Origin: Streptomyces luomodiensis
GTDB lineage: Bacteria > Actinomycetota > Actinomycetes > Streptomycetales > Streptomycetaceae
Length of the DNA stretch: 64,000 nt
Assembly (NCBI RefSeq): GCF_031679605.1
Contig: NZ_CP117522.1
Coordinates: forward strand, 4,278,001-4,342,000
Direction of reading: 5' to 3'
Both the position numbers and the translations under genes were made by a program. Shown one piece after another: positions 1-64,000 of the stretch; position 1 is the stretch's first letter, and each line of letters opens with the position of its first letter. The notes beneath the pieces were generated by a model. The model saw only the letters and a program-made list of their open reading frames with translations. It was not told the DNA's origin and did no database searches.

Positions 1-21
1 GGAGCCGGGGGTGACATCCGG

Positions 22-33
22 CTACGCGCGTAG
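22..33 (+). promoter_or_regulatory. Palindromic operator at the deoC promoter
   Basis: Perfect 12-bp palindrome CTACGCGCGTAG. It lies between a -35-like GTGACA (11-16) and a -10 TATGCT (35-40), so a bound repressor would block the promoter. The same 12-mer occurs at 14423-14434 before add, and a 10/12 match at 25659-25670 before the BMP lipoprotein gene. The regulator is not in this window. Confidence 0.75.
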
Positions 34-52
34 ATATGCTCATCTGGTGACC

Positions 53-1048
53 ATGCCCACCACAGTTCCCGCATACGGCGAAGAGGCCGCGGAGCGACTC
101 GCGTCGATGGCGGACGTGACCGCGAGCGACAGCGCCCTGCGCCGCTTTCTGCACGGCCTGCCGGGCGTCGACGCGGTCGGCCTCCAGGCCCGTGCCGCGA
201 CCCTCGGCACCCGCTCGATCAAGACCACGGCGAAGGCGTACGCCATCGACCTGGCGATCTCGATGATCGACCTGACGACCCTGGAGGGCGCGGACACCCC
301 GGGCAAGGTCCGGGCCCTGTGCGCCAAGGGCCTCAACCCCGACCCCACCGACCGCACCGTCCCCCGGGTCGCGGCGATCTGCGTCTACGGCGACATGGTG
401 GCCACCGCCAAGGAGGCCCTGGGGGGCAGCGACATCCAGGTGGCCGCCGTCGCCACGGCCTTCCCCTCCGGCCGGGCCGCGCTGCCGGTCAAGCTGGCCG
501 ACACCCGGGACGCGGTGGCCGCCGGGGCGGACGAGATCGACATGGTGATCGACCGCGGCGCCTTCCTCTCCGGCCGCTACCTCGAGGTCTTCGAGGAGAT
601 CCGGCAGGTGAAAGACGCCTGTGCCCGCGAGGACGGCACCGCCGCCCACCTCAAGGTCATCTTCGAGACCGGTGAACTCCAGACGTACGACAACGTCCGC
701 CGCGCCTCCTGGCTGGCGATGCTCGCGGGCGCGGACTTCATCAAGACCTCCACCGGCAAGGTGGCCGTCAACGCGACCCCGCCCGTCACCCTCGTCCTGC
801 TGGAGGCGGTGCGCGACTTCCGCGCCGCCACCGGTGTGCAGGTGGGCGTGAAGCCCGCGGGCGGCATCCGCACCAGCAAGGACGCCATCAAGTACCTGGT
901 GATGGTCAATGAGACGCTGGGCGAGGAGTGGCTCTCCCCGCAGTGGTTCCGCTTCGGCGCCTCCAGCCTGCTCAACGATCTGCTGATGCAGCGCCAGAAG
1001 CTGAGCACCGGCCGGTACTCCGGTCCCGACTACGTGACGGTGGACTGA
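53..1048 (+). CDS. deoC: Deoxyribose-phosphate aldolase
   Basis: Cytosolic class I aldolase that cleaves 2-deoxyribose-5-phosphate to glyceraldehyde-3-phosphate and acetaldehyde, the last step of deoxynucleoside catabolism. 331 aa. The Schiff-base lysine is in FIKTSTGK (about residue 231), and KPAGGIRT further on is the usual phosphate-binding strand. The longer reading from GTG 11 is unlikely because that codon is the -35 box and the operator would be coding. A GTG at 47 lies exactly 6 nt after the -10, so a leaderless start two codons earlier is possible. It is followed after 6 nt by an aldehyde dehydrogenase, which fits removal of acetaldehyde. Confidence 0.93.
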   Translation: MPTTVPAYGEEAAERLASMADVTASDSALRRFLHGLPGVDAVGLQARAATLGTRSIKTTAKAYAIDLAISMIDLTTLEGADTPGKVRALCAKGLNPDPTDRTVPRVAAICVYGDMVATAKEALGGSDIQVAAVATAFPSGRAALPVKLADTRDAVAAGADEIDMVIDRGAFLSGRYLEVFEEIRQVKDACAREDGTAAHLKVIFETGELQTYDNVRRASWLAMLAGADFIKTSTGKVAVNATPPVTLVLLEAVRDFRAATGVQVGVKPAGGIRTSKDAIKYLVMVNETLGEEWLSPQWFRFGASSLLNDLLMQRQKLSTGRYSGPDYVTVD

Positions 1049-1054
1049 TACGCC

Positions 1055-2539
1055 ATGCCAGTTTTCGAGTACGCACCCGCGCCGGAGTCCCGCGCGGTCG
1101 TCGACATCGCCCCGTCCTACGGGCTGTTCATCGACGGGGAGTTCGGCGAGGCGGGCGACGGCAAGGTCTTCAAGACCCTCTCCCCCTCCTCCGAGGAGGT
1201 CCTCTCGGAGGTCGCCCAGGCAGGCGCCGAGGACGTCGACCGCGCCGTCAAGGCCGCCCGTAAGGCGTTCGCGACCTGGTCCGCGCTCCCGGGCTCGGAG
1301 CGCGCCAAGTACCTCTTCCGCATCGCGCGGATCATCCAGGAGCGCTCCCGCGAGCTGGCCGTCCTGGAGTCGCTGGACAACGGCAAGCCGATCCGCGAGT
1401 CCCGTGACGCCGATCTGCCCCTGGTCGCGGCCCACTTCTTCTACTACGCGGGCTGGGCCGACAAGCTGGCCTACGCCGGCTACGGACCCGACCCCAGGCC
1501 CCTGGGCGTGGCCGGTCAGGTCATCCCCTGGAACTTCCCGCTCCTGATGCTGGCCTGGAAGGTCGCCCCGGCGCTCGCCACCGGCAATACGGTCGTCCTC
1601 AAGCCCGCCGAGACGACGCCTTTGAGCGCCTTGTTCTTCGCGGACATCTGCCGGCAGGCCGGGCTGCCCAAGGGCGTGGTGAACATCGTCACCGGCGACG
1701 GCTCGACCGGCGCCGAGCTGGTCGCCCACCCCGGGGTCGACAAGGTGGCCTTCACCGGCTCCACGGAGGTCGGCAAGGCCATCGCCCGTTCCGTCGCCGG
1801 TACGCGGAAGAAGGTCACCCTGGAGCTCGGCGGCAAGGCCGCGAACATCGTCTTCGACGACGCCCCCATCGACCAGGCGGTCGAGGGCATCATCGGCGGC
1901 ATCTTCTTCAACCAGGGCCATGTCTGCTGCGCGGGCTCCCGCCTGCTGGTCCAGGAGTCCGTCCAGGAGGAGTTGCTGGACGCGCTCAAGCGCCGGATGC
2001 GCACCCTGCGGGTGGGCGATCCGCTGGACAAGAACACCGACATCGGCGCCATCAACTCCGCCGAGCAGCTGGCCCGTATCCGTGCGCTGGCCGACGCGGG
2101 CGAGGCCGAGGGGGCCGAGCGCTGGGCGCCGGAGTGCGAACTGCCCAGCCACGGCTACTGGTTCGCGCCCACCCTCTTCACCGGCGTCACCCAGGCCCAC
2201 CGGATCGCCCGTGAGGAGATCTTCGGCCCGGTGCTGTCGGTGCTGACCTTCCGTACCCCCGACGAGGCCGTGGCCAAGGCCAACAACACCCCCTACGGCC
2301 TGTCGGCGGGCATCTGGACGGAGAAGGGCTCGCGCATCCTGGCCATGGCGAACAAGCTGCGGGCCGGTGTGATCTGGTCCAACACCTTCAACAAGTTCGA
2401 CCCGGCCTCCCCGTTCGGCGGTTACAAGGAGTCGGGTTACGGCCGCGAGGGCGGTCGCCACGGCCTGGAGGCATACCTCGCCGGAGCAGCCGAACCGACG
2501 AGCGAGCGCAGCGAGCGAGAAGGAGAGCGCGACCGATGA
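1055..2539 (+). CDS. Aldehyde dehydrogenase
   Basis: NAD(P)-dependent aldehyde dehydrogenase of 494 aa, full family length. VIPWNFPLLM and the FTGSTEVGK nucleotide-binding segment are present, as are the general base Glu in TLELGGKA (about E257) and the catalytic Cys in GHVCCAGSR (about C291). The last 20 residues are a charged tail. It is transcribed just after deoC and overlaps the next gene by 4 nt (ATGA), so translational coupling is likely. From context it probably oxidises acetaldehyde released by DeoC; the true substrate range cannot be read from sequence. Confidence 0.9.
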   Translation: MPVFEYAPAPESRAVVDIAPSYGLFIDGEFGEAGDGKVFKTLSPSSEEVLSEVAQAGAEDVDRAVKAARKAFATWSALPGSERAKYLFRIARIIQERSRELAVLESLDNGKPIRESRDADLPLVAAHFFYYAGWADKLAYAGYGPDPRPLGVAGQVIPWNFPLLMLAWKVAPALATGNTVVLKPAETTPLSALFFADICRQAGLPKGVVNIVTGDGSTGAELVAHPGVDKVAFTGSTEVGKAIARSVAGTRKKVTLELGGKAANIVFDDAPIDQAVEGIIGGIFFNQGHVCCAGSRLLVQESVQEELLDALKRRMRTLRVGDPLDKNTDIGAINSAEQLARIRALADAGEAEGAERWAPECELPSHGYWFAPTLFTGVTQAHRIAREEIFGPVLSVLTFRTPDEAVAKANNTPYGLSAGIWTEKGSRILAMANKLRAGVIWSNTFNKFDPASPFGGYKESGYGREGGRHGLEAYLAGAAEPTSERSEREGERDR

Positions 2540-3411
2540 AGCAGTCTGACCGCAACGACCGGCTCTCCGTGCTCAAGACCTACAAGCTGTTCGTCGGGGG
2601 CAAGTTCCCCCGGTCCGAGAGCGGGCGGGTGTACGAGGTGACCGACACGAAGGGCCAGTGGCTGGCCAACGCCCCGCTGGCCTCCCGTAAGGACGCCCGG
2701 GACGCGGTCGTCGCCGCGCGCAAGGCGTTCGGCGGCTGGTCCGGGGCCACCGCCTACAACCGGGGCCAGATCCTCTACCGCGTCGCCGAGATGCTGGAGG
2801 GCCGCCGGGACCAGTTCATCCGCGAGGTGGCCGAGGGCGAGGGGCTGAGCAGGGCCGGGGCCACCGCCGCCGTGGACGCCGCGATCGACCGCTGGGTCTG
2901 GTACGCGGGCTGGTCCGACAAGATCGCCCAGATCGCCGGGTCGGCCAACCCCGTGGCCGGGCCGTACTTCAACCTCTCCTCCCCCGAGCCGACCGGCGTG
3001 GTCGCGCTCCTGGCGCCCCAGGAATCCTCGTTTCTCGGCCTGGTGTCGGTGATCGCCCCGGCGATCGTCACCGGGAACACGGCCGTGGTCGTCGCCGCCG
3101 AGGGCGCCCCGCTGCCCGCGCTCTCCCTCGCCGAGGTCCTGGCCACCTCCGATCTGCCCGGCGGGGTGGTGAACCTGCTCTCCGGCAGGACCGCGGAGAT
3201 CGCCGTCCCGCTCGCCGCGCACCAGGACGTCAACGCGATCGACCTGGCCGGCGCGGATGCGGAGCTCGCGGTGGAGCTGGAGAAGGCCGCCGCGGAGAAC
3301 CTCAAGCGCGTCCTCCGTCCACAGCCTGTGGATTGGGCGGCCGACCCCGGCACCGGCCGTCTCCTCGCCTTCCTGGAGACCAAGACCGTCTGGCATCCGA
3401 TGGGCGTCTGA
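2536..3411 (+). CDS. Aldehyde dehydrogenase-like protein lacking the catalytic half
   Basis: 291 aa related to the N-terminal, cofactor-binding half of aldehyde dehydrogenases (conserved stretches around GYVALLAPQE-like and PAIVTGNTAVV segments, residues about 155-200). No GGKA glutamate and no catalytic cysteine motif follow; the protein ends shortly after residue 270 with a different tail. It starts inside the stop of the active dehydrogenase (ATGA overlap), so the two are made together. It is probably a partner or structural subunit rather than an enzyme. The reading frame is clean and not obviously decaying, so I call it a pseudoenzyme, not a pseudogene. Confidence 0.8.
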   Translation: MKQSDRNDRLSVLKTYKLFVGGKFPRSESGRVYEVTDTKGQWLANAPLASRKDARDAVVAARKAFGGWSGATAYNRGQILYRVAEMLEGRRDQFIREVAEGEGLSRAGATAAVDAAIDRWVWYAGWSDKIAQIAGSANPVAGPYFNLSSPEPTGVVALLAPQESSFLGLVSVIAPAIVTGNTAVVVAAEGAPLPALSLAEVLATSDLPGGVVNLLSGRTAEIAVPLAAHQDVNAIDLAGADAELAVELEKAAAENLKRVLRPQPVDWAADPGTGRLLAFLETKTVWHPMGV

Positions 3412-3430
3412 TCGAGCCCACTCCCCGACC

Positions 3431-3478
3431 CTCACGGCGTCCGTGACTTCCGGACATCGCGGGGGTCTTTTTCGTCGC
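3431..3478 (+). terminator. Weak candidate terminator after the deoC operon
   Basis: A 5-bp GTCCG/CGGAC hairpin is followed by a G-rich stretch and a run of five T. It is short for a Streptomyces terminator, but it is the only candidate between the deoC operon and the next promoter. Confidence 0.3.
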
Positions 3479-3482
3479 ACAT

Positions 3483-3512
3483 ATTGTCAACAATTTCATC
3501 AACAGTTAGGTT
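3483..3512 (+). promoter_or_regulatory. Promoter with GntR-like palindrome before the aromatic-acid operon
   Basis: AT-rich island in GC-rich DNA. A -35 TTGTCA (3484-3489) and -10 TAGGTT (3507-3512) are spaced by 17 nt. The -35 is embedded in ATTGTCAACAAT (3483-3494), a palindrome with 5-bp arms of the TTGTnnACAA type bound by many GntR/FCD regulators. No adjacent regulator gene is present; assignment to the GntR family is inference from the site shape. Confidence 0.6.
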
Positions 3513-3546
3513 GCGAGAGACCCCACGCCACGAAGGAAAACAGCGA

Positions 3547-4572
3547 ATGATCATCGACTGCCATGGCCACTTCACCACCGCGCCGCCGGCGCTGGAGGCA
3601 TGGCGCACCCAGCAGATCAACGGACTCACCGACCCCGCTCTCTCCCCCGCCCGCGCCGACCTCCGCATCAGCGACGACGAGCTGCGCGAGAGCATCGAGC
3701 CGAACCAGCTCCGCCTGATGGACGAACGCGGCATCGACATGACCGTCTTCTCGCCGCGCGCGTCCTTCATGGCCCACCACATCGGTGATTTCGACACCTC
3801 CGCCGAGTGGGCGGCCATCTGCAACGAGCTGTGCTACCGCGTCAGCCGGCTCTACCCGGAGCGCTTCGTCCCGGCCGCGATGCTTCCGCAGTCGCCCGGC
3901 GTCGACCCGGCCACCTGCGTGCCCGAGCTCACCCGCTGCGTGGAGGAGTACGGGGCCGTGGCGGTCAACCTCAACCCCGATCCCTCGGGCGGCCACTGGA
4001 CGGCCCCGCCGCTGACCGACCGCTCGTGGTACCCCGTCTACGAGAAGCTGGTGGAGTACGACGTCCCGGCGATGGTGCATGTGAGCACCAGCGTCAACCC
4101 GGCGTTCCACACCACCGGGGCGCACTACCTCAACGCCGACACGACGGCGTTCATGCAGCTGGTGCAGGGCGACCTGTTCGCCGACTTCCCCACCCTGCGC
4201 CTGATCATCCCGCATGGCGGCGGTGCCGTTCCGTATCACTGGGGCCGGTTCCGCGGCCTGGCGATGGCGCTCGGCAAGCCGGCCCTGGAGGAGCACGTCC
4301 TGGGCAATGTGTTCTTCGACACGTGCGTCTACCACCAGCCCGGCAGCAACCTCCTCTACGAGGTCATCCCGGCCCGGAACATCCTCTTCGCCTCGGAGAT
4401 GATCGGCGCCGTCCGCTCCGTCGACCCCCGTACCGGCCGGCACTTCGACGACACCCGCCGCTACGCCGAGGCCGCCGGGCTCTCCACGGAGGATCTGGCC
4501 GACATATTCGAACGTAACGCCCGCACTGTCTACCCTCGCCTGGACGCGCTGCTGAAGAAGCAGGACCGCTGA
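3547..4572 (+). CDS. Amidohydrolase, probable 4-oxalomesaconate hydratase
   Basis: 341 aa metal-dependent amidohydrolase (COG2159 type). The N-terminus MIIDCHGHFT carries the first metal-binding histidine pair; LIIPHGGGAVPYH and the late FASEMIGAVR segment resemble the LigJ-type hydratase that converts 4-oxalomesaconate to 4-carboxy-4-hydroxy-2-oxoadipate in protocatechuate 4,5-cleavage or gallate degradation. The start is the ATG at 3547 because GAAGGA lies just upstream; earlier in-frame codons fall inside the promoter. The next gene is a 2-pyrone-4,6-dicarboxylate lactonase homologue, whose product is the substrate of this enzyme, which supports the call. Confidence 0.72.
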   Translation: MIIDCHGHFTTAPPALEAWRTQQINGLTDPALSPARADLRISDDELRESIEPNQLRLMDERGIDMTVFSPRASFMAHHIGDFDTSAEWAAICNELCYRVSRLYPERFVPAAMLPQSPGVDPATCVPELTRCVEEYGAVAVNLNPDPSGGHWTAPPLTDRSWYPVYEKLVEYDVPAMVHVSTSVNPAFHTTGAHYLNADTTAFMQLVQGDLFADFPTLRLIIPHGGGAVPYHWGRFRGLAMALGKPALEEHVLGNVFFDTCVYHQPGSNLLYEVIPARNILFASEMIGAVRSVDPRTGRHFDDTRRYAEAAGLSTEDLADIFERNARTVYPRLDALLKKQDR

Positions 4573-4612
4573 TGGCCACCGCAGGGCCGCGCATCCGCCC
4601 GGAGGAGCCCTC

Positions 4613-5533
4613 ATGAGCACCCTTTCCCCCAAGACCCCGGGCTGGCTGGACTGGTACGCCAACCCGTCCGAGCCCGCCTTCACCCTCCCGCCGGGCACCG
4701 TCGACGCCCACTGCCACGTCTTCGGTCCACAGGCCGCGTTCCCCTTCGCCCCCGAGCGCAAGTACACCCCCTGCGACGGCGGCAAGGACGATCTCTTCGC
4801 CCTCCGCGACCACCTCGGGGTCAGCCGCAATGTGATCGTCCAGGCCACCTGCCACGGGGCGGACAACAGCGCCATGGTCGACGCCGTCCAGTCGTCCGGC
4901 GGCCGGGCGCGCGGTATCGCGACCGTGCGCCCGGACATCACCGACGCCGAGCTGCGCCGGCTGGACGCGGCGGGGGTGCGCGGGGTGCGCTTCACCTTTC
5001 TGAAGCGCCTGGCCGATGCCGCGCCCCAGGACGCCCTGATGACCGTCGCCAAGAAGATCGCCCCGCTCGGCTGGCATGTCGTCCTCTACTTCGAGAGCAA
5101 TGACCTGCCCGAGCTGGAACGTTTCTTCGGCTCACTGCCCACCCCCCTGGTGGTGGACCACATGGGCCGGCCGGATGTGACCCAGCCGGCCGAAGGACCG
5201 GACTTCACCCGCTTCCTGCGGTTCGTCGAGCGCAACGAGGTGTGGGTCAAGGTGACCTGCCCCGAGCGCCTGAGCGTCACCGGTCCCGCCGCGCTGAACG
5301 CGGAGCGCCACCCCTACACCGATGTCGTGCCCTTCGCCCGCCACACGGTCGAGGAGTTCCCCGACCAGGTGCTGTGGGGCACGGACTGGCCGCACCCCAA
5401 CCTCACCGACCACATGCCGGACGACGGGCTGCTGGTCGACTATGTGCCCCAGGTGGCGGTCACCGCCGAGCAGCAGCGGAAGCTGCTGGTCGACAACCCC
5501 ATGAGGCTCTACTGGCCCGGCGAAACCGCCTGA
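4613..5533 (+). CDS. ligI: 2-pyrone-4,6-dicarboxylate lactonase-like hydrolase
   Basis: 306 aa amidohydrolase-superfamily protein. VDAHCHVFGP gives the metal-site histidines near residue 32; RKYTPCDGG, GVRGVRFTFLKR, VVDHMGRPD and the C-terminal VLWGTDWPHPN are hallmarks of PDC lactonases, which open 2-pyrone-4,6-dicarboxylate to 4-oxalomesaconate. It lies 40 nt downstream of the 4-oxalomesaconate hydratase candidate. The symbol follows the LigI family; function in this strain is untested. Confidence 0.8.
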   Translation: MSTLSPKTPGWLDWYANPSEPAFTLPPGTVDAHCHVFGPQAAFPFAPERKYTPCDGGKDDLFALRDHLGVSRNVIVQATCHGADNSAMVDAVQSSGGRARGIATVRPDITDAELRRLDAAGVRGVRFTFLKRLADAAPQDALMTVAKKIAPLGWHVVLYFESNDLPELERFFGSLPTPLVVDHMGRPDVTQPAEGPDFTRFLRFVERNEVWVKVTCPERLSVTGPAALNAERHPYTDVVPFARHTVEEFPDQVLWGTDWPHPNLTDHMPDDGLLVDYVPQVAVTAEQQRKLLVDNPMRLYWPGETA

Positions 5534-5628
5534 TCCCTGCCCCTCCCCCGCTCCGCCCCCTCCCCTCCCTCAGGTGTCTCCCCGGTCTCCCCCTCCCCGT
5601 TTCCCGCCTCTCCTCACAAGGGCCGCAC

Positions 5629-6981
5629 ATGCACCATTCCAATGCGGTGAACCGGCTGAACAGACTTCCCATAGCCCGGTTTCACAAGATCACCCTGCTG
5701 GCCGTCTCCTTCGCCTACTTCTTCGAGTTCGCGGACATCAACACCTTCGCGACCACCGCCCCCCAGCTCGTGGACCTGTGGGGCATCACGGTCGACCAGG
5801 TCGCCTATGTGACCTCGCTGTCGTTCGTCGGCATGTTCATCGGCTCGGTCGTCGCGAGCACCATCGCCGACCGGTGGGGCCGCAAGAACGCGCTGATCTA
5901 CACCACGCTGTGTTTCGGCGTCTTCTCCCTGGCCTCGGCCTTCTCCTGGGACATCGTCTCGATGGGCGTCTTCCGGGTGCTCACCTCGGCGGGGCTGGCC
6001 GCGATGACCGTCGTGGCGGTCATCTACGTCAATGAGGTCTATCCGGCCGCCGTACGCGGCAAGTACCAGGCGTACGCGATCGTCATCGGCATCTGCGGCA
6101 CCCCCGCCACCAACCTCATCGCCAGCGCCGTCGTACCGCTCACCGACTGGTCATGGCGGCTGGTCTACCTGTGGGGCTCCCTCGGCCTCCTCTTCGTCTT
6201 CTTCACCCGGCACCTCAAGGAGTCCCCCCGCTGGCACGAGAGCAGGGGCGAGTACGGCGCGGCGGACGCGATCCTCACCGAGATCGAGGCCCAGGTCGCC
6301 CTGGAGAAGGGCCCGCTCCCCGAGGCCCCGCCGCCGGTCGACGAGGCACGGCCCGCCAAGGCGTCGCCGCGCCTGCTGCTGAAGAAGAAGTACCTCGGGC
6401 CGACCGTTCTGCTCGCGGTGGTGTGGGTGACCCAGACCATCGGCTTCTTCGGCTACTCGAGCTGGGCGCCCACCCTGCTGGCCAAGGAGGGCTTCAGCGT
6501 CGAGAAGTCGGTCTTCTACGTGGCCCTCACCACCGTGGGCGCCCCGCTCGGCTCACTGCTGGCCGCCCTGGTCACCGACCGGTTCGAGCGCAAATGGTGT
6601 CTGGTGGCCTTCGGCACGGTGATCGCGCTCTGCGGTCTGCTGTACGGACTGACCTTCAACCCGATCCTGATCGTGGTCTTCGGCTTCCTGGTGAACTTCT
6701 TCGAGCGCGGCTACACGGCCCTGGGGTACGCCTACTCCCCCGAGCTGTTCGACACCCAGAGCCGCTCGCTGGGGACGGGCGTCTCCTACGGGCTCGGCCG
6801 CCTCTCGAACGCCGCAGGACCGCTGATCATCGCGGGCCTCTACCACCGCACCGGCTATCAGAGCGTCTTCCTGTTCATCGCGGCCACCTGGATCCTGGGC
6901 GCCGTCGCCCTGGCGATCTTCGGCCCCAGGACCCGTCCGGCCCGGACGGCGGCGGCGGAACGGCCCCGAGCGGTCGTCTGA
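5629..6981 (+). CDS. MFS transporter, probably aromatic or carboxylic acid uptake
   Basis: 450 aa, 12 predicted membrane segments, major facilitator superfamily. DRWGRKNALI (about residues 79-88) is the loop 2-3 signature and VYPAAVRGKYQA the sugar/acid-transporter-like motif after helix 4; a central cytoplasmic loop carries KGPLPEAPPP. The start is the ATG at 5629, with AAGGG upstream; the much longer open frame before it overlaps the lactonase in another phase. Third gene of the lactonase operon, so uptake of the pathway's acid substrate is the natural guess. Confidence 0.8.
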   Translation: MHHSNAVNRLNRLPIARFHKITLLAVSFAYFFEFADINTFATTAPQLVDLWGITVDQVAYVTSLSFVGMFIGSVVASTIADRWGRKNALIYTTLCFGVFSLASAFSWDIVSMGVFRVLTSAGLAAMTVVAVIYVNEVYPAAVRGKYQAYAIVIGICGTPATNLIASAVVPLTDWSWRLVYLWGSLGLLFVFFTRHLKESPRWHESRGEYGAADAILTEIEAQVALEKGPLPEAPPPVDEARPAKASPRLLLKKKYLGPTVLLAVVWVTQTIGFFGYSSWAPTLLAKEGFSVEKSVFYVALTTVGAPLGSLLAALVTDRFERKWCLVAFGTVIALCGLLYGLTFNPILIVVFGFLVNFFERGYTALGYAYSPELFDTQSRSLGTGVSYGLGRLSNAAGPLIIAGLYHRTGYQSVFLFIAATWILGAVALAIFGPRTRPARTAAAERPRAVV

Positions 6982-6988
6982 CGGCGTC

Positions 6989-7004
6989 GTCACGTGGGGG
7001 TCAC
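6989..7004 (+). promoter_or_regulatory. Candidate AfsQ1 site before the uridine-kinase-like gene
   Basis: Exact match to GTnAC-n6-GTnAC (GTCAC, six bases, GTCAC), the direct-repeat box described for the response regulator AfsQ1, which is encoded 1.8 kb away. It lies 33 nt upstream of the GTG at 7037. Eight fixed bases can occur by chance about once or twice in 64 kb, so this is suggestive only. Confidence 0.45.
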
Positions 7005-7036
7005 GCGGGCGTAAGGATGCGTCACACTGGTGTTCC

Positions 7037-7687
7037 GTGACCAGCCAACCGCCTTCCGCCCGCGTCGTCCTGCTCTCCGGCCCCTCCGGCTCGGGAAAGT
7101 CGTCGCTCGCGGCCCGCACCGGGCTGCCCGTACTCACCCTCGACGACTTCTACAAGGAGGCCGACGACCCGACGCTCCCCCAACTCGCCGGCGGCGGGGG
7201 CGCCGACTGGGACTCACCACTGTCCTGGGACGCGGACGCGGCGGTCGCGGCGATCGAGGCACTGTGCCGTACGTCACGGGCCACCGTGCCGCTGTACGAC
7301 ATCGCCACCAGCTCCCGCGTCGGCGAGGAGTCGCTGGACATCGGGCAGACGCCACTGCTCATCGCCGAGGGCATCTTCGCCGCCGACATCATCGGGCGGT
7401 GTGCCGACCTCGGGGTGCTCGCGGACGCGCTCTGTCTGCGCGGCCGTCCGTCCACGACCTTCCGCCGCAGGCTGTTGCGCGACCTGCGGGAGGGCCGTAA
7501 GTCGGCGCCGTATCTGGTGCGGCGCGGCTGGCGGCTGATGCGCGCGGAGCGCGGCATCGTGGCCCGGCAGACGGCGCTGGGCGCGTATGCGTGCGGCAAG
7601 GACGTGGCGATGGGCCGGATAGCGGCCGCGGCGGCGGGACCACGTATCCCGGTCCCGGGCCCCGCCGCCCAGAAGACACCCGCCTGA
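7037..7687 (+). CDS. P-loop nucleoside kinase, uridine kinase-like
   Basis: 216 aa. Walker A GPSGSGKSS at residues 15-23, then LTLDDFYKE (residues about 34-42), the substrate-side acidic motif of uridine/cytidine kinases, and LLIAEGIFA, a Walker B-like strand. An arginine-rich lid (RRRLLRDLREGRK, about 139-151) follows. It would phosphorylate a pyrimidine nucleoside to its monophosphate, in keeping with the nucleoside genes around it. GTG start. Monocistronic; ends at a strong bidirectional terminator facing sigQ. Confidence 0.75.
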   Translation: MTSQPPSARVVLLSGPSGSGKSSLAARTGLPVLTLDDFYKEADDPTLPQLAGGGGADWDSPLSWDADAAVAAIEALCRTSRATVPLYDIATSSRVGEESLDIGQTPLLIAEGIFAADIIGRCADLGVLADALCLRGRPSTTFRRRLLRDLREGRKSAPYLVRRGWRLMRAERGIVARQTALGAYACGKDVAMGRIAAAAAGPRIPVPGPAAQKTPA

Positions 7688-7689
7688 CA

Positions 7690-7741
7690 ACAGGTGCGAG
7701 GCCGGACAGATCCCCCCTGGACTGTCCGGCCTCGCACCTGT
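7690..7741. terminator. Bidirectional terminator between udk-like gene and sigQ
   Basis: Perfect 20-bp inverted repeat (7690-7709 with 7722-7741) and a 12-nt loop, between two converging genes. A pyrimidine-rich tract with runs of C and T (7742-7800) follows on the plus strand. Confidence 0.9.
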
Positions 7742-7824
7742 TTCCCCCGTGTTCCCCCGATTTTTTCCTGTTTCCCCCGTTCCCCCCTTTTCCTTTCTCT
7801 CCGCCTTCGGTCGTTCCGCCGCCG

Positions 7825-8607
7825 TCAGGCGACCAGCTCGCCGAAGGACTCCTCCTGGTCACGGCCGAAGCTGAGGGTCTCGTCCTCGCGCAGCCGGCGC
7901 AGCGAGCGCCAGATGCTGCTTTTGACCGTTCCGACACTGATGTTGAGTATGTCGGCGATTTCCGGGTCTGTCCGGCCCTCGTAGTAGCGCAGCACCAGCA
8001 TCGTGCGCTGGAGCTCGGGCAGCCGGGCCAGGGCCTGCCACAACACGGCGCGCAGCTCGGTGCCGCGCATCGCGTCCTGGTCGCCCACCGTCTCCGGCAG
8101 CTCCTCCGTCGGGTACTCGTTGAGCTTGCGCCGACGCCACGCGCTGATGTGCAGATTGGTCATGGTGCGGCGCAGATAGCCGCCGACCGCCGCCTTGTCG
8201 CTGATCCGGTCCCAGGCCCGGTAGGTCGAGAACAGCGCGCTCTGGAGCAGGTCCTCGGCCTCGAAGCGGTCCCCGGTCAGGTGGTAGGCGGTTGCGTACA
8301 GGGAGGCGCGGCGCTCCTGGACATAGGCGGTGAACTCCGCCTCCGACGCGGTACGCCGCTCCCCCTCTGCCTCCCCGTACGAGCTCCCCCCGGGTCCCCC
8401 CGGTCCCCCGTTGTCCCCCCCGAGGCCGTGACCGGCCTCCTTGTCCCCCGTGATCGCGTCAATGGCCACCATGTAAGGAGGCCGCTGACGCCCGGCGCCG
8501 CGAGCGCACCCCCGCCCGCTCACGGCACCGGACTTCTCGTTGCCCCGACCGGCGTCGTGGAGGCGCGTGCGAACTGCGCTGGTGTGAGTGAAGTGCAGTG
8601 TGCTCAT
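7825..8607 (-). CDS. sigQ: RNA polymerase ECF-type sigma factor SigQ
   Basis: Sigma-70 family member, 260 aa from the ATG at 8607. Region 2 is about residues 95-155 (ATAYHLTGDRFEAEDLLQSAL) and region 4 about residues 195-245 (YEGRTDPEIADILNISVGTVKSS, a helix-turn-helix for -35 recognition). Residues 1-80 are a low-complexity, Gly/Pro-rich extension; an internal ATG at 8472 would give 215 aa that still contains both regions, so the start is uncertain. Divergent from afsQ1 with an AfsQ1-type box between them, the arrangement known for sigQ in S. coelicolor, where sigQ is an AfsQ1 target affecting antibiotic production. Confidence 0.85.
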   Translation of the reverse strand: MSTLHFTHTSAVRTRLHDAGRGNEKSGAVSGRGCARGAGRQRPPYMVAIDAITGDKEAGHGLGGDNGGPGGPGGSSYGEAEGERRTASEAEFTAYVQERRASLYATAYHLTGDRFEAEDLLQSALFSTYRAWDRISDKAAVGGYLRRTMTNLHISAWRRRKLNEYPTEELPETVGDQDAMRGTELRAVLWQALARLPELQRTMLVLRYYEGRTDPEIADILNISVGTVKSSIWRSLRRLREDETLSFGRDQEESFGELVA

Positions 8608-8727
8608 GGTCGCGCCCCCGTCGGTGGAGCCTTGATCGGTTCGCTGCTTGCCGCCCCGGGCCGGTGGTGTTCCGCCCGGTGCACAGAAGACTTTGCCGGG
8701 CCAGTTTCATGGGGGTGTCTGCCGACT

Positions 8728-8743
8728 GTCACAGCCTCGTCAC
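8728..8743. promoter_or_regulatory. AfsQ1 box in the sigQ-afsQ1 intergenic region
   Basis: GTCAC, six bases, GTCAC: an exact GTnAC-n6-GTnAC repeat, the published form of the AfsQ1 operator. It sits about 120 bp upstream of the long sigQ start and about 70 bp upstream of afsQ1, suiting activation of sigQ and possible autoregulation. Confidence 0.75.
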
Positions 8744-8809
8744 AGGGGATCGCGCCGATGAACCCCCGACGGTCGAACTACAGGCCCCTTGTAGGCCAGA
8801 ATGACCAAC

Positions 8810-9487
8810 GTGCCTTTCCTGTTGCTGATCGAGGACGACGACGCCATCCGCACGGCCCTCGAACTCTCGCTGTCCCGCCAGGGCCACCGTGTGGCGACCG
8901 CGGCGACGGGCGAGGACGGCCTGAAGCTGCTGCGTGAGCAGCGGCCGGACCTGATCGTGCTGGATGTGATGCTGCCCGGGATCGACGGCTTCGAGGTGTG
9001 CCGCCGGATCCGCCGTACCGACCAGCTGCCGATCATCCTGCTGACCGCGCGCAGCGATGACATCGACGTCGTGGTCGGCCTGGAATCGGGTGCCGACGAC
9101 TATGTGGTCAAACCCGTGCAGGGCCGGGTGCTGGACGCCCGCATCCGCGCGGTGCTGCGGCGCGGCGAGCGGGAGGCCACCGACTCCGCGGTCTTCGGCA
9201 ACCTGCTGATCGACCGTGCCGCCATGACGGTCACCAAGAACGGCGAGGATCTTCAGCTCACCCCCACCGAACTGCGGCTTCTGCTGGAGCTCAGCCGCCG
9301 GCCGGGGCAGGCGCTGTCGCGGCAGCAGCTGCTGCGGCTGGTGTGGGAGCACGACTACCTCGGGGACTCCCGGCTGGTCGACGCCTGCGTACAGCGGCTG
9401 CGCGCGAAGGTGGAGGACGTGCCGTCGTCGCCGACGTTGATCCGTACGGTGCGCGGGGTGGGGTACCGGCTGGACGCGCCACAATGA
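8810..9487 (+). CDS. afsQ1: Two-component response regulator AfsQ1
   Basis: 225 aa OmpR/PhoB-type regulator: receiver domain (residues 1-118) with acidic pocket E8-D9-D10, phosphoacceptor D52 in LIVLDVMLPG, and K102-type lysine in VVKPVQG; winged-helix domain from about 130 to the end. Start chosen at GTG 8810, giving MPFLLLIEDDD as in known AfsQ1, rather than the ATG 9 nt earlier. A -10 CAGAAT (8797-8802) ends 7 nt before this GTG, so the message is probably leaderless. Followed by its kinase gene afsQ2. The pair responds to nitrogen-related conditions in S. coelicolor. Confidence 0.92.
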   Translation: MPFLLLIEDDDAIRTALELSLSRQGHRVATAATGEDGLKLLREQRPDLIVLDVMLPGIDGFEVCRRIRRTDQLPIILLTARSDDIDVVVGLESGADDYVVKPVQGRVLDARIRAVLRRGEREATDSAVFGNLLIDRAAMTVTKNGEDLQLTPTELRLLLELSRRPGQALSRQQLLRLVWEHDYLGDSRLVDACVQRLRAKVEDVPSSPTLIRTVRGVGYRLDAPQ

Positions 9488-9590
9488 GCCACGCACGTGC
9501 GGCCACCCACCCGCACCCGACCACGATGCCCACACCCCCAGCGAGCGCGCTGGGCGCATACGGGGGCGGAGAAGTACGGAGTTGAGCGCA

Positions 9591-11174
9591 GTGAGCGACG
9601 AGCCCGGTCGGGCCCGGGGCTGGGCCGCGGGGCTCTTGCGGTGGTTCAGCCTCAGGCTGCGGCTGATGCTGGTCTTCGGTCTGGTGGCCCTGACCGCCGC
9701 CGTGTCCGCGTCGGCCATCGCGTACTGGCTGAACCGTGACGCGGTGCTGACCCGCACCCAGGACGCGACGCTGGACGAGTTCCGCAAAGCGCTGAAGGAC
9801 GACACCGACCCGCTGCCCTCCCGCCCCACCTGTACCGAATTGCGGGACGCCGCGTTGCGTATGGCGGACAACACCCAGAAGTACGAGGTGCTGCTGATCA
9901 GCCGGACCGCGGACGGCAAGAGCTGTTCCGCGGCCTCGGACAAGGATCTGTTCACGCTCGACGTGGTGCCCGCGTCGCTGCGGCACGCGGTGGACCAGAA
10001 GCGTTCGGTGGACCAGGGGAACACCTCCCCGTACCACCTGTACTGGCAGCGGATCACGCTGGACGGCACCCCGTACCTGGTCGGCGGGGCCACGGTGAAC
10101 GGCGGCGGGCCGACCGGCTACCTGCTCAAGTCCCTGGACACCGAGCGCCAGGATCTGAACTCCCTGGCCTGGTCGCTGGGGATCGCCACCGCGCTCGCGC
10201 TGATCGGCGCCGCGCTGCTGGCCCAGGCCGCGGCGGCCACGGTGCTGCGGCCGGTGCAGCGGCTCGGGGAGGCGGCGCACCGGCTGGGCGAGGGACATCT
10301 CGACACCCGGTTGCAGGTCTCGGGCTCCGATGAGCTGGCCAATCTCTCCCACACCTTCAACCGGGCCGCGGAGCGGCTGCAGAAGCGGGTGGCGGAGCTG
10401 TCCGCGCGGGAGGCGTCCAGCCGGCGCTTCGTCGCGGACATGTCCCATGAGCTGCGCACCCCGCTCACCGCGATCACGGCCGTCACGGAGGTACTGGAGG
10501 AGGAGGCCGATTCACTCGACCCGATGATCGCTCCGGCCGTGCAGCTGGTGGTCAGCGAGACCCGGCGGCTGAACGACCTGGTGGAGAACCTGATGGAGGT
10601 GACCCGCTTCGACGCGGGCACGGCCCGGCTGGTGCTCGACGATGTGGACGTCGCCGACCAGGTGACGGCGTGCATCGACGCCCGTGCCTGGCTGGACGCG
10701 GTGGAGCTGGACGCGGCGCGCGGGATCGTGGCCCGGCTGGATCCCCGACGGCTGGATGTGATCCTGGCGAATCTGATCGGGAACGCGCTCAAGCACGGCG
10801 GTTCGCCGGTGCGGGTCTCGGTGCGCACGGAGGACGACGAGCTGTTGATCAAGGTCCGGGACCACGGTCCGGGCATCCCCGAGGATGTGCTGCCGCACGT
10901 CTTCGACCGCTTCTACAAGGCGAGCGCGTCCCGGCCGCGCTCGGAGGGCAGCGGGCTCGGGCTGTCGATCGCGATGGAGAACGCGCATATCCACGGCGGC
11001 GACATCAGCGCCGCGAACTCCGCGGAGGGCGGGGCCGTCTTCACGCTGCGGCTGCCGATGGACGCCTCCCGGATCGTCGCCGACGGGGCCGGGGACGAGC
11101 CCGACGGCGACGGCGACAGCGGCGCCAAGGGCGACGGCACGGCCAAGGGCCGGGGCGAGGAGGGCGGGTCATGA
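9591..11174 (+). CDS. afsQ2: Sensor histidine kinase AfsQ2
   Basis: 527 aa membrane kinase. First membrane helix about residues 16-40, an extracytoplasmic sensor of about 130 residues, second helix about 190-210, HAMP linker, then the dimerisation box with phosphorylated histidine in ADMSHELRTP (H286) and an ATPase domain with N box (LIGNALKHGG), G1 (DHGPGIP) and G2 (GSGLGLSI). Start GTG 9591 has GGAG upstream; the TTG 9 nt earlier is less good. The last 30 residues are acidic and low-complexity. Overlaps the downstream lipoprotein gene by 4 nt. Confidence 0.92.
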   Translation: MSDEPGRARGWAAGLLRWFSLRLRLMLVFGLVALTAAVSASAIAYWLNRDAVLTRTQDATLDEFRKALKDDTDPLPSRPTCTELRDAALRMADNTQKYEVLLISRTADGKSCSAASDKDLFTLDVVPASLRHAVDQKRSVDQGNTSPYHLYWQRITLDGTPYLVGGATVNGGGPTGYLLKSLDTERQDLNSLAWSLGIATALALIGAALLAQAAAATVLRPVQRLGEAAHRLGEGHLDTRLQVSGSDELANLSHTFNRAAERLQKRVAELSAREASSRRFVADMSHELRTPLTAITAVTEVLEEEADSLDPMIAPAVQLVVSETRRLNDLVENLMEVTRFDAGTARLVLDDVDVADQVTACIDARAWLDAVELDAARGIVARLDPRRLDVILANLIGNALKHGGSPVRVSVRTEDDELLIKVRDHGPGIPEDVLPHVFDRFYKASASRPRSEGSGLGLSIAMENAHIHGGDISAANSAEGGAVFTLRLPMDASRIVADGAGDEPDGDGDSGAKGDGTAKGRGEEGGS

Positions 11175-11785
11175 GCGGGCGGTGGAGCCGGTCGGCCGCT
11201 CTGCTGCTGACCGGCGCGGTCGCGCTGCTGGCGGCCGGATGCGGGATACGCGGCACCTCGGTGCCGGTGGACGCCGGGCCCGCGCCCTCGCGGGCGTCCT
11301 GCCGGACGCCCGAGTCGGAGCGGACCGCCGAGGGGGCGGGCCACGTCTCCGTACGGATCTATCTGCTGTGCTCCTCACGGATCCTGTCGGTGAGCCGGAC
11401 CGCCCGGCTGGGCGACGAGAAGGCTTCGCCGAAGCCGGTGCAGGTCGCCACCGCGCTGCTGGAGCAGCTGCGGCTGCCGCCGACGGCGGCGGAGTCCGCG
11501 GCCGGGTTCTCCACCGCGGTGGAGGACTGGGTGGAGATCTCCGGTGCGGCCGAGGACGACCCGGACCGCGCGCTGCGGCTGAACCGGCCGCCGGAGGAGA
11601 TCCAGTCGCTCGCACTCGCCCAGATCGTCTGTACCTTCGCGGACACCACGGTGGCCGACGAGGACGGCAAGGTGGTGCTCGGCGGACCGGACAGCCAGCG
11701 GGACCCGCTCAAGGCGTACCAGTGCACCGAGGAGATGCGCCGCAATCCCGGCACCGCGGTCAACTCCGGGGTCCTGGTGTCCTGA
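11171..11785 (+). CDS. Lipoprotein associated with AfsQ1/Q2
   Basis: 204 aa. Lipoprotein signal with lipobox LAAGC (Cys24), then a secreted domain with four further cysteines that has no recognised catalytic motif. It starts within the afsQ2 stop (ATGA), so expression is coupled to the kinase. The same gene order (afsQ1, afsQ2, lipoprotein) occurs in S. coelicolor. A role modulating the AfsQ2 sensor is plausible but only inferred from position. Confidence 0.85.
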   Translation: MSGRWSRSAALLLTGAVALLAAGCGIRGTSVPVDAGPAPSRASCRTPESERTAEGAGHVSVRIYLLCSSRILSVSRTARLGDEKASPKPVQVATALLEQLRLPPTAAESAAGFSTAVEDWVEISGAAEDDPDRALRLNRPPEEIQSLALAQIVCTFADTTVADEDGKVVLGGPDSQRDPLKAYQCTEEMRRNPGTAVNSGVLVS

Positions 11786-11892
11786 TCCGTCACCGGTCGG
11801 CACCGTCCCGTCCCGAGTCGGCGACCAGTCGGTAACAAGGTGCTGACCAGCGGGGCGCAGGCGGAACCACGACCCCCGCACCCGGCGTCCTG

Positions 11893-12474
11893 ATGGTCGT
11901 GCAGGGTCCTTCCGGCCGCAGGGCCGCCTTCCGCTACCGCGTCGCGGGCTTCGTCCTCCTCGTCGCACACCTGGCGTTCGTCTGCTGGCTGACCCTGCGA
12001 CCGGTGAACGTCCCCTGGGTGTCCGCCGTGACCCTCGAACCGCTGGCCACCATCCGCGCCGATCTGGCGCTCAGCCCGTGGGAGGCCGTCCGCTCCATCG
12101 GGGGCGGGCTGCTGCTGCTCGCGCCGCTGGGGGTGCTGCTGCCGCTGGCGGGGGGCCGGGTGGAGGCGTATCCACTGGCCTCGTTGATCCGTACGGCCTT
12201 CACCGGGGCGATGGTGTCCCTGGGGGTGGCGCTGCTGCGCAGCGAGGTGACCGGGCAGATCATGAACGTGGACGCGGTGCTGCTGAACACCGTCGGGGTC
12301 GCGCTCGCGCATCTGCTGGTGGTCCCCGCCGTCCGGGTGCGGCTCCGCCGCCGGGCCGACCGGTGCCGGGCCGGTGCCGTCCTGCGGGACGACGACGTCC
12401 AGGCCGCGACCCCGACGATTCCCAGGGTCGGGATCGCACCGTGGAGCGACGTCTCCTCCAGCACGCGGACATAG
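11893..12474 (+). CDS. VanZ-like membrane protein
   Basis: 193 aa, four or five hydrophobic helices (about residues 16-35, 63-87, 96-115, 125-145). The pattern of LTLRPV after helix 1, NVDAVLLNTVG before the last helix and the intervening Gly/Leu-rich helix fits the VanZ family, which is linked to envelope-drug tolerance in some bacteria but has no known reaction. The C-terminal 45 residues are polar. ATG start at 11893; no strong ribosome-binding site seen. Confidence 0.7.
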   Translation: MVVQGPSGRRAAFRYRVAGFVLLVAHLAFVCWLTLRPVNVPWVSAVTLEPLATIRADLALSPWEAVRSIGGGLLLLAPLGVLLPLAGGRVEAYPLASLIRTAFTGAMVSLGVALLRSEVTGQIMNVDAVLLNTVGVALAHLLVVPAVRVRLRRRADRCRAGAVLRDDDVQAATPTIPRVGIAPWSDVSSSTRT

Positions 12475-12537
12475 CGTTGAGGACATCGGGAACCTGCTCT
12501 TCCCGAGCACACCCCACGACGAGGAGGAGTTCCCATC

Positions 12538-12741
12538 ATGGCCGCACCGCTGGTCCGCCCCCGCCACGACAAGAAGATCGCCGGTGTCTGCGCCGGTCTC
12601 GCCCGGCGCTTCGGGACCACCTCCACGACGATGCGGGTGCTCTTCGTGGTCTCGTGTCTGCTGCCGGGGCCGCAGTTCCTGCTCTACCTCGCCCTGTGGG
12701 TGCTGCTTCCGGCGGAGGAGGGCTACCGCGAGGCGTGGTGA
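12538..12741 (+). CDS. Small PspC-domain membrane protein
   Basis: 67 aa, nearly all PspC domain: the KKIAGVCAGLARRFG segment (residues 13-27) then one hydrophobic helix (residues about 34-58) ending LWVLLPAEEG. PspC proteins are envelope-stress components or anti-sigma-like adaptors. Excellent ribosome-binding site (GAGGAGG) 8 nt upstream. Ends before a strong hairpin terminator. Confidence 0.85.
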   Translation: MAAPLVRPRHDKKIAGVCAGLARRFGTTSTTMRVLFVVSCLLPGPQFLLYLALWVLLPAEEGYREAW

Positions 12742-12804
12742 CCCGGCGCGGGCGGCTGCTCGTCGACGGTCGTCCGGGGCGGCGGAACGTCCCGGCGTAC
12801 GGAA

Positions 12805-12843
12805 CGGCCGGGCCCACATCCCTTGAGGGTGTGGGCCCGGCCG
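12805..12843. terminator. Bidirectional terminator after the PspC gene
   Basis: Perfect 14-bp inverted repeat (12805-12818 with 12830-12843), 11-nt loop, between the converging PspC gene and the small secreted protein gene. Confidence 0.88.
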
Positions 12844-12860
12844 GGTGTCCGAGCGGAGGC

Positions 12861-13115
12861 TCAGCCCAGCTTGAGGAGGTTGCTGGTCGGCAGACCGCTG
12901 AGCCCGCTCAGCAGGCTCTGAGTAGGCCGGCTCTGGGCGGCGGGGGCCGCGGGCTTGGCGGCGGGCTTGGCGGCGGGCTGCCCCGGGGCGACACTGCCCG
13001 CGGAGCCGCCGGGGACCGGCGCGCTGCCGGCCGCGGACGCGGCGCTGCCTCCGGCGATGACGGCGGCGGCACCGAGGGCAATGACACCGAGAGTCTTGAG
13101 GGTTCCCTGCTTCAT
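12861..13115 (-). CDS. Small secreted Ala/Pro-rich protein
   Basis: 84 aa. Signal peptide of about 29 residues (MKQGTLKTLGVIALGAAAV, cleavage near ASAAG), then an Ala/Pro/Gly linker with AAKPAAKPAA and a short Leu-rich tail LLSGLSGLPTSNLLKLG. No enzymatic motif. Start is the ATG at 13115, preceded by AAGGA; a longer frame lacks a signal peptide. Probably a small wall-associated or exported protein of unknown role. Confidence 0.75.
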   Translation of the reverse strand: MKQGTLKTLGVIALGAAAVIAGGSAASAAGSAPVPGGSAGSVAPGQPAAKPAAKPAAPAAQSRPTQSLLSGLSGLPTSNLLKLG

Positions 13116-13239
13116 CAGAAATCTGTCCTTGAGACGGGGGCTTGACCGATACGGAAACGTAGCCACGCGTTTCGGCTGCCCGCAAACACGGAAAACGTCC
13201 CCCGAGGTCCCGCCCATGTCGTTTTCCGAACTCGCTCGT

Positions 13240-14406
13240 TCAGCTTCCCTTGCGGGCGGAATCCCTGGTCACGGAGGATGCGGGGGCCACCTGGCGGAAC
13301 AGCCATTCGGACTTCAGCTCGGCATACCCGGGCTTGATCACGTCATTGATCATGGCGAGACGTTCGCCAAAAGGAATGAAGGCCGATTTCATGGCATTGA
13401 CCGTGAACCATTGCATGTCGTCCAGCGAGTAATGGAACGTTGATACAAGATGCTGGAATTCACCGCTCATGCTCGTCCCGCTCATCAGACGATTATCCGT
13501 ATTCACGGTGGCCCGGAAATGGAGTCGGCGGAGCAGTCCGATGGGGTGCTCGGCGTATGACGTGGCCGCGCCGGTCTGGAGGTTGGAGGTCGGGCACAGC
13601 TCCAGCGGAATGCGCTTGTCCCGGACGTACGAGGCCAGGCGGCCGAGGGTGAGGGAGCCGTCGTCCGCGACCTCGATGTCGTCGATGATGCGGACGCCGT
13701 GACCCAGCCGGTCGGCGCCGCACCACTGGAGCGCCTGCCAGATGGACGGCAGCCCGAACGCCTCGCCCGCGTGGATCGTGAAGTGGTTGTTCTCCCGCTT
13801 CAGGTACTCGAAGGCGTCCAGGTGGCGGGTGGGCGGGTAGCCGGCCTCGGCGCCCGCGATGTCGAAGCCGACCACGCCGAGGTCGCGGTAGCGGTTGGCG
13901 AGTTCGGCGATCTCCAGTGCGCGGGCCGCGTGGCGCATCGCGGTCAGCAGCGCGCCGACGCGGATGCGGTGGCCGTTCTCCCAGGCCCGCCGCTCACCCT
14001 CGCGGAAGCCCTCGTTGACCGCCTCGACGACCTCCTCCAGGGTCAGCCCGCCCTCGAGGTGCTGTTCGGGGGCGTAGCGGACCTCGGCGTAGACGACACC
14101 GTCCGCGGCGAGGTCCTCGGCGCATTCGGCGGCCACCCGGACGAGCGCGTCGCGGGTCTGCATCACGCCGACGGTGTGGGAGAACGTCTCCAGATAGCGC
14201 TCCAGCGACCCGGAGTCCGCCGCCTCGCGGAACCACCGGCCGAGCTTGTCGGGCTCCGTCTCCGGCAGCGCCTCGTACCCCGTCTCCCTCGCGAGGTCGA
14301 CGACGGTGCCGGGGCGCAGCCCGCCGTCGAGGTGGTCGTGCAGCAGCACCTTGGGGGCGCGGCGGATCTGTTCGGGGGTGGGCTCATGCGTGTGCTCGCT
14401 CGTCAT
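13240..14406 (-). CDS. add: Adenosine deaminase
   Basis: 388 aa zinc enzyme that deaminates (deoxy)adenosine to (deoxy)inosine. HDHLDGG (residues about 21-27) gives the first zinc histidines, [10 protein letters not shown] the third histidine and general acid, [11 protein letters not shown] and [16 protein letters not shown] the C-terminal zinc-ligand region. Start is ATG 14406, exactly 6 nt after a -10 TATGGT (14413-14418 on the minus strand), so the mRNA is probably leaderless. The CTACGCGCGTAG operator is just upstream. The 39-residue longer reading runs through this promoter and is rejected. Confidence 0.93.
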
Positions 14407-14422
14407 CTGCGCACCATAGCCC

Positions 14423-14434
14423 CTACGCGCGTAG
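14423..14434 (-). promoter_or_regulatory. Palindromic operator at the add promoter
   Basis: Perfect CTACGCGCGTAG, identical to the deoC site. On the minus strand it ends 4 nt before the -10 TATGGT of add, so it occupies the spacer region of the promoter. Confidence 0.8.
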
Positions 14435-14521
14435 AACGTGTGGGATGAGGTGGGGGATAGATACGCAACAGTGACCCGCACGGGTAGTGGAGTACACCGG
14501 TCCTTCTGCGATCGTTCTGCC

Positions 14522-15286
14522 ATGGCTCAGCAAGCGTTGCCCGACCGGGGCGCACGGCTGGGGCGGCCGATGGGCGCGGCCGCCGCGCGAAGGACCGTAC
14601 ACGGTGTGGTGCTGCTGCTCCCCGAAGGCGAACCCCACGGGACGAGACGGCCCTCCAGACTCTCGGTGGCCGCCGTGCTGCCGCTGGCCCGGCGGCTGGT
14701 CCGGGCGGGCCGGGACGAGGGGCTGACCGCCCATGTCGTCCGCTACCGGTGCCGGGGCTGGAACGGGGCCGCCGCCGATGCCGCGTCGGATGCCGCCTGG
14801 GCCGTGGAAGAGGTGGTGCGGCGCTACGGCGATGTGCCGGTCTGCCTCGCGGGCCACGGCATGGGCGGGCGCGCCGCCCTCCGCGCCGCCGGCCATCCGG
14901 CCGTCAGCTCGGTGGTGGCGCTGGCGCCGTGGCTTCCGGGACCGGATGAGGCACTCGCACCCGAGCCGGTGAAACAGCTGGTGGGGCGCCAGGTGCTGAT
15001 CGCGCACGGGACGAACGACGAACGGACCGACCCCGAGCTGTCCTACCGGCTGGCGGAGCGGGCGAAGAAGGCCAACCGCGATGTGTGCCGCTTCGAGGTG
15101 CACACCGACGGGCACGGGCTGCATCAGCACCGCTCCGAGGTGCAGGCGCTGGCCGTGGACTTCCTCCTCGGCTCCCTCTTCCACGCCGGCTACTCCCGCC
15201 CGGTCGCCGACGCGCTGGCGGCTCCGCCGCCGCTGGGCCTGCGGATGCCGCTGGCGGCGGGGTTCGGGGCGAATCTGCGGCACTGA
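14522..15286 (+). CDS. Alpha/beta-hydrolase-fold protein with degenerate nucleophile elbow
   Basis: 254 aa, dienelactone-hydrolase-like fold. The nucleophile elbow reads AGHGMGG, with Gly where the family has Ser (GHSMGG). Later [14 protein letters not shown] carries the acidic position and [10 protein letters not shown] the histidine position. With the serine missing, ordinary ester hydrolysis is unlikely. Start taken at ATG 14522; the frame is open from 14438 but lacks a better start. It is divergent from add; no shared function is evident. Confidence 0.72.
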
Positions 15287-16061
15287 GCGCGTTCGCGTCG
15301 CGGGCGCGCCCGGGTGGAGGCGCGCCCGGCGGGGGCGTGACCGGCGGGGCGTGACCGGCGGGCCTGCTCGCCGTTGCCGGGTGCGGCGCCGTCTCGCGCC
15401 TTCGGCGCCTTTGAGCATGGGTCGGGGGGTGCCGGGCCGGGGCCTCACCGCCGGGCGCCGGGCCGGTGGGGGCGGGCGCCGGTGGCGGCTTCCGTGACCG
15501 GGGGCCGAGGCCGATACCGGACAGCGGGGGGTGGGGTACCCCTCCGGAAGTCGATTGACCCATTAGTTGCGTCAGATCAAGCGTTTTGGGGAGGGGGTAC
15601 CGGGAGGGGGCGTCCCGGCTGCCCGCAGTCCGGCGGGGCCCCGGCCGCCGAGCGCGCGAGCCGCTACCGGCGCCCACACCGACGGGCCGGCGGACGGCGG
15701 CGGCGCCGCACCCCCGCCCCCCTGCCCCGCTGCTCAACTGCGCCGAAGGCGCGAGGGGGTACCGGCTGCCCGCAGTCCGGCGGGGCCCCGGCCGCCGAGC
15801 GCGGGAGCCGCCACCGGTGCCCACACCGACGGGCCCGACGGACGGCGGCGGCGCCGCACCCCCGCCCCCCCTGCCCCGCTGCTCAACTGCGCCGAAGGCG
15901 CGAGACGAAAGCCGCGCCCGTAAGACGGCCCCGGCCTCGTACGCCGCCGGCCCCAGCCCCCCTCGGTCGGCCCGGCCCGTACGGGCGAAGGGGCCGGCCC
16001 GCCGGACAGTGGCGGGACGGCCCCTTCGGGCTTCAGGAGGTCGGCTTCAGGGGGGGGCGGG
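15287..16061. other. Long gene-free GC-rich stretch
   Basis: 775 bp with no convincing gene: open frames on both strands are arginine/proline-rich artefacts of composition. It contains an approximately 141-bp sequence present twice (see repeat) and an AT-richer island at 15550-15585. An inverted partial copy of the repeat end lies near 15393-15417. Confidence 0.7.
15615..15904. repeat. Two tandem copies of a ~141-bp unit, period 147-148
   Basis: Copy 1 (15615-15755) and copy 2 (15763-15904) match almost base for base, each from CCGGCTGCCCGCAG to CGCCGAAGGCGCGAG, separated by GGGGGTA. Each unit ends in a CGCC/GGCG hairpin around GAAG. No coding sense is apparent. Confidence 0.85.
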
Positions 16062-17429
16062 CTAGGCCGGCACACCGCACAGCTCGCGCCGCGCGGCCTC
16101 CGCACGCCGCTCGGCCTTCGCCTTCCGCGTGGCGTACAGCGTGATCGCCGCCACGCCGCCGACCGCGATCAGGCCGATGGCGACCGTGCCGCCCCATCCG
16201 GCCGCGTGGAAGGCGAGCGCGCCGAGCGCGCCGCCCACGCTGCTGCCGATGTAGTACGACGCCTGATAGAGCGCCGCGGCCTGGGCGCGGCCGGTCTTGG
16301 CCGTCCGGCTCACCGCCGAGGACGCCGCCGCGTGGCCCGCGAAGAAGCCCGCGGTGATCAGCACCAGACCGGCCAGCACCGCCGCGATCGAGTTCAGCAG
16401 GGAGAGCAGCAGTCCGGCCGCCGTCGTGGTCGCCGCCACGTACAGCGCACCGCGCCGGCCGAGGCGGCCGACCAGCTTGCCGGTCCCCGCCGAGGAGACC
16501 GTGCCGACCAGGTAGATCAGGAAGATCGAGCCGACCAGGCTCTGTGAGAGGCCGAAGGGCTGGGCCACCAGGCGGTAGCCGATGACCGTGTAGACCCCGC
16601 CGAAGACCGTCATGAACAGCGCGCCGATCGCGTACAGCCGGCACATCAGCGGATCGGAGAGGTGCCCGGCGAGGGTGCGGCCCAGCGCCCGCGGGCTCAC
16701 CGCGGCCGGGGTGAAGTGACGGGCCTTGGGCAGCAGCAGCCGGAAGGCCACCGCGCACAGCAGCGCCATCGCGCCGACCGCGGCCAGCGCGGCCCGCCAG
16801 TCCCAGGCGTCCGCCACCCAGCCGGTGAGGATCCGGCCGCTCATACCGCCGACGCTGTTACCGGCCACGAACAGCCCGATCGCGCCGACCAGCGCTTTCG
16901 GGTGCACCTCTTCCGACAGGTACGCCATCGCGGAGGCCGGGATACCGGCCAGCGCCGCGCCCTGGACCGCGCGCAGCGCGATCAGCCAGCCCAGGTTGGG
17001 CGCGAACGGCACCAGCAGGGCCAGCGCGACCGCGACCGTGAGCGAGGCGGTCATCATGGCGCGCCGGCCGAACCGCTCGGACAGCGCGCTCAGCGGCACG
17101 ACCGTGAGCGCCAGGCCGAAGGTGGCCGCCGAGACGCTCCAGCTGGCCTGGTCCGCCTGGACCCGCAGATCGTCGGAGATCGCGGGCAGCAGCGCCTGGG
17201 TCGAGTAGAGCAGGGCGAAGGTGGCGAGTCCCGCGGTGAAGAGGGCGAGCCGCATCCGGAGGTAACCGGGGTGACCCGGGCTCATCCGCCCGGCCGCGGT
17301 GTCGGTGGCCGCGTCGGACTGGGGCTCGGACCCGGGCTCGGGCTCGGAGGGGTTCGGGTTCGTGGAGATCGAAGCGGAGGCGTCCACCCGGTGGGTTCCG
17401 GTGGACGCCTTGGTATCGGCAGGAGGCAT
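16062..17429 (-). CDS. MFS transporter, YnfM/arabinose-efflux-like
   Basis: 455 aa with 12 membrane segments starting near residue 60. SERFGRRAMM is the loop 2-3 motif and RAVQGAALAGIPASAMAYL the helix 5 antiporter-like motif typical of drug-efflux MFS members. The first 45 residues are a low-complexity Pro/Glu/Ser tail. Start taken as ATG 17429, with AGGAG-like bases near; the ATG 36 nt upstream is weaker. Divergent from a LysR regulator, its likely controller. Confidence 0.82.
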   Translation of the reverse strand: MPPADTKASTGTHRVDASASISTNPNPSEPEPGSEPQSDAATDTAAGRMSPGHPGYLRMRLALFTAGLATFALLYSTQALLPAISDDLRVQADQASWSVSAATFGLALTVVPLSALSERFGRRAMMTASLTVAVALALLVPFAPNLGWLIALRAVQGAALAGIPASAMAYLSEEVHPKALVGAIGLFVAGNSVGGMSGRILTGWVADAWDWRAALAAVGAMALLCAVAFRLLLPKARHFTPAAVSPRALGRTLAGHLSDPLMCRLYAIGALFMTVFGGVYTVIGYRLVAQPFGLSQSLVGSIFLIYLVGTVSSAGTGKLVGRLGRRGALYVAATTTAAGLLLSLLNSIAAVLAGLVLITAGFFAGHAAASSAVSRTAKTGRAQAAALYQASYYIGSSVGGALGALAFHAAGWGGTVAIGLIAVGGVAAITLYATRKAKAERRAEAARRELCGVPA

Positions 17430-17521
17430 GGTTCGACCGTACGTACCCACGGTTGATGCGTCCAATGCACGGAATGGGGATAATCAATCCACCGCAGCAT
17501 GAGTAAAGGTCAGGGCCGTTC
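17430..17521. promoter_or_regulatory. Divergent MFS/LysR control region
   Basis: 92 bp between the transporter and LysR starts, AT-richer than the flanks, with GATAATCAATC and several T-n11-A type sequences as expected for LysR binding. Individual sites cannot be assigned by eye. Confidence 0.5.
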
Positions 17522-18475
17522 GTGTCACGCATCAGTTACGAAAACGACATTCCGGTGACAGCAGATGTCGAGGCCGAGTCCTGGGCGGCCGCCCTGACAC
17601 CGCGTCTCGCCCAGTTCGCCGCCGTCGCCCGCCATGAGCATGTGACGCGGGCCGCACACGAGTTGGGGGTGCCTCAGTCGACGCTCAGCCGGGCCATGGT
17701 CCGGCTGGAGGAGGACCTGGGCGTGGTGCTCTTCGCCCGCCGGGGCCGTACGGTGGCGCTCACCCCGGCGGGACGGACGTTTCTGCGCTCGGTCGAACGG
17801 GCCCTCGCAGAGGTCGACCGCGCCGCCGAGTCCGTACGGGCCGACGCCGATCCGGCGGCGGGCCGGGTCTCGTTCGGCTTCCTGCACACGCTGGGCACCG
17901 AGACCGTGCCCGGTCTGATCCGGGCCTTCCGGGTGGACCATCCCCGGGTGCGGTTCCAACTGGTCCAGAACTACGGCGAGGCGATGATCGAGCGGATGCG
18001 CGCGGGCGGCCTCGACCTGTGCCTGACCTCCCCCGTACCGGACGCCCCCGATCTGGTCGCCCGCCGCCTGGACGAACAGCGGCTGCGGCTGGTGGTCCCC
18101 GACGACCACCGGCTGGCCGGCCGCCGCCGGGTCCGGCTCGCCGAGGCCGCCTCCGAACTCTTCGTCACCCTGGAACCGGGCTACGGGCTGCGGCGCATCA
18201 CCGACGCGCTGTGCGCCGAGGCGGGGTTCACCCCGAGGATCGCCTTCGAGGGCGAGGAGGCGGAGACCCTGCGCGGCCTGGTCGCGGCCGGTCTCGGCGT
18301 GGCCCTCCTGCCGCCCCCGGCGGTCCCCCGCCCCGGAGTGGCGGAGCTGACCGTCACCGCCCCGCGCGCCGTCCGCGAGATCGGCGTCGCGTGGCTGGAC
18401 GGCCACCCCGATACGCCGCCGGTGGCCGCCTTCAAGAGGTTCCTGCTGAGCCGGCGGGGGCAGCTGCTGGCCTAG
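17522..18475 (+). CDS. LysR-family transcriptional regulator
   Basis: 317 aa. Winged helix-turn-helix at residues about 28-86 (FAAVARHEHVTRAAHELGVPQSTLSRAM), then the periplasmic-binding-protein-like effector domain (about 112-310) with GFLHTLGTETVP at its start. It begins at GTG 17522 with a 25-residue lead before the DNA-binding domain. Divergent from the MFS gene at 16062-17429, which it probably regulates in response to an unidentified ligand. Ends 12 nt before the stop of deoA. Confidence 0.88.
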   Translation: MSRISYENDIPVTADVEAESWAAALTPRLAQFAAVARHEHVTRAAHELGVPQSTLSRAMVRLEEDLGVVLFARRGRTVALTPAGRTFLRSVERALAEVDRAAESVRADADPAAGRVSFGFLHTLGTETVPGLIRAFRVDHPRVRFQLVQNYGEAMIERMRAGGLDLCLTSPVPDAPDLVARRLDEQRLRLVVPDDHRLAGRRRVRLAEAASELFVTLEPGYGLRRITDALCAEAGFTPRIAFEGEEAETLRGLVAAGLGVALLPPPAVPRPGVAELTVTAPRAVREIGVAWLDGHPDTPPVAAFKRFLLSRRGQLLA

Positions 18476-18487
18476 GGTCTGCGAGCG

Positions 18488-19762
<1,275 letters not shown>

Positions 19763-19829
19763 GGCGGCTGTACGGGGCCTTTCGTGTGGTGGGGCACGGT
19801 GGCGATCCGGCCCCGGGGGTGGAGCGGGG

Positions 19830-19859
19830 CCGGTCCGGGGCCGGTGCGCCCCGGACCGG
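19830..19859 (-). terminator. Intercistronic hairpin between cdd and deoA
   Basis: 11-bp perfect stem (19830-19840 with 19849-19859), 8-nt loop, just after the cdd stop. It may attenuate or stabilise the message rather than end it, since deoA has no obvious promoter of its own. Confidence 0.6.
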
Positions 19860-19867
19860 GCGCGCCG

Positions 19868-20290
19868 TCAGCCGTGGGCGGCGGCGCGCCGCAGGTCGGC
19901 GGGGCCGAAGGCGTCGGGGAGGAGTTCGGCCAGGGGGCGGATGCCGGTGGCGGTGTCCATCCGGAGCTCCGGGCCGCCGTGTTCCCACAGCAGCTGGCGG
20001 CAGCGGCCGCAGGGCATCAGTACGGCGCCCTCGCGGTCGCAGCAGGTGAAGGCGGTGAGGCGGCCGCCGCCCGAGGCGACGAGGGAGGAGACCAGGCCGC
20101 ATTCGGCGCACAGCGCGACACCGTAGGCGGCGTTCTCCACGTTGCAGCCGCTGACCGTGCGGCCGTCGTCGACGAGCGCGGCGGCGCCCACCGGGAAGCC
20201 GGAGTAGGGGGCGTAGGCCCGGGACATGGCGTCCCGGGCCTGTGCGCGCAAGGCCTCCCAGTCGGGGGCCGCGGCGGTGGACGTGCTCAT
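19868..20290 (-). CDS. cdd: Cytidine deaminase
   Basis: 140 aa, the length of homotetrameric cytidine deaminases. Catalytic Glu and zinc ligands are in SGCNVENAAYG, CAECG and PCGRCRQ. Converts (deoxy)cytidine to (deoxy)uridine, giving substrate for deoA. Start at ATG 20290 overlaps the stop of the upstream permease by ATGA. Confidence 0.94.
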   Translation of the reverse strand: MSTSTAAAPDWEALRAQARDAMSRAYAPYSGFPVGAAALVDDGRTVSGCNVENAAYGVALCAECGLVSSLVASGGGRLTAFTCCDREGAVLMPCGRCRQLLWEHGGPELRMDTATGIRPLAELLPDAFGPADLRRAAAHG

Positions 20291-21582
20291 GTGCCCTGTC
20301 CCTTCCGGTAGGGCTTGCTGTTCGCCTTGGGCATCCGCAGCCGCTGTGAGGCGAGCCCCATGACCAGCAGGGTCACGATGTACGGCGTGGCGCTGACCAG
20401 GTCGTTGGGCACGGTGTCGGTCAGGGCGTACCACAGCAGCAGCGCGACGGCCGCGGCGCCGGACACCGCGCCCGCGACATAACTCTTGCGGACAATCCGC
20501 CAGCCCGCCAGCACGGCGAGGCCGAGTGCGACCAGCAGCAGCAGTGCGTGGACGGTCGCCCCGCCGTTGCGCAGCTGGAGGGCGTCGGAGTAGCCGAACA
20601 GCCCGGCGCCCATGGCGAGCCCGCCCGGCCGCCAGTTGCCGAAGAGCATGGCGGCGAGGCCGATGTAGCCGCGGCCGCCGGTCTGGCCCTCGTTGTAGAT
20701 GTGCGAGCGGACGAGGGCGAGGAAGACCCCGCCGAGTCCGGCGAGGGCGCCGGAGACCACCACGGCCGTGTACTTGTAGAGGTAGACGTTGACGCCGAGG
20801 GACTCGGCCGCCGTCGGGTTCTCGCCACAGGACCGCAGCCGCAGGCCGAACGAGGTCCGCCACAGGGCGAAGAAGCTGCCCGCGACCAGGAGGACGGAGA
20901 CGATGGTCAGCGCCGAGATGTCGGTGACCAGGCCGCCGAGGATGCCCGCGATGTCCGAGACCAGGAACCAGTGGTGGTTCTCCAGATCCGCGAGCCAGTC
21001 GGACAGCCCGGGGACGGTGAACGTCTGGATGGGGTCGACCTGCGGGGAGTTCTTCGGGGAGCCGCCGATGTCGCCCAGCGGTTCGAACCAGCGCTTGGCC
21101 AGATAGGTGGTGGCGCCCAGGGCGAGGATGTTGATCGCCACACCGGAGATGATGTGGTCCACACCGAAGGTGACGGTGGCGACCGCGTGGACCAGACCGC
21201 CGACCGCGCCGCCGAGGACACCGGCGAGCACGCCCACCCAGGGGTTGGTCTGATAGCCCGCCCAGGCGCCGAAGAAGGTGCCGAGGATCATCATGCCCTC
21301 GAGGCCGATGTTGACCACGCCGGCCCGTTCGGACCACAGTCCGCCCAGGCCCGCGAGCCCGATGGGCACGGCCATGGAGAGCGCGGCGCCGATCTGGCCG
21401 GAGGAGGTGACGCGGTCGAAGTCCGCCTGCTGGGCGGCGTCGACGAGGGCGCGCAGCACCGACAGCGCGATCAGCGCCCCGGCGACGATCAGCAGCACCT
21501 TGCCCAGGGACATCCGGGAGGCGGGCCCGTTCCCCTTGCCCGGCGCGCTCGTGCTCTTGGTGGTGGTCACCGTGGCACTCAT
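20287..21582 (-). CDS. Nucleoside ABC transporter permease (second)
   Basis: 431 aa, about 10 membrane helices, branched-chain-amino-acid-type permease domain as in BMP/Nup systems. LWSERAGVVNIGLEGMM (about residues 92-108) is the family signature and GENPTAAESLGVNV the cytoplasmic coupling loop. ATG 21582 chosen for the GGAG upstream; the frame extends further without need. Works with the next permease, the ATPase and the BMP lipoprotein. Confidence 0.88.
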   Translation of the reverse strand: MSATVTTTKSTSAPGKGNGPASRMSLGKVLLIVAGALIALSVLRALVDAAQQADFDRVTSSGQIGAALSMAVPIGLAGLGGLWSERAGVVNIGLEGMMILGTFFGAWAGYQTNPWVGVLAGVLGGAVGGLVHAVATVTFGVDHIISGVAINILALGATTYLAKRWFEPLGDIGGSPKNSPQVDPIQTFTVPGLSDWLADLENHHWFLVSDIAGILGGLVTDISALTIVSVLLVAGSFFALWRTSFGLRLRSCGENPTAAESLGVNVYLYKYTAVVVSGALAGLGGVFLALVRSHIYNEGQTGGRGYIGLAAMLFGNWRPGGLAMGAGLFGYSDALQLRNGGATVHALLLLVALGLAVLAGWRIVRKSYVAGAVSGAAAVALLLWYALTDTVPNDLVSATPYIVTLLVMGLASQRLRMPKANSKPYRKGQGT

Positions 21583-21670
21583 CGTGTTTCTCCGTTCGCT
21601 TCTCCGCCCACTCGGCACGAAGGCGCGGCTATCGTCATCACCTGCGGCCCGGAGGCCTCGTGTGCGTCGC

Positions 21671-22813
21671 TCACGTCACCGGCACCTCCGTCTCCGTCTT
21701 GTCCGAACCCTGGCCCTTACCGGCCTTGGCCTGGGCGGCGAGCTCCGCGCCGACCCTCTGCTGCTGGCGCTTGAGCCCGTAGCGGCGCACCAGTTCGTAC
21801 GCGATGACGACACACAGGACGATCACGCCCTGCATCACACCGACGATCTCCTTGTCGTAGCCCTGGAACTCCAGGCGGTTGGCGCCGCGCTCCAGGAAGC
21901 CCCACAGCACGGCGGCCAGCGCGATGCCGACCGGGTTGTTGCGGCCGAGCAGCGCGATGGCGATACCGGTGAAGCCGATGCCCGTGGGGAAGTCGGAGGT
22001 GAACTGGTGGGTGTCGTTGAGCAGGGTCGGCATGCCGACCAGACCGGCCATCGCGCCCGAGAGCACCATGCTGGTGAACACCATGCGCCTGACGTTGACG
22101 CCGCTGGCCTGGGCGGCGGACTCGGAGCGGCCCACCGCGCGCAGGTCGAAGCCGAACCGGGTGCGGCCGAGCAGGAACCAGAAGCCGACGCCCGCGAGCG
22201 CCGCGACCACGATGAAGCCCCAGATGGGGTCGAGGTCGCCGCCCGCCGGGATGGTGAAGAAGTGGCTGGAGGACGGCAGCGGGTCGGTGGCCACGATGTT
22301 GGTCTGCTTGTCGAGGTCGGCCAGCCGCCCGTCCACCAGCAGATAGCTGATGAGGATGCCCGAGAGGGAGTTCAGCATGATGGTGCTGATCACCTCGCTG
22401 ACGCCCCGGTAGACCTTCAGCAGACCGGCGATGGACGCCCACATCGCGCCGACGAGCATGCCGACCAGGATGATCAGCGGGATCTGCACCAGGCCCGGCA
22501 GCTTCAGCGCCCCGCCGACGACGGCGGCGAAGAAGGCGGCGAGCCGGTACTGGCCGTCGACGCCGATGTTGAAGAGGTTCATCCGGAAGCCGACGGCCAC
22601 CGCGAGCCCCGCCAGGTAGTACGTCGTCGCCTTGTTGAGGATGTAGACCTGGCTGTCGGCCTTCACGCCGTAGTCGAACATGATGCCGAAGGCGTTGAAC
22701 GGCTCCTTGCCGGTCGCCAGCAGCACCAGGGCGGTCACCACGAACGCGGCGGCGAGCGCCAGCACCGGGGCCGCGACCGCGAGCAGCACCCGCTCCTTGT
22801 CCAGCTTCTTCAT
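21671..22813 (-). CDS. Nucleoside ABC transporter permease (first)
   Basis: 380 aa, about 8-9 membrane helices. FRMNLFNIGVDGQYRLAAFFA and GRSESAAQASGVNVRR are the conserved permease segments of this family. C-terminal 35 residues are polar and charged. Starts within the ATPase stop (ATGA overlap at 22810-22813), so it is translationally coupled. Confidence 0.9.
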   Translation of the reverse strand: MKKLDKERVLLAVAAPVLALAAAFVVTALVLLATGKEPFNAFGIMFDYGVKADSQVYILNKATTYYLAGLAVAVGFRMNLFNIGVDGQYRLAAFFAAVVGGALKLPGLVQIPLIILVGMLVGAMWASIAGLLKVYRGVSEVISTIMLNSLSGILISYLLVDGRLADLDKQTNIVATDPLPSSSHFFTIPAGGDLDPIWGFIVVAALAGVGFWFLLGRTRFGFDLRAVGRSESAAQASGVNVRRMVFTSMVLSGAMAGLVGMPTLLNDTHQFTSDFPTGIGFTGIAIALLGRNNPVGIALAAVLWGFLERGANRLEFQGYDKEIVGVMQGVIVLCVVIAYELVRRYGLKRQQQRVGAELAAQAKAGKGQGSDKTETEVPVT

Positions 22814-24450
22814 CGATCCTCTCCCCCGGTCGCGGCCTCGGTCGCGGCCTCGGTCCCGGTCCCGGTTCCGCCGTCCGCAGGGTGCTCCAGATGGCCGGAG
22901 GCCGCGCCGGTCATGGCCGAGCCGAGCTCCTCCGGGGTGATGGTGGCGGGGTCGGCGTCGGCGACCAGCCGGCCGCGGTACATCACCCGCAGGGTGTCGG
23001 ACAGGCCGATCAGCTCGTCCAGGTCGGCCGAGATCAGCAGCACGGCCAGGCCCTCCCGGCGCGCGGTGCGGATCTGGTCCCAGATCTGCGCCTGCGCGCC
23101 CACGTCCACCCCACGGGTGGGGTGCGCGGCGATCAGCAGCTTGGGGTGGTGGCTCATCTCCCGGCCGACGATCAGCTTCTGCTGGTTGCCGCCGGACAGC
23201 GAGGCCGCGGTGACCTCGATCCCGGGGGTGCGCACGTCGTAGTCGGCGACGATCCGCTCGGTGTCCCGGCGGGCGGCGGCCGGGTTGAGCAGCCCGCCCC
23301 TGCTGTTGGGCTCCTCGGTGACATGGCCGAGGATGCGGTTCTCCCACAGCGGCGCCTCCAGCAGCAGTCCGTGCCGGTGGCGGTCCTCGGGGATGTAGCC
23401 GATGCCGTCCTCGCGCCGCTTGCGGGTGGGCGTGTGGGAGATGTCGGCGCCGTCGAGGGTGACGGTGCCGGCGTCGGGGTCGCGCATGCCCATGATGGCC
23501 TCGACCAGTTCGGCCTGGCCGTTGCCCTCCACCCCGGCGATGCCGAGGACTTCGCCCTTGCGGATGGTGAAGCCGATGTCGTCGAGCACCGCCCGCTCCA
23601 CCCCGTCCACATCGGTGGCGGTCAGCCGCAGCGCGTCCACGACGAGCATCTCGGTGTCGGTGACGGTGGATTCGCGGGTCTCGGGCGAGGGCAGTTCGCT
23701 GCCGACCATCAGCTCGGCCAGCTGCCGGGGGTTGGTCTCGGACGGCACCACGGAGGCGACCGTGGTGCCGCGGCGGATGACGGTGATGTCATCGGCCACG
23801 GACAGCACCTCGCCCAGCTTGTGCGAGATGAACAGCACCGTCAGGCCCTCGGCCTTGAGTTCGCGGAGGTTGTCGAAGAGCGCGTCCACCTCCTGCGGGA
23901 CGAGGACGGCGGTCGGCTCGTCGAGGATGAGCGTACGGGCGCCCCGGTAGAGGACCTTGAGGATCTCCACGCGCTGACGGTCCGCCACGCCCAAATCCTC
24001 GACGAGGACATCGGGGCGGACGCCCAGCCCGTAGGCGTCGGATATCTCCTTGATCCGGGCGCGCGCCCGGCCGCCGATGCCGTGCAGCTTCTCCGCGCCG
24101 AGCACGACGTTCTCCAGCACGGTGAAGTTGTCGGCGAGCATGAAGTGCTGGTGCACCATGCCCACGCCGCGGGATATGGCGTCCGCCGGGGAGTGCAGTT
24201 CCACCGACTCGCCGTCGAGCGCGATGGTGCCCTCGTCCGGGCGCTGCATCCCGTAGAGGATCTTCATCAGGGTCGACTTGCCCGCGCCGTTCTCGCCCAC
24301 GAGGGCGTGCACGGTGCCGCGGCGCACGGTGATGTCGATGTCGTGGTTGGCGACGACTCCGGGGAACCGCTTGGTGATTCCGCGGAGTTCTACGGCGACG
24401 TCGGTGACGGCACCGGCGGGAGCGCCCTTGGGGGGGCTGGCGGCTTTGAT
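22810..24450 (-). CDS. Nucleoside ABC transporter ATPase, two ABC modules; start codon unusual
   Basis: 546 aa counted from an ATC at 24450. Module 1: Walker A GENGAGKST near residue 55, Walker B ILDEPTA. Module 2: GVEGNGQAEL in place of Walker A, LSGGNQQK signature, then LLIAAHPTRGVD. The asymmetry is normal for RbsA/MglA-type ATPases. No ATG, GTG or TTG lies in frame between the bmp gene and the ABC fold; instead AGGAG (24457-24461) precedes this ATC by 6 nt. A single-base error in the nearby run of seven C could instead join the GTG at 24457, but that GTG has poor spacing. Confidence 0.85.
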   Translation of the reverse strand: MKAASPPKGAPAGAVTDVAVELRGITKRFPGVVANHDIDITVRRGTVHALVGENGAGKSTLMKILYGMQRPDEGTIALDGESVELHSPADAISRGVGMVHQHFMLADNFTVLENVVLGAEKLHGIGGRARARIKEISDAYGLGVRPDVLVEDLGVADRQRVEILKVLYRGARTLILDEPTAVLVPQEVDALFDNLRELKAEGLTVLFISHKLGEVLSVADDITVIRRGTTVASVVPSETNPRQLAELMVGSELPSPETRESTVTDTEMLVVDALRLTATDVDGVERAVLDDIGFTIRKGEVLGIAGVEGNGQAELVEAIMGMRDPDAGTVTLDGADISHTPTRKRREDGIGYIPEDRHRHGLLLEAPLWENRILGHVTEEPNSRGGLLNPAAARRDTERIVADYDVRTPGIEVTAASLSGGNQQKLIVGREMSHHPKLLIAAHPTRGVDVGAQAQIWDQIRTARREGLAVLLISADLDELIGLSDTLRVMYRGRLVADADPATITPEELGSAMTGAASGHLEHPADGGTGTGTEAATEAATGGEDR

Positions 24451-24514
24451 GGCGCACTCCTGAGGGGCGACGGGGGGTGGGGCGGGCCGGGGCCGGACCG
24501 GCCGGGGTACGCCG

Positions 24515-24553
24515 CGGACCCGGGCGGGCGCCCGGGGGCGCCCTGCGGGTCCG
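24515..24553 (-). terminator. Hairpin between bmp and the ABC ATPase gene
   Basis: 8-bp outer stem (24515-24522 with 24546-24553) enclosing a second G/C stem. Placed after the binding-protein gene, it probably acts as a partial terminator or RNA stabiliser raising the binding protein over the other subunits, as is common in such operons. Confidence 0.6.
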
Positions 24554-24565
24554 TGGCGCGCGGGG

Positions 24566-25600
24566 TCAGTCCTTGTAGGTGTCGTTGACCTTGATCTGAC
24601 CGTCGATGATCTTCTTCTTGGCCGCCTCGATCTTCGGCTTGATGTCGTCGATGAACCCGCCGGAGTACGACAGGGAGACACCGCCGCGCTTGAGGTCGTA
24701 GGACTGGACGCCGCTCTCGGGCTTCTTGTCCTTGATGACGCTCTTGATGAAGTCGTAGACCGAGCCGTCCACGTTCTTGACCATGGAGGTCAGGATCGAG
24801 TTCTTGTACTGGGACAGGCCCTTGTCGTAGTACTGGTCGCCGTCGACGCCGATCGACCAGGTGCCCTTCTTGCCGGCGGTCGCCTCGATGGCGCCCGCGC
24901 CGGAGCCGCCGGCCGCGGAGAAGATCACGTCGACCTTGTTGGAGAGCATGCCCTCGGCGATGTCCTTGCCGCGGTCGGGCATGCCGAAGCCCTTGGCCGA
25001 ACCGACCTGCACCCACTGGACGTCGAGCGACGCCTTGGGGTTGGTGTCCTTCAGGCCCTGCTGGAAGCCGCCCGCGAACTTCTTGATCAGCGCGCTGTCG
25101 GTGCCGCCGATGAAGCCCACCTTGTCGGACTTGGTCTTCAGCCCCGCGGCCACACCGGCCAGGTAGGAGCCCTCGTGCTCGGCGGCGACCAGGCTGGCCA
25201 CGTTCTTGGCGTCGACGACCGAGTCGACGATGGCGAAGTCGGTGTCCTTGTACTTCTTGGCGGCCTTGGTGAGCGAGGGGGTCCACGCGTAGCCGACGCC
25301 TATGACGGGGTTGTAGCCCGCCTCGGCCAGGCTGGCCAGCTTGTCGTAGCGGTCGGCGTCGGTGTCGCCGTCCTTCGCCGTCAACTCCTTGCCCTTGACG
25401 TCGAAGTCCTTCAGGGCCTTGTCATAGCCCTGGGCGGCGGAGTCGTTGAAGGAGTGGTCGCCACGGCCGCCGACGTCATAGGCCAGACCGACGCCGGCGT
25501 CCTTGCTTCCCTCTTCCGAACTGCTGCCACACGCGGTGACGGAGAATGCGAGAGCCGCGGTGGCAATGCCCGCGACAGCTATCGTGGATACCCGGCGCAC
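24566..25600 (-). CDS. BMP-family nucleoside-binding lipoprotein
   Basis: 344 aa. Lipobox VTAC with Cys24, then a mature Ser/Glu-rich linker and the BMP/PnrA fold: GLAYDVGGRGDHSFNDSA binds the nucleoside edge, VIGVGYAW and GGTDSALIKKF follow. Captures nucleosides outside the membrane for the ABC system encoded downstream. GTG start at 25600 with AGGGGA 6 nt upstream. First gene of the uptake-salvage operon, under the third copy of the shared operator. Confidence 0.93.
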   Translation of the reverse strand: MRRVSTIAVAGIATAALAFSVTACGSSSEEGSKDAGVGLAYDVGGRGDHSFNDSAAQGYDKALKDFDVKGKELTAKDGDTDADRYDKLASLAEAGYNPVIGVGYAWTPSLTKAAKKYKDTDFAIVDSVVDAKNVASLVAAEHEGSYLAGVAAGLKTKSDKVGFIGGTDSALIKKFAGGFQQGLKDTNPKASLDVQWVQVGSAKGFGMPDRGKDIAEGMLSNKVDVIFSAAGGSGAGAIEATAGKKGTWSIGVDGDQYYDKGLSQYKNSILTSMVKNVDGSVYDFIKSVIKDKKPESGVQSYDLKRGGVSLSYSGGFIDDIKPKIEAAKKKIIDGQIKVNDTYKD

Positions 25601-25658
25601 GAGGGTCCCCTCTGAATGACTCGGAGCGCCCCTTTGCGGCGCTGGCTCCGCCGCATCG

Positions 25659-25670
25659 TAACGCGCGTAG
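25659..25670 (-). promoter_or_regulatory. Variant palindromic operator at the bmp promoter
   Basis: On the minus strand CTACGCGCGTTA, 10 of 12 bases of the deoC/add palindrome. It overlaps a -10 TACGAT (25655-25660), giving a leader of about 45 nt with a ribosome-binding site, unlike the leaderless deoC and add. Confidence 0.7.
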
Positions 25671-25901
25671 ATGTCAGATAAAGGCCCGCTCGGCAGCCGT
25701 TATCGGATCGTCGCGAACCTCTCGTGTCCACGAGCCGTACCGGCGGTGGCGGCGGGGTGACGAGACGGCGCGCCCCGAGGGGCGCGCGCACCTTCGCCGA
25801 TGTCCACGGGCGCGGCGCCGACGCGGTGGCCGACCCCGCGCGGGCGCATCGGCGACCGGCCGCTGTACGTCTCCCTCGTCATCGGCTGCCTCGACCCGGC
25901 C

Positions 25902-25927
25902 CACGCCCCCGGCACTCCGGGGGCGTG
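25902..25927 (-). terminator. Terminator after the M20 amidohydrolase gene
   Basis: Perfect 11-bp stem (25902-25912 with 25917-25927) and 4-nt loop just downstream of the stop at 25957. The rest of 25671-25956 shows no gene; another 9-bp G/C hairpin lies at 25768-25787. Confidence 0.8.
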
Positions 25928-25956
25928 CGGGAAGACCTCCGCCGGCCACATCCGTC

Positions 25957-27168
25957 TCAGCCGAGCAGGGCGGCGGCCGTGAACAGCTCCACGCCCACCG
26001 CGATCGCGCCCTCGTCCACGTCGAAGTCGCCCGCGTGCAGGTCGCGCCGGGTGGTGTCGCCGACCTTGCGGACGCCCAGCCGGGCCATCGCACCGGGCAC
26101 CCGCTCCAGGTACCAGGAGAAGTCCTCGCCGCCCAGGGACTGCTCGGTGTCCTCGACGGCCTGTGCGCCACGGCGGGCGATCATCGCGTCCCGCAGCAGC
26201 TCGGCGGAGCTCGCCTCGTTGACCACCGGCGGAACCCCGCGGATGTAGTTGATCTCCGACTTGGCGCGGTGCAGGGTGGCGATCTCGTCGACCGCCGCGT
26301 GGACCAGGTCCGGGGCCTCCCGCCAGGCGGGCAGGTCCAGGCAGCGGACCGTGGCGGACAGCTCGGCGTGCTGCGGGATCACATTGCAGGCGTGGCCGGA
26401 CTCCACCCGGCCCCAGGTGACGGCCAGGCCCGAGCGGGCGTCGACCCGGCGGGCCAGCAGCGCCGGCACCTCGGTGATCACCTTGGCGGTGGCGGTCACC
26501 AGGTCGGTGGTCAGATGGGGGCGCGCGGTGTGGCCGCCCGGACCGTCCAGGGAGATCTCCAGCCGGTCGCAGGCCGAGGTGATCGGGCCGGTGCGCAGCC
26601 CGATCCGGCCGACCTCGACCTTGGGGTCGCAGTGCAGCGCCAGGATCCGGCCGACGCCGTCCAGCACGCCCGCCTCGATCGCGTCGGCGGCGCCGCCGGG
26701 CAGCACCTCCTCGGCGGGCTGGAACAGCAGCCGCACCGGACGCGCCAGCCGCCCCTCGCGGGCCAGCTCGGCCAGGACCAGACCGGCGCCGAGCACCACG
26801 GTGGTGTGCACATCGTGGCCGCAGGCGTGGGCGCGGTCGGCGACGGTCGAGCGGTAGTCCACCGTCTTGGTGTCGGGGATGGGCAGTCCGTCGATGTCCG
26901 CGCGCAGCGCCAGCAGGGGCGCTACGCCATCGCGCGGGCCGATGTCACAGATGAGGCCGGTGCCGGTGGACAGCACCCGCGGCTCGAGGCCCGCCTGCTC
27001 CAACCGCGCCTTGATGGCGGCGGTGGTGCGGAACTCGCAGTTGCCGAGCTCGGGGTGCATGTGCAAGTCGCGGCGGAAGGCGATGAGTTCGGCACGGAGC
27101 TCGTCGGGGAGCGTGCCGGGCAGGGCCGGCGCGGCGGCGGGTGTGACATCGGTCGCATCGAGGGACAT
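25957..27168 (-). CDS. M20-family amidohydrolase (metallo-aminoacylase type)
   Basis: 403 aa. FRRDLHMHPELG (residues about 32-43), HACGHDVH with metal ligands, FQPAEE with the catalytic glutamate, and the late GGEDFSWY metal site identify an M20D amidohydrolase that removes acyl groups from amino acids or similar amides. ATG 27168 is preferred; GTG 27180 is 4 codons upstream. Transcribed separately, upstream of the bmp operon. Substrate unknown. Confidence 0.87.
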   Translation of the reverse strand: MSLDATDVTPAAAPALPGTLPDELRAELIAFRRDLHMHPELGNCEFRTTAAIKARLEQAGLEPRVLSTGTGLICDIGPRDGVAPLLALRADIDGLPIPDTKTVDYRSTVADRAHACGHDVHTTVVLGAGLVLAELAREGRLARPVRLLFQPAEEVLPGGAADAIEAGVLDGVGRILALHCDPKVEVGRIGLRTGPITSACDRLEISLDGPGGHTARPHLTTDLVTATAKVITEVPALLARRVDARSGLAVTWGRVESGHACNVIPQHAELSATVRCLDLPAWREAPDLVHAAVDEIATLHRAKSEINYIRGVPPVVNEASSAELLRDAMIARRGAQAVEDTEQSLGGEDFSWYLERVPGAMARLGVRKVGDTTRRDLHAGDFDVDEGAIAVGVELFTAAALLG

Positions 27169-27277
27169 CAATTGCTTCACCTGAAGAAGCGTAGAACGCC
27201 AGGTGGGCCCGCCGAATGTCGATCAACAAAAATTCAATCGGTTCGGGTACGCAAAACCACCCCAGCCGGTGCATGAT

Positions 27278-27293
27278 CCCCCTAGTCAGGGGG
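27278..27293. promoter_or_regulatory. CCCCCT-AGTC-AGGGGG palindrome
   Basis: Perfect 6-bp arms with a 4-nt centre, followed on the plus strand by TATAAC. It lies in the 240-bp gap between the M20 gene and the glycopolymer cluster, about 110 bp upstream of the M20 start, so it could be its operator or the remains of a plus-strand promoter. No gene follows on the plus strand. Confidence 0.4.
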
Positions 27294-27410
27294 TATAACA
27301 GGGCGCTCCTCGGCCGACTGCGGGTGAGAAGCGCCACACGGCCGTACGGGCGACGGGCGGTGACGGGCGGCGACGGCCTCAGGACGCGGCCGCCCCAGGA
27401 CGCGACGGCC

Positions 27411-28580
27411 TCAGGACGCGGCGACCGGTGCCGCGGGCGGACCCGGGCTCGTCGGCGGGGCCGCGTCCCTCAGGGCGTCCCTCGGGGCCTCCGCGTCCCT
27501 CGGGGCCGGGTCCAGCCGGCGCACATCGCGGGCCGTCCCGGTGACCCCGGACAGGAAGCCCTGGGCGCGCGGGGAGGCGTTGCTGGTCAGCCAGGCGGGG
27601 TCGACATCGCAGACCGCGACCTGGACACCGGTGCCGGCGAGCGCGAGCGGCAGGGTGTGCACCACGGTCGAGGGGAAGCTCACGATCGTGTGGCCGATGG
27701 GGCCGCGCCGGGCTATCAGCTCCAGCGGCAGATCGGGCCGTACGATCTCCAGTCCCACCTCGCCCGCGACCCGGCTGAGCTTCTCGGCGCTCTCGCGGCG
27801 GTGCGCGAAGTAGCGGGTCGCGCCATGGGCGCGGGCCAGCGAGCCGACCGCCTCCAGATAGCGCTCCAGGTCCACCACACCCGTCTCGACCAGGGACGTG
27901 CCCACCAGATCGGTGCCGCCGGTGAGCCGGGGCGGGCCGAACCGGGCCCGGGTCCAGGCGAAGTCGTTGGCGGTGATCGTGACCCCGGTGGGCGGCTCGA
28001 CCGGCATCGAGCTGAAGACCTCGACCCGGCGCTTGTCGTCCGGGGTGAGCCGACGGCGCGCGGTGGCGGAGACGGGCGCGAACACCACGTCGCGCGCCCC
28101 TCGGCTGCCGCGCCGGTGCCAGCGCACCAGGGGCTCCCCCTTGGCCAGCTGGGAGATGAACTCCATGGTGGCCGTGCCGTCGTCCACCACGACCAGGTCC
28201 TGGGCGCGGGTGAGGGTCAGCAGCAGCTGGACATAGCGGGAGAACGGATCGCCTATCACGATGCGCGCGGCCCGGCGCAGCGGTCCGCGCAGTCCGCCGA
28301 TGGTCTTGACCGGCGCACCGGCCCCGCCGCGCGCCTCCTCCCAGCGCACGGTGAAGCCCTCGTCCCGGGCCAGCTCGGCCATCCGGCGCAGCTGGCCGCG
28401 GGTCATCGGATCGTGCGGGGAGAGCACCACCACGGTGAGGTCCTGGGACGCCGTGGGCCCCGGGCCCCCGGCGCGCTGGGCGTCGGCGTACGCCCACTCC
28501 AGCACGTTCAGCAGCTGGACCGGGCTCTCGACGAAGGCGAGCGTCGCGGGAGAGGTCGCGGGAGTGGCAGCGGAGACCAT
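27411..28580 (-). CDS. Polysialyltransferase-like glycosyltransferase
   Basis: 389 aa, no membrane segment. LAFVESPVQLLNVLEW at the N-terminus and the central LVVVDDGTAT and TIVSFPSTVVHTL segments resemble the alpha-2,8-polysialyltransferase family, which adds nonulosonic acids from CMP-sugars. ATG 28580 chosen; a GTG at 28685 only 9 nt after neuB would add 35 low-complexity residues, but a strong hairpin lies in that interval. Last gene of the neuB operon, so it probably polymerises or transfers the acid made by its neighbours. The C-terminal 50 residues are Pro/Ala-rich. Confidence 0.68.
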   Translation of the reverse strand: MVSAATPATSPATLAFVESPVQLLNVLEWAYADAQRAGGPGPTASQDLTVVVLSPHDPMTRGQLRRMAELARDEGFTVRWEEARGGAGAPVKTIGGLRGPLRRAARIVIGDPFSRYVQLLLTLTRAQDLVVVDDGTATMEFISQLAKGEPLVRWHRRGSRGARDVVFAPVSATARRRLTPDDKRRVEVFSSMPVEPPTGVTITANDFAWTRARFGPPRLTGGTDLVGTSLVETGVVDLERYLEAVGSLARAHGATRYFAHRRESAEKLSRVAGEVGLEIVRPDLPLELIARRGPIGHTIVSFPSTVVHTLPLALAGTGVQVAVCDVDPAWLTSNASPRAQGFLSGVTGTARDVRRLDPAPRDAEAPRDALRDAAPPTSPGPPAAPVAAS

Positions 28581-28607
28581 CGCACCGTCCAAAGGCAGGG
28601 CCCGGAC

Positions 28608-28646
28608 GCGGCGGGCAGCCCCCGAGGAGTCAGGGGTGCCCGCCGC
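28608..28646 (-). terminator. Intercistronic hairpin after neuB
   Basis: 10-bp stem (28608-28617 with 28637-28646) with an inner CCCC/GGGG stem, between the neuB stop and the preferred start of the next gene. Likely attenuator or RNA stabiliser. Confidence 0.6.
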
Positions 28647-28696
28647 TTCCGGGCGAGGGCCGGGCTCACCGGCCGGTGGATTCACGGCAGAGTGCC

Positions 28697-29629
28697 TCAG
28701 ACCGCGACCGGCTCGCGGTCGGCGGCCTCGGACTCGGCGACCACGCCGGCGACCCGGCGCAGCTTCTTCATCGGGCCGAGCTCGCTCTCGTAGACCTTCT
28801 TCACGCCGTCACCGAGCGACTCCTCGATGGTGCGGATGTCCCGCACCAGCCGCGTCAGACCCTGCGGCTCGACGGAGGCGGCCTGGTCCGAGCCCCACAT
28901 GGCGCGGTCCAGGGTGATGTGGCGCTCCACGAAGGTGGCGCCGAGCGCGACGGCGGCCAGGGTGGTCTGGAGACCGGTCTCGTGGCCGGAGTAGCCGATC
29001 GGCACGTTCGGGTACTCGGCCTGCAGCGTGTTGATCACGCGCAGGTTGAGCTCCTCGGCCTTGGCCGGGTACGTGGACGTGGCGTGGCACAGCAGGATGT
29101 TCTCGCTGCCCAGCACCTCCACCGCGTGGCGGATCTGCTTGGGGGTGGACATGCCCGTCGACAGGATGATCGTGCGGCCGGTGGCGCGCAGGGCGCGCAG
29201 CAGCTCGTCGTCGGTCAGCGAGGCGGAGGCCACCTTGTGGGCCGGGACGTCGAACTTCTCCAGGAAGGCGACGGCCTCGGTGTCCCACGGGGAGGCGAAC
29301 CAGTCGATACCGCGCTTCCGGCAGTGCTCGGAGATGGCGCGGTACTCGTCCTCGCCGAACTCCACCCGGTGGCGGTAGTCGATGTAGGTCATCCGGCCCC
29401 AGGGGGTGTCCCGCTCGATGTCCCACTGGTCGCGGGGGGTGCAGATCTCCGGGGTTCGCTTCTGGAACTTGACCGCGTCACAGCCGGCCTCGGCGGCGAC
29501 GTCGATCAGCTTGAACGCGTTCTCCAGGTCGCCGTTGTGGTTGATGCCGATCTCACCGGTGACGTAGACCGGGTGGCCGGGTCCGGCGATCTTGTCACCG
29601 AGGGTGCGGAGGCGAGAGTTGGAGCTCAC
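28697..29629 (-). CDS. neuB: NeuB-family nonulosonic acid synthase without SAF domain
   Basis: 310 aa. TIM-barrel of N-acetylneuraminate/Kdn-9-phosphate synthases: GEIGINHNGDLENA, AVKFQKRTPE, FASPWDTEAV, KVASASL, ILSTGMS, GYSGHETG, FVERHITLDR. It condenses phosphoenolpyruvate with a hexose (ManNAc or mannose phosphate) to a C9 sugar acid. It stops about where the antifreeze-like SAF domain of NeuB begins, so that domain is absent. Followed by a CMP-sugar synthetase gene upstream in the same direction. Which C9 acid is made cannot be told by sequence; a Kdn polymer (teichulosonic acid) is known in S. coelicolor. Confidence 0.85.
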   Translation of the reverse strand: MSSNSRLRTLGDKIAGPGHPVYVTGEIGINHNGDLENAFKLIDVAAEAGCDAVKFQKRTPEICTPRDQWDIERDTPWGRMTYIDYRHRVEFGEDEYRAISEHCRKRGIDWFASPWDTEAVAFLEKFDVPAHKVASASLTDDELLRALRATGRTIILSTGMSTPKQIRHAVEVLGSENILLCHATSTYPAKAEELNLRVINTLQAEYPNVPIGYSGHETGLQTTLAAVALGATFVERHITLDRAMWGSDQAASVEPQGLTRLVRDIRTIEESLGDGVKKVYESELGPMKKLRRVAGVVAESEAADREPVAV

Positions 29630-30829
29630 TTAAGACAGTTCCTTTCCGAGAATCCACGAGGCGATCTCGCGGATCGCGCCGTCCCCTCCGGGGGTGGAGG
29701 TGACCGCACGTGCGGCGCCGCGCACGACGTCGTGCGCACCTGCGACCGCCACGGGCCAGCCGACGAGGCCGAAGCACGGGAGGTCGTTGACGTCGTTGCC
29801 GACGTAGAGCACGCGCTCCGGCGCGATGCCCTGCTCCTCGCACCACTGCTTCAGTGCGAGATCTTTTCGGTCGATGCCGTGGAGCACGGGGACCTGGAGT
29901 TTGCGGGCCCGTGCGGCGACGACCGGGTTCTTTTCCGTGGACAGGATCAGCAGCGCCAGCTCAGCGCGGCGCAGGGCGGCGATCCCGAGCCCGTCGCCGC
30001 GGTGCACGGCCACGAGTTCGCGTCCTTCGGAGTCGATCAGCACCCTGTCGTCGGTCTGGGTGCCGTCGAAGTCCAGTACCACCGCGTCGATGTCCTCGCG
30101 GGTGGGGAGGGCGCCCGGCCGCTCGGCGTCGAGCAGCGGGGCGAGCGCGCGGGCGCGGGCCAGATCGTGCGGATCGTCGATCTCCAGCACCCGGGCGGGG
30201 TCGGTGCGCACCAGCTCGGTGCGGCCGAAGAAGCGGTGCCCGGCCGCACGGAAGCCGCGGGCGTCCATCGCGTAGGCGGCGCCGGTCTCCAGGAAGTCCT
30301 GGGGGCGGTCCTGGCGGCGCGGGCGGTACGCCTTGTCGTGGTTGACCCCGTCGCCGCCGTCTTCCTGCGGGTTCTCGCCCTCGCGCCAGACGAAGCCGTG
30401 GAAGGGGGCCACGGTCAGGGCGGTGTCGGCGCCCTTCTCGGCGACCGCCGCGGCCACCCCGTCGATGTCCTCGCGGATGATGAACGGGCTGGTGCACTGC
30501 ACCAGGAGCACCACGTCCACGGTGGTGCCGTGCGATGCCTCGTACGCGTCCATGGCGTGGATCACCGCGGCCTCGCTGGTGGCGGTGTCGCCCGCGATGG
30601 CGGTGGGCCGCTGCACGACCACGGCGCCCGCGGCGCGCGCCGCGGCGGCTATGCCGGCGTCGTCGGTGGAGACCACCACGTCCGTCACCAGTCTGCCGGC
30701 CCGGCACTCGGTGACGGCGCGGGCGACCAGCGGTACGCCTCCGACCGGGGCGAGGTTCTTGGCGGGGACGCCCTTCGACCCGCCACGGGCGGGGATCACG
30801 GCGAGCACGCATGGGCTCGAGGCGGGCAT
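29630..30829 (-). CDS. Fused CMP-nonulosonate synthetase and HAD phosphatase
   Basis: 399 aa. Residues 1-235 are a NeuA-type cytidylyltransferase (AVIPARGGSKGVPAKNL nucleotide loop, LVQCTSPF, ETGAAYAM). Residues about 250-399 are a KdsC-like HAD domain with VVLDFDGTQTDD (nucleophile and second Asp), LILSTEKN and YVGNDVND. The fusion would dephosphorylate the 9-phosphate and activate the free acid with CTP. ATG 30829 has AAGGAG 5 nt upstream; a GTG at 30922 overlapping the upstream stop (GTGA) is a possible alternative adding 31 residues. The 3' end abuts the neuB start. Confidence 0.85.
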   Translation of the reverse strand: MPASSPCVLAVIPARGGSKGVPAKNLAPVGGVPLVARAVTECRAGRLVTDVVVSTDDAGIAAAARAAGAVVVQRPTAIAGDTATSEAAVIHAMDAYEASHGTTVDVVLLVQCTSPFIIREDIDGVAAAVAEKGADTALTVAPFHGFVWREGENPQEDGGDGVNHDKAYRPRRQDRPQDFLETGAAYAMDARGFRAAGHRFFGRTELVRTDPARVLEIDDPHDLARARALAPLLDAERPGALPTREDIDAVVLDFDGTQTDDRVLIDSEGRELVAVHRGDGLGIAALRRAELALLILSTEKNPVVAARARKLQVPVLHGIDRKDLALKQWCEEQGIAPERVLYVGNDVNDLPCFGLVGWPVAVAGAHDVVRGAARAVTSTPGGDGAIREIASWILGKELS

Positions 30830-30918
30830 GGCGGCTCCTTCGGGGGTTGCAGAGGTGATCGAGGCGCGCACGGCCTCTCCTTCGTTCGCGCTCACGGCCG
30901 CCTGCGGGTTCGCGTCGC

Positions 30919-32280
30919 TCACAGCTCCCCCATCCGCCGGATGACCGGAGCCACGCGCTGCACGCCGTGGCGGTAGGCGCCGCGGGCCGCTTCCCGCATC
31001 GTGTTGCGCACCACCCGCCGCAACGCCCCGACCTGCGCCTGGTCCTCGGCGCCGGCCCCGGGGCGGGGCGAGCCGTCCGGTGCGAAGCCGTACCGGGCGA
31101 GCCGGCCGGGCAGATAGCCGGGCGCCGTGACCGGGGTGTAGAAGGGGGCGAGCGGCGGGAGGGTTTCCGCGGCGGCCAGTTCGGCGACCCGCTCCCGTGC
31201 GGCGTCGAACCAGGTCTCGTACGGCCCGTCGGCGGCGACGCCCTGGCGGCTGAGCCACTCGGCGTTCGGCTCGGGCAGATGTCCGGCGTCCAGCTGGTCC
31301 CAGGAGGCCAGGCAGCCGGAGCCGAGGAAGTGGTGGTTGCCGAGCGCCTCCCGGACCCCGAGGTCGGTGAGGATGGCGGTCGGTATGGAGCGGTGCAGCG
31401 ACTCCAGGGCGGCCGTGGAGCTGACCGTGACCAGCAGGTCCGCGGTGTCCAGGACCTCGCCCATGTTCCCGTAGGCGAGCCGGAAGTTGGCGGGCAGGTC
31501 GTCGCCGAACTTGGCGATCAGCTTCTGGTAGGGAAGCTCTTCGATGTGCGTGGTGTGCTCGCCGGGCTTGCTGCGCAGCTTGACCACGACCTCGCGGTCC
31601 GGGTGGCGGCGGGCGTGGTCCACGGCCCGGCGCAGCAGATAGGTGCGGTCGGCGCGGTTGTCCGGGACGGACGGCTGGACGGCGAAGACGACCGTGCCGC
31701 CGGTGTACTTCCGCCCCTGCCGCGCCTTCTCGTCGTAGCGGGCGCCGCCGAGGAAGGGCAGCGCGCACTCGACGACGCTGTCCGCGTCGGCGCCGACGCC
31801 CGTGTAGACATCGCGGAAACGGTCGGCGTCGTGGCGGGAGTTGGCCAGCACCACATCGGCGCCGTGGCGCAGCAGCAGACCGTCGGCCAGCTTCTCGTAG
31901 ACGACGCCGACGTAGCCGGTGACGACCACGGGGCGGCGGGCGGCGCCCTGCCAGGCGTGCCGCAGTCCGTGCAGCATCGCCTGGACGGCGCCGCCGACCA
32001 GGGAGAGCACGATCACGTCGTAGCGCTCACGGTCCATCGCCCGGACGAATTCGACGCCCGTGACCTCGCGCAGCGCGTCGGCGCGCACTCCGACCTCGGT
32101 GAGCTGCCGGGCGGTCGGCGTGGCGCGGCCGCGCAGCAGGAAGCCGTCCAGGCGACGGCCCGAGGCGGCACCCGACGCGTCCGGTACGAGGCGATGCGCG
32201 GTGAGCGCGCCCCATTTCCACCGGGTGTCGGAGTCGGCGAGCACGGCTACTCGCACGGGGGGATGGGTACGTGAGGACAC
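30919..32280 (-). CDS. Putative glycosyltransferase of the wall-polymer cluster (DUF6716-like)
   Basis: 453 aa, soluble, GT-B-like layout: N-terminal VRVAVLADSDTRWKWGAL and a C-terminal half with VVVKLRSKPGEHTTH and LVTVSSTAALES, the latter like the nucleotide-sugar-binding end of GT-B enzymes. Start is GTG 32280, six bases after CCTAGCGTC, so probably leaderless. First gene of the minus-strand neu operon and divergent from the GT2 gene. Acceptor and donor unknown. Confidence 0.65.
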   Translation of the reverse strand: MSSRTHPPVRVAVLADSDTRWKWGALTAHRLVPDASGAASGRRLDGFLLRGRATPTARQLTEVGVRADALREVTGVEFVRAMDRERYDVIVLSLVGGAVQAMLHGLRHAWQGAARRPVVVTGYVGVVYEKLADGLLLRHGADVVLANSRHDADRFRDVYTGVGADADSVVECALPFLGGARYDEKARQGRKYTGGTVVFAVQPSVPDNRADRTYLLRRAVDHARRHPDREVVVKLRSKPGEHTTHIEELPYQKLIAKFGDDLPANFRLAYGNMGEVLDTADLLVTVSSTAALESLHRSIPTAILTDLGVREALGNHHFLGSGCLASWDQLDAGHLPEPNAEWLSRQGVAADGPYETWFDAARERVAELAAAETLPPLAPFYTPVTAPGYLPGRLARYGFAPDGSPRPGAGAEDQAQVGALRRVVRNTMREAARGAYRHGVQRVAPVIRRMGEL

Positions 32281-32467
32281 GTCGCAGACGCTAGGAAGCG
32301 TTGTCGATTCACGGCCCAACTCAGGCGCAACAAAGGGTTAACAGAACATCGACGGTTGGCGAATCGGCTGACCGGCGTGGCGGGTTAACCGTTCCGACGT
32401 CCTTCGTTCACCTTTACGTACACCCGTGGTCAAGACGAATGCCGACCGGAGACCTAGCGTCACCCGC
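32281..32467. promoter_or_regulatory. Mirrored leaderless promoters and GGGTTAAC repeats
   Basis: CCTAGCGTC then six bases then GTG occurs in both directions: minus strand 32287-32295 to GTG 32280, plus strand 32453-32461 to GTG 32468. TAGCGT would be the -10 for leaderless transcripts both ways. Between them GGGTTAAC occurs twice in the same orientation (32335-32342, 32382-32389), a candidate operator. No clear -35 is visible. Confidence 0.6.
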
Positions 32468-33445
32468 GTGGTTAAGCTCTCCGTCATCGTGCCGTTCTAC
32501 AACGTGCAGACATACGCCCCCGACACGCTCAGAAGTCTGCGCGCGAACGCGCGTGCGGACTTCGAATTCATTCTCGTCGACGACTGCGCCACCGACGGGA
32601 CGCCGGAGATCCTGGAGCGGGCCGAACGCGATCTTCCGGGGGCCGTCTACGTACGGCACGAGAAGAACGGCGGGCTGGCCACCGCCCGGAACACTGGCCT
32701 GGACAAGGCCACCGGGGAGTACATCACCTTCCTCGACGGCGACGACTGGCTGGCGGCCGGGTACTACGAACGGCTGCTCGCGGCCATCGAGGACCTGGGG
32801 TGCGACTTCGTCCGCGTCGACCACGTCCAGTGCACCGCCCGCGCCCGCCAGATCCACCGGGTGCCGCACGGCCGGCGCGATGTCGTCATGAACCCGCGGG
32901 ACGCGATCCTGCCGGCCGACCGCTCCACCTCCGTGGACTACGCCTTCGCGTGGGCGGGCATGTACCACCGCCGGCTGCTGGACGACGGACTGCTGCACTT
33001 CACCGACGGGCTGCGGACCGCCGAGGACCGGCCCTGGATCTGGCGGCTGCACCGCGAGGCGCGCAGCTTCGCCGTACTCGGCCTGCACGGAGTGTTCTAC
33101 CGGCGCGGGGTCGCCTCCTCGCTCACCCAGATCGGCGATGTCCGACAGCTTGACTTCATTCGCGCATTCGACCAGGTCATCGAGGAAACCGCACGGGACC
33201 GCGACGCCGACGCCCTGCTGCCGAAGGCCGTCCGCACATATTGCGCGATCATTTCCCACCACCTGGGCAACATCGAAAGATTCGAACCACAAGTGGCCCG
33301 CAAACTCCGTTCCATGTCGGCGGCGGCGATGAAACGCATGCCCCAGGACGTATTGAAGGACGCACTGGATTCCATGGACTACGAGCGCGCCGCACGGCTG
33401 CGGCGAGTCAAGCGCCGGCCCGCCGGGGCGGAGGTGGCGGCCTGA
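32468..33445 (+). CDS. Family 2 glycosyltransferase
   Basis: 325 aa from GTG 32468. GT-A fold: LSVIVPFYN (residues 4-12), FILVDDCATDGT (about 35-46), NGGLATARNTGLD, and the DXD metal motif in FLDGDDW. Transfers a sugar from a nucleotide donor, probably onto the wall polymer or its linker. GTG 32426 is a possible earlier start but falls upstream of the -10. Ends in a TGATG overlap with the next gene. Confidence 0.82.
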   Translation: MVKLSVIVPFYNVQTYAPDTLRSLRANARADFEFILVDDCATDGTPEILERAERDLPGAVYVRHEKNGGLATARNTGLDKATGEYITFLDGDDWLAAGYYERLLAAIEDLGCDFVRVDHVQCTARARQIHRVPHGRRDVVMNPRDAILPADRSTSVDYAFAWAGMYHRRLLDDGLLHFTDGLRTAEDRPWIWRLHREARSFAVLGLHGVFYRRGVASSLTQIGDVRQLDFIRAFDQVIEETARDRDADALLPKAVRTYCAIISHHLGNIERFEPQVARKLRSMSAAAMKRMPQDVLKDALDSMDYERAARLRRVKRRPAGAEVAA

Positions 33446-34854
33446 TGTCCGCCTACACGCCCCTGGCGGAGCGCAAGCGCACCCAGATCTTCCTCGCCTC
33501 GACCCTCTACGGGGCGGCGACCCTCGCGGCCGCCATCGACGCGGGCAGCGTCGGCCCGGCCGACCGCCGGCTGCTGCTGATCAGCAACAACGCCGCGACG
33601 CCGGAGACCACTCCGGCCGTCGACGAGATGCCCGGCTTCGAGCGGCTGCGCACCCGCTTCGACCGGGTGCTGTCCTGGAACGAGACCATCTCGCCGTTCC
33701 ACCCCGGCGGCTGGGCCCCGCGCATGGACGACACCCCGCTGTGGGAGCGCCATCTGCGGCTGCTGTGGAACCTCGGCGACGACGAGATCGAGCTGGTCCT
33801 GGAGTCCATCCAGGTCAACCCGGCGATGGCGGTGGCCAACGTCTTCCAGGGCGCGCCCATCGACGTCTACGCGGACGGGCTGATGAGCTACGGCCCGACC
33901 CGTAACAAGCTCGACCCGCTGATCGGCACCCGCATCCGCCGGCTGCTCCACCTGGACCTGGTGCCGGGGCTGCGGCCGCTGCTGCTGACCGAGTTCGGCG
34001 TGGCACCGGAGGTGCTGCCGACCGAGGTGTTCACCAAGGTGCTCGCCGAGGTCGCGGACGCCGCCCCGCGCGGTGTCGCCTCCGCCAGTGAGCGGATCGC
34101 CGGCGGCGGCGGCCCGGCGCTGATGCTCGGTCAGTACCTGTCCGCGCTGGACATCCTCACCCCGCAGGAGGAGGAAGAGCTGCATGTGCGGATGTTGCGC
34201 GGCGCCGTGGCACTGGGCCACCGCACCGTCGTCTTCAAACCGCACCCCACCGCCCCGGCCCGCTGGTCGCGGATGCTGGAGAAGAAGGCCGCGGAGCTGG
34301 GTGCGGAACTGACCGTCATGGACACCCCGGTCCTCGCCGAGGTGCTGTACCAGCGGATGCGCCCGGCCCTGGTCATCGGCTGCTTCTCCACCGCACTGCT
34401 CACCGCCGACGTCTTCTACGGACTGCCGGTGGCCCGGATCGGCACCGAGGTGCTGCTGGAGCGGCTCACCCCGTACCAGAACAGCAACCGCATGCCGGTG
34501 ACGATCGTGGACGCGCTGCTGCCCGACCTCGAGGACCACAAGGCGGTGACCGCCGCCCAGCCGGTCGACGAGCGGGCGGGCAAGCGGCTCGGCGGACTGG
34601 TCACCGCGGTCGGCTTCTGCATGCAGGCGAAGATCTACCCCGGTCTGCGGCCCGCCGCCGAGCGCTATCTGGCCACCCATCTGGACGCCCACACCTGGCG
34701 CTACTTCAAGAAGCGCCGGCTGACCGCGCTCGCCCTGCCCGGCGCGGTCCCCTCCCAACTCGCCTTCATCCCGCGCAATGAGACGGTGCGCCGGGTGGCG
34801 CGCCGGGCCCGCGCCCTGAAGCGGGCCGCGCTGAAGCGGACGGTGACCGGATGA
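33445..34854 (+). CDS. Second polysialyltransferase-like glycosyltransferase
   Basis: 469 aa. QIFLASTLYGAATLAAAID at the start, VFKPHPTAPARWS (about residues 263-275) and VIGCFSTALLTADVFYGL (about 311-328) match the HP and the Ser-Thr-Ala motifs of polysialyltransferase-type (alpha-2,8) enzymes. Basic C-terminal tail (RRVARRARALKRAALKR) may tether it to the membrane. Overlaps the genes on both sides (TGATG and ATGA), so it belongs to the GT2-acyltransferase operon. Having two such enzymes suggests chain initiation plus elongation. Confidence 0.72.
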   Translation: MSAYTPLAERKRTQIFLASTLYGAATLAAAIDAGSVGPADRRLLLISNNAATPETTPAVDEMPGFERLRTRFDRVLSWNETISPFHPGGWAPRMDDTPLWERHLRLLWNLGDDEIELVLESIQVNPAMAVANVFQGAPIDVYADGLMSYGPTRNKLDPLIGTRIRRLLHLDLVPGLRPLLLTEFGVAPEVLPTEVFTKVLAEVADAAPRGVASASERIAGGGGPALMLGQYLSALDILTPQEEEELHVRMLRGAVALGHRTVVFKPHPTAPARWSRMLEKKAAELGAELTVMDTPVLAEVLYQRMRPALVIGCFSTALLTADVFYGLPVARIGTEVLLERLTPYQNSNRMPVTIVDALLPDLEDHKAVTAAQPVDERAGKRLGGLVTAVGFCMQAKIYPGLRPAAERYLATHLDAHTWRYFKKRRLTALALPGAVPSQLAFIPRNETVRRVARRARALKRAALKRTVTG

Positions 34855-36053
34855 GCGCCCCGCCCGCCCCCGACGCGGGGCCGATATCGTCCGCGGCGGC
34901 GACGGCTCCCACGCCGACGCCGCCGCGCGCCCCCGACGACGCCCTGGAGAGATCCGCCGAGCAGACCGCCAAGGCGGCCGCACGCGGCGGCGGCCATCCG
35001 GTGCGGCTGCGCGCGCTGGACGGGCTGCGCCTGCTCGCCGCGCTCATGGTGGCCGCGTACCACTACGGCGGCCGCAGCGGCGAGATCAGCCAGGCCTGGG
35101 GCACCTCGCCCCGCGAGCAGTTCCCCACCCTCTCCGGCTACTTCGCCTACGGCTGCCTCGGCGTCCAGATCTTCTTCGTCATCAGCGGCTTCGTCATCTG
35201 CATGAGCGGATGGGGACGGCCGCTGCGCTCCTTCTTCGCCTCGCGCGTCTCCCGCCTCTACCCCGCCTACTGGGTCGCGATCATCCTGGTCACCGCCGTC
35301 TTCGCGCTCCCCTGGGTCGCCTACGAGGCGGTCTCGCCCAGCGACGCGCTGGTCAACCTGACCATGCTCCAGCAGCCGCTCGGCGCGCACCGGGTGCTGG
35401 GCGTGTGCTGGACCCTGTGGGCGGAGCTGCGCTTCTACGCCCTCTTCGCACTGTTCGTGGTGCTCCCGGGCGCCAGCCGGCACCGGGTGGTGCTGTTCTG
35501 CGCCGTCTGGACCCTGGGCGCGGCGTTCGCCGAGGCGGCGAACCTGCCGCTGCTGGACGTCGTCCTGATGCCCGAGTACGCCTCGTACTTCATCGGCGGC
35601 ATGGGCATCTACCTGCTCCACCGCTTCGGCCACGACGCCCTGGCCTGGGGCATCGTCGGGATCAGCTTCCTGATCGGCCAGCACTACGCGATCGGCGAAC
35701 TGTGGCACCCGGCGAACGTCAACGCCTTCTCCTACCGCTCGGCCACCGCCATCATCGCCATCGTCGCCTTCGGCTACCTGGCGGTCACCCTGATCGCGCT
35801 CGGCAAGCTCAACTGGGCGAACTGGCGCTGGCTGACCCTGGCGGGCGCGCTGACCTACCCGTTCTACCTGGTCCACGAGCATCTGGGCTGGGTGGTCGTG
35901 GGAGTGCTCCACCGCAAGCTGGGCATCCCGTCCTACGCGACGTTCGCCCTGACCGTGCTGCTGATGCTGGCCCTCGCCTGGGTGCTCTACCGCTTCGTCG
36001 AACAGCGGCTCACCCCAGTGATCAAACGCTCGCTGACCACGGTCCGGCTGTAG
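34851..36053 (+). CDS. Membrane acyltransferase (family 3, OafA/YrhL type)
   Basis: 400 aa: a 50-residue Pro/Ala-rich cytoplasmic tail then about ten membrane helices. RLRALDGLRLLAALMVAAYH carries the catalytic-type histidine of acyltransferase-3 proteins, and FFVISGFVI and SRLYPAYW are their conserved motifs. Likely O-acetylates or otherwise acylates the cluster's polymer. ATGA overlap with the preceding gene; last gene of this operon. Confidence 0.87.
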   Translation: MSAPPAPDAGPISSAAATAPTPTPPRAPDDALERSAEQTAKAAARGGGHPVRLRALDGLRLLAALMVAAYHYGGRSGEISQAWGTSPREQFPTLSGYFAYGCLGVQIFFVISGFVICMSGWGRPLRSFFASRVSRLYPAYWVAIILVTAVFALPWVAYEAVSPSDALVNLTMLQQPLGAHRVLGVCWTLWAELRFYALFALFVVLPGASRHRVVLFCAVWTLGAAFAEAANLPLLDVVLMPEYASYFIGGMGIYLLHRFGHDALAWGIVGISFLIGQHYAIGELWHPANVNAFSYRSATAIIAIVAFGYLAVTLIALGKLNWANWRWLTLAGALTYPFYLVHEHLGWVVVGVLHRKLGIPSYATFALTVLLMLALAWVLYRFVEQRLTPVIKRSLTTVRL

Positions 36054-36072
36054 GGCCGCCACACGCTCTCGC

Positions 36073-36112
36073 GGCTCCCCTCGCTGTTTCGCGGCTCGCG
36101 GCGAGGGGAGCC
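36073..36112 (+). terminator. Terminator of the plus-strand glycopolymer operon
   Basis: 12-bp perfect stem (36073-36084 with 36101-36112) and 16-nt loop, 20 nt after the acyltransferase stop. Confidence 0.85.
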
Positions 36113-36167
36113 CTACTCGTTTCGCTGGGACAGCGCCTGATCGATGACATGGCGGGCACAGCAAGAT

Positions 36168-36231
36168 CTTTACCCGACAACGCGAATATTGGCGATCCCG
36201 CATGGACGGCCAATGACCGCCCTCGTACCGT
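36168..36231 (+). promoter_or_regulatory. Upstream motif copy 1 and promoter of the XRE set
   Basis: CTTTACCCGAC, then ACG and AATAT (36168-36190); the same motif recurs at 37816-37837 with 19 of 22 bases equal. A -10-like TACCGT lies at 36226-36231, 35 nt after the motif; TGGACG is 17 nt further upstream as a weak -35. Likely operator of the XRE regulator encoded at 36981. Confidence 0.6.
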
Positions 36232-36276
36232 ATGGCCAGTCGGCCCGACCAGGGTCGCGAACGAGGGGGGTTCGGC

Positions 36277-36486
36277 ATGACACGGCAGGAACTGACCCGG
36301 CTCACCGGCAGCGGTAATGGGGAGTGCAGCCAAAACGACTGTCCCAACATCTACCGGGACGAGACTGACGGCGGGATCGTCGTGCAAGGCGACATCTACG
36401 AAGCGTTCCAGCCCCCGCCCGGTGAGGCACTGGTGAAGATCCACGAGCATGTCATGCGGGAGGCCATCCGTGCTCTTGGAGGGTGA
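36277..36486 (+). CDS. Small protein of an XRE/DUF6879 gene set
   Basis: 69 aa, soluble. SGNGECSQNDCPNIYRDETDGGIVVQGD (residues about 11-38, given here as description of a Cys pair followed by an acidic strand) resembles the short proteins that precede DUF6879 genes in actinomycetes. Strong GAGGGGGG ribosome-binding site. Overlaps the next gene by 17 nt. Role unknown; probable partner of the XRE regulator. Confidence 0.75.
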   Translation: MTRQELTRLTGSGNGECSQNDCPNIYRDETDGGIVVQGDIYEAFQPPPGEALVKIHEHVMREAIRALGG

Positions 36487-36991
36487 AGCGTGGCAGGCCA
36501 AATTCCGGGACTTCCGGAGCGAGGCATGGCGGCTTGAGACTCTGCCTGCCTACAAGGTCCCACAAGAAGAGGAAGAGATCCGGGCCTATCTGGCGGGTGA
36601 ACGTATCGATCCCCACGCACACTCCAACGAGTACACCGAGGATCTGAAGCGGGTACGTCGCGAAGGAAAGAGCAAGGGGCGCGTACACATCGTTACCCGC
36701 CCGCTCTCCACGTATCTCCGCTACGAGTTCATGTACTACAGGCCGCACGTATGGGCCGGCGAAGACATCAGAATCATGGACGTGACCGACCGGGAAAATC
36801 CCCTGGCCGGCGTTCAGGACTTCTGGATTTTCGACAAAAGAGAAGTCGTCCTCATGCACTACCAGGCGGACGGCACACAGATCAGCCGTGAAGTGCACGA
36901 GGGCGACGTGACGCCATACCTCGAATATCAGCGTATCGCTTTGGCCGAGTCGGTGCCCTTTGAGGAGTACGTGAAGGGTCTTGACGTTTGA
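36470..36991 (+). CDS. DUF6879-family protein
   Basis: 173 aa. Aromatic- and charge-rich fold with FRDFRSEAWRLETLPAYKVP near the start, YLRYEFMYYRPHVWAGEDIR in the middle and DFWIFDKREVVLMHY near residue 120, as in the DUF6879 family found beside XRE regulators in Streptomyces. GTG 36470 is chosen because GGGAGG lies 7 nt upstream. No catalytic motif; biochemical role is unknown. Confidence 0.75.
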   Translation: MLLEGEAWQAKFRDFRSEAWRLETLPAYKVPQEEEEIRAYLAGERIDPHAHSNEYTEDLKRVRREGKSKGRVHIVTRPLSTYLRYEFMYYRPHVWAGEDIRIMDVTDRENPLAGVQDFWIFDKREVVLMHYQADGTQISREVHEGDVTPYLEYQRIALAESVPFEEYVKGLDV

Positions 36992-37814
36992 GCCGGAAGA
37001 GCTGAGGCAGTCCAGAACGGACTTGGCCGACACGCTCAAGACCCTCCGCAAGCGGGCCGGGATCACACAGACCCGGCTCGCTCAGCGTTGCAATATGTCC
37101 CAGACGAAGATCAGCAATATCGAAGGAGCGAAGCTAACGCCGAGCCTTGTCGATGTAGAGCTGATTCTCCGCGCTCTGAAGGCACCGTCCGACCTCGCCT
37201 CCCAGGTGGCGGCCCTTGCTCGTACCGCAAACACCGAATGGCAAGACGTCTGGTCCCAGCGCCGCACCGGTCTGGAGAAGAAACAAAATGAACTTGCCGG
37301 GTTCGAACGTTCTTCTACAGAGTTTCGGTACTTCCTCCTGTCCATGGTGACTGGCCTGCTGGCGACCCCAGACTATGTGAGGGCAAGCCTCGCTCACATC
37401 TCAGGAGATCACAGCAAGGCGATCGCCAGGAAGCTGGAGCGGCAGTCGGTCCTGTACGACACGTCGAAGCGTTTCACGTTCATCCTGACCGAACAGGCCG
37501 TACGCTGGCCGTTCCTTCCTGCCCCTGCCATGGCTATGCAGATCGACCGACTGGCGTCGATCAGCCTGCTGCCGAACATTCGCCTCGGAGTCATCCCCTT
37601 CGACGCCCATGTCCCGGTGGGCCCGTTGAACACCTTCACCATCTATGACGCGCGAATCGCCACAGTTGAGACGCAGACGGGCGCGATGATTTTCCGGGAC
37701 CGTCGGGATGTGTCGGCGTACCTGGATGAGTTCGCAGCATATGAAGGATTCGCCTTGTTCGGGGAGAAGTGCAGAGAACGGCTGTCCGAATGGGCCAACC
37801 AGTGCCGCTCATGA
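36981..37814 (+). CDS. XRE-family regulator with DUF5753-type C-terminal domain
   Basis: 277 aa. Helix-turn-helix at residues about 17-70 (LRKRAGITQTRLAQRCNMSQTKISNIEG), then the DUF5753 domain (about 95-272) with YVRASLAH and IRLGVIPFDA. This is the WhiJ/AbaA-like architecture common in Streptomyces development and antibiotic control. The start is probably TTG 36981, overlapping the upstream gene by 11 nt with AAGGG just before it. Base composition is lower in GC than flanking core genes. Confidence 0.87.
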   Translation: MTFEPEELRQSRTDLADTLKTLRKRAGITQTRLAQRCNMSQTKISNIEGAKLTPSLVDVELILRALKAPSDLASQVAALARTANTEWQDVWSQRRTGLEKKQNELAGFERSSTEFRYFLLSMVTGLLATPDYVRASLAHISGDHSKAIARKLERQSVLYDTSKRFTFILTEQAVRWPFLPAPAMAMQIDRLASISLLPNIRLGVIPFDAHVPVGPLNTFTIYDARIATVETQTGAMIFRDRRDVSAYLDEFAAYEGFALFGEKCRERLSEWANQCRS

Positions 37815-37815
37815 C

Positions 37816-37869
37816 CTTTACCCGACTACGGAAATATCAATTGGTTCGCTCGGCATTCTTCTCTACCGT
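37816..37869 (+). promoter_or_regulatory. Upstream motif copy 2 and promoter of two small ORFs
   Basis: Second copy of the CTTTACCCGAC...AATAT motif (37816-37837), starting 2 nt after the XRE stop. Then TTGGTT (37841-37846), 17 nt, TACCGT (37864-37869), six bases and ATG 37876: a complete leaderless-type promoter. Confidence 0.6.
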
Positions 37870-37875
37870 GAGCTT

Positions 37876-38025
37876 ATGAGCTCCCGCCCCGGCGGTTGGA
37901 AACCCTGGACAGGTCGAGCAACCGGGGCGGGTGACCAAACCGCAGAGGAATCCCCTGCGGTCGCGGGCCATGTCCCCGACGGTACGGCGACATGGCCCAT
38001 CGCGAAAGAGGAGGCTGGTAGATGA
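37876..38025 (+). CDS. Small ORF, 49 aa
   Basis: 49 aa, MSSRPGGWKPWTGRATGAG then an acidic/polar half ending WPIAKEEAGR. Start lies 6 nt after a -10 (leaderless), stop overlaps the next ATG (ATGA). No family recognised. It follows a copy of the motif that precedes the XRE set, so the XRE regulator may control it. Codon usage looks coding but the size makes this uncertain. Confidence 0.55.
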   Translation: MSSRPGGWKPWTGRATGAGDQTAEESPAVAGHVPDGTATWPIAKEEAGR

Positions 38026-38207
38026 ACGCTGCGGCCGTCGACAGGTACGAGACGCGCACGCCCGACGCGGAAGGTTGGCGCGGAGTCCCGTTCAGGCACC
38101 CGCGTGACCTGATGACCGAGCAGGCCGACGGAGGAAAGCACGACGGAGGACCAATGCCTCCGGAGGCCCCCCGCGACCCAGCCCCGCAGGGAGGCGACGG
38201 CAAGTGA
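38022..38207 (+). CDS. Small ORF, 61 aa
   Basis: 61 aa, hydrophilic, with TRTPDAEGWRGVPFRHPRDL in the middle and a Pro/Gly/Asp-rich tail. No cysteines. GGAGG ribosome-binding site (AGAGGAGG) 8 nt upstream and ATGA coupling to the 49-aa ORF, so the pair is probably real. Function unknown. Confidence 0.6.
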   Translation: MNAAAVDRYETRTPDAEGWRGVPFRHPRDLMTEQADGGKHDGGPMPPEAPRDPAPQGGDGK

Positions 38208-38239
38208 ACCCCTGACATTCCCATGGCTTACTGAATCGG

Positions 38240-38277
38240 CCCCTGTCACCTGCTTCCCCCGTGGCAGATGGCAGGGG
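38240..38277. terminator. Candidate terminator between the small ORFs and the converging XRE gene
   Basis: Interrupted hairpin: CCCTG pairs with CAGGG and inner CTGC with GCAG around a C-rich loop, between converging genes. Confidence 0.45.
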
Positions 38278-38320
38278 GCCGCCTACCGGCCACACCTGCA
38301 CCGACACCGCAGGGGTACCG

Positions 38321-39097
38321 CTATCGCGGCGCGGACGATGGAGTCCCTGGAACGGGGACACCACCGGTCCACAACTCCTCCGCGTGTTCCGCGAAGCGAG
38401 AGAACATCCCCTCGTCACCATGGCGCCGCAGATGCATCAATGGCGAATCATGGCCCACGAGCCGCGCCAGATGTGGCGTGACGAGTGCCTCGTCGTCAAA
38501 GCGGAAGACCGACAGGGAGACGTGATTCATGGCATCCGCCGACGCGGAGAACCGCGCTTCCAGTCCCTGCACCTCACCTATCTTGGCGAGTTGCTCCAGG
38601 GTCATCCTGACGCGTGTGGAGACCGTCAGGGCAACGTCCTCGATGGCTTCCCGCTGTCGGGTCACCGCCCCCTCCGGATCGCCAAGCAGGAAGCGAACTC
38701 GGCAACCGCTCTCTGCCTTCCTCCGAAGGATTTCGGGAAGAGCAGGTACCTGTGTCCAGAGGAAGTAGGACGTGAAACCGGCGAAGAACAGGTCCTCGGT
38801 CGCCCCGGCGATCAGATCAGCCCAGACCGTTGAGGGACAGGCAGACCTGTATGCGTAAATGTGGACGAGTTCCCGGTCACCGCCGGTCTTCAGCCGGTCC
38901 CTCACAGCTTTCGGCCACAGCATCTCTGCGTCAACTCCCAACACCTCAGCGGCGTCTACCCGGTTCCTGGCGTGCGGGATGAGCTCTTCGTCCGCGATCC
39001 ATCGTTCAACGGTCTTGCTGGAGACACCCACCCGGATAGCGAGCTGTCTTGGTGACAGCCCAGAGGACTCGACAGCTGATCGTAAGGCTGAGTTCAA
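38321..39097 (-). CDS. XRE-type regulator with DUF5919-like C-terminal domain
   Basis: 258 aa from a TTG at 39097, preceded by GGGGGAG. Helix-turn-helix near residues 12-45 (GLSPRQLAIRVGVSSKTVERW) and a C-terminal half (about 90-240) with ELVHIYAYRSACPSTVWADLI and CRVRFLLGDPEG, resembling the phospholipase-D-like DUF5919 domain found after XRE helix-turn-helix in Streptomyces. Longer frames run into a block of upstream repeats and are rejected. Probably autoregulates through those repeats. Confidence 0.75.
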   Translation of the reverse strand: MNSALRSAVESSGLSPRQLAIRVGVSSKTVERWIADEELIPHARNRVDAAEVLGVDAEMLWPKAVRDRLKTGGDRELVHIYAYRSACPSTVWADLIAGATEDLFFAGFTSYFLWTQVPALPEILRRKAESGCRVRFLLGDPEGAVTRQREAIEDVALTVSTRVRMTLEQLAKIGEVQGLEARFSASADAMNHVSLSVFRFDDEALVTPHLARLVGHDSPLMHLRRHGDEGMFSRFAEHAEELWTGGVPVPGTPSSAPR

Positions 39098-39111
39098 AGC
39101 TCCCCCTGGGG

Positions 39112-39192
39112 ACGTTTGGGCGTTTTCAACGGTAGCGCCGATACGCCCCAGACGTCCTTGCCTTGGGCGGTAATACGTCCGCTTTGGGCGGT
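39112..39192 (-). repeat. Three direct repeats upstream of the DUF5919 regulator
   Basis: On the plus strand ACGTCC-n-TTGGGCGG occurs at 39152-39171 and 39175-39192 with a shorter ACGTTTGGGCGTT at 39112-39124. The copies straddle the promoter region of the minus-strand regulator, so they look like operator iterons. Confidence 0.55.
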
Positions 39193-39343
39193 CAGTCTTT
39201 GGCTGCAAAGACCCTGCGACCGTCCTCCTGGCCCAGTCCATGGCCACCAGTCTCTGAGGAGCTGATGACGTGATCTACCTGATCCGGTGCGTACTCGAAT
39301 GGGTGAAAGTAGTTTCGAACGGCGACTTCACGGGGGCGGCACA

Positions 39344-39688
39344 GTGACCCAGTCGAACGGCCTGCGGCTGCTGCCATGGTCCAGCCCCGAAGGCAAGCCG
39401 TGTTTCCTGGTTTCGGACGGCGATCACAGCGCGCTGAGCCGGCGGGCTGACGAAATCGAGGCCCTACAGCTCGCCATGGGCGCCGGACTCCTCTACCACG
39501 CCCGTGCGCTGTTGGGCGACCGGAAGGCGGACGCGCGAGAACTGCGTTTCCTGGCGGAGCGACTGTGTGAGGCGCTCCGTGATGTGCTGCGGGTCGCCGA
39601 GAGCAGGGGCGGGCGCCTGGCCGCCCCTGAAAGCGATGGGGGTGAGAGCCTCGGCGGCGCGCCTGAGAGCAACGAGGGCTCGGCATGA
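39344..39688 (+). CDS. Hypothetical protein, 114 aa
   Basis: Soluble, helical: LRLLPWSSPEGKPCFLVSDG at the start, then ALSRRADEIEALQLAMGAGLLYHARALLG and a helical ERLCEALRDVLRVAES. Start GTG 39344, chosen for GGGGGCGG upstream; the frame is open from 39287. Overlaps the next gene (ATGA). Similar short pairs occur beside XRE regulators in Streptomyces; no biochemical role known. Confidence 0.65.
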   Translation: MTQSNGLRLLPWSSPEGKPCFLVSDGDHSALSRRADEIEALQLAMGAGLLYHARALLGDRKADARELRFLAERLCEALRDVLRVAESRGGRLAAPESDGGESLGGAPESNEGSA

Positions 39689-39936
39689 CCAAGTGGGAGA
39701 TCGGGCCTGTGCCGGGGCGGGGGCTGTACCGCATGGCGGATGGGGAACTCGCACTGCCGCTACAGATCAGCAGCGATGGGCGGCATCGGGCCATCGCGCA
39801 ACTAGCGCTGACCCCCGCCGAGGCGGAGCAGCTGCACGCGGCCCTGTGCTACGCGCTCGGTGAGCAGCCCCCACCCACCGCCGCCCCTGAGTGCCGACAG
39901 CCGATCCGCTACCCGGGTGGCCGACAGCGGTACTGA
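39685..39936 (+). CDS. Hypothetical protein, 83 aa
   Basis: 83 aa starting in the stop of the preceding gene (ATGA). WEIGPVPGRGLYRMADGELALPLQISSDG then a short helix LTPAEAEQLHAALCYALGE. No recognised family. Coupled translation implies a joint role with the 114-aa protein. Confidence 0.62.
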   Translation: MTKWEIGPVPGRGLYRMADGELALPLQISSDGRHRAIAQLALTPAEAEQLHAALCYALGEQPPPTAAPECRQPIRYPGGRQRY

Positions 39937-40019
39937 TGCCGAAACAACCGCCTTGCTCCGGCGTTGTCGTCGGCAACAGCGAGGGCCCGCTCCCAAGGAG
40001 CCCGCTGACAGCGGCCGGG

Positions 40020-41477
40020 TCAGAGCCAGCGCGGCTCGTCGGCGCCCAGGCGGCCTGGCGGGCGGGCCCAGTCCGGCGGACCGTCCGGGAAAACGGTCGG
40101 GGAACCGGTCGGGAGGCCGATCGGGGAGCGGGCGTAGCGCAGCTTTCCGAGGTCGGAGGTGGTCTCCGCCAGCCAGGGCGCCGGGTCGTGGGCGGGGCCG
40201 TCCGCGCGGCGCCCCAGGGGGGCGGGGGCGATGCCCCGCATCAGCCAGGACGCGGTGCCCGCGAGGGAGAGCCGCAGATGGCGTCCGCCGCCGGTCTCCT
40301 GGCGTTCGGTCAGCGCTCGCAGCACCGCCGCCGCCAGCAGATAGCCGGTGCCGTGGTCGAGCGCCTGGGCGGGCAGCGCGCCGGGCCGGCCGTCGGTACC
40401 GGCACCGGCGTCCGCCTCGATCGCGGCGATCCCGGTCGCCGCCTGGACCAGGCTGTCGAAACCGCGCCGCCCGGCCCACGGCCCGGACCAGCCCCAGGCG
40501 CACAACTGGGCGACGATCAGCCCGGGGTGGCGCTCCAGCAGGGCGTCCGGGGCGAGGCCGAAGCGGTCCAGCGCACCGGGGCGGTAGCCGGTGACCACCA
40601 CATCGGCGTCGGCGAGCAGCGCGTCGACGGTACGGCGGCCCTCGGGCGCGGCGAGGTCGAGGGCGGTGGAACGCTTGCCGAAACCGGTGTCGGCGTGGGC
40701 GTCGGGGTCCTCGGGCAGCCGTGGGGAGTCCACGCGCAGGACGTCCGCGCCCAGCAGGGCCAGGGTGCGGGTGGCCACTGGTCCGGCGATGACCCGGGTC
40801 AGGTCGAGGACCCGCACCCCGCTCGCGGGCAGCACGCCGCTCGTGGGCCCGCTCGTGGGCAGTGGCGCCTCCGGGAGCGGGCGCGCGGCGCCCTCGCCGA
40901 TCCGCCGGGACTCGATCAACGGCAGCCCGGCCAGCGGGATCGCGCTCTCACCGGGCCGCGCCACGGCAACGGCCAGTCCGCCCGCCGCGTAGACGGTCTC
41001 CTGGACCGCGCGGGCCGGGCGGGCCGCGAGCGCCGCCGCGAGGTCGTCCGGCCCGCTGTCGGCGGACAGGCCGAGGGCGGTGAGCAGCCGGGCTCGGTGG
41101 TGCGGGTAGTTGGCGTGGGTGCGCACCCAGCCGTCGGCCGCGCGCCAGAAGCCGGACAGCGGGGCGAAGTTGGTGGGCCTGCGGCCGTCGATCCGCAGAT
41201 GCCGTTCGCTGACGAACGCCGTCGCGACGGCACCCTCGTCGACCCGTACCGCCGGAACCGCTCCGCCGGAGCGCCGCGCGCCCAGTTCGGCGGCGGCCAG
41301 CGAGCACACGCCCACGGTGGCGCGGGCCAGTTCCGCCACGGGCAGCCGGGCGGACAGTGCCCCGCTCACCGGGCGGTACGCCACCCTCTCCAGCAGCGCC
41401 GGATCACCGCCGAGGGCGGTCCAGGCGTGGGTGGTGGCCGCGTCCGGTGGTGCGTCGCTCGTGTCGCTCCTCGTCAT
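40020..41477 (-). CDS. CaiB/BaiF-family (class III) CoA transferase
   Basis: 485 aa. The C-terminal domain from about residue 180 has VRVLDLTRVIAGPVATRTLALLGADVLRV, DLAAPEGRR and WGWSGPWAGRRGFDSLVQAATG, the CoA-transferase III signature; a less conserved related half precedes it. Would move CoA between carboxylic acids. The catalytic Asp is probably in the LALLGADVLRVDSP to GFGKRSTALDL span. ATG 41477. No linked pathway gene is evident. Confidence 0.8.
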   Translation of the reverse strand: MTRSDTSDAPPDAATTHAWTALGGDPALLERVAYRPVSGALSARLPVAELARATVGVCSLAAAELGARRSGGAVPAVRVDEGAVATAFVSERHLRIDGRRPTNFAPLSGFWRAADGWVRTHANYPHHRARLLTALGLSADSGPDDLAAALAARPARAVQETVYAAGGLAVAVARPGESAIPLAGLPLIESRRIGEGAARPLPEAPLPTSGPTSGVLPASGVRVLDLTRVIAGPVATRTLALLGADVLRVDSPRLPEDPDAHADTGFGKRSTALDLAAPEGRRTVDALLADADVVVTGYRPGALDRFGLAPDALLERHPGLIVAQLCAWGWSGPWAGRRGFDSLVQAATGIAAIEADAGAGTDGRPGALPAQALDHGTGYLLAAAVLRALTERQETGGGRHLRLSLAGTASWLMRGIAPAPLGRRADGPAHDPAPWLAETTSDLGKLRYARSPIGLPTGSPTVFPDGPPDWARPPGRLGADEPRWL

Positions 41478-41517
41478 CCGCTCATTGTGCGCCGCGGCGC
41501 ACTGACGCGGCGGCGAG

Positions 41518-41561
41518 GGCCCCGCCCCCTCCTCCTGGTCGGGGACGGAGGGGGCGGGGCC
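41518..41561. terminator. Strong G/C hairpin upstream of the CoA transferase
   Basis: 13-bp perfect stem (41518-41530 with 41549-41561), 18-nt loop. Confidence 0.7.
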
Positions 41562-41581
41562 GGTGCGAGAGGGCGGCGGGC

Positions 41582-41710
41582 TTACGCGGCGCCTGCCCGG
41601 CGGTAGAGGCCGAGGGCCTCGTGCCCGAGAGCGTTGGACAACGTTGTCCGACGCTTGGTCGCCGGTAGGGTGCCACGGCTGCTCCGGCCTGCCAAGACAC
41701 CCGGCGCCAC
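41582..41710 (-). CDS. Tiny ORF or gene remnant beside the IS element
   Basis: 42 codons from GTG 41710 to TAA: MAPGVLAGRSSRGTLPATKR, then a helical, high-GC3 C-terminus ending GLYRRAGAA. The IS5-type element is inserted 4-5 bp before its start. It may be a real small gene now cut from its promoter, or chance. The same DNA contains GGACAACGTTGTCC, so a regulatory reading is equally possible. Confidence 0.3.
   Translation of the reverse strand: MAPGVLAGRSSRGTLPATKRRTTLSNALGHEALGLYRRAGAA
41636..41679 (+). promoter_or_regulatory. LacI-like palindrome and orphan promoter
   Basis: GGACAACGTTGTCC (41636-41649) is a perfect 14-bp palindrome of the LacI-operator type. It overlaps a -35 TTGTCC; TAGGGT follows after about 16-17 nt as a -10. 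Any plus-strand gene would begin beyond 41714, where the IS is inserted, so the promoter is now orphaned. Several 14-bp palindromes are expected by chance in 64 kb. Confidence 0.4.
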
Positions 41711-41725
41711 AACTAGGGTCCGTCT

Positions 41726-42250
41726 TCAAACGGATCTTGCCCAGAGCAGGAACGATGCGAGGGTGACCGCCGCTTCGTAGGAAGTGGCGGTCTTCTCGTA
41801 TCTGGTGGCGATCCCGCGGAAGCCCTTGAGCCGGTTGAAGCAGCGCTCGATCATGTTGCGCCGCCGGTAGGTCTCCCGGTCGAACCCTGGCGGTCGTCCG
41901 CCGTGGCCTCCGCGTCTCAGCCGGTGCCGTCGCTGGTCGGTCTTCTCGGGGATGGTGTGCGCGATGCCGCGTCTTCGCAGGTAGGCACGGAAGCCGCGGG
42001 AGCTGTAAGCCTTGTCTGCGATGACCTGGCCGGGCTTGCACCGAGGCCGGCCCAGGCCGGTGCGGGGAACACGGATCCGTTCCAGCAGAGGGCGTGCGCA
42101 GACACTGTCGTGGCGTTGGCCGGGCGTCACCAGGATCGCGAGCGGGCGGCCCTTGCCGTCGCAGGCGAGGTGAATCTTGGTCGTCAGCCCGCCTCGGGAT
42201 CGGCCGAGGGCGTGATCGTCCGGTTCGTCCTGCCGATGCCGCCCCCTTTT
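41726..42250 (-). CDS. Transposase, second ORF (frameshift-joined)
   Basis: C-terminal part of a DDE transposase: RGGLTTKIHLACDGKGRPL, VIADKAYSSRGFR (second catalytic Asp) and MIERCFNRLKGFRG (catalytic Glu). It lies in the -1 frame relative to the first ORF; the slip is likely at AAAAGGGGG (42242-42250), an A-AAA-G type site, to give one protein with all three acidic residues. The stop is inside the left inverted repeat. Confidence 0.85.
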   Translation of the reverse strand, partial: KRGRHRQDEPDDHALGRSRGGLTTKIHLACDGKGRPLAILVTPGQRHDSVCARPLLERIRVPRTGLGRPRCKPGQVIADKAYSSRGFRAYLRRRGIAHTIPEKTDQRRHRLRRGGHGGRPPGFDRETYRRRNMIERCFNRLKGFRGIATRYEKTATSYEAAVTLASFLLWARSV

Positions 42251-42606
42251 CGGCCGGTGGCGGCGGCGTGCTGGTGGGCGCGGACGATGGTGGAGTCGAT
42301 CTGGACGAGCCAGTCGATGTCGCCGGCCGCGTCGGCGTGGGCTTGGATCTGCTGCAGGGCCCGTGTGAAGACTCCGTCGAGGGCGTAGCGGCGGAAGCGG
42401 GTGTACACGGTCTTCCACGGCCCGTAGCGTTCCGGCAAGTCACGCCAGGAGATCCCGGTGCGGATCTTGTAGACCATCCCGTTGACGACCTGCCGGTCCT
42501 CCACGCGAGGACGCCCCGTCGCAGCCCGGGGTATCAGCGGAGCGAGTAACTCCCACTCCTGATCAGTGAGTTCATGACGACGTACCACGACACCATGATC
42601 TACCAC
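42184..42606 (-). CDS. Transposase, first ORF
   Basis: 140 aa. ELTDQEWELLAPLIP at the start is the IS5-family N-terminal signature; GISWRDLPERYGPWKTVYTRF follows, and WLVQIDSTIVRAHQ carries the first catalytic Asp. Stops shortly after the frameshift site, so on its own it is an N-terminal fragment that may repress transposition. Confidence 0.87.
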   Translation of the reverse strand: MVDHGVVVRRHELTDQEWELLAPLIPRAATGRPRVEDRQVVNGMVYKIRTGISWRDLPERYGPWKTVYTRFRRYALDGVFTRALQQIQAHADAAGDIDWLVQIDSTIVRAHQHAAATGRKGGGIGRTNRTITPSADPEAG

Positions 42607-42803
42607 CCGGATGATCTTTGAAGACGGACCCTAGTACTCCTGTCAGAAGGTGTGCCGAGCGTGGGGGGATGCCCTGTCGGTCAAGCTCGCGACCGCGATG
42701 TCAAACCGGCCGACGCCGACGGCCATCTCGATGACCGCGGACGTGGAGCCGGCGGCGCTCGCCCAGGGCTCAGCCGAGCGACGTCGCGTGGACTTCTCTG
42801 GGA

Positions 42804-43265
42804 CTACCGGCCGGTTGGAGGTGTGGCCGTGTCAGGGAACCGGCGCGGTGGATGGTCTACGACGAGGAGTTGATGGAGGCGGGCGAGTGCGGAGAGGAGG
42901 GTGTCTCGTTCCTTGTCGTCCACCTCGGCCAGGGCGGTGGTCAGGGCATTGTCGGCCTGTGCGGCGCGGCGCTGTTCGCTGGCGGTGCGGATGGCCTCGG
43001 TGAGGTCGACCAGGGTTTTACGGCCGTCGGCGGGGTCGGCGGCGGTGGTCACCCAGTTTCGGCCGGCCAGGGACCGCACGCTGGTGGAGACGCGGCTTTG
43101 AGCGAGGCCGGTGCGCTTGGCGATGTCGCCTACGGCACTGCCAGGGTGCAGGAAGAGGTCCTGGAGGACCAGGAACTCGCCGGGGGCGAGGTTGAGTGCG
43201 TGGGCGCCCATGCCTTCGAGGGCGATCTCTGCCAGGCGGCGGCCGAGTTGGTACAGCTCACTCAT
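42804..43265 (-). CDS. MarR-family transcriptional regulator
   Basis: 153 aa from the ATG at 43265, preceded by GGAG. Winged helix: LNLAPGEFLVLQDLFLHPGSAVGDIAKRTGLAQSRVSTSVRSL then the wing PADGRKTLVDLT. Acidic Glu/Met codons upstream (GAGATGGAGATG) make other starts possible. Divergent from a membrane protein with several AGATnnATCT palindromes between; likely autoregulator and controller of that gene. Confidence 0.82.
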   Translation of the reverse strand: MSELYQLGRRLAEIALEGMGAHALNLAPGEFLVLQDLFLHPGSAVGDIAKRTGLAQSRVSTSVRSLAGRNWVTTAADPADGRKTLVDLTEAIRTASEQRRAAQADNALTTALAEVDDKERDTLLSALARLHQLLVVDHPPRRFPDTATPPTGR

Positions 43266-43312
43266 CTCCATCTCCATCTCTTCAAAATACATCTCCCAGT
43301 ATCCATCTGAGC

Positions 43313-43358
43313 AGATACATCTTGACAGATCCATCTTTCCGAAGCATCTTGAGAGATG
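43313..43358. promoter_or_regulatory. MarR operator cluster
   Basis: AGATACATCT (43313-43322), AGATCCATCT (43327-43336) and CATCT-TGAG-AGATG (43345-43358): three palindromes sharing AGAT/ATCT arms at 14-18 bp spacing, one face of the helix, between the MarR gene and the membrane protein gene. Confidence 0.6.
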
Positions 43359-43398
43359 TAGCTGGGCGGCAAGCCCGGACCCCACGAGAGAAGGCACC

Positions 43399-43938
43399 AT
43401 GAGCCTCAGCGACTACCTGCTCTACACCGGCGTGTTCATCGCGATCCTCGCCACGCAGCTCGGCACCCAGCGCCCGGACGCCAGACGGCTGCTGCTGCCC
43501 GTCGCGATCGTCGCGGGTGTCGGCTTCAAGTACGTCAAGGACATACCGTCCGGAAACACGCCCCATCTGATCGAGACGTCCGGTCTCGTACTCGGCCTGC
43601 TCTTCGGTCTCGCCTCGATCGCCCTGATCGAGGTCCGCCGCGACCCGGCCGACTCCCGCCTGGTCACCGTCGCGGGCTGGCCCTACGCCGCGCTGTGGAC
43701 GGCCGCGATGGCACTACGCATGGGCTTCGCCTACGGCTCCACCCACTGGTTCACCCACGCCCTGGCCTCGTTCTCCATGCAGCATCACGTCCCGGCCGCC
43801 ACCTACGGCACCGCGTTCGTCCTCATGGTCCTGGCGATGATCACCGTCCGCACCGCCGGCGTCCTCATCCGCGCCCGCCTCGCGGGCGCCACCATCGACT
43901 TCGGCGCCCTGGGCATCGCCCGCCGGCTCGCACGCTGA
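43399..43938 (+). CDS. Membrane protein, DUF1453-like
   Basis: 179 aa with about five helices. RRLLLPVAIVAGVGFKYVKDIP (first part of the second helix and loop) recalls CcdC/DUF1453 proteins; the last helix is followed by a basic tail. Start ATG 43399 with AAGG upstream. Divergent from MarR, so probably its target. No known activity. Confidence 0.72.
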   Translation: MSLSDYLLYTGVFIAILATQLGTQRPDARRLLLPVAIVAGVGFKYVKDIPSGNTPHLIETSGLVLGLLFGLASIALIEVRRDPADSRLVTVAGWPYAALWTAAMALRMGFAYGSTHWFTHALASFSMQHHVPAATYGTAFVLMVLAMITVRTAGVLIRARLAGATIDFGALGIARRLAR

Positions 43939-44451
43939 GCGCCCATGGGGTGACCGCCTTCGCGGCACGAGCAGGAGCAGGAACAGCGGCAGATGGAATG
44001 CGGCCGAATGCCCCACACTGCGAGGCGAGGCCACCGCTCATGTGACCTTCAGGATTCCCGCGGTCCGTTGTCGCCATGGTGCGCGCTGTCATGATCTACA
44101 GAACTGGGACCGGCCGCAGCAGCACGCGCGTTACGTCCCACGTGCGTGCGGTATCCACCCCGAGCTCATACAGCCGGGTTTGCACGCCTTCGACGCTCCT
44201 CCCAGGCGCGGGTCGTGCACGACGGACGACAGTAGACGCGGCGCCGCCCGGTCGGAGGCTGACGCATCGGACCGCCGCACCATCCACACGGAGCGAACTG
44301 GCCTTCGAGGTCTTCCGGAGTGCGGTGGGACTTCAGAGGGGTAGATCGTCAGTCTGCCAGGGCGACGTTCACCACGTCGGTGAGATCAAGGTCGAGCGCC
44401 CGGTAGCGGGATCGCATGACGCGGGCGATGACACCGCCGGGCGTGCGCCCT
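43939..44451. other. Gene-poor debris upstream of the MFS fragment
   Basis: About 510 bp without an intact gene. Short minus-strand runs such as RLYELGVDTARTWDVTRVLL (about 44099-44160) look like ends of decayed genes, and a PIN-like tail lies at 44349-44417. Confidence 0.6.
44349..44417 (-). pseudogene. Possible PIN-domain (VapC-like) C-terminal fragment
   Basis: The 22 codons ending at the stop read MRSRYRALDLDLTDVVNVAL, close to the last conserved Asp region of VapC toxins (DLDLTDAxNVAL). Nothing upstream continues the domain. Low confidence because of the length. Confidence 0.35.
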
Positions 44452-44894
44452 CGGCGCTGTTCAAGGGCGTGCGCCGCCAAGGCCGGGCGCTGGCGATCGC
44501 CGTCACCACCTGGGCGGCGGCCATCGCCCTCGCGGGCACTGTCCACCACTTCCTCGCGGCCGCGGCCCTGCTGGCCGCTGCCGGAGCGGCGGACCTCGTC
44601 AGCGCGGTCTACCGCGAGACGATTCTGCAGACCTACGCACCAGACGCCATGCGTGGCCGGCTGCAAGGCGTCTTCACCGTCGTCGTCGCCGGCGGTCCGC
44701 GCCTCGGAGACCTACGTGCCGGCGCCATGGCCTCCGCCACCGGTCTCGGTGTCGCGTGGACAGGCAGTTCGCTGCTCTGCATGATCGTCGTCATCGCCGG
44801 CGCACTGCTTGTCCGACCGTTCTGGCGCTGCACCGTCACCCTGGCACAGCCGCCATCCCCGCCGACGCGTCCCGAAGCCGCACACCAGCCATAG
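44452..44894 (+). pseudogene. C-terminal fragment of an MFS exporter (EntS-like)
   Basis: About 147 codons cover the last third of an MFS-3/EntS-type transporter: RALAIAVTTWAAAIALAG, then SAVYRETILQTYAPDAMRGR and GGPRLGDLRAG, ending with two helices and a Pro-rich tail. The first eight helices are missing and the upstream DNA is unrelated, so the gene is truncated. Confidence 0.75.
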
Positions 44895-45099
44895 AACTGG
44901 CGCATCACGGCCGTCTCTCGATCGGTCACCCGGAGATCCAAACGAACCGTCAGAGTGATCGGCCCCACGGGGCCAGTGGTCATAGGCGGTCAGTGAACGC
45001 AAGACAGGCTGTCCAGTGCGGTCGTTGTGCCAGATCGTCGGCGGAAGTCCTGGGGGAGGGCGTACCTGCGGCTCTGGGCCGTGTCTTCGAAGCAGGGAC
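44895..45099. other. Gap without features
   Basis: 205 bp between the MFS remnant and the esterase gene; no open frame or hairpin worth naming. Confidence 0.6.
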
Positions 45100-46128
45100 C
45101 TAACCGTGCAATCGGCGTCGCAGGAAGGTGTGCCAGGTCTGCTCGAAGGAGGCGGTCAGCGCTGCCTTGGGGGCGAAGCGGTCCCAGGCGTGGAAGGCGC
45201 CGGCGTAGACGTGCAGGTCGACTGGCACGCCTGCGGCGATCAGCTTCCGGGCGAAGTCGACGTTCTCGTCGCGGAAGACGTCGAACTGGGCGGCGGCGAC
45301 GAAGGTGGGGGGCAGGTCGGCCAGGTCGGTGGCGCGGGCCGGGGCGCAGTACGGGTGCAGGTCGGGCGCGCCGGCCCGGTCGCCGAGGACGGCGGACCAG
45401 GCGTGCAGATTCTGGTCGCGGTCGACAATGCCGAGGTCGAGGATCTCGTGGCTCGACTGGGTCTCGTTGCGGTCGTCGAGCATGGGGTAGCTCAGGGCCA
45501 GCAGACACGGCGCCGGGTAGTGACGGTCGCGGGCCATCAGGGCGATCGCGGCCGCGGGGGCGCCGCCGCCGCTCGCGCCGGCGAGGCCGATGCGGTCGGG
45601 TGCGATGCCGAGATGCGTGGCGTGCTCGCGTAGGTAGGTGTACGCCAGATATCCGTCCTCGGCGGCGCCGGGAGCCTCGGTCTCGGGGGCGAGGCGGTAG
45701 TCGACGGCGGCGAGCACGCAGTCGAGTGCCAGGGCGAGCGAGGCGTGGTAGGGCGCGTCTTCGTGCGCGCTTCCGAGCACTTGGCCGCCGGCGTGGAACC
45801 AGAGCAGTGCGGGCTTCGGACGGTCCTCGGCTTGCCGACCGGACGGACCGGATGCATCGGACGAGTCGGGCTGATCGGACGGACGGAACAGCACGATGTC
45901 GAGAAGGGACCCGTCGTCGCGCGCGATCTGCACGGTTTCGACGTTCACGCGCGGGTCGGCCAGATTCTGCGCATTGGAGTGCGCATCAGCCGGCGTTTCG
46001 GCGGCGCGCAGTCGGGCGCGCAGTGCGGGCACGTCGGAGAAGTCGAGCAGTGGCCCGTTCGCCGCCTGGATCATCGCCTCGAGTATCGGGGCGAGCTCGG
46101 GGTCGAGTGCGTAGTCGGAGACCGCCAT
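45100..46128 (-). CDS. HSL-type (family IV) alpha/beta hydrolase
   Basis: 342 aa. FHAGGQVLGS is the oxyanion-hole HGGG motif, GLAGASGGGAPAA (about residue 188) the GxSxG nucleophile elbow, and GAFHAWDRF near the end the catalytic histidine; the acidic residue is in FVAAAQFDVFRDEN. Carboxylesterase or lipase acting on short acyl esters. It starts at ATG 46128 and lies in the debris zone but its frame is intact. Confidence 0.85.
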   Translation of the reverse strand: MAVSDYALDPELAPILEAMIQAANGPLLDFSDVPALRARLRAAETPADAHSNAQNLADPRVNVETVQIARDDGSLLDIVLFRPSDQPDSSDASGPSGRQAEDRPKPALLWFHAGGQVLGSAHEDAPYHASLALALDCVLAAVDYRLAPETEAPGAAEDGYLAYTYLREHATHLGIAPDRIGLAGASGGGAPAAAIALMARDRHYPAPCLLALSYPMLDDRNETQSSHEILDLGIVDRDQNLHAWSAVLGDRAGAPDLHPYCAPARATDLADLPPTFVAAAQFDVFRDENVDFARKLIAAGVPVDLHVYAGAFHAWDRFAPKAALTASFEQTWHTFLRRRLHG

Positions 46129-46142
46129 CGTCTTTCCTTTCG

Positions 46143-46379
46143 TCAGAACAGATCGGGCCGGCCGCTGCCGGCGTAGATCCCGCCGTCGACCGGTCGGAGG
46201 GAGTAGCCGGGCAGGGCCCGGCGCGGGGTGAACTTCTCGACCAGGCCCTGGGGCCCGGGGTGGTCCCGGCGCTCCGGGTCGCTGGTGAGGGAGGTGTGAC
46301 CGTGTTGACGCGGATCCTGTGCGGGCCGAGGTCGAAGGCGAGACCGCGGGTGAAGTCCACTACCGCGCCCCGGCCGCGT
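46143..46379 (-). pseudogene. Truncated, frameshifted short-chain dehydrogenase
   Basis: VVDFTRGLAFDLGPHRIRVNTV is the end of an SDR (helix after the catalytic Tyr-Lys and the RVNTV strand). After VNTV the frame shifts by one base, and HTSLTSDPERR to PGYSLRPVDGGIYAGSG continues in the next phase to the stop. The N-terminal half is missing, replaced by transposase debris. Confidence 0.75.
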
Positions 46380-46387
46380 TGGACGCG

Positions 46388-46512
46388 GGCCGCTAGCTGT
46401 TCACCGCGGGGCGCTCGACCGGGCAGGTGGCGCGGGAGCTTCGGGTGACGGCCGTGTCGGTGGGCCGGTGGCGGCGGGCCTGGGAGACGGGCGGTCCCGA
46501 TGCGCTGGTCTC
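46388..46512 (+). pseudogene. N-terminal fragment of an IS630-type transposase
   Basis: About 40 codons: RSTGQVARELRVTAVSVGRW followed by RRAWETGGPDAL, the helix-turn-helix at the start of IS630-type transposases. Cut off at a perfect palindrome (46515-46547). Confidence 0.65.
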
Positions 46513-46514
46513 CA

Positions 46515-46547
46515 TGATGAGGATGGTCGATTCGACCATCCTCATCA
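46515..46547. repeat. Perfect 33-bp palindrome in the debris zone
   Basis: 16-bp arms (TGATGAGGATGGTCGA and its complement) around a single T. It lies exactly between two transposase fragments, so it may be the junction of two inverted element ends. Confidence 0.8.
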
Positions 46548-46574
46548 GCCTGGACAACGACGTACTCGACTCGA

Positions 46575-46797
46575 CCCCGTGATCGTCACCGGCTTCCATG
46601 CCAGCCGCGCCCACAAGCTCACCTCCGGCCAGAAGACCGCCAACCGCGTCATCGCTGTCGGGCGGGCACCGGTCGAGCACGGCTTCGCCCACCTCAAGAA
46701 CTGGCGGATCCTCACCAAGCTCCGTACCGCCCCTGCCCGCGCCACCTGCCTCCTGCGTGCCCTGCTCGTCCTGACGAACCTCGAAGTCACTCGCTGA
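46575..46797 (+). pseudogene. C-terminal fragment of an IS5/DDE_4-type transposase
   Basis: QKTANRVIAVGRAPVEHGFA then HLKNWRILTKLRTAPARAT and LLVLTNLEVTR to the stop: the C-terminal catalytic-Glu region of DDE_4-type transposases. The N-terminal part and first Asp residues are absent. Confidence 0.75.
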
Positions 46798-46911
46798 CGG
46801 ATCTACTCAGCAGATAGGCACCCACGACAAACTTTGAGTGTCCCGGCATTCCAGCCCTTTGCCAGTAACGCATTGAGCCGAGCACAGACGGTCCCCTGGA
46901 ACCGGTGTGCG

Positions 46912-47793
46912 TCAGGGCTGAATGTTCTCCAGGTCCTGGAGGAGGCTGGGGTGGGTCGGGTGCCACCCGAGGGCCTCGCGGGTGTGGGTGCTGGACGCCG
47001 GCTGGTCCATGGCGAAGATCGGGCCGAACGGGCCGAAGTTCTCCTGCGGGACCTCCTCGACCGGCAGGCCCAGTCGTCGGCCGATGACCGTGGCGATGTC
47101 CCGCACCGCGTCGCCCTCGTCGGCGACGGCGTGCCAGGCCGTCCCGGCCGGTGCGGACTCGAGGGCCAGACGGAACAGGACCGCTGCGTCGAGCGCGTGC
47201 ACGGCCGGCCAGCGCTGGGTGCCGTCGCCCGGGTAGCCGGCCACCCCGGTGCGGCGCGCCTGATCGGTCAACAGGCCGGCGAATCCGCCCTGGCCCTCGT
47301 TGTGGACTGTGCGCGGCATGCGGACAGCCGTGCTGCGCACCCCGCGCGAGGCGAGGTCCAGCAGTGCGTTGACCGAACGGCCCCGGCCGCCCACCGGTCC
47401 GTCGGTCGGCAGCGGATCGGCCTCGGTGGAGGCGCGTCCCGGTACCCAGGGTGTGCCGGAGACCGTGACGATCGGGCGGTCGCTTCCGATGAGTTCCTGC
47501 CCCAGCGCGGTGAGAGCGGCGCTCTCCTCGGCGATGGCCTGGGCGAGCGCGTCCGGACTGCCGTAGTCGCGTCCGAACGCCAGACTGATCACGCCGTCGC
47601 ACTGCGCCGCGCCGGACCGCAGGGCGTCGAGGTCGGCCAGGTCTCCTCGCAGCACCTTGGCGCCGGCGCTCTCAAGGGTGTGCGCGGAGCCGTCCGAGCG
47701 AGCCAGCGCGAGAACGGTGTGGCCGTTGCCGAGCAGTTCGGCGACGACGGCGGAGCCGATGGTGCCGGTACCGCCGGTGACGAAGACATGCAT
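46912..47793 (-). CDS. NAD(P)-dependent epimerase/dehydratase-like SDR
   Basis: 293 aa extended/atypical SDR. FVTGGTGTIGSAVVAELL (residues 3-20) is the Rossmann motif TGGTGxIG; the C-terminal domain has GVRSTAVRMPRTVHNEGQGG. The usual YxxxK pair is not obvious, so catalysis may differ. ATG 47793 with GGGAGAGC upstream. Divergent from a TetR regulator with palindromic operators between. Confidence 0.8.
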   Translation of the reverse strand: MHVFVTGGTGTIGSAVVAELLGNGHTVLALARSDGSAHTLESAGAKVLRGDLADLDALRSGAAQCDGVISLAFGRDYGSPDALAQAIAEESAALTALGQELIGSDRPIVTVSGTPWVPGRASTEADPLPTDGPVGGRGRSVNALLDLASRGVRSTAVRMPRTVHNEGQGGFAGLLTDQARRTGVAGYPGDGTQRWPAVHALDAAVLFRLALESAPAGTAWHAVADEGDAVRDIATVIGRRLGLPVEEVPQENFGPFGPIFAMDQPASSTHTREALGWHPTHPSLLQDLENIQP

Positions 47794-47810
47794 GAGCTCT
47801 CCCAGAAAGT

Positions 47811-47869
47811 GATGGGACCGTTGTCCCGTCACTGACTCTACACGGTGATGGGACAAGAGTCCCATCACC
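47811..47869. promoter_or_regulatory. TetR operators between epimerase and TetR genes
   Basis: GGTGATGGGAC-AAGA-GTCCCATCACC (47844-47869), perfect 11-bp arms, ends 12 nt before the TetR start. A weaker copy, GATGGGAC-CGTT-GTCCCGTC, lies at 47811-47830, before the epimerase. Two sites suit repression of both promoters. Confidence 0.75.
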
Positions 47870-47881
47870 TATCCTGTTCTC

Positions 47882-48460
47882 ATGGCTAGATGGCAACCAG
47901 GAGCGGCCCAGCGGCTCGTCGTCGCGGCCGTCGACCTGTTCACCGAGCAGGGGTACGACGCCACCACGGTGACGCAGATCGCCGAGCGCGCCGGCGTCAC
48001 CAAGAGCACCTTCTTCCGGCACTTCTCCGACAAGCGCGAGCTGCTGGTCGCCGGCCAGGAGACGCTCAGCAGGCTGCTCGCCGACGGCATCACCGAGGCC
48101 CCTGCGAGCGCCAGCCCGCTCCAGGCGGTGGCGGCCGGTCTCGAGCGCGCGTCAAGCGCCATGGGGCCAGCGAACCGCGAACTCGGCCCGCGCCTCAAAG
48201 CAGCCGTGGCAGCCAGCACCGAACTCCAAGAGCGCGACGCCCTCAAGAGCGTCGGTCTCGCGGCCGCCATGACAGCCGCGCTCATCGCCCGCGGCGTCCC
48301 CGAGCCGACCGCGCACCTCGCGGGCGAGCTGGGAGTCCTCGCGTTCAAGCGAGGCTACGCCCAGTGGTCCGAAAGCGATCGTGATGACACAGAAGGGCTC
48401 GCGCCACATGCACTGGCAGCCCTGGAAGACCTGCGTGCGGCAAGCGCATCGCTGGGCTGA
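47882..48460 (+). CDS. TetR-family regulator
   Basis: 192 aa. N-terminal helix-turn-helix: VDLFTEQGYDATTVTQIAERAGVTKSTFFRHFSDKREL (about residues 17-55), then a ligand domain of unknown specificity. Divergent from the NAD-dependent epimerase-like gene, its probable target. Confidence 0.87.
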   Translation: MARWQPGAAQRLVVAAVDLFTEQGYDATTVTQIAERAGVTKSTFFRHFSDKRELLVAGQETLSRLLADGITEAPASASPLQAVAAGLERASSAMGPANRELGPRLKAAVAASTELQERDALKSVGLAAAMTAALIARGVPEPTAHLAGELGVLAFKRGYAQWSESDRDDTEGLAPHALAALEDLRAASASLG

Positions 48461-48520
48461 TCGATGCCGTCGATGCCGTCGATGCCGCTCGACTGGCGCC
48501 GGCCGGGCCCTGTCGGCGCC

Positions 48521-48745
48521 ATGGGCACTGCGCCCGTCGACCGCCTCCGAGACACCTTGCTCGTCCTGACAAACCTCGGAGCCGATCGCGCCCGGCTCAC
48601 CGGTATCGACTGGGTCGACGACGCCGAATTCGCCGCCAACGGCCTGGACGCGGAGTCAACCGCCGAGTTGCGCAGGTGGGCGCAGTCGTGGGCCGACGAC
48701 ATCACGGAGCGACTTCACGAGCTGGAAGTTGCTGACGGCATCTGA
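48521..48745 (+). CDS. Hypothetical protein, 74 aa
   Basis: Soluble acidic protein MGTAPVDRLRDTLLVLTNLG... with WVDDAEFAANGLDAES and a helical end WAQSWADDITERLHELEVAD. ATG 48521 is preferred; an upstream ATG at 48464 would add repeated MPSMPSMP codons. Not recognised. 61 nt after TetR, so possibly co-transcribed. Confidence 0.5.
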   Translation: MGTAPVDRLRDTLLVLTNLGADRARLTGIDWVDDAEFAANGLDAESTAELRRWAQSWADDITERLHELEVADGI

Positions 48746-48929
48746 ACCGCCCACCACCCCGTGGCATTTCCGTAAGAGGTCGGCCTGCTGCGTCGCCCCG
48801 CCTCTGCCCCGCTCGTGCTCCAGTGGTTCTTCTTCGGTAGTGGCAGCGGCGGGCGGTTGCCTGGTGCCTGTCTGCGCCAGGCCGACCAGTTCAGTGCGTG
48901 GGTGCCAGGATCACGTACCAGGGATCCCC

Positions 48930-49586
48930 CTACCGCGCGGCCTCCGGGGCCAAGGTCGCCTCGATGCCCGCCACGATGGCGCGCAGGCCCTCCTCGAAGC
49001 GCTCCTCGTAGCCCTGGAACAGGTCCGCGCTCACCGTCGCCGCCAGCGAATACCCCTCGGCGGCCATGCGTGCCTCACGCTCGGCGACCTCGTAACCGGA
49101 CATCCGTTCGCCCGGCCTGGGCTCGACCGACTGCTCCTCGATGACGAAGCCGAGCGTGAAGCTGAACGCGATGAACGTGGCGCGGGCGGCGGCGCCCGGG
49201 GTGAAGCCCGCCGCGACGAAGGCGCGCAGATGGTCCTCCTGTGACGCGGCGTGGTCGGTTCCGGTGAACCGGCTGCCGCTGTAGACCTTCGCGCCGTCGC
49301 GGTAGCCGAGCAGCGTCCGGCGCAGACCGCGCTGGACCTCGATGAGCCGCTCCTGCCAGGTCAGGGCTTCGAGATCGGCATGCGACGCGACCATGCGCCG
49401 GAACATGGCGGTGCTCATCTCGTCGAGCAGCGCCTGCTTGTTCTTGAAGTGCCAGTACAGGGCGGGGGCCTGGACGTTCAGCTCCTTGGCGATGCGGCGC
49501 AGGGTGAGCCCCTCGAGACCCACGTCGTTCAGCAGCCGCAGGGCGGTGTCCACCACGAGGGTCCGGTCGAGTCGCGTCGTCGCCAT
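48930..49586 (-). CDS. TetR-family regulator (TetR_C type)
   Basis: 218 aa. Helix-turn-helix: LRLLNDVGLEGLTLRRIAKELNVQAPALYWHFKNKQAL, closely the TetR class pattern with YWHFKNK; C-terminal domain about residues 75-215. ATG 49586. Divergent from the FAD monooxygenase, separated by TTAAC-n3-GTTAA palindromes like those bound by TetR-type repressors. Confidence 0.9.
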   Translation of the reverse strand: MATTRLDRTLVVDTALRLLNDVGLEGLTLRRIAKELNVQAPALYWHFKNKQALLDEMSTAMFRRMVASHADLEALTWQERLIEVQRGLRRTLLGYRDGAKVYSGSRFTGTDHAASQEDHLRAFVAAGFTPGAAARATFIAFSFTLGFVIEEQSVEPRPGERMSGYEVAEREARMAAEGYSLAATVSADLFQGYEERFEEGLRAIVAGIEATLAPEAAR

Positions 49587-49625
49587 CCGGCCATTCTCCC
49601 TGCTCTCGCAAGCCTCCTTGACAAT

Positions 49626-49674
49626 TTAACGCCGTTAAGTGCACGCTCTCCCCATGGAACTTAACAACGTTAAG
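49626..49674. promoter_or_regulatory. Two TetR-type operators at the monooxygenase promoter
   Basis: TTAAC-GCC-GTTAA (49626-49638) and CTTAAC-AAC-GTTAAG (49660-49674), centres 35 bp apart. The second overlaps the first codons of the monooxygenase if ATG 49654 is used. Confidence 0.75.
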
Positions 49675-51210
49675 GACGCGGACGTGCTGATCGTCGGAGC
49701 CGGTCCGGCCGGACTCACCCTCGCCGTCGACCTGGCCCGGCGCGGGGTGCGGGCCCGGGTCGTCGAGCGCGGCGAGGGCCTGTTCCCGGGCTCGCGCGGC
49801 AAGGGCATCCAGCCCCGTAGCCGGGAGGTCTTCGACGACCTCGGCGTCGGCGAGGCGATACGGGACGCGGGCGGTCCGTACCCGCCGATGATGAAGTGGG
49901 AGGACGAGCGGCGGCTCGGCGCCTTCGAGATGATGGAGCGGATCGAGCCCGCGCCGGACCGGCCGTACCACGAGGCGTGGATGCTGCCGCAGTGGCGGAC
50001 CGCGGAGATCCTGCACGCGCGGCTGACGGAGCTGGGCGGCCGCGTCGAATTCGGCACCGCGCTCACCGGCCTGGAGCAGGACGGGGACGGTGTCACGGCA
50101 CACCTCGGCTACGCCGACGGCTCGGCCGGGACCGCGCGCGCCGCCTACCTCGTGGCGGCCGACGGCGGCCGCAGCACCGTCCGGAAGGCGCTCGGCATCG
50201 GCATGACCGGCGAGACGGTCGACCCGGCGCCGTCGGTGGTCGCGGACGTGGTGATCGACGGCGCGGAGCGGGGCCTGGACCGCGACCACTGGCACGTGTG
50301 GTGGCACGCGAAGGGCGGCGGCATCGCGCTGTGCCCGCTCGCCGGGACCGACCACTTCCAGGTCGTCGCCCAGTACGACGACCCGGACGCCGTTCCCGAC
50401 GCCTCCCCCGATGCGGTGCGGCAGCTGATCGCCGACCGCACCGTCCTCGCCGCCTCCGATGTGCGCGAGGTGCGGTGGGCCTCGGTGTTCACCCCGCGCG
50501 CGGCGATGGCGGACCACTTCCGCGCGGGCCGGGTGTTCCTGGTCGGCGACGCCGCGCACATCCATTCCCCGGCGGGCGGCCAGGGCCTGAACACCAGCGT
50601 GCAGGACGCGTACAACCTCGGCTGGAAGCTCGGGCAGGTGCTGCGGTACGGCGCGGACCCGGCGCTGCTCGACAGCTACGAGGCCGAGCGGCTGCCGGTC
50701 GCGGCGGGGGTGCTCGGCATCAGCACCCGCATCCACCGGGCGCACCGGGCGGGCGATGCCAAGGGGGGACGGCGCGCGGAGGAGGTCCACCAGCTGGAGC
50801 TCTCCTACCGGGACGGGCCGCTCGCCGTGGACGACCGCGGCCGGCCGGGCCCGGTGGGAGCCGGCGACCGGGCCCCGGACGCGCCGTGCGCCCTGCCCGA
50901 CGGGACGCCCGTCCGGCTCTTCGACGTCCTGCGCGGGCCGCAGTTCACCCTGCTGGTCCTCGGTGACGCGGAACCGCCCACGCCGGACGCCGACTTCGGC
51001 GGCCTCGCCACGGCGCTGGGCGCGGCCGGATGCCTGCGCACCGTCAGGGTCGGCGGCCCGGACCCCGACCTCCTCGACCCGGACGGCCACGTGACCACCG
51101 GCTACGGCCCCGGCCCCGCGCTCTTCCTCATCCGCCCGGACGGCCACGTCTGCTGGGCGGCGGACACCGCACGGACGGGGACGCGGAGGCGCTCCGCGCC
51201 CACCCACTGA
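49654..51210 (+). CDS. FAD-dependent aromatic monooxygenase (PheA/TfdB type)
   Basis: 518 aa. GxGxxG motif VLIVGAGPAGLTLAVDLARRG, DG motif AADGGRSTVRKALG and GD motif RVFLVGDAAHIHSPAGGQG (NADPH/FAD hydroxylase signature), then a thioredoxin-like C-terminal domain with LVLGDAEP. Hydroxylates a phenolic or polyketide-type ring. ATG 49654 has no ribosome-binding site; GTG 49684 has AAGGA 7 nt upstream and would remove the operator from the coding frame, so the true start may be 49684. Divergent TetR is the likely repressor. Confidence 0.87.
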   Translation: MELNNVKDADVLIVGAGPAGLTLAVDLARRGVRARVVERGEGLFPGSRGKGIQPRSREVFDDLGVGEAIRDAGGPYPPMMKWEDERRLGAFEMMERIEPAPDRPYHEAWMLPQWRTAEILHARLTELGGRVEFGTALTGLEQDGDGVTAHLGYADGSAGTARAAYLVAADGGRSTVRKALGIGMTGETVDPAPSVVADVVIDGAERGLDRDHWHVWWHAKGGGIALCPLAGTDHFQVVAQYDDPDAVPDASPDAVRQLIADRTVLAASDVREVRWASVFTPRAAMADHFRAGRVFLVGDAAHIHSPAGGQGLNTSVQDAYNLGWKLGQVLRYGADPALLDSYEAERLPVAAGVLGISTRIHRAHRAGDAKGGRRAEEVHQLELSYRDGPLAVDDRGRPGPVGAGDRAPDAPCALPDGTPVRLFDVLRGPQFTLLVLGDAEPPTPDADFGGLATALGAAGCLRTVRVGGPDPDLLDPDGHVTTGYGPGPALFLIRPDGHVCWAADTARTGTRRRSAPTH

Positions 51211-51862
51211 GCGCTGTCCGTCCCCGGCCGCCCGGCCACCACGGTCCGCCGTGGGCGGGCACATCGCGGGAGCGCCGGTCCCGCCCGTATCCGCCGAGGC
51301 GCACCCCGGATGCGGGCGGGGCGGGTTGGCGCGGCTGAGCGGCGACCGCCGTGGACAGGCCCCGCGCACCCTGCCCCGGACCCGGCGCGCCCTGGCCCGG
51401 ACCCGGCGCGCCCTGGCCCGGCTCCCCTGCACCCCGTGCACGCGGCGACCCGCGCACGCCCCGCCCGCCGGTGCATTCAGCCTGAAGGGCAGTTGGCCGC
51501 GACGACCGGCGCCAGGACGTAGACCACCGCACCTCGCGCGCGGGCGAGGCGGGTTGACACGGCTGACCGACGTCCGCCGTGGACCAGGCCCGGTGCACCC
51601 TCCCCCCGACCCGGCGCACCCTGGCCCGGCTCCCCTGCACCCCGTACACACGGCGACGACGCGCACGCCCCCACCCGCCCGTACGTCCAGCCCCAAAGGC
51701 ACCTCGCGCGCGGGCGGACCGGGACGACGCAGCTGAGTGATGTCCGGCAAGGCGTCAGGCGGAACCCGGCGGGATCGTGAGCGAAACCCGACGGGACGGC
51801 AGGCGCAGGCCGACGGGACGTGAGGCACGGCCCGACGGGGCGTCAGGCACTGTCCGGCGGGC
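51211..51862. other. 650-bp gene-free repetitive region
   Basis: No supported gene on either strand. It holds a diverged ~228-bp direct duplication (51321-51485 and 51549-51705), two exact 20-21-bp units beginning at 51381 and 51402, and four near-copies of a CCGACGGG-type ~29-bp unit (about 51765-51862). Confidence 0.7.
51321..51705. repeat. Diverged direct duplication, period about 228 bp
   Basis: Both copies begin GCGGGTTG and share GCCGTGGAC, CCCTGGCCCGGCTCCCCTG and CACCCCGT blocks; copy 1 has two extra 21-bp units inside. Composition repeats but no coding frame does. Confidence 0.65.
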
Positions 51863-52891
51863 CTACGCGAAGTCCAGCAGGACCTTGCACGACTGGCTGC
51901 GGTCGGCGGCCTGGCCGAACGCCTCGGCCGCCTCCCGCACCGGCCGTACCGCGCTGATCAGCGCGTCGAACGACGGCTCGGCCGCCAGCAGTCGCAGCGC
52001 GTCGTCGAACTCCGCGTGGAAGCGGAACGCGCCGCGCAGGTCGATCTCCCGGGCGACCAGCAGGTTTCCGGCGAACGGGGTCTGCCCCGGCGGCAGCATG
52101 CCGAGCTGGACGACCACCCCGCCGCGCCGCACCCGGCGCAGACAGGTGTCGAGCCCGGCGGCCACACCCGATGCCTCGATCGCGATGTCCGCCTCGTCCG
52201 AGGGCCAGTTGGGGTCGTCCGGGTCGTCGGCCCGTACGCACGCCGTCGCACCGGCCGCCGCCGCGAACTCCAGGGCGCGGGGCAGCAGATCGGTGGCCGT
52301 GATGGTCGCGGCGCCCGCCGCGCGGGCCGCCGCGACGGTCAGGCAGCCGATCGGGCCGGCGCCCGTGACCAGCACATGCCGGCCCGCGAGGTCGCCTGCG
52401 CGGCGCACCGCGTGCAGCGCCACGGACAGCGGTTCGGCGAGCGCCGCCCGGCGCGGCTCCAGTCCCTCGGGCAGGGCCCGCAGCTGTACCGCCGGGACGG
52501 CGATACGGGAGGCGAAACCGCCCTGCACATGCGGGAAGCGCGCGGCGCTGCCCAGGTAGCGGGTGTCCCGGCAGACGTTGGCGCGGCCGTCGAGGCATTC
52601 GGGGCAGGCCCCGCACGGGGTGGCCGGGTGGACGGCGACCGGGGTGCCGGGCGCGGGCCCGGTCCCGCCGTCGCCGTAGGCCACGACCGTGCCGACGACC
52701 TCGTGGCCCAGCAGCATGGGCTCCCGCAGCCGGAAGTCACCCACCCCGCCGTGGCGGTGGTAGTGGAGGTCCGAGCCGCAGATCCCGCCGTAGCGGACCG
52801 CGACCACGGCCTGACCCGGCCCCGGCTCGGGCTCGGGGAGCTCATCGACCCGCAGATCGCCCTGCCCGTGGATCACACAACCCAGCACCAT
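51863..52891 (-). CDS. idnD: Zinc alcohol dehydrogenase, L-idonate 5-dehydrogenase-like
   Basis: 342 aa medium-chain dehydrogenase. GICGSDLHYH (about residues 36-45) and GHEVVG bind catalytic zinc; PCGACPECLDGRANVC binds structural zinc; VLVTGAGPIGCLTVAAAR is the NAD site. Oxidises L-idonate to 5-ketogluconate in the gluconate/idonate pathway; neighbours are the 5-ketogluconate reductase, permease and gluconokinase. ATG 52891. Other polyol dehydrogenases look similar, so the substrate rests on context. Confidence 0.85.
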   Translation of the reverse strand: MVLGCVIHGQGDLRVDELPEPEPGPGQAVVAVRYGGICGSDLHYHRHGGVGDFRLREPMLLGHEVVGTVVAYGDGGTGPAPGTPVAVHPATPCGACPECLDGRANVCRDTRYLGSAARFPHVQGGFASRIAVPAVQLRALPEGLEPRRAALAEPLSVALHAVRRAGDLAGRHVLVTGAGPIGCLTVAAARAAGAATITATDLLPRALEFAAAAGATACVRADDPDDPNWPSDEADIAIEASGVAAGLDTCLRRVRRGGVVVQLGMLPPGQTPFAGNLLVAREIDLRGAFRFHAEFDDALRLLAAEPSFDALISAVRPVREAAEAFGQAADRSQSCKVLLDFA

Positions 52892-52940
52892 CCGCGCCGC
52901 CTCCTCGTCGGTTGTCCCCGCTCGTCGATTGCCCCCGCGT

Positions 52941-53720
52941 TCACAGGACGCTCGTCATGCCGCCGTCGACGTACAGCACCTGTCCGCTGACGAAGTCCGA
53001 GGCGGGGGACGCCAGATAGAGCAGCGCGCCGACCAGGTCCTCGGTGCGGCCCCAGCGGCCGGCCGGGGTCCGCCCGCGCACCCAGGCGCTGAACTCCTCG
53101 TCCTCGACCAGCGGCCGGGTCAGCTCGGTCTCGATGTAGCCGGGGCCGAGCCCGTTGACCTGGATGCCGTACCGGCCCCAGTCCGCGCACATGCCCTTGG
53201 TGAGCATCTTCAGCGCGCCCTTGGTCGCCGCGTACGGGGCGATCCCGGGGCGGACCACCTCGCTCTGCAACGAGCAGATGTTGACGATCTTGCCGTGGCC
53301 GCGGGTGGTCATCCGCCGGGCGGCCTCCCGGCCCACCAGGAAGGCGCTGGTGAGGTTGGTGTCCACGATCTGCTGCCAGGCGGCGTCGGTGAACTCCAGC
53401 AGCGGCGCCCGGTTCTGCATCCCGGCGTTGTTGACCAGGATGTCGAGCGGGCCCACCCGCTCCTCGACCTCGGCGATCCCGGCGGCCACGGCCGGGCCGT
53501 CGGTGACGTCGAACGCGGCGGTGTGCACCCGCGTGTCGGCGTCGCCGACCTCGGCGGCTGCCTTCGCGGCCTCCTCGAGGGCGTGCGGGTCGCGCCCGTT
53601 GAGCACCACCGTGCAGCCGGCCTCCAGCAGACCGCGCGCCAGGGCGTGGCCGATGCCCCGGCTGGAGCCGGTGACCAGCGCGGTGCGGCCCGCGATGTCG
53701 AAGAGCGGATGTGTGGCCAT
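52941..53720 (-). CDS. idnO: Gluconate 5-dehydrogenase (short-chain dehydrogenase)
   Basis: 259 aa classical SDR: GSSRGIGHAL (residues 18-27) cofactor loop, NNAGMQNR, and YAATKGAL catalytic Tyr-Lys. Interconverts 5-ketogluconate and gluconate. 49 nt downstream (in the operon) lies the idonate dehydrogenase. A 21-bp tandem repeat precedes the start (53747-53788). Confidence 0.86.
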   Translation of the reverse strand: MATHPLFDIAGRTALVTGSSRGIGHALARGLLEAGCTVVLNGRDPHALEEAAKAAAEVGDADTRVHTAAFDVTDGPAVAAGIAEVEERVGPLDILVNNAGMQNRAPLLEFTDAAWQQIVDTNLTSAFLVGREAARRMTTRGHGKIVNICSLQSEVVRPGIAPYAATKGALKMLTKGMCADWGRYGIQVNGLGPGYIETELTRPLVEDEEFSAWVRGRTPAGRWGRTEDLVGALLYLASPASDFVSGQVLYVDGGMTSVL

Positions 53721-53746
53721 GGCGTGCGTATCCCTGCCTCTCGCTG

Positions 53747-53788
53747 CCTGTGCTTCTGCTCGCGTTGCCTCTGCTTCTGCTCGCGTTC
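53747..53788. repeat. 21-bp tandem repeat, two copies
   Basis: GCCTGTGCTTCTGCTCGCGTT and a copy with one change, between the gluconate permease stop and idnO start (minus strand leader of idnO). Confidence 0.75.
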
Positions 53789-53798
53789 GGGAACGGTG

Positions 53799-55196
53799 CT
53801 AGATCACCAGTGACAGCAGCAGGACGAAGCCGAGCGAGACGACGGAGATGACCGTCTCCATCACGGACCAGGTCCGCACCGTCTGCCCCACGCTCATCCC
53901 GAAGTACTCCTTGACCAGCCAGAACCCCGCGTCGTTGACGTGGCTGAAGAAGAGCGATCCGGCGCCGATGGCCAGCACCAGCAGCGCCACATGCGTGCTG
54001 GACATATCGGCGGCGAGCGGTGTCATCAGCCCGGCGGCGGAGATCGTGGCCACGGTCGCCGAGCCGGTGGCGAGCCGGATGGCGACCGCGATCAGCCAGG
54101 CGAGCAGCAGTGCGGAGACGTTCCAGCTCTCCGAGATGTCCATGATCATCTTGCCGACGCCGATGTCGATCAGCGTCTGCTTGAAGCCGCCGCCCGCGGC
54201 GACGATCAGCAGGATTCCGGCGATCGGCGCGAGCGAGTGCTCGACGGTGGAGGAGAGGCGGTCCCGGGTGAAGCCGGCCGCCCGGCCCAGCGTGAACATG
54301 CCCACGATCACCGCCGCCAGCAGCGCGATCAGGGGCGCGCCGATGACGTCGGCGACCCGCTGGACATGGTTGTCCGGGTTGTCCACCACGATGTCGACGA
54401 GCGCCTTGATGAGCATCAGCACGACCGGCAGCAGCACGGTGATCACGGTGGCCCCGAACCCGGGACGCCGCTCCAGCTCCTCCGACGGGCGGGTGGGGAT
54501 CAGCCGGTCCGGCGGGGTGACCCGCACCCAGCGGTCGGCGACGCGGGAGAAGACCGGGCCCGCGATGATGGCGGTGGGCACGGCGATGAGGACGCCGAGC
54601 GCCAGGGTGATCCCCAGGTCGGCGTGGACCGCGTCGATCGCGGCGAGCGGACCGGGGTGCGGCGGCACCAGGCCGTGCATGACGGACAGGCCCGCGAGCG
54701 CCGGGATGCCGATCCGCATCAGCGAATAGTTGCCGCGCTTGGCGACCAGCAGCACCACCGGGATCATCAGCACCATGCCGACCTCGAAGAAGATCGGCAG
54801 TCCGATGATCCCCGCGATCAGCACCATCGCCCAGGGCATCGTCCGGTCGCTCGCCTTGGCGAGGATCGTGTCGACGATCTGGTCGGCGCCTCCGGAGTCG
54901 GCGAGCAGCTTGCCGAGGATCGCGCCGAGGGCGATCAGCACGCCCACGCCCGCGACGGTCGAGCCGAGTCCGTTGGAAAAGCTGGTGATGACCTTGTCGA
55001 GCGGGGCCCCCGCGACGGCGCCGAGCGCCAGTGAGCCGATCGTCAGCGACAGAAACGCGTGCAGCTTGGTCTTGGTGATGAGGAGGACGAGGACGGCTAT
55101 GCCGACGAGGACGGCTATGCCCAGCTGTGCGTGACCGGCCGACGTGATCGGGTCGACGGTGTCCGCTGCCAGCATCTCGACGCTGAGTCTGCTCAC
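53799..55196 (-). CDS. gntT: Gluconate/idonate permease (GntP family)
   Basis: 465 aa, about 12-14 membrane helices. GLVPPHPGPLAA (about residues 175-186) is the GntP signature; VNDAGFWLVKEYFG lies in the C-terminal part. Proton-coupled uptake of gluconate-type acids. GTG 55196 has AGGA upstream; ATG 55175 is an alternative start. Preceded by gntK after 20 nt. Confidence 0.89.
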   Translation of the reverse strand: MSRLSVEMLAADTVDPITSAGHAQLGIAVLVGIAVLVLLITKTKLHAFLSLTIGSLALGAVAGAPLDKVITSFSNGLGSTVAGVGVLIALGAILGKLLADSGGADQIVDTILAKASDRTMPWAMVLIAGIIGLPIFFEVGMVLMIPVVLLVAKRGNYSLMRIGIPALAGLSVMHGLVPPHPGPLAAIDAVHADLGITLALGVLIAVPTAIIAGPVFSRVADRWVRVTPPDRLIPTRPSEELERRPGFGATVITVLLPVVLMLIKALVDIVVDNPDNHVQRVADVIGAPLIALLAAVIVGMFTLGRAAGFTRDRLSSTVEHSLAPIAGILLIVAAGGGFKQTLIDIGVGKMIMDISESWNVSALLLAWLIAVAIRLATGSATVATISAAGLMTPLAADMSSTHVALLVLAIGAGSLFFSHVNDAGFWLVKEYFGMSVGQTVRTWSVMETVISVVSLGFVLLLSLVI

Positions 55197-55216
55197 GGGC
55201 GGGTTCCTAACGTGCG

Positions 55217-55729
55217 TTACTGGTGTTCGAGCCGCCGCAGCGCGTCGGCGGCCCGCTCGGTGATGATCTTTGGCTCCGGAGTGACGTCGACGGCCACGCC
55301 GCGCTCGTCCGCCTGAAGCGGTTCGAGCGTGGCGATCTGCGAATCGAGCATCTTCTCGGCGAAGAAGTGGCCCTTGCGCTCCTTCATCCGCTCGGCGATC
55401 AACGAGCGATCACCGGTCAGATGGAGGAAGACGATGCCGGGCGCGGCGGACCGCAGCCGGTCGCGGTACGTCCGCTTGAGCGCGGAGCAGCTGACCACCC
55501 CGCCCCCCTCGGCGTGGTCGTGGGCCCAGGCACCGATGGCATCCAGCCAGGGACGCCGGTCGTCGTCGTCCAGCGGGATCCCGGCCGACATCTTCTCGAT
55601 GTTGGCCGGCGGGTGGAAGTCGTCCGCCTCGGCGTACGGAACGCCGAGCTCCTCCGCCAGCAGGGGGCCGACCGTGGTCTTGCCCGTGCCGGACACTCCC
55701 ATGACCACGACAACCTGGGGGGCGTGCAT
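55217..55729 (-). CDS. gntK: Gluconokinase
   Basis: 170 aa, the length of GntK-type kinases. Walker A GVSGTGKTT (residues 11-19), EADDFHPPANIEKM substrate motif, ALKRTYRDRLR. Phosphorylates gluconate to 6-phosphogluconate for the pentose-phosphate pathway. ATG 55729. First gene of the gluconate operon, divergent from the GntR regulator. Confidence 0.93.
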   Translation of the reverse strand: MHAPQVVVVMGVSGTGKTTVGPLLAEELGVPYAEADDFHPPANIEKMSAGIPLDDDDRRPWLDAIGAWAHDHAEGGGVVSCSALKRTYRDRLRSAAPGIVFLHLTGDRSLIAERMKERKGHFFAEKMLDSQIATLEPLQADERGVAVDVTPEPKIITERAADALRRLEHQ

Positions 55730-55786
55730 TGTGTGAAACCTCGCTGTCTTCTTCGACCTCGGCGCCGGGCACACTCAACCCCACAG

Positions 55787-55826
55787 ATACGACGTATTCA
55801 AGAGTCTGTGACTTAAAAGTCATACT
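55787..55826. promoter_or_regulatory. GntR operators and promoter in the gntK-gntR gap
   Basis: ATACG-A-CGTAT (55787-55797) and TGACTT-AA-AAGTCA (55809-55822), two perfect palindromes 22 bp apart in AT-rich DNA. TTCAAG (55797-55802) and CATACT (55821-55826) could be the -35 and -10 of the regulator gene. Both sites suit a dimeric GntR/FCD repressor of the gluconate operon. Confidence 0.65.
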
Positions 55827-55860
55827 TATTTGCCGCTGAACGGCCACGTAGGCTGAGCGC

Positions 55861-56592
55861 ATGGACGAACAGGGGCCCGCGGGCCGTGGTCAGAGGCCCA
55901 AGGCCAGGGGGCTGCACGACCGGCTCCTGGAGTCCCTCGGCCCCGCCATCACGGCGGGCGACTACCCACCGGGCACCGTGCTGCGCACCGATGAACTGGA
56001 GCGGCGCTTCGACGTCTCCCGCACGGTGGTCCGGGAGGCGGTGCGGGTCCTGGAGTCCATGCACCTGGTGGAGTCCCGCCGCCGGGTCGGGGTGACGGTG
56101 CGCCCCACCGAGGAGTGGGACGTCTTCGACCCCCAGGTCATCCGCTGGCGCCTGGCCGGCCCCGACCGGCCCCGCCAGCTGCGCTCCCTCACCGCCCTCC
56201 GCTCCGCCATCGAACCCGCCGCCGCCGCGCTGGCCGCCGAGCACGCCACGCCGGAGCAGTGCGCCGAACTCACCGAGCACGCGCTCAACATGGTCGCCAC
56301 CTCACGCGGCCAGCAGCTGCCCGCGTACCTGATCCACGACATCGCCTTCCACCACGTGATCCTGCGCGCCTCGGGCAACGAGATGTTCGCGCGCCTGGGC
56401 GATGTCGTCGCGGAGGTCCTGACCGGCCGCACCCAGCACCAGGTCATGTTCAGCGACCCCGACCCGGAGGCGGTCACCCTCCACGTCCGCGTCGCCGAAG
56501 CCGTCCGCGCGGGCGACGCGGAGGCGGCGGAGCGCTATACGAGGGAGATCACCGTGGGGGCCCTGCGCGAGCTGGACATCCTGGCCCCGTAG
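55861..56592 (+). CDS. GntR/FCD-family regulator of gluconate genes
   Basis: 243 aa. N-terminal winged helix: ITAGDYPPGTVLRTDELERRFDVSRTVVREAVRVLESMHLVE (about residues 28-70); FCD ligand domain from about 95 with metal-binding His/Asp (AFHHVILRASGN). Divergent from gntK and probably represses it unless gluconate or a phosphorylated derivative is present. ATG 55861. Confidence 0.88.
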   Translation: MDEQGPAGRGQRPKARGLHDRLLESLGPAITAGDYPPGTVLRTDELERRFDVSRTVVREAVRVLESMHLVESRRRVGVTVRPTEEWDVFDPQVIRWRLAGPDRPRQLRSLTALRSAIEPAAAALAAEHATPEQCAELTEHALNMVATSRGQQLPAYLIHDIAFHHVILRASGNEMFARLGDVVAEVLTGRTQHQVMFSDPDPEAVTLHVRVAEAVRAGDAEAAERYTREITVGALRELDILAP

Positions 56593-56594
56593 TC

Positions 56595-56641
56595 GGGTGC
56601 GGGTTTGTCCGCGCCTTCGGCACGAGACGGAACCCGCACCC
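56595..56641. terminator. Bidirectional terminator between gntR and the aldo/keto reductase
   Basis: 11-bp stem (56595-56605 with 56631-56641) with an inner hairpin, between converging genes. Confidence 0.8.
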
Positions 56642-56683
56642 AGCCCGAGCCGAGCGGCCCCAGCGCGGAGCGCCCGCCTCCGC

Positions 56684-57724
56684 TCAGATCACCGGCACCG
56701 GATGCGGGGCGACACGGCCGGCGTCGCCTCCCAGGCTCGCCGCGCGGGCCGCGGCCGCCGTCTCGTGGGGATTGCCCAGGGAGACGGCGCTGACCTGGGC
56801 CAGGCGGGCGTACTGGGCCTCGGTCAGAGTGAGGTCCAACGCGTCCAGATACTCGGTCAGTTGCTCACTCGTGCGGGGGCCGATGACGGGGACGTAGGCC
56901 GTGGCGGCGCGAGCCGCGTGCGCCCGCAGCCAGGCCACGGAGACCTGGGCCGCCGAGACCCCGGTCTCGGCCGCGATCGCGAGGACGGTATCCAGGACGG
57001 CGGTCTTCTGGTCACCGTCCTCGACCCGTACCCCCGCACCCTGGCGGCTCAGCCGCCCCTCCGCACCGGTGCGGTATTTGCCGGTCAGCATTCCGCCCGC
57101 CAGCGGCGCGTACAGCGCGGCACCGAGGCCGAACGCCTCCGCCATGGGCAGGAGTTCGCGGTCGGCGGTGCGCTCGGCCAGGCTGTACTCGACCTGTATG
57201 CCGACGATCGGCGCCCGGCCGCGCAGTTCGGCCATGGTGGCCGCCGACGCCACCCGCCAGGCCGGGAAGTTGGACAGCCCGCCGTGCAGGATCTTCCCGG
57301 CGCGGACCAGGTCGTCGAAGGCCGCGACGATCTCCTCGACCGGCGTGATCGTGTCGGGGATGTGCGCCCAGTACACATCGATGTAGTCCGTGCCGAGCCG
57401 CCGCAGGCTCGCCTCCAGCGAACGGATCATGTTCTTGCGGCTGTTGCCGGTCGCACTGATCCCCGTGCGATCGCCTCTCCCCGCGCTGTACTTCGTGGCC
57501 AGCACGAAGTGGTCCCGATCGGCGGCGAGCAGCTCGCCGAGCAGCGTCTCGGACGCCCCGCCCTGGTAGCGGTCGGCGCTGTCGACGAACGTGCCACCCG
57601 CCTCGGCGAAGGCGTCGAAGATCGCCCGGTACCGCTCGCGATCCGTGGTGGTGAAGTTCGCGGTGCCGAGCGCGTACTCGGATACCCGCAGGCCAGTACG
57701 CCTGCCGAAGGTGGTGTACCGCAT
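56684..57724 (-). CDS. Aldo/keto reductase
   Basis: 346 aa NADPH-dependent oxidoreductase. VDSADRYQGGASETLLGELL carries the catalytic Asp and Tyr region, VLATKYS the lysine, VYWAHIPD the histidine; GPRTSEQLTEYLDAL is the cofactor-phosphate part. Reduces an aldehyde or ketone; specific substrate unknown. ATG 57724. Divergent TetR shares an operator of very high symmetry. Confidence 0.89.
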   Translation of the reverse strand: MRYTTFGRRTGLRVSEYALGTANFTTTDRERYRAIFDAFAEAGGTFVDSADRYQGGASETLLGELLAADRDHFVLATKYSAGRGDRTGISATGNSRKNMIRSLEASLRRLGTDYIDVYWAHIPDTITPVEEIVAAFDDLVRAGKILHGGLSNFPAWRVASAATMAELRGRAPIVGIQVEYSLAERTADRELLPMAEAFGLGAALYAPLAGGMLTGKYRTGAEGRLSRQGAGVRVEDGDQKTAVLDTVLAIAAETGVSAAQVSVAWLRAHAARAATAYVPVIGPRTSEQLTEYLDALDLTLTEAQYARLAQVSAVSLGNPHETAAAARAASLGGDAGRVAPHPVPVI

Positions 57725-57748
57725 CAGTGTGTCGCCTTCCCTGAAACT

Positions 57749-57794
57749 GGAATCTGATTCCGGTAACCGTACCGGAATCGGATTCCGGTACGGT
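57749..57794. promoter_or_regulatory. TetR operators with a perfect 29-bp palindrome
   Basis: ACCGTACCGGAATC-G-GATTCCGGTACGGT (57766-57794), 14-bp perfect arms, and an adjacent GGAATC-T-GATTCC core (57749-57761) with partly matching flanks. The larger palindrome ends 7 nt before the TetR GTG. Confidence 0.85.
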
Positions 57795-57800
57795 GGCACC

Positions 57801-58445
57801 GTGGACACCACCGGCAAGGACAAGCCCCTGCGCGCACACGCCGCCCGCAACCGCGACGCCCTCATCGCGGCGGCCTGCGACGCCTTCGAGGCCGGCGAGC
57901 TGGACATCCGCATCGAGGAGATCGCCCGCCGGGCCGGGGTCGGCGTCGGCACGCTCTACCGCCACTTCGCCACCCGCGAGGCCCTGATCGAGGCCGTCTA
58001 CCGGCAGCGGGTGGAGGAGCTGTGCGGCGCGGTGCCCCGCCTCCTGGACGAGCTCGCCCCGTACGACGCGCTCCGCACGTTCCTGCGGCAGCTGGTCGCG
58101 CACTCGGCGGCCAGCCAGGGCATGGCCGTCGCACTGGAGGCGGTCATGAACACCGGATCACCGGTCTTCGCGCAGACCCGGACGGACATGACCGAGGCCA
58201 TCGCCACGATCATGACCGCCGCCGTCACGGCCGGGGAGATCCGCGCGGATGTCACACCGGAGACCGTCTTCCGCGCGATGGGCGGTATCTGCACCAGCCA
58301 TGACCAACCCGACTGGGAGGACAGCGCCCACGCGATCGTGCGCCTCCTGCTCGACGGCCTCCGCTCCGGCGCGGCAGGAATACCGCGCCAGGCAGGAATA
58401 CCGCGCCAGGCAGGGCTACCGCGCGCGGAAGGGACACCGCGCTAG
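57801..58445 (+). CDS. TetR-family regulator with repeat tail
   Basis: 214 aa. Helix-turn-helix DAFEAGELDIRIEEIARRAGVGVGTLYRHFATREALIEA near residues 25-65, C-terminal ligand domain, then a tail built of three near-copies of AGIPRQ (residues about 190-210) coded by 18-bp tandem repeats. GTG 57801. Divergent from the aldo/keto reductase, its likely target. Confidence 0.88.
   Translation: MDTTGKDKPLRAHAARNRDALIAAACDAFEAGELDIRIEEIARRAGVGVGTLYRHFATREALIEAVYRQRVEELCGAVPRLLDELAPYDALRTFLRQLVAHSAASQGMAVALEAVMNTGSPVFAQTRTDMTEAIATIMTAAVTAGEIRADVTPETVFRAMGGICTSHDQPDWEDSAHAIVRLLLDGLRSGAAGIPRQAGIPRQAGLPRAEGTPR
58374..58430 (+). repeat. 18-bp tandem repeats in the TetR gene tail
   Basis: GGCAGGAATACCGCGCCA twice, then a variant GGCAGGGCTACCGCGC; in frame, coding AGIPRQ-AGIPRQ-AGLPR. 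Could vary in copy number between strains. Confidence 0.8.
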
Positions 58446-58549
58446 GCGCCGGCCTCGGCCCATCCCCGCAGCCACCCCCGGCTCGCCGCTCGGCCAGACG
58501 TCCGGCACGGCACGTCGGCAGCGCGGACCCGGTACCGGCCGCGCCCGCT

Positions 58550-59644
58550 TCAGGAGCCCACCGGCTGATCGTTCCGCAGCCGCGCGAACAGCCGCTTCGC
58601 CCGCTTCTCGTCCCACTTCACCGCGCTGCCCTTGGACGTCGCGAAGTCCGTCCTGGCCACGGGGACGTTCAGTCGGCTGCCGTCACCGCTCGAGACGCCC
58701 CTCATGGCCTCGAACATCGACATCAGCGTGCGCAGGTCCATGTCTTTGTCCACGATGAGCGTGTCCAGGCCCGCGCCCACGGTCGGGAAGACCTTCCACG
58801 GGACGAGGGCCTGGCCCGGCCGCGCGGCCTGCTTCGCGAGCGCGGACAGGAACTTCTGCTGGTTCTGGCTGCGCCCGAGGTCGCCGTTGGCCTCCTGGTG
58901 GCGCTGGCGGACGAAGGCCAGCGCCTGCCTGCCGTCGAGGGTCTGGCAGCCCCGCCTCAGGTTCGCGCCCGACTTCTCGTCCTCGATGGGCTTGTCCAGG
59001 CACATCCGGACGCCGCCCACCGAGTCGACCACGTTCACGAAGCCGGCGAAGCCGATCTCCGCGTAGTGGTCGATCCGCAGCCCGGTGTTGTACTCGATGG
59101 TCCGCACCAGCAGATCGGGGCCGCCCAGCGAGAACGCGGCGTTGAGCTTGTTCTTCGACGGACCGGGACGCTTGCCGGTCATGGGGTAGGTGAACGGCGG
59201 GAGGGTCACCCAGGAGTCGCGCGGCAGGCTCATCATCGTGGTGCCGTGGGCGCCGGTGTGCAGCAGCATCATCGAGTCCGTGCGGCGGCCCTCGGCCGAT
59301 CCGGTGTGCAGGCTCTTCTTGTCCTGCTGGGAGAGGCCGTCACGGCTGTCGGAGGCCACGATGAGGTAGTTGGTGCCCTCGCCTTTCGGGGGGCGGTCCT
59401 CCACCTTGCTCAGGTCGACCTCGGTGTTGAGCTTGGACCAGGCCCAGCCGTACGTGGCGGCACCCCCGATCAGGACCACGGCGAGCAGGACGACCACCGT
59501 GCGCCGCAGCCGCCGGGGCCACCGGCGGCGGGGTACGGCCTCTCCGCCGCCGTGACCGCCCTCGTCGTCGTAGCCGTCGTAGCCGTATCCGCCGTCGACG
59601 GGCCAGTGGTTGTTCGACACGGTGGTGCTCCCTCCCCCGCTCAT
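58550..59644 (-). CDS. LytR-CpsA-Psr (LCP) family phosphotransferase
   Basis: 364 aa. Cytoplasmic Gly/Asp-rich 45 residues, one membrane helix (about 49-70), then an LCP domain: IVASDSRDG, TDSMMLLH, SLPRDSWV (polyprenyl-phosphate binding Arg/Asp), NKLNAAFSLGG and FVRQRHQEANGDLGR. LCP enzymes attach wall polymers to peptidoglycan. ATGA overlap with the matB-like gene upstream, so it may anchor that polysaccharide. Confidence 0.87.
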   Translation of the reverse strand: MSGGGSTTVSNNHWPVDGGYGYDGYDDEGGHGGGEAVPRRRWPRRLRRTVVVLLAVVLIGGAATYGWAWSKLNTEVDLSKVEDRPPKGEGTNYLIVASDSRDGLSQQDKKSLHTGSAEGRRTDSMMLLHTGAHGTTMMSLPRDSWVTLPPFTYPMTGKRPGPSKNKLNAAFSLGGPDLLVRTIEYNTGLRIDHYAEIGFAGFVNVVDSVGGVRMCLDKPIEDEKSGANLRRGCQTLDGRQALAFVRQRHQEANGDLGRSQNQQKFLSALAKQAARPGQALVPWKVFPTVGAGLDTLIVDKDMDLRTLMSMFEAMRGVSSGDGSRLNVPVARTDFATSKGSAVKWDEKRAKRLFARLRNDQPVGS

Positions 59645-61728
59645 GTGGACGACAGACTCTCGCGGCGCTCTGCCGGATCGACGGTCAGCTGGTCGCCGGC
59701 CGAACCGGAACGCTGGATGCGGTGCCAGCGCAGCCGGGTGCCGAACAGCGCGCTGACCACGGACTGGATGATCACCAGGTACATCAGCTGCCGGTAGACG
59801 AAGAGCTGCAAGGGCATCGCCCACAGCGCCGTCAGCCGCTCCTTGTCCAGCCGCAGCGCGTATCCGGCGCCGAGCAGCTGCATCACGAGGAAGACGAGCC
59901 ACACCCCGATCGACTCCACGGGGTCGGCGAAGAGCACGCCGTACAGGGCGAAGACGTCCACGATGGGCGCGATCAGCGGCAGCGCGACCTGGAAGAGGAA
60001 GAGGTAGGGCAGTCCGCGGCGGGCGAAGCGTCCGGCGGGTCCGACCTCCACGACGGCGTGGCGGTGCTTCCACATGGACTGGAGCGTGCCGTAGCACCAG
60101 CGGTACCGCTGACGCCACAGCTGGCGCAGGGAGGTGGGCACCTCGGTCCAGGCGACGGCGGTCTCCTGGTAGACCACCCGCCAGCCGGCCCGCCACAGCG
60201 CCATGGTGAGGTCCGTGTCCTCGGCGAGGGTGTCCTCGCTGACCCCGCCGACGCCCATCAGCGCGTCCCGCCGGAAGGCCCCGATGGCACCGGGGACCGT
60301 CGGCATGCACTCCAGCACCTCGAACATCCGGCGGTCGAGGTTGAACCCGAAGACGTACTCCAGGTGCTGCCACCTGCCCAGCAGCCGACGGCGGTTGCCG
60401 ACCTTGGTGTTGCCGCTGACGGCGCCGATGGCCGGATGGGCCAGCGGCTGGATGAGCTGGTGGATGGCGTCCGGTTCGAAGACGGTGTCGGCGTCGACCA
60501 TCACCACGATGTCGTGGTGGGCGTGGGCCAGGCCGGTGTTGAGGGCGGCCGCCTTGCCGGCGTTGGGCTGCCGGACCACCCTCACCCGGGGGTCGTCGAT
60601 CCGGGCGGCGAGGTCCGCGGTCCGGTCCGTGGAGCCGTCGTCGACCACGATGATCTCGAGCTGCTGATGGGTCGAGGCCAGCAGCGAGTGGATCGTCGAC
60701 TCGATGCCCGCCTCCTCGTTGTACGCGGGGATGAGCACCGTCACCGGGTCGTTCACCTCCCGCAGCCAGGGCGAACCGGGCCGGAAGCGGCGGAGGCGCC
60801 GCACATGGGCCCGTGCGAAGAAGACGAGCAGCAGCAGCCGCAGCAGGGCCAGCGCGCCCGCGACGCCGAGCACCCAGGCCATGGCCCGGACGAAGGTGTG
60901 CCCGATGCCCTGGACCTGGATCAGCGCCTCGCCCTGCCAGCGGCTGACGGTCGACACCGGGGTGTTGACCGGGGGTCCGCCGAGTCCTTCGGAGACCGTG
61001 GCGAACTTCTCGATCCTCCGGTTCCCGAGGAGCTTCTTCACCTCGCTGTAGCCGGTGTCGTCCTGGCTGTACTGCCGTACGACGCCCCGCTCCGGCTTCC
61101 GGAGCGGCCGGTCGGCCGCGACCAGGAGATAGCCCTGCGCCGCGGCGCGCCGGGCGGCCGTCCACTCGCCGCCGCACAGCGTGTCGGCCTGGGTGGTGAA
61201 GGGCAGCCGCAGGAGTTTGGTGTGCACACCGGCGGTGCCCGCGAGCGCGGTCTGGGTGAGGGACAGCTCCAGCCGGGTGCGCAGGGCCGAGGCCGAGCCC
61301 AGATCGGAGCCGGTGTAGGTGAGCGAGCCGATCTCATGCCCCTCGGCGCGGATCCGCCGCACCAGCTCCGGGTGGCGGACCGCCTGCGCGCCGGAGAGGA
61401 AGAAGGAGGCGTGCGCGTGGTGCGCACGCAGCAGATCCAGCAGGCGCGGGGTCCACTCGGGGTCGGGGCCTCCGTCGAAGGTGAGGGCGACGGTGCGGGC
61501 CGGCATACCGGCCGTCTGCACCGTGCCGTCTCCGATGCGCACCACCAGCTTCCCGGTGTCGGCTGCCTTCGGTACGGGCTTCGTACAGGGCCGGCGGGTT
61601 TGTTCGGAGGCGACCTCGTGGGTCGTCCAGCCTTCGAAGACCAGAGCGGCGGCGACCGCGGAGACCACGATGATCAGCAGCAGCCAGTGGCCGCGCGGTT
61701 CGGGGCGGAGTGCGTGCCGGGGACTCAC
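59641..61728 (-). CDS. matB: Fused polysaccharide deacetylase-like and GT2 synthase (MatB-like)
   Basis: 695 aa. Membrane helix near residue 18, NodB-like domain (about 70-240), then helix, GT2 domain (about 360-600) with ADTVF, EDTDLT and QRYRW (QxxRW), and C-terminal membrane helices. GT2 would polymerise N-acetylglucosamine-type units as in MatB of S. coelicolor, which drives pellet aggregation. In the NodB domain TFDGGP has Gly in place of the second Asp and GSLTYTG replaces the HxxxH metal ligands, so deacetylase activity is doubtful. GTG 61728 overlaps the preceding stop. Confidence 0.78.
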   Translation of the reverse strand: MSPRHALRPEPRGHWLLLIIVVSAVAAALVFEGWTTHEVASEQTRRPCTKPVPKAADTGKLVVRIGDGTVQTAGMPARTVALTFDGGPDPEWTPRLLDLLRAHHAHASFFLSGAQAVRHPELVRRIRAEGHEIGSLTYTGSDLGSASALRTRLELSLTQTALAGTAGVHTKLLRLPFTTQADTLCGGEWTAARRAAAQGYLLVAADRPLRKPERGVVRQYSQDDTGYSEVKKLLGNRRIEKFATVSEGLGGPPVNTPVSTVSRWQGEALIQVQGIGHTFVRAMAWVLGVAGALALLRLLLLVFFARAHVRRLRRFRPGSPWLREVNDPVTVLIPAYNEEAGIESTIHSLLASTHQQLEIIVVDDGSTDRTADLAARIDDPRVRVVRQPNAGKAAALNTGLAHAHHDIVVMVDADTVFEPDAIHQLIQPLAHPAIGAVSGNTKVGNRRRLLGRWQHLEYVFGFNLDRRMFEVLECMPTVPGAIGAFRRDALMGVGGVSEDTLAEDTDLTMALWRAGWRVVYQETAVAWTEVPTSLRQLWRQRYRWCYGTLQSMWKHRHAVVEVGPAGRFARRGLPYLFLFQVALPLIAPIVDVFALYGVLFADPVESIGVWLVFLVMQLLGAGYALRLDKERLTALWAMPLQLFVYRQLMYLVIIQSVVSALFGTRLRWHRIQRSGSAGDQLTVDPAERRESLSST

Positions 61729-62042
61729 CAGGAGGCGCCTCCGGACGGCGCGGCGACGACAAGGGGCGCGGAAACCGTGTCGCCGGAGTCCGCACCGGGC
61801 CAGGGGCGAGTGGTGGGGGCGCTGCCGGTGGTGGACCGCTCGGCGGTCCTCGGCGGCTCCGTGTCGTCCTGCCACAGCACCCCGGACAGCGCCGCGACCA
61901 GAAGCAGCAGATAACCGAGGCAGGCACAGCCGACCGCCAGGGCCGCGAGGGCCAGAAGTCCGCGCCGTCCGCCGGAGGCGTTGACGAAAATCTGCCCGGT
62001 TTGTTTTCTCCGCCGTCTCTTTTCGGCCACCGTCTTCACCAT
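61725..62042 (-). CDS. Small membrane protein of the mat operon (MatA-like)
   Basis: 105 aa. KRRRRKQTGQIFVNASGGRR is a very basic N-terminus, then one helix (about residues 32-55), then a Pro/Ser/Thr-rich outside segment. ATG 62042. GTGA overlap with the synthase gene and the position before it match matA, though the sequence has no recognisable domain. Confidence 0.6.
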   Translation of the reverse strand: MVKTVAEKRRRRKQTGQIFVNASGGRRGLLALAALAVGCACLGYLLLLVAALSGVLWQDDTEPPRTAERSTTGSAPTTRPWPGADSGDTVSAPLVVAAPSGGASW

Positions 62043-62366
62043 GTGGCGGAAGTGTAGCGATGAGTACGCGTGCCCCCGACTTACCGGAACACCGCGCTCC
62101 CCGTTACCAGAGGTAGCCCTGACCTGGTCTTTCTTGCTCAGAAGACCGCCGGGGCCGCCCACCCGGCGGACATCTCCGACACAGGGGGCCAGATACCTTC
62201 ACCGGCGCCCGTCGGCGGCGAGTTGGGGAGGCGGCGTAAATGAGACAAGGCTCACGGCGGGCACGGCGACGGTACGCACCGGCCGGCGGAGCGTGCCAGC
62301 GGCCCCGGGAACCGTTCCAGCGACCCCGGCAGCACCAGCACCGACCCGGTCCCGACCCGGTCCCGG
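62043..62366. other. Divergent gap without a gene
   Basis: 324 bp between the mat operon start and the amidase stop. Contains a GGTCTT/AAGACC hairpin (about 62127-62148) and probably the mat promoter, not located. No gene supported. Confidence 0.6.
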
Positions 62367-63770
62367 CTAAAGCGAAGGCCAGCGCTCGTACCACCGCTGA
62401 TCGGCCTCCAGCTGAGCCGCCAGCGAGATGAGCATGGGCTCACTGCCCGCCGGACCGAGGAACTGCGCGCCGAGGGGCAGCGTGCCCTCGGGGTCGGCGA
62501 ACCCGGCGGGGACGTTCATCGCGGGCCAGCCCAGCACGTTCCACGGCCAGGCGTACGGGCACGCCGCGATCATCGCGCGGTCGGTCTGCCAACTCGACAG
62601 CCGGGCCATGGCCCCGATCCGCAGCGGCGGTGTGGCCGTCGTCGGGGAGAGGACGACGTCGAAGCGCTGGAAGATCGCCCCGACCTGGCGCTGCAACGAC
62701 TCCTCGTGCGCCCGCGCCCACCGCAGCGCGGCGCCGCCCAACAGGCGGCCGTTGCGGGCGGCGGAGCGGGTGCGGACGTCCAGCAGGAGCGGGTCGGGGA
62801 CGCGGCCGGACCATTCCATGAGCCCGGCGGTGGCGCGCGGCAGGAAGGAGAGGCCCACCAGCCCGTAGCGCGGTTCGGCCGCCACGACCTCGTGACCGAG
62901 GGCCGTCAGCCGCTCGGCGAGCCGGACGACCGAGGTCCGTACGACGGGGTCCAGTTTCTTCGGCGTACCCGTGAAGGCCGTCTTGAACGACAAGGCGATG
63001 CGCAGCCGCCCCGGATCGCGTTCCACGGCGGACAGCACATCCACCGGCTCCGGGCAGTGCAGATCCCCCTCGCAGTTGCCGCTCGCGACATGCAGCAACA
63101 GTGCCGCGTCGGCGACCGTACGGGCCAGCGGGCCCATGCAGGTGATGCCGTTGAAGGACTCCACGTCCGGCCAGGTGGAGATCCGGCCGCGCTGGGGCTT
63201 GATGCCGATGAGGTGCGTCCAGGCGGCGGGGATGCGGATCGAGCCCGCGCCGTCGGAGCCGAGCGCGGCGGGGACGAGACCGGCGGCGACGGCGGCCGCC
63301 GCGCCACCGGAGGAGCCGCCGGGGGTGTACGCCGGGTTCCAGGGGTTACGGGTGTCGCCGAAGGCGGGGCCCTCGGTGAACGGCCACTGGCCCAGCTCGG
63401 GGGTGTTGGTCTTGCCGACGATCACCGCCCCGGCCGCCCTCAGCCGCCGTACCGCCTCGCCGTCCGCCGCCTTGGCCGGGAAGTCGCCGCAGCAGCCGAA
63501 GGCGGTCGGCTCGCCCGCCACGTCCGTGTCGTCCTTGACCGCGATCGGCACCCCGAGCAGCGGCAGCCGCTCCCCCGCCGCCAGCCGCCGGTCGGCCTCG
63601 GCCGCCTCGCGCAGGGCGGCCTCGGCCCGGACGCGGCGGAACGCGTTCAGCGTGGGCTGCGTCTCGGCGATGCGCTCGAGCGCCTGCTCGACCAGTGCGC
63701 GGGAGGTCACCTCGCCGCCGGCCAGGGCGCGGACCCTCTCGCCGAGACCCTTGGGAATGACGCTGGTCAC
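62367..63770 (-). CDS. Amidase signature family hydrolase
   Basis: 467 aa. Catalytic triad: Lys in VAVKDDTD (about residue 78), Ser in PGGSSGGAAAA (about 150-160) and Ser in GAGSIRIPAAW (about 175). Hydrolyses an amide bond; family members range from GatA to fatty-acid and peptide amidases, and the lack of gat neighbours argues against GatA. GTG 63770 with GAGG upstream. Confidence 0.87.
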   Translation of the reverse strand: MTSVIPKGLGERVRALAGGEVTSRALVEQALERIAETQPTLNAFRRVRAEAALREAAEADRRLAAGERLPLLGVPIAVKDDTDVAGEPTAFGCCGDFPAKAADGEAVRRLRAAGAVIVGKTNTPELGQWPFTEGPAFGDTRNPWNPAYTPGGSSGGAAAAVAAGLVPAALGSDGAGSIRIPAAWTHLIGIKPQRGRISTWPDVESFNGITCMGPLARTVADAALLLHVASGNCEGDLHCPEPVDVLSAVERDPGRLRIALSFKTAFTGTPKKLDPVVRTSVVRLAERLTALGHEVVAAEPRYGLVGLSFLPRATAGLMEWSGRVPDPLLLDVRTRSAARNGRLLGGAALRWARAHEESLQRQVGAIFQRFDVVLSPTTATPPLRIGAMARLSSWQTDRAMIAACPYAWPWNVLGWPAMNVPAGFADPEGTLPLGAQFLGPAGSEPMLISLAAQLEADQRWYERWPSL

Positions 63771-63920
63771 CGGGGACCTCCTCGGGTGAGTTCGGCCACT
63801 TCCCCTTTACCGCAGGTGGCTTCTCCGCGCACCCTGGGCACCGGTGATGACCTGTTTACTCAACTTTCACCACGTTCACCACTTGCATCACGATCATCGC
63901 TGAGCACAGAGGACACCCGC

Positions 63921-64000
63921 ATGACCGACATCGCGGCGCGCCGCACGGGCCCCCACTCCCGCACCGGAGGCCCCTCCGACGACCACGACCACCTGGTGGA
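63921..64000 (+). CDS. N-terminus of an unidentified gene (cut by window end)
   Basis: ATG 63921 with GAGGA 7 nt upstream; 26 codons, MTDIAARRTGPHSRTGG..., hydrophilic. The upstream 63830-63900 is AT-rich (TGTTTACTCAACTTTCACC) and probably holds the promoter. Too short to name. Confidence 0.6.
   Translation, partial: MTDIAARRTGPHSRTGGPSDDHDHLV

Follow-up and report, generated by a model that had tools for sequence, protein, structure and literature searches.

Why should one 12-base palindrome stand in front of three separate nucleoside genes within a 64,000-nucleotide stretch of the Streptomyces luomodiensis genome (the window)? A preliminary description had placed the palindrome, CTACGCGCGTAG, in perfect form at 22-33 and 14423-14434 and as a 10/12 match, TAACGCGCGTAG, at 25659-25670 (CTACGCGCGTTA when read on the other strand). 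All three were re-found, and they do lie where it had put them in functional terms: deoC, add and bmp each have one directly upstream of the predicted start. The features concerned are the following.

22..33: putative operator, perfect palindrome, 1 base before the -10-like hexamer TATGCT (35-40); the deoC start codon is at 53
53..1048, plus strand: deoC, deoxyribose-phosphate aldolase (PF01791; TIGR00126 at 175 bits, cut-off 117)
13240..14406, minus strand: add, adenosine deaminase (PF00962; NF006847 at 636 bits, cut-off 412); the open frame extends to 14523 as listed and the start was set at 14406
14423..14434: putative operator, perfect palindrome, 4 bases before the -10-like TATGGT (14418-14413, minus strand)
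17522..18475: LysR gene, facing an MFS gene
18488..19762, minus strand: deoA, thymidine phosphorylase (NF004490 at 656 bits, cut-off 269)
20287..21618, minus strand: permease of an ABC importer (PF02653)
21671..22813, minus strand: probable importer permease, by position (open frame, third-position G+C 0.97)
22810..24681, minus strand: ATPase of the importer (PF00005 twice), whose real start is probably downstream of the bmp stop
24566..25600, minus strand: bmp, PnrA/BMP-type substrate-binding protein of the importer (PF02608)
25659..25670, minus strand: putative operator variant CTACGCGCGTTA, overlapping the -10-like TACGAT

The claim that such a 12-mer lies beyond chance held for the exact copies, of which the window has two against 0.01 expected from dinucleotide shuffles. 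It did not hold for the 10/12 class alone: sites with at most two mismatches numbered four against 4.15 expected, and the fourth of them (9398-9409) lies inside a response-regulator gene. The 10-Mb genome contains three perfect copies and none of the reversed control word. A scan for scatter before unrelated genes found all three upstream of nucleoside genes, namely pnp (purine nucleoside phosphorylase), deoC and add, and all inside 20 kb, the pnp copy being 5 kb before the window start. If one mismatch is allowed, the word occurs at 17 places, as against 42 for the reversed control. There is thus no overall enrichment at this level, and the weaker sites need conservation as support. Four of the 14 one-mismatch sites of the genome were retained, those of two nucleotidases, purS and a CN-hydrolase; the other ten have no known link: they fall inside genes, follow a tRNA-like stretch or have no explanation. 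The second nucleotidase site is at locus L006, and the cross-genome figures given below cover the first only.

Conservation was high at the promoters of the orthologous genes. All 61 Streptomyces genomes sampled had two to six perfect copies (reversed control, none to three). The word was perfect in 75/75 pnp promoters and in 50 of the 52 valid deoC promoters, the remaining two having one mismatch; two deoC genes running off their contig were left out of this count. Among ten genus clusters, the deoC site was present in all, the add site was perfect in all, and bmp promoters carried the exact variant CTACGCGCGTTA in 8/9 cases. For nucleotidase, purS and CN-hydrolase the promoters were fetched by protein, so the motif played no part in their selection. 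A site within one mismatch was found in 27/29 of the best 5'-nucleotidase matches, in 26/30 purS promoters (the other four having two mismatches) and in 25/29 promoters of the CN-hydrolase of a probable uracil-breakdown operon. In this set L306 is the second match of one genome, and L354, at a contig edge, has a one-mismatch site. Control promoters reached this level in 5/498 cases, three of the five being the pnp site itself. The proposed regulon of deoC, add and bmp is therefore supported and extends to genes out of view of the preliminary description: pnp, the 5'-nucleotidase, purS, purN and probable uracil-catabolism genes also have sites.

A tally of 131 perfect sites gave pnp 43, add 34, deoC 15, ATPase 11, purS 1 and none 26, with one further site before a hydrolase match of 26% identity. 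These figures are labels only, some sites being counted twice in overlapping loci, and 22 loci without a clear label were re-inspected. Of five isolated perfect sites chosen from the genus listing, three lay before extra add genes (L148-L150), one in the gap between bmp and the ATPase gene (L151) and one beside no gene (L152). That gap has no site in S. luomodiensis and a perfect one in many relatives. Likewise, no site with up to two mismatches was found upstream of deoA in S. luomodiensis, and some relatives have a one-mismatch site there (two of six clusters with a site). Perfect copies without a recognised nucleotide gene occurred at seven loci in other genomes of the family (L120, L125, L152, L196, L202, L208 and L221). 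Outside the Streptomycetaceae, 11 perfect sites in nine genomes had no match to the query genes, which excluded the nucleotidase and purS, and the word there looks like chance.

In the promoters of deoC, add, bmp and the nucleotidase the word lies at, or 1-4 bases before, a -10-like hexamer, and in those of pnp and purS roughly at the position expected of a -35 element. Because it covers the -35/-10 region, the factor acting on it is likely to be a repressor, and one encoded away from its target genes is the reading we prefer. From this placement, the conserved sites and the genes behind them, we think it probable that a single dimeric factor, most likely an unlinked repressor, uses CTACGCGCGTAG as its operator and governs nucleotide scavenging together with steps of purine synthesis in the Streptomycetaceae. 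The scavenging targets would be the secreted 5'-nucleotidase, the BMP-type nucleoside importer, add, pnp and deoC, joined in some species by deoA and a second add, and the synthetic targets purS and, in some species, purN. Repression, a single factor for all sites and the nature of the signal are the parts that we infer. Known PurR proteins are released by loss of a purine corepressor or by PRPP, and repression here might be lifted in the same two ways when purines run short. Derepression at purine shortage is favoured over simple induction by nucleosides because purS shares the site with the scavenging genes. That purS is a target suggests that purine supply is sensed, either instead of deoxyribose phosphate or in addition to it, and the de novo purine targets argue for such a signal at least as well as for a nucleoside or deoxyribose phosphate. 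One factor over both breakdown and synthesis would be unusual if nucleosides were the inducers, which counts against the model. The unlinked one-mismatch sites, the gene-less perfect loci, the deviations specific to site classes and the site-less deoA and ATPase gap were also counted against it.

A rather unlikely arrangement, though one that those deviations would fit, is a set of several related factors, in which the nucleoside genes answer to one member and purS (CTACYCGCGTAG) and the uracil-type operon (CTACGKGCGTAG) to others. Across species, a given deviation is constant within each of the purS, nucleotidase and hydrolase classes, and none of the nucleoside promoters displayed had the hydrolase type. 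However, the perfect word stands upstream of purS in G174 and of purN in G266 and G293, and variants of the purS type occur at deoC promoters (L076 and G262), both of which tell against separate factors.

The single repressor might also be thought to be encoded close by. A DeoR-family gene lies 7.4 kb before the window and 2.4 kb from the pnp site, and its product could be the repressor, sensing deoxyribose-5-phosphate or a related sugar phosphate. We consider this unlikely. The protein is a conserved neighbour of pnp, present in 19/19 other genomes of the family tested, and its HTH stretch is identical in 80/80 loci, although these loci were found by this very protein. In the PDB its sequence matched one entry only, a deoxyribose operon repressor represented by its C-terminal part (7l6l, E 1e-6). 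Against this, it scored 71 bits with the model for equivalogs of E. coli DeoR, where the cut-off is 244, and so is not an equivalog. The gene's own promoter lacks the palindrome, one of 80 having a two-mismatch site. Outside the family, its best orthologue (G106, 67-68%) adjoins a sugar ABC transporter; the 20-kb stretch around it has one site within two mismatches, which is intragenic, and the gap contains an AACGA direct repeat. In the 80 loci this repeat occurred 28 times, never more than 250 bases from the start of pnp, with two matches elsewhere and two for the reversed control. On moderate evidence, the protein may recognise this other box, although its strict form is in 28/75 pnp promoters and that of S. 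luomodiensis is without it. A TetR gene (L004:10950-11582) was considered too. Of 66 loci with 1.5 kb or more of sequence, 44 have it beside deoR, as do 2/20 further loci, so it is not a constant partner. The LysR gene of the window is present in all ten genus clusters, and in none of them does its own promoter have a site with two mismatches or fewer. A site also occurs upstream of a MarR gene (L016), where a glycosidase gene is nearer to the site.

An activator, or a factor that activates or represses depending on the position of the site, is improbable: the pnp and purS words would suit it, whereas at deoC, add, bmp and the nucleotidase the word sits in the spacer between -35 and -10 or overlaps the -10, as is usual for repressors. 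Chance matches in a G+C-rich genome, which would explain the frequency of the 10/12 class, can be dismissed in view of the conservation and the excess of exact copies.

The predicted unlinked repressor has partial parallels elsewhere. E. coli DeoR and CytR control genes of the same kind (nucleoside uptake, phosphorylase, deaminase and deoC) from a different operator; unlike theirs, the Streptomyces set includes de novo purine genes. The PurR regulons of E. coli and Bacillus subtilis likewise place genes of purine synthesis and of salvage or transport under one operator, with sites at repressor-type positions, and the PurR operator also differs in sequence from the Streptomyces palindrome. Here, in contrast, the main targets are deoC, add, pnp, the secreted nucleotidase and the BMP importer, and purS and purN, the pur genes examined, are the only synthesis genes with the operator. 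Passages of one account assign E. coli PurR to the LacI family and cover the inducers of CytR (PMC4052901). NupR of Bacillus thuringiensis, a GntR/HutC-family protein according to its abstract, likewise regulates nucleoside uptake in a Gram-positive. Closer to hand is XdhR, a purine-linked repressor of Streptomyces coelicolor whose DNA binding is weakened by ppGpp and GTP and whose named targets are xdh and actinorhodin regulatory genes. The comparison with it was one of targets, which differ. The passages on it in a review of Streptomyces purine metabolism make no mention of PurR (PMC6627660). A literature search returned no published description of the present operator or regulon.

It is a nearly even call that the Streptomycetaceae have an undescribed master regulator over nucleotide supply, a functional equivalent of PurR combined with CytR/DeoR. 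Its single 12-base operator, present in graded quality, would link the secreted nucleotidase and nucleoside uptake with the breakdown of purines and deoxynucleosides, with purine synthesis and probably with the breakdown of uracil. Streptomyces is the main antibiotic-producing genus and GTP-derived messengers steer its development; such a regulator, if real, could feed into the balance of GTP, (p)ppGpp and c-di-GMP that rules development and antibiotic production. In the search for a regulator of the nucleotide economy, the palindrome is a ready bait and the promoters that carry it make a short list.

The 12-bp palindrome lies where the preliminary description had placed it: a re-scan of the window recovered the perfect copies before deoC (22-33) and add (14423-14434), and two such copies in 64 kb are indeed far beyond chance (0.01 expected). 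The 10/12 copy before bmp (25659-25670), the gene of a PnrA/BMP-type binding protein, is also present but carries no significance on its own, four sites with at most two mismatches standing against 4.15 expected. The whole 10.04-Mb genome contains the perfect word three times and the reversed word, used as a control, not once. The third copy, at position 4272982, 5 kb before the window, lies about 32 bases ahead of the start of pnp, which encodes a purine nucleoside phosphorylase (TIGR01698, 336 bits, cut-off 303). All three perfect copies therefore precede nucleoside genes (pnp, deoC and add), as had been proposed for the first two. A degenerate pattern that keeps the palindrome, CTAYNCGNRTAG, occurs at only seven places genome-wide (control 23), among them the four sites at pnp, deoC, add and purS. 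Directly ahead of the pnp promoter, about 5 kb before the window (L004:14780-14935), there is an array of almost identical tandem repeats (ggctgagaccgctggccgggaac-like). Searches of the openly licensed PMC full-text literature yielded no title or opening of an abstract describing a regulon of this palindrome.

The word is kept in orthologous promoters. Eighty named loci, nearly all from Streptomyces, were retrieved via the DeoR-family protein encoded near pnp; 75 of them contain pnp, always with a perfect word in its promoter (75/75). deoC was matched 54 times and its promoter was on the contig in 52 cases, of which 50 had the perfect word and two a single mismatch. Each of 61 Streptomyces genomes had two to six copies (reversed control 0-3), mostly clustered within tens of kb among the matches listed. 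The word was present in 60 of 61 genomes of the Streptomycetaceae. In 17 loci from other genera of the family pnp was found in 15, with at most one mismatch in 14 and two in the remaining one, and deoC in 13, all with at most one mismatch. In a class-wide draw the word occurred in 19/19 members of the genus versus 9/177 others, and the 11 sites in these nine genomes showed no match to the query genes. Conservation throughout the family and rarity among other members of the class thus mark the predicted regulon as a feature of the family, as far as sampled.

Ten clusters were fetched as long stretches for comparison of promoters. The pnp, deoC and add sites were each perfect in 10/10, and CTACGCGCGTTA, which is the 10/12 sequence of the window read on the other strand, was found at eight of nine bmp copies. 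In many relatives the gap between bmp and the ATPase gene contains an additional perfect site, which is absent from that gap in S. luomodiensis. deoA (thymidine phosphorylase) had a one-mismatch site in 2/6 clusters. Five isolated perfect sites were chosen from other genomes: three lie before a second add gene and one in the bmp-ATPase gap, and no gene was recognised beside the fifth.

Beyond the cluster there are 14 one-mismatch sites genome-wide, including two before 5'-nucleotidase genes, one before purS and one before a carbon-nitrogen hydrolase gene. When the promoters of three of these genes (one nucleotidase gene, purS and the hydrolase gene) were fetched by protein, blind to the motif, from 30 Streptomyces genomes, at most one mismatch was found in 27/29 best nucleotidase matches (two mismatches in the other two), in 26/30 purS promoters (two in the other four) and in 25/29 hydrolase promoters (two in three, three in one). 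One genome had no nucleotidase match, and the second match of another had no site. By the same measure 498 control promoters of eight genes gave five sites, three of them being the pnp site seen across a short gap and two a single site counted for two genes. Nucleotidase, purS and hydrolase sites each have their own deviation, CTACGCGCGTTG, mostly CTACYCGCGTAG, and CTACGKGCGTAG, respectively. At its N terminus the nucleotidase has a signal-peptide-like stretch. The hydrolase gene is followed by a class-III aminotransferase gene, and the two may encode beta-ureidopropionase and beta-alanine aminotransferase, enzymes of uracil breakdown; we infer this from the gene pair because the best named model, AguB, scored 258, below its cut-off of 410. 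TACGTTC is often present as a second word in the hydrolase promoters (L017:1459-1531 and relatives L337-L365), some 25-30 bases upstream of the palindrome, perhaps as the site of a further regulator.

Perfect words stand before purS in one genome (G174) and before purN in two (G266 and G293; G266 purN TIGR00639, 220 bits, cut-off 150), and the deoC promoters of L076 and G262 carry variants of the purS type. This interchange ties purine synthesis to the same putative operator. An lsr2-type gene is oriented divergently from purS (L307, L184), so the site could also affect that gene. Perfect words also precede a HAD-type phosphatase gene in two genomes (L122, L175), and seven loci with perfect words had no recognised nucleotide gene (L120, L125, L152, L196, L202, L208, L221). 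In L221 (1485-1512) the word occurs twice in tandem, once imperfectly, upstream of a 389-aa open frame that matched no family.

The positions of the sites, relative to predicted promoters with -10-like hexamers read by eye, would be consistent with repression by obstruction of RNA polymerase. The word lies one to four bases before the hexamer in the deoC, add and nucleotidase promoters; at pnp and purS it is further upstream, about at the expected -35 position. At bmp the word overlaps the hexamer with its deviating end, which may explain the fixed deviation of this site. The conserved span of about 12-14 bases would fit binding of a single dimer.

As to the signal, release under purine shortage seems somewhat likelier than induction by nucleosides or deoxyribose phosphate. 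Under shortage, nucleotidase, uptake, add, pnp and purS would all be released, and deoC would handle the deoxyribose yielded by scavenging. Induction by nucleosides or deoxyribose phosphate, the signal originally envisaged, would account for deoC and add, though not for purS.

Among the window proteins scanned none was clearly suitable as the regulator, in agreement with the preliminary description. A nearby TetR protein was discarded as it is not a constant neighbour across loci. The nearest candidate is the DeoR-family protein encoded 7.4 kb before the window and conserved beside pnp, whose helix-turn-helix stretch is identical in 80/80 loci. In G106, a genome from outside the family, its orthologue adjoins genes of a sugar ABC transporter, with a direct repeat in the gap.

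This AACGA direct repeat (L270:15806-15825), which recurs in the pnp promoters of 28 loci (within L019-L098), is a candidate box of the DeoR-family protein.

All 28 copies of the repeat in the 80 loci lie no more than 250 bases from the start of pnp; there were two matches elsewhere, including that in G106 (reversed control 2). Because it clusters near pnp starts and beside the G106 orthologue, we hold with moderate confidence that pnp is often doubly controlled, by DeoR at the repeat and by another factor at the palindrome. The strict repeat is in only 28/75 pnp promoters, which slightly raises the standing of DeoR as the rival regulator of the palindrome and slightly lowers the single-factor reading; the pnp promoter of S. 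luomodiensis is among those without it. SCO4920 is the presumed orthologue of this DeoR-family protein. PMC3224704 describes SCO4920, which it calls a deoR-family regulator, as the centre of a co-expression module that includes bldN and a conservon.

Two other genes or gene pairs of the window deserve mention. At 28697-29629 there is a gene of the NeuB-type sialic-acid synthase family. At 7825-9487 a sigma-factor gene is divergent from a response-regulator gene; the pair is conserved near the cluster and presumably resembles sigQ-afsQ1.
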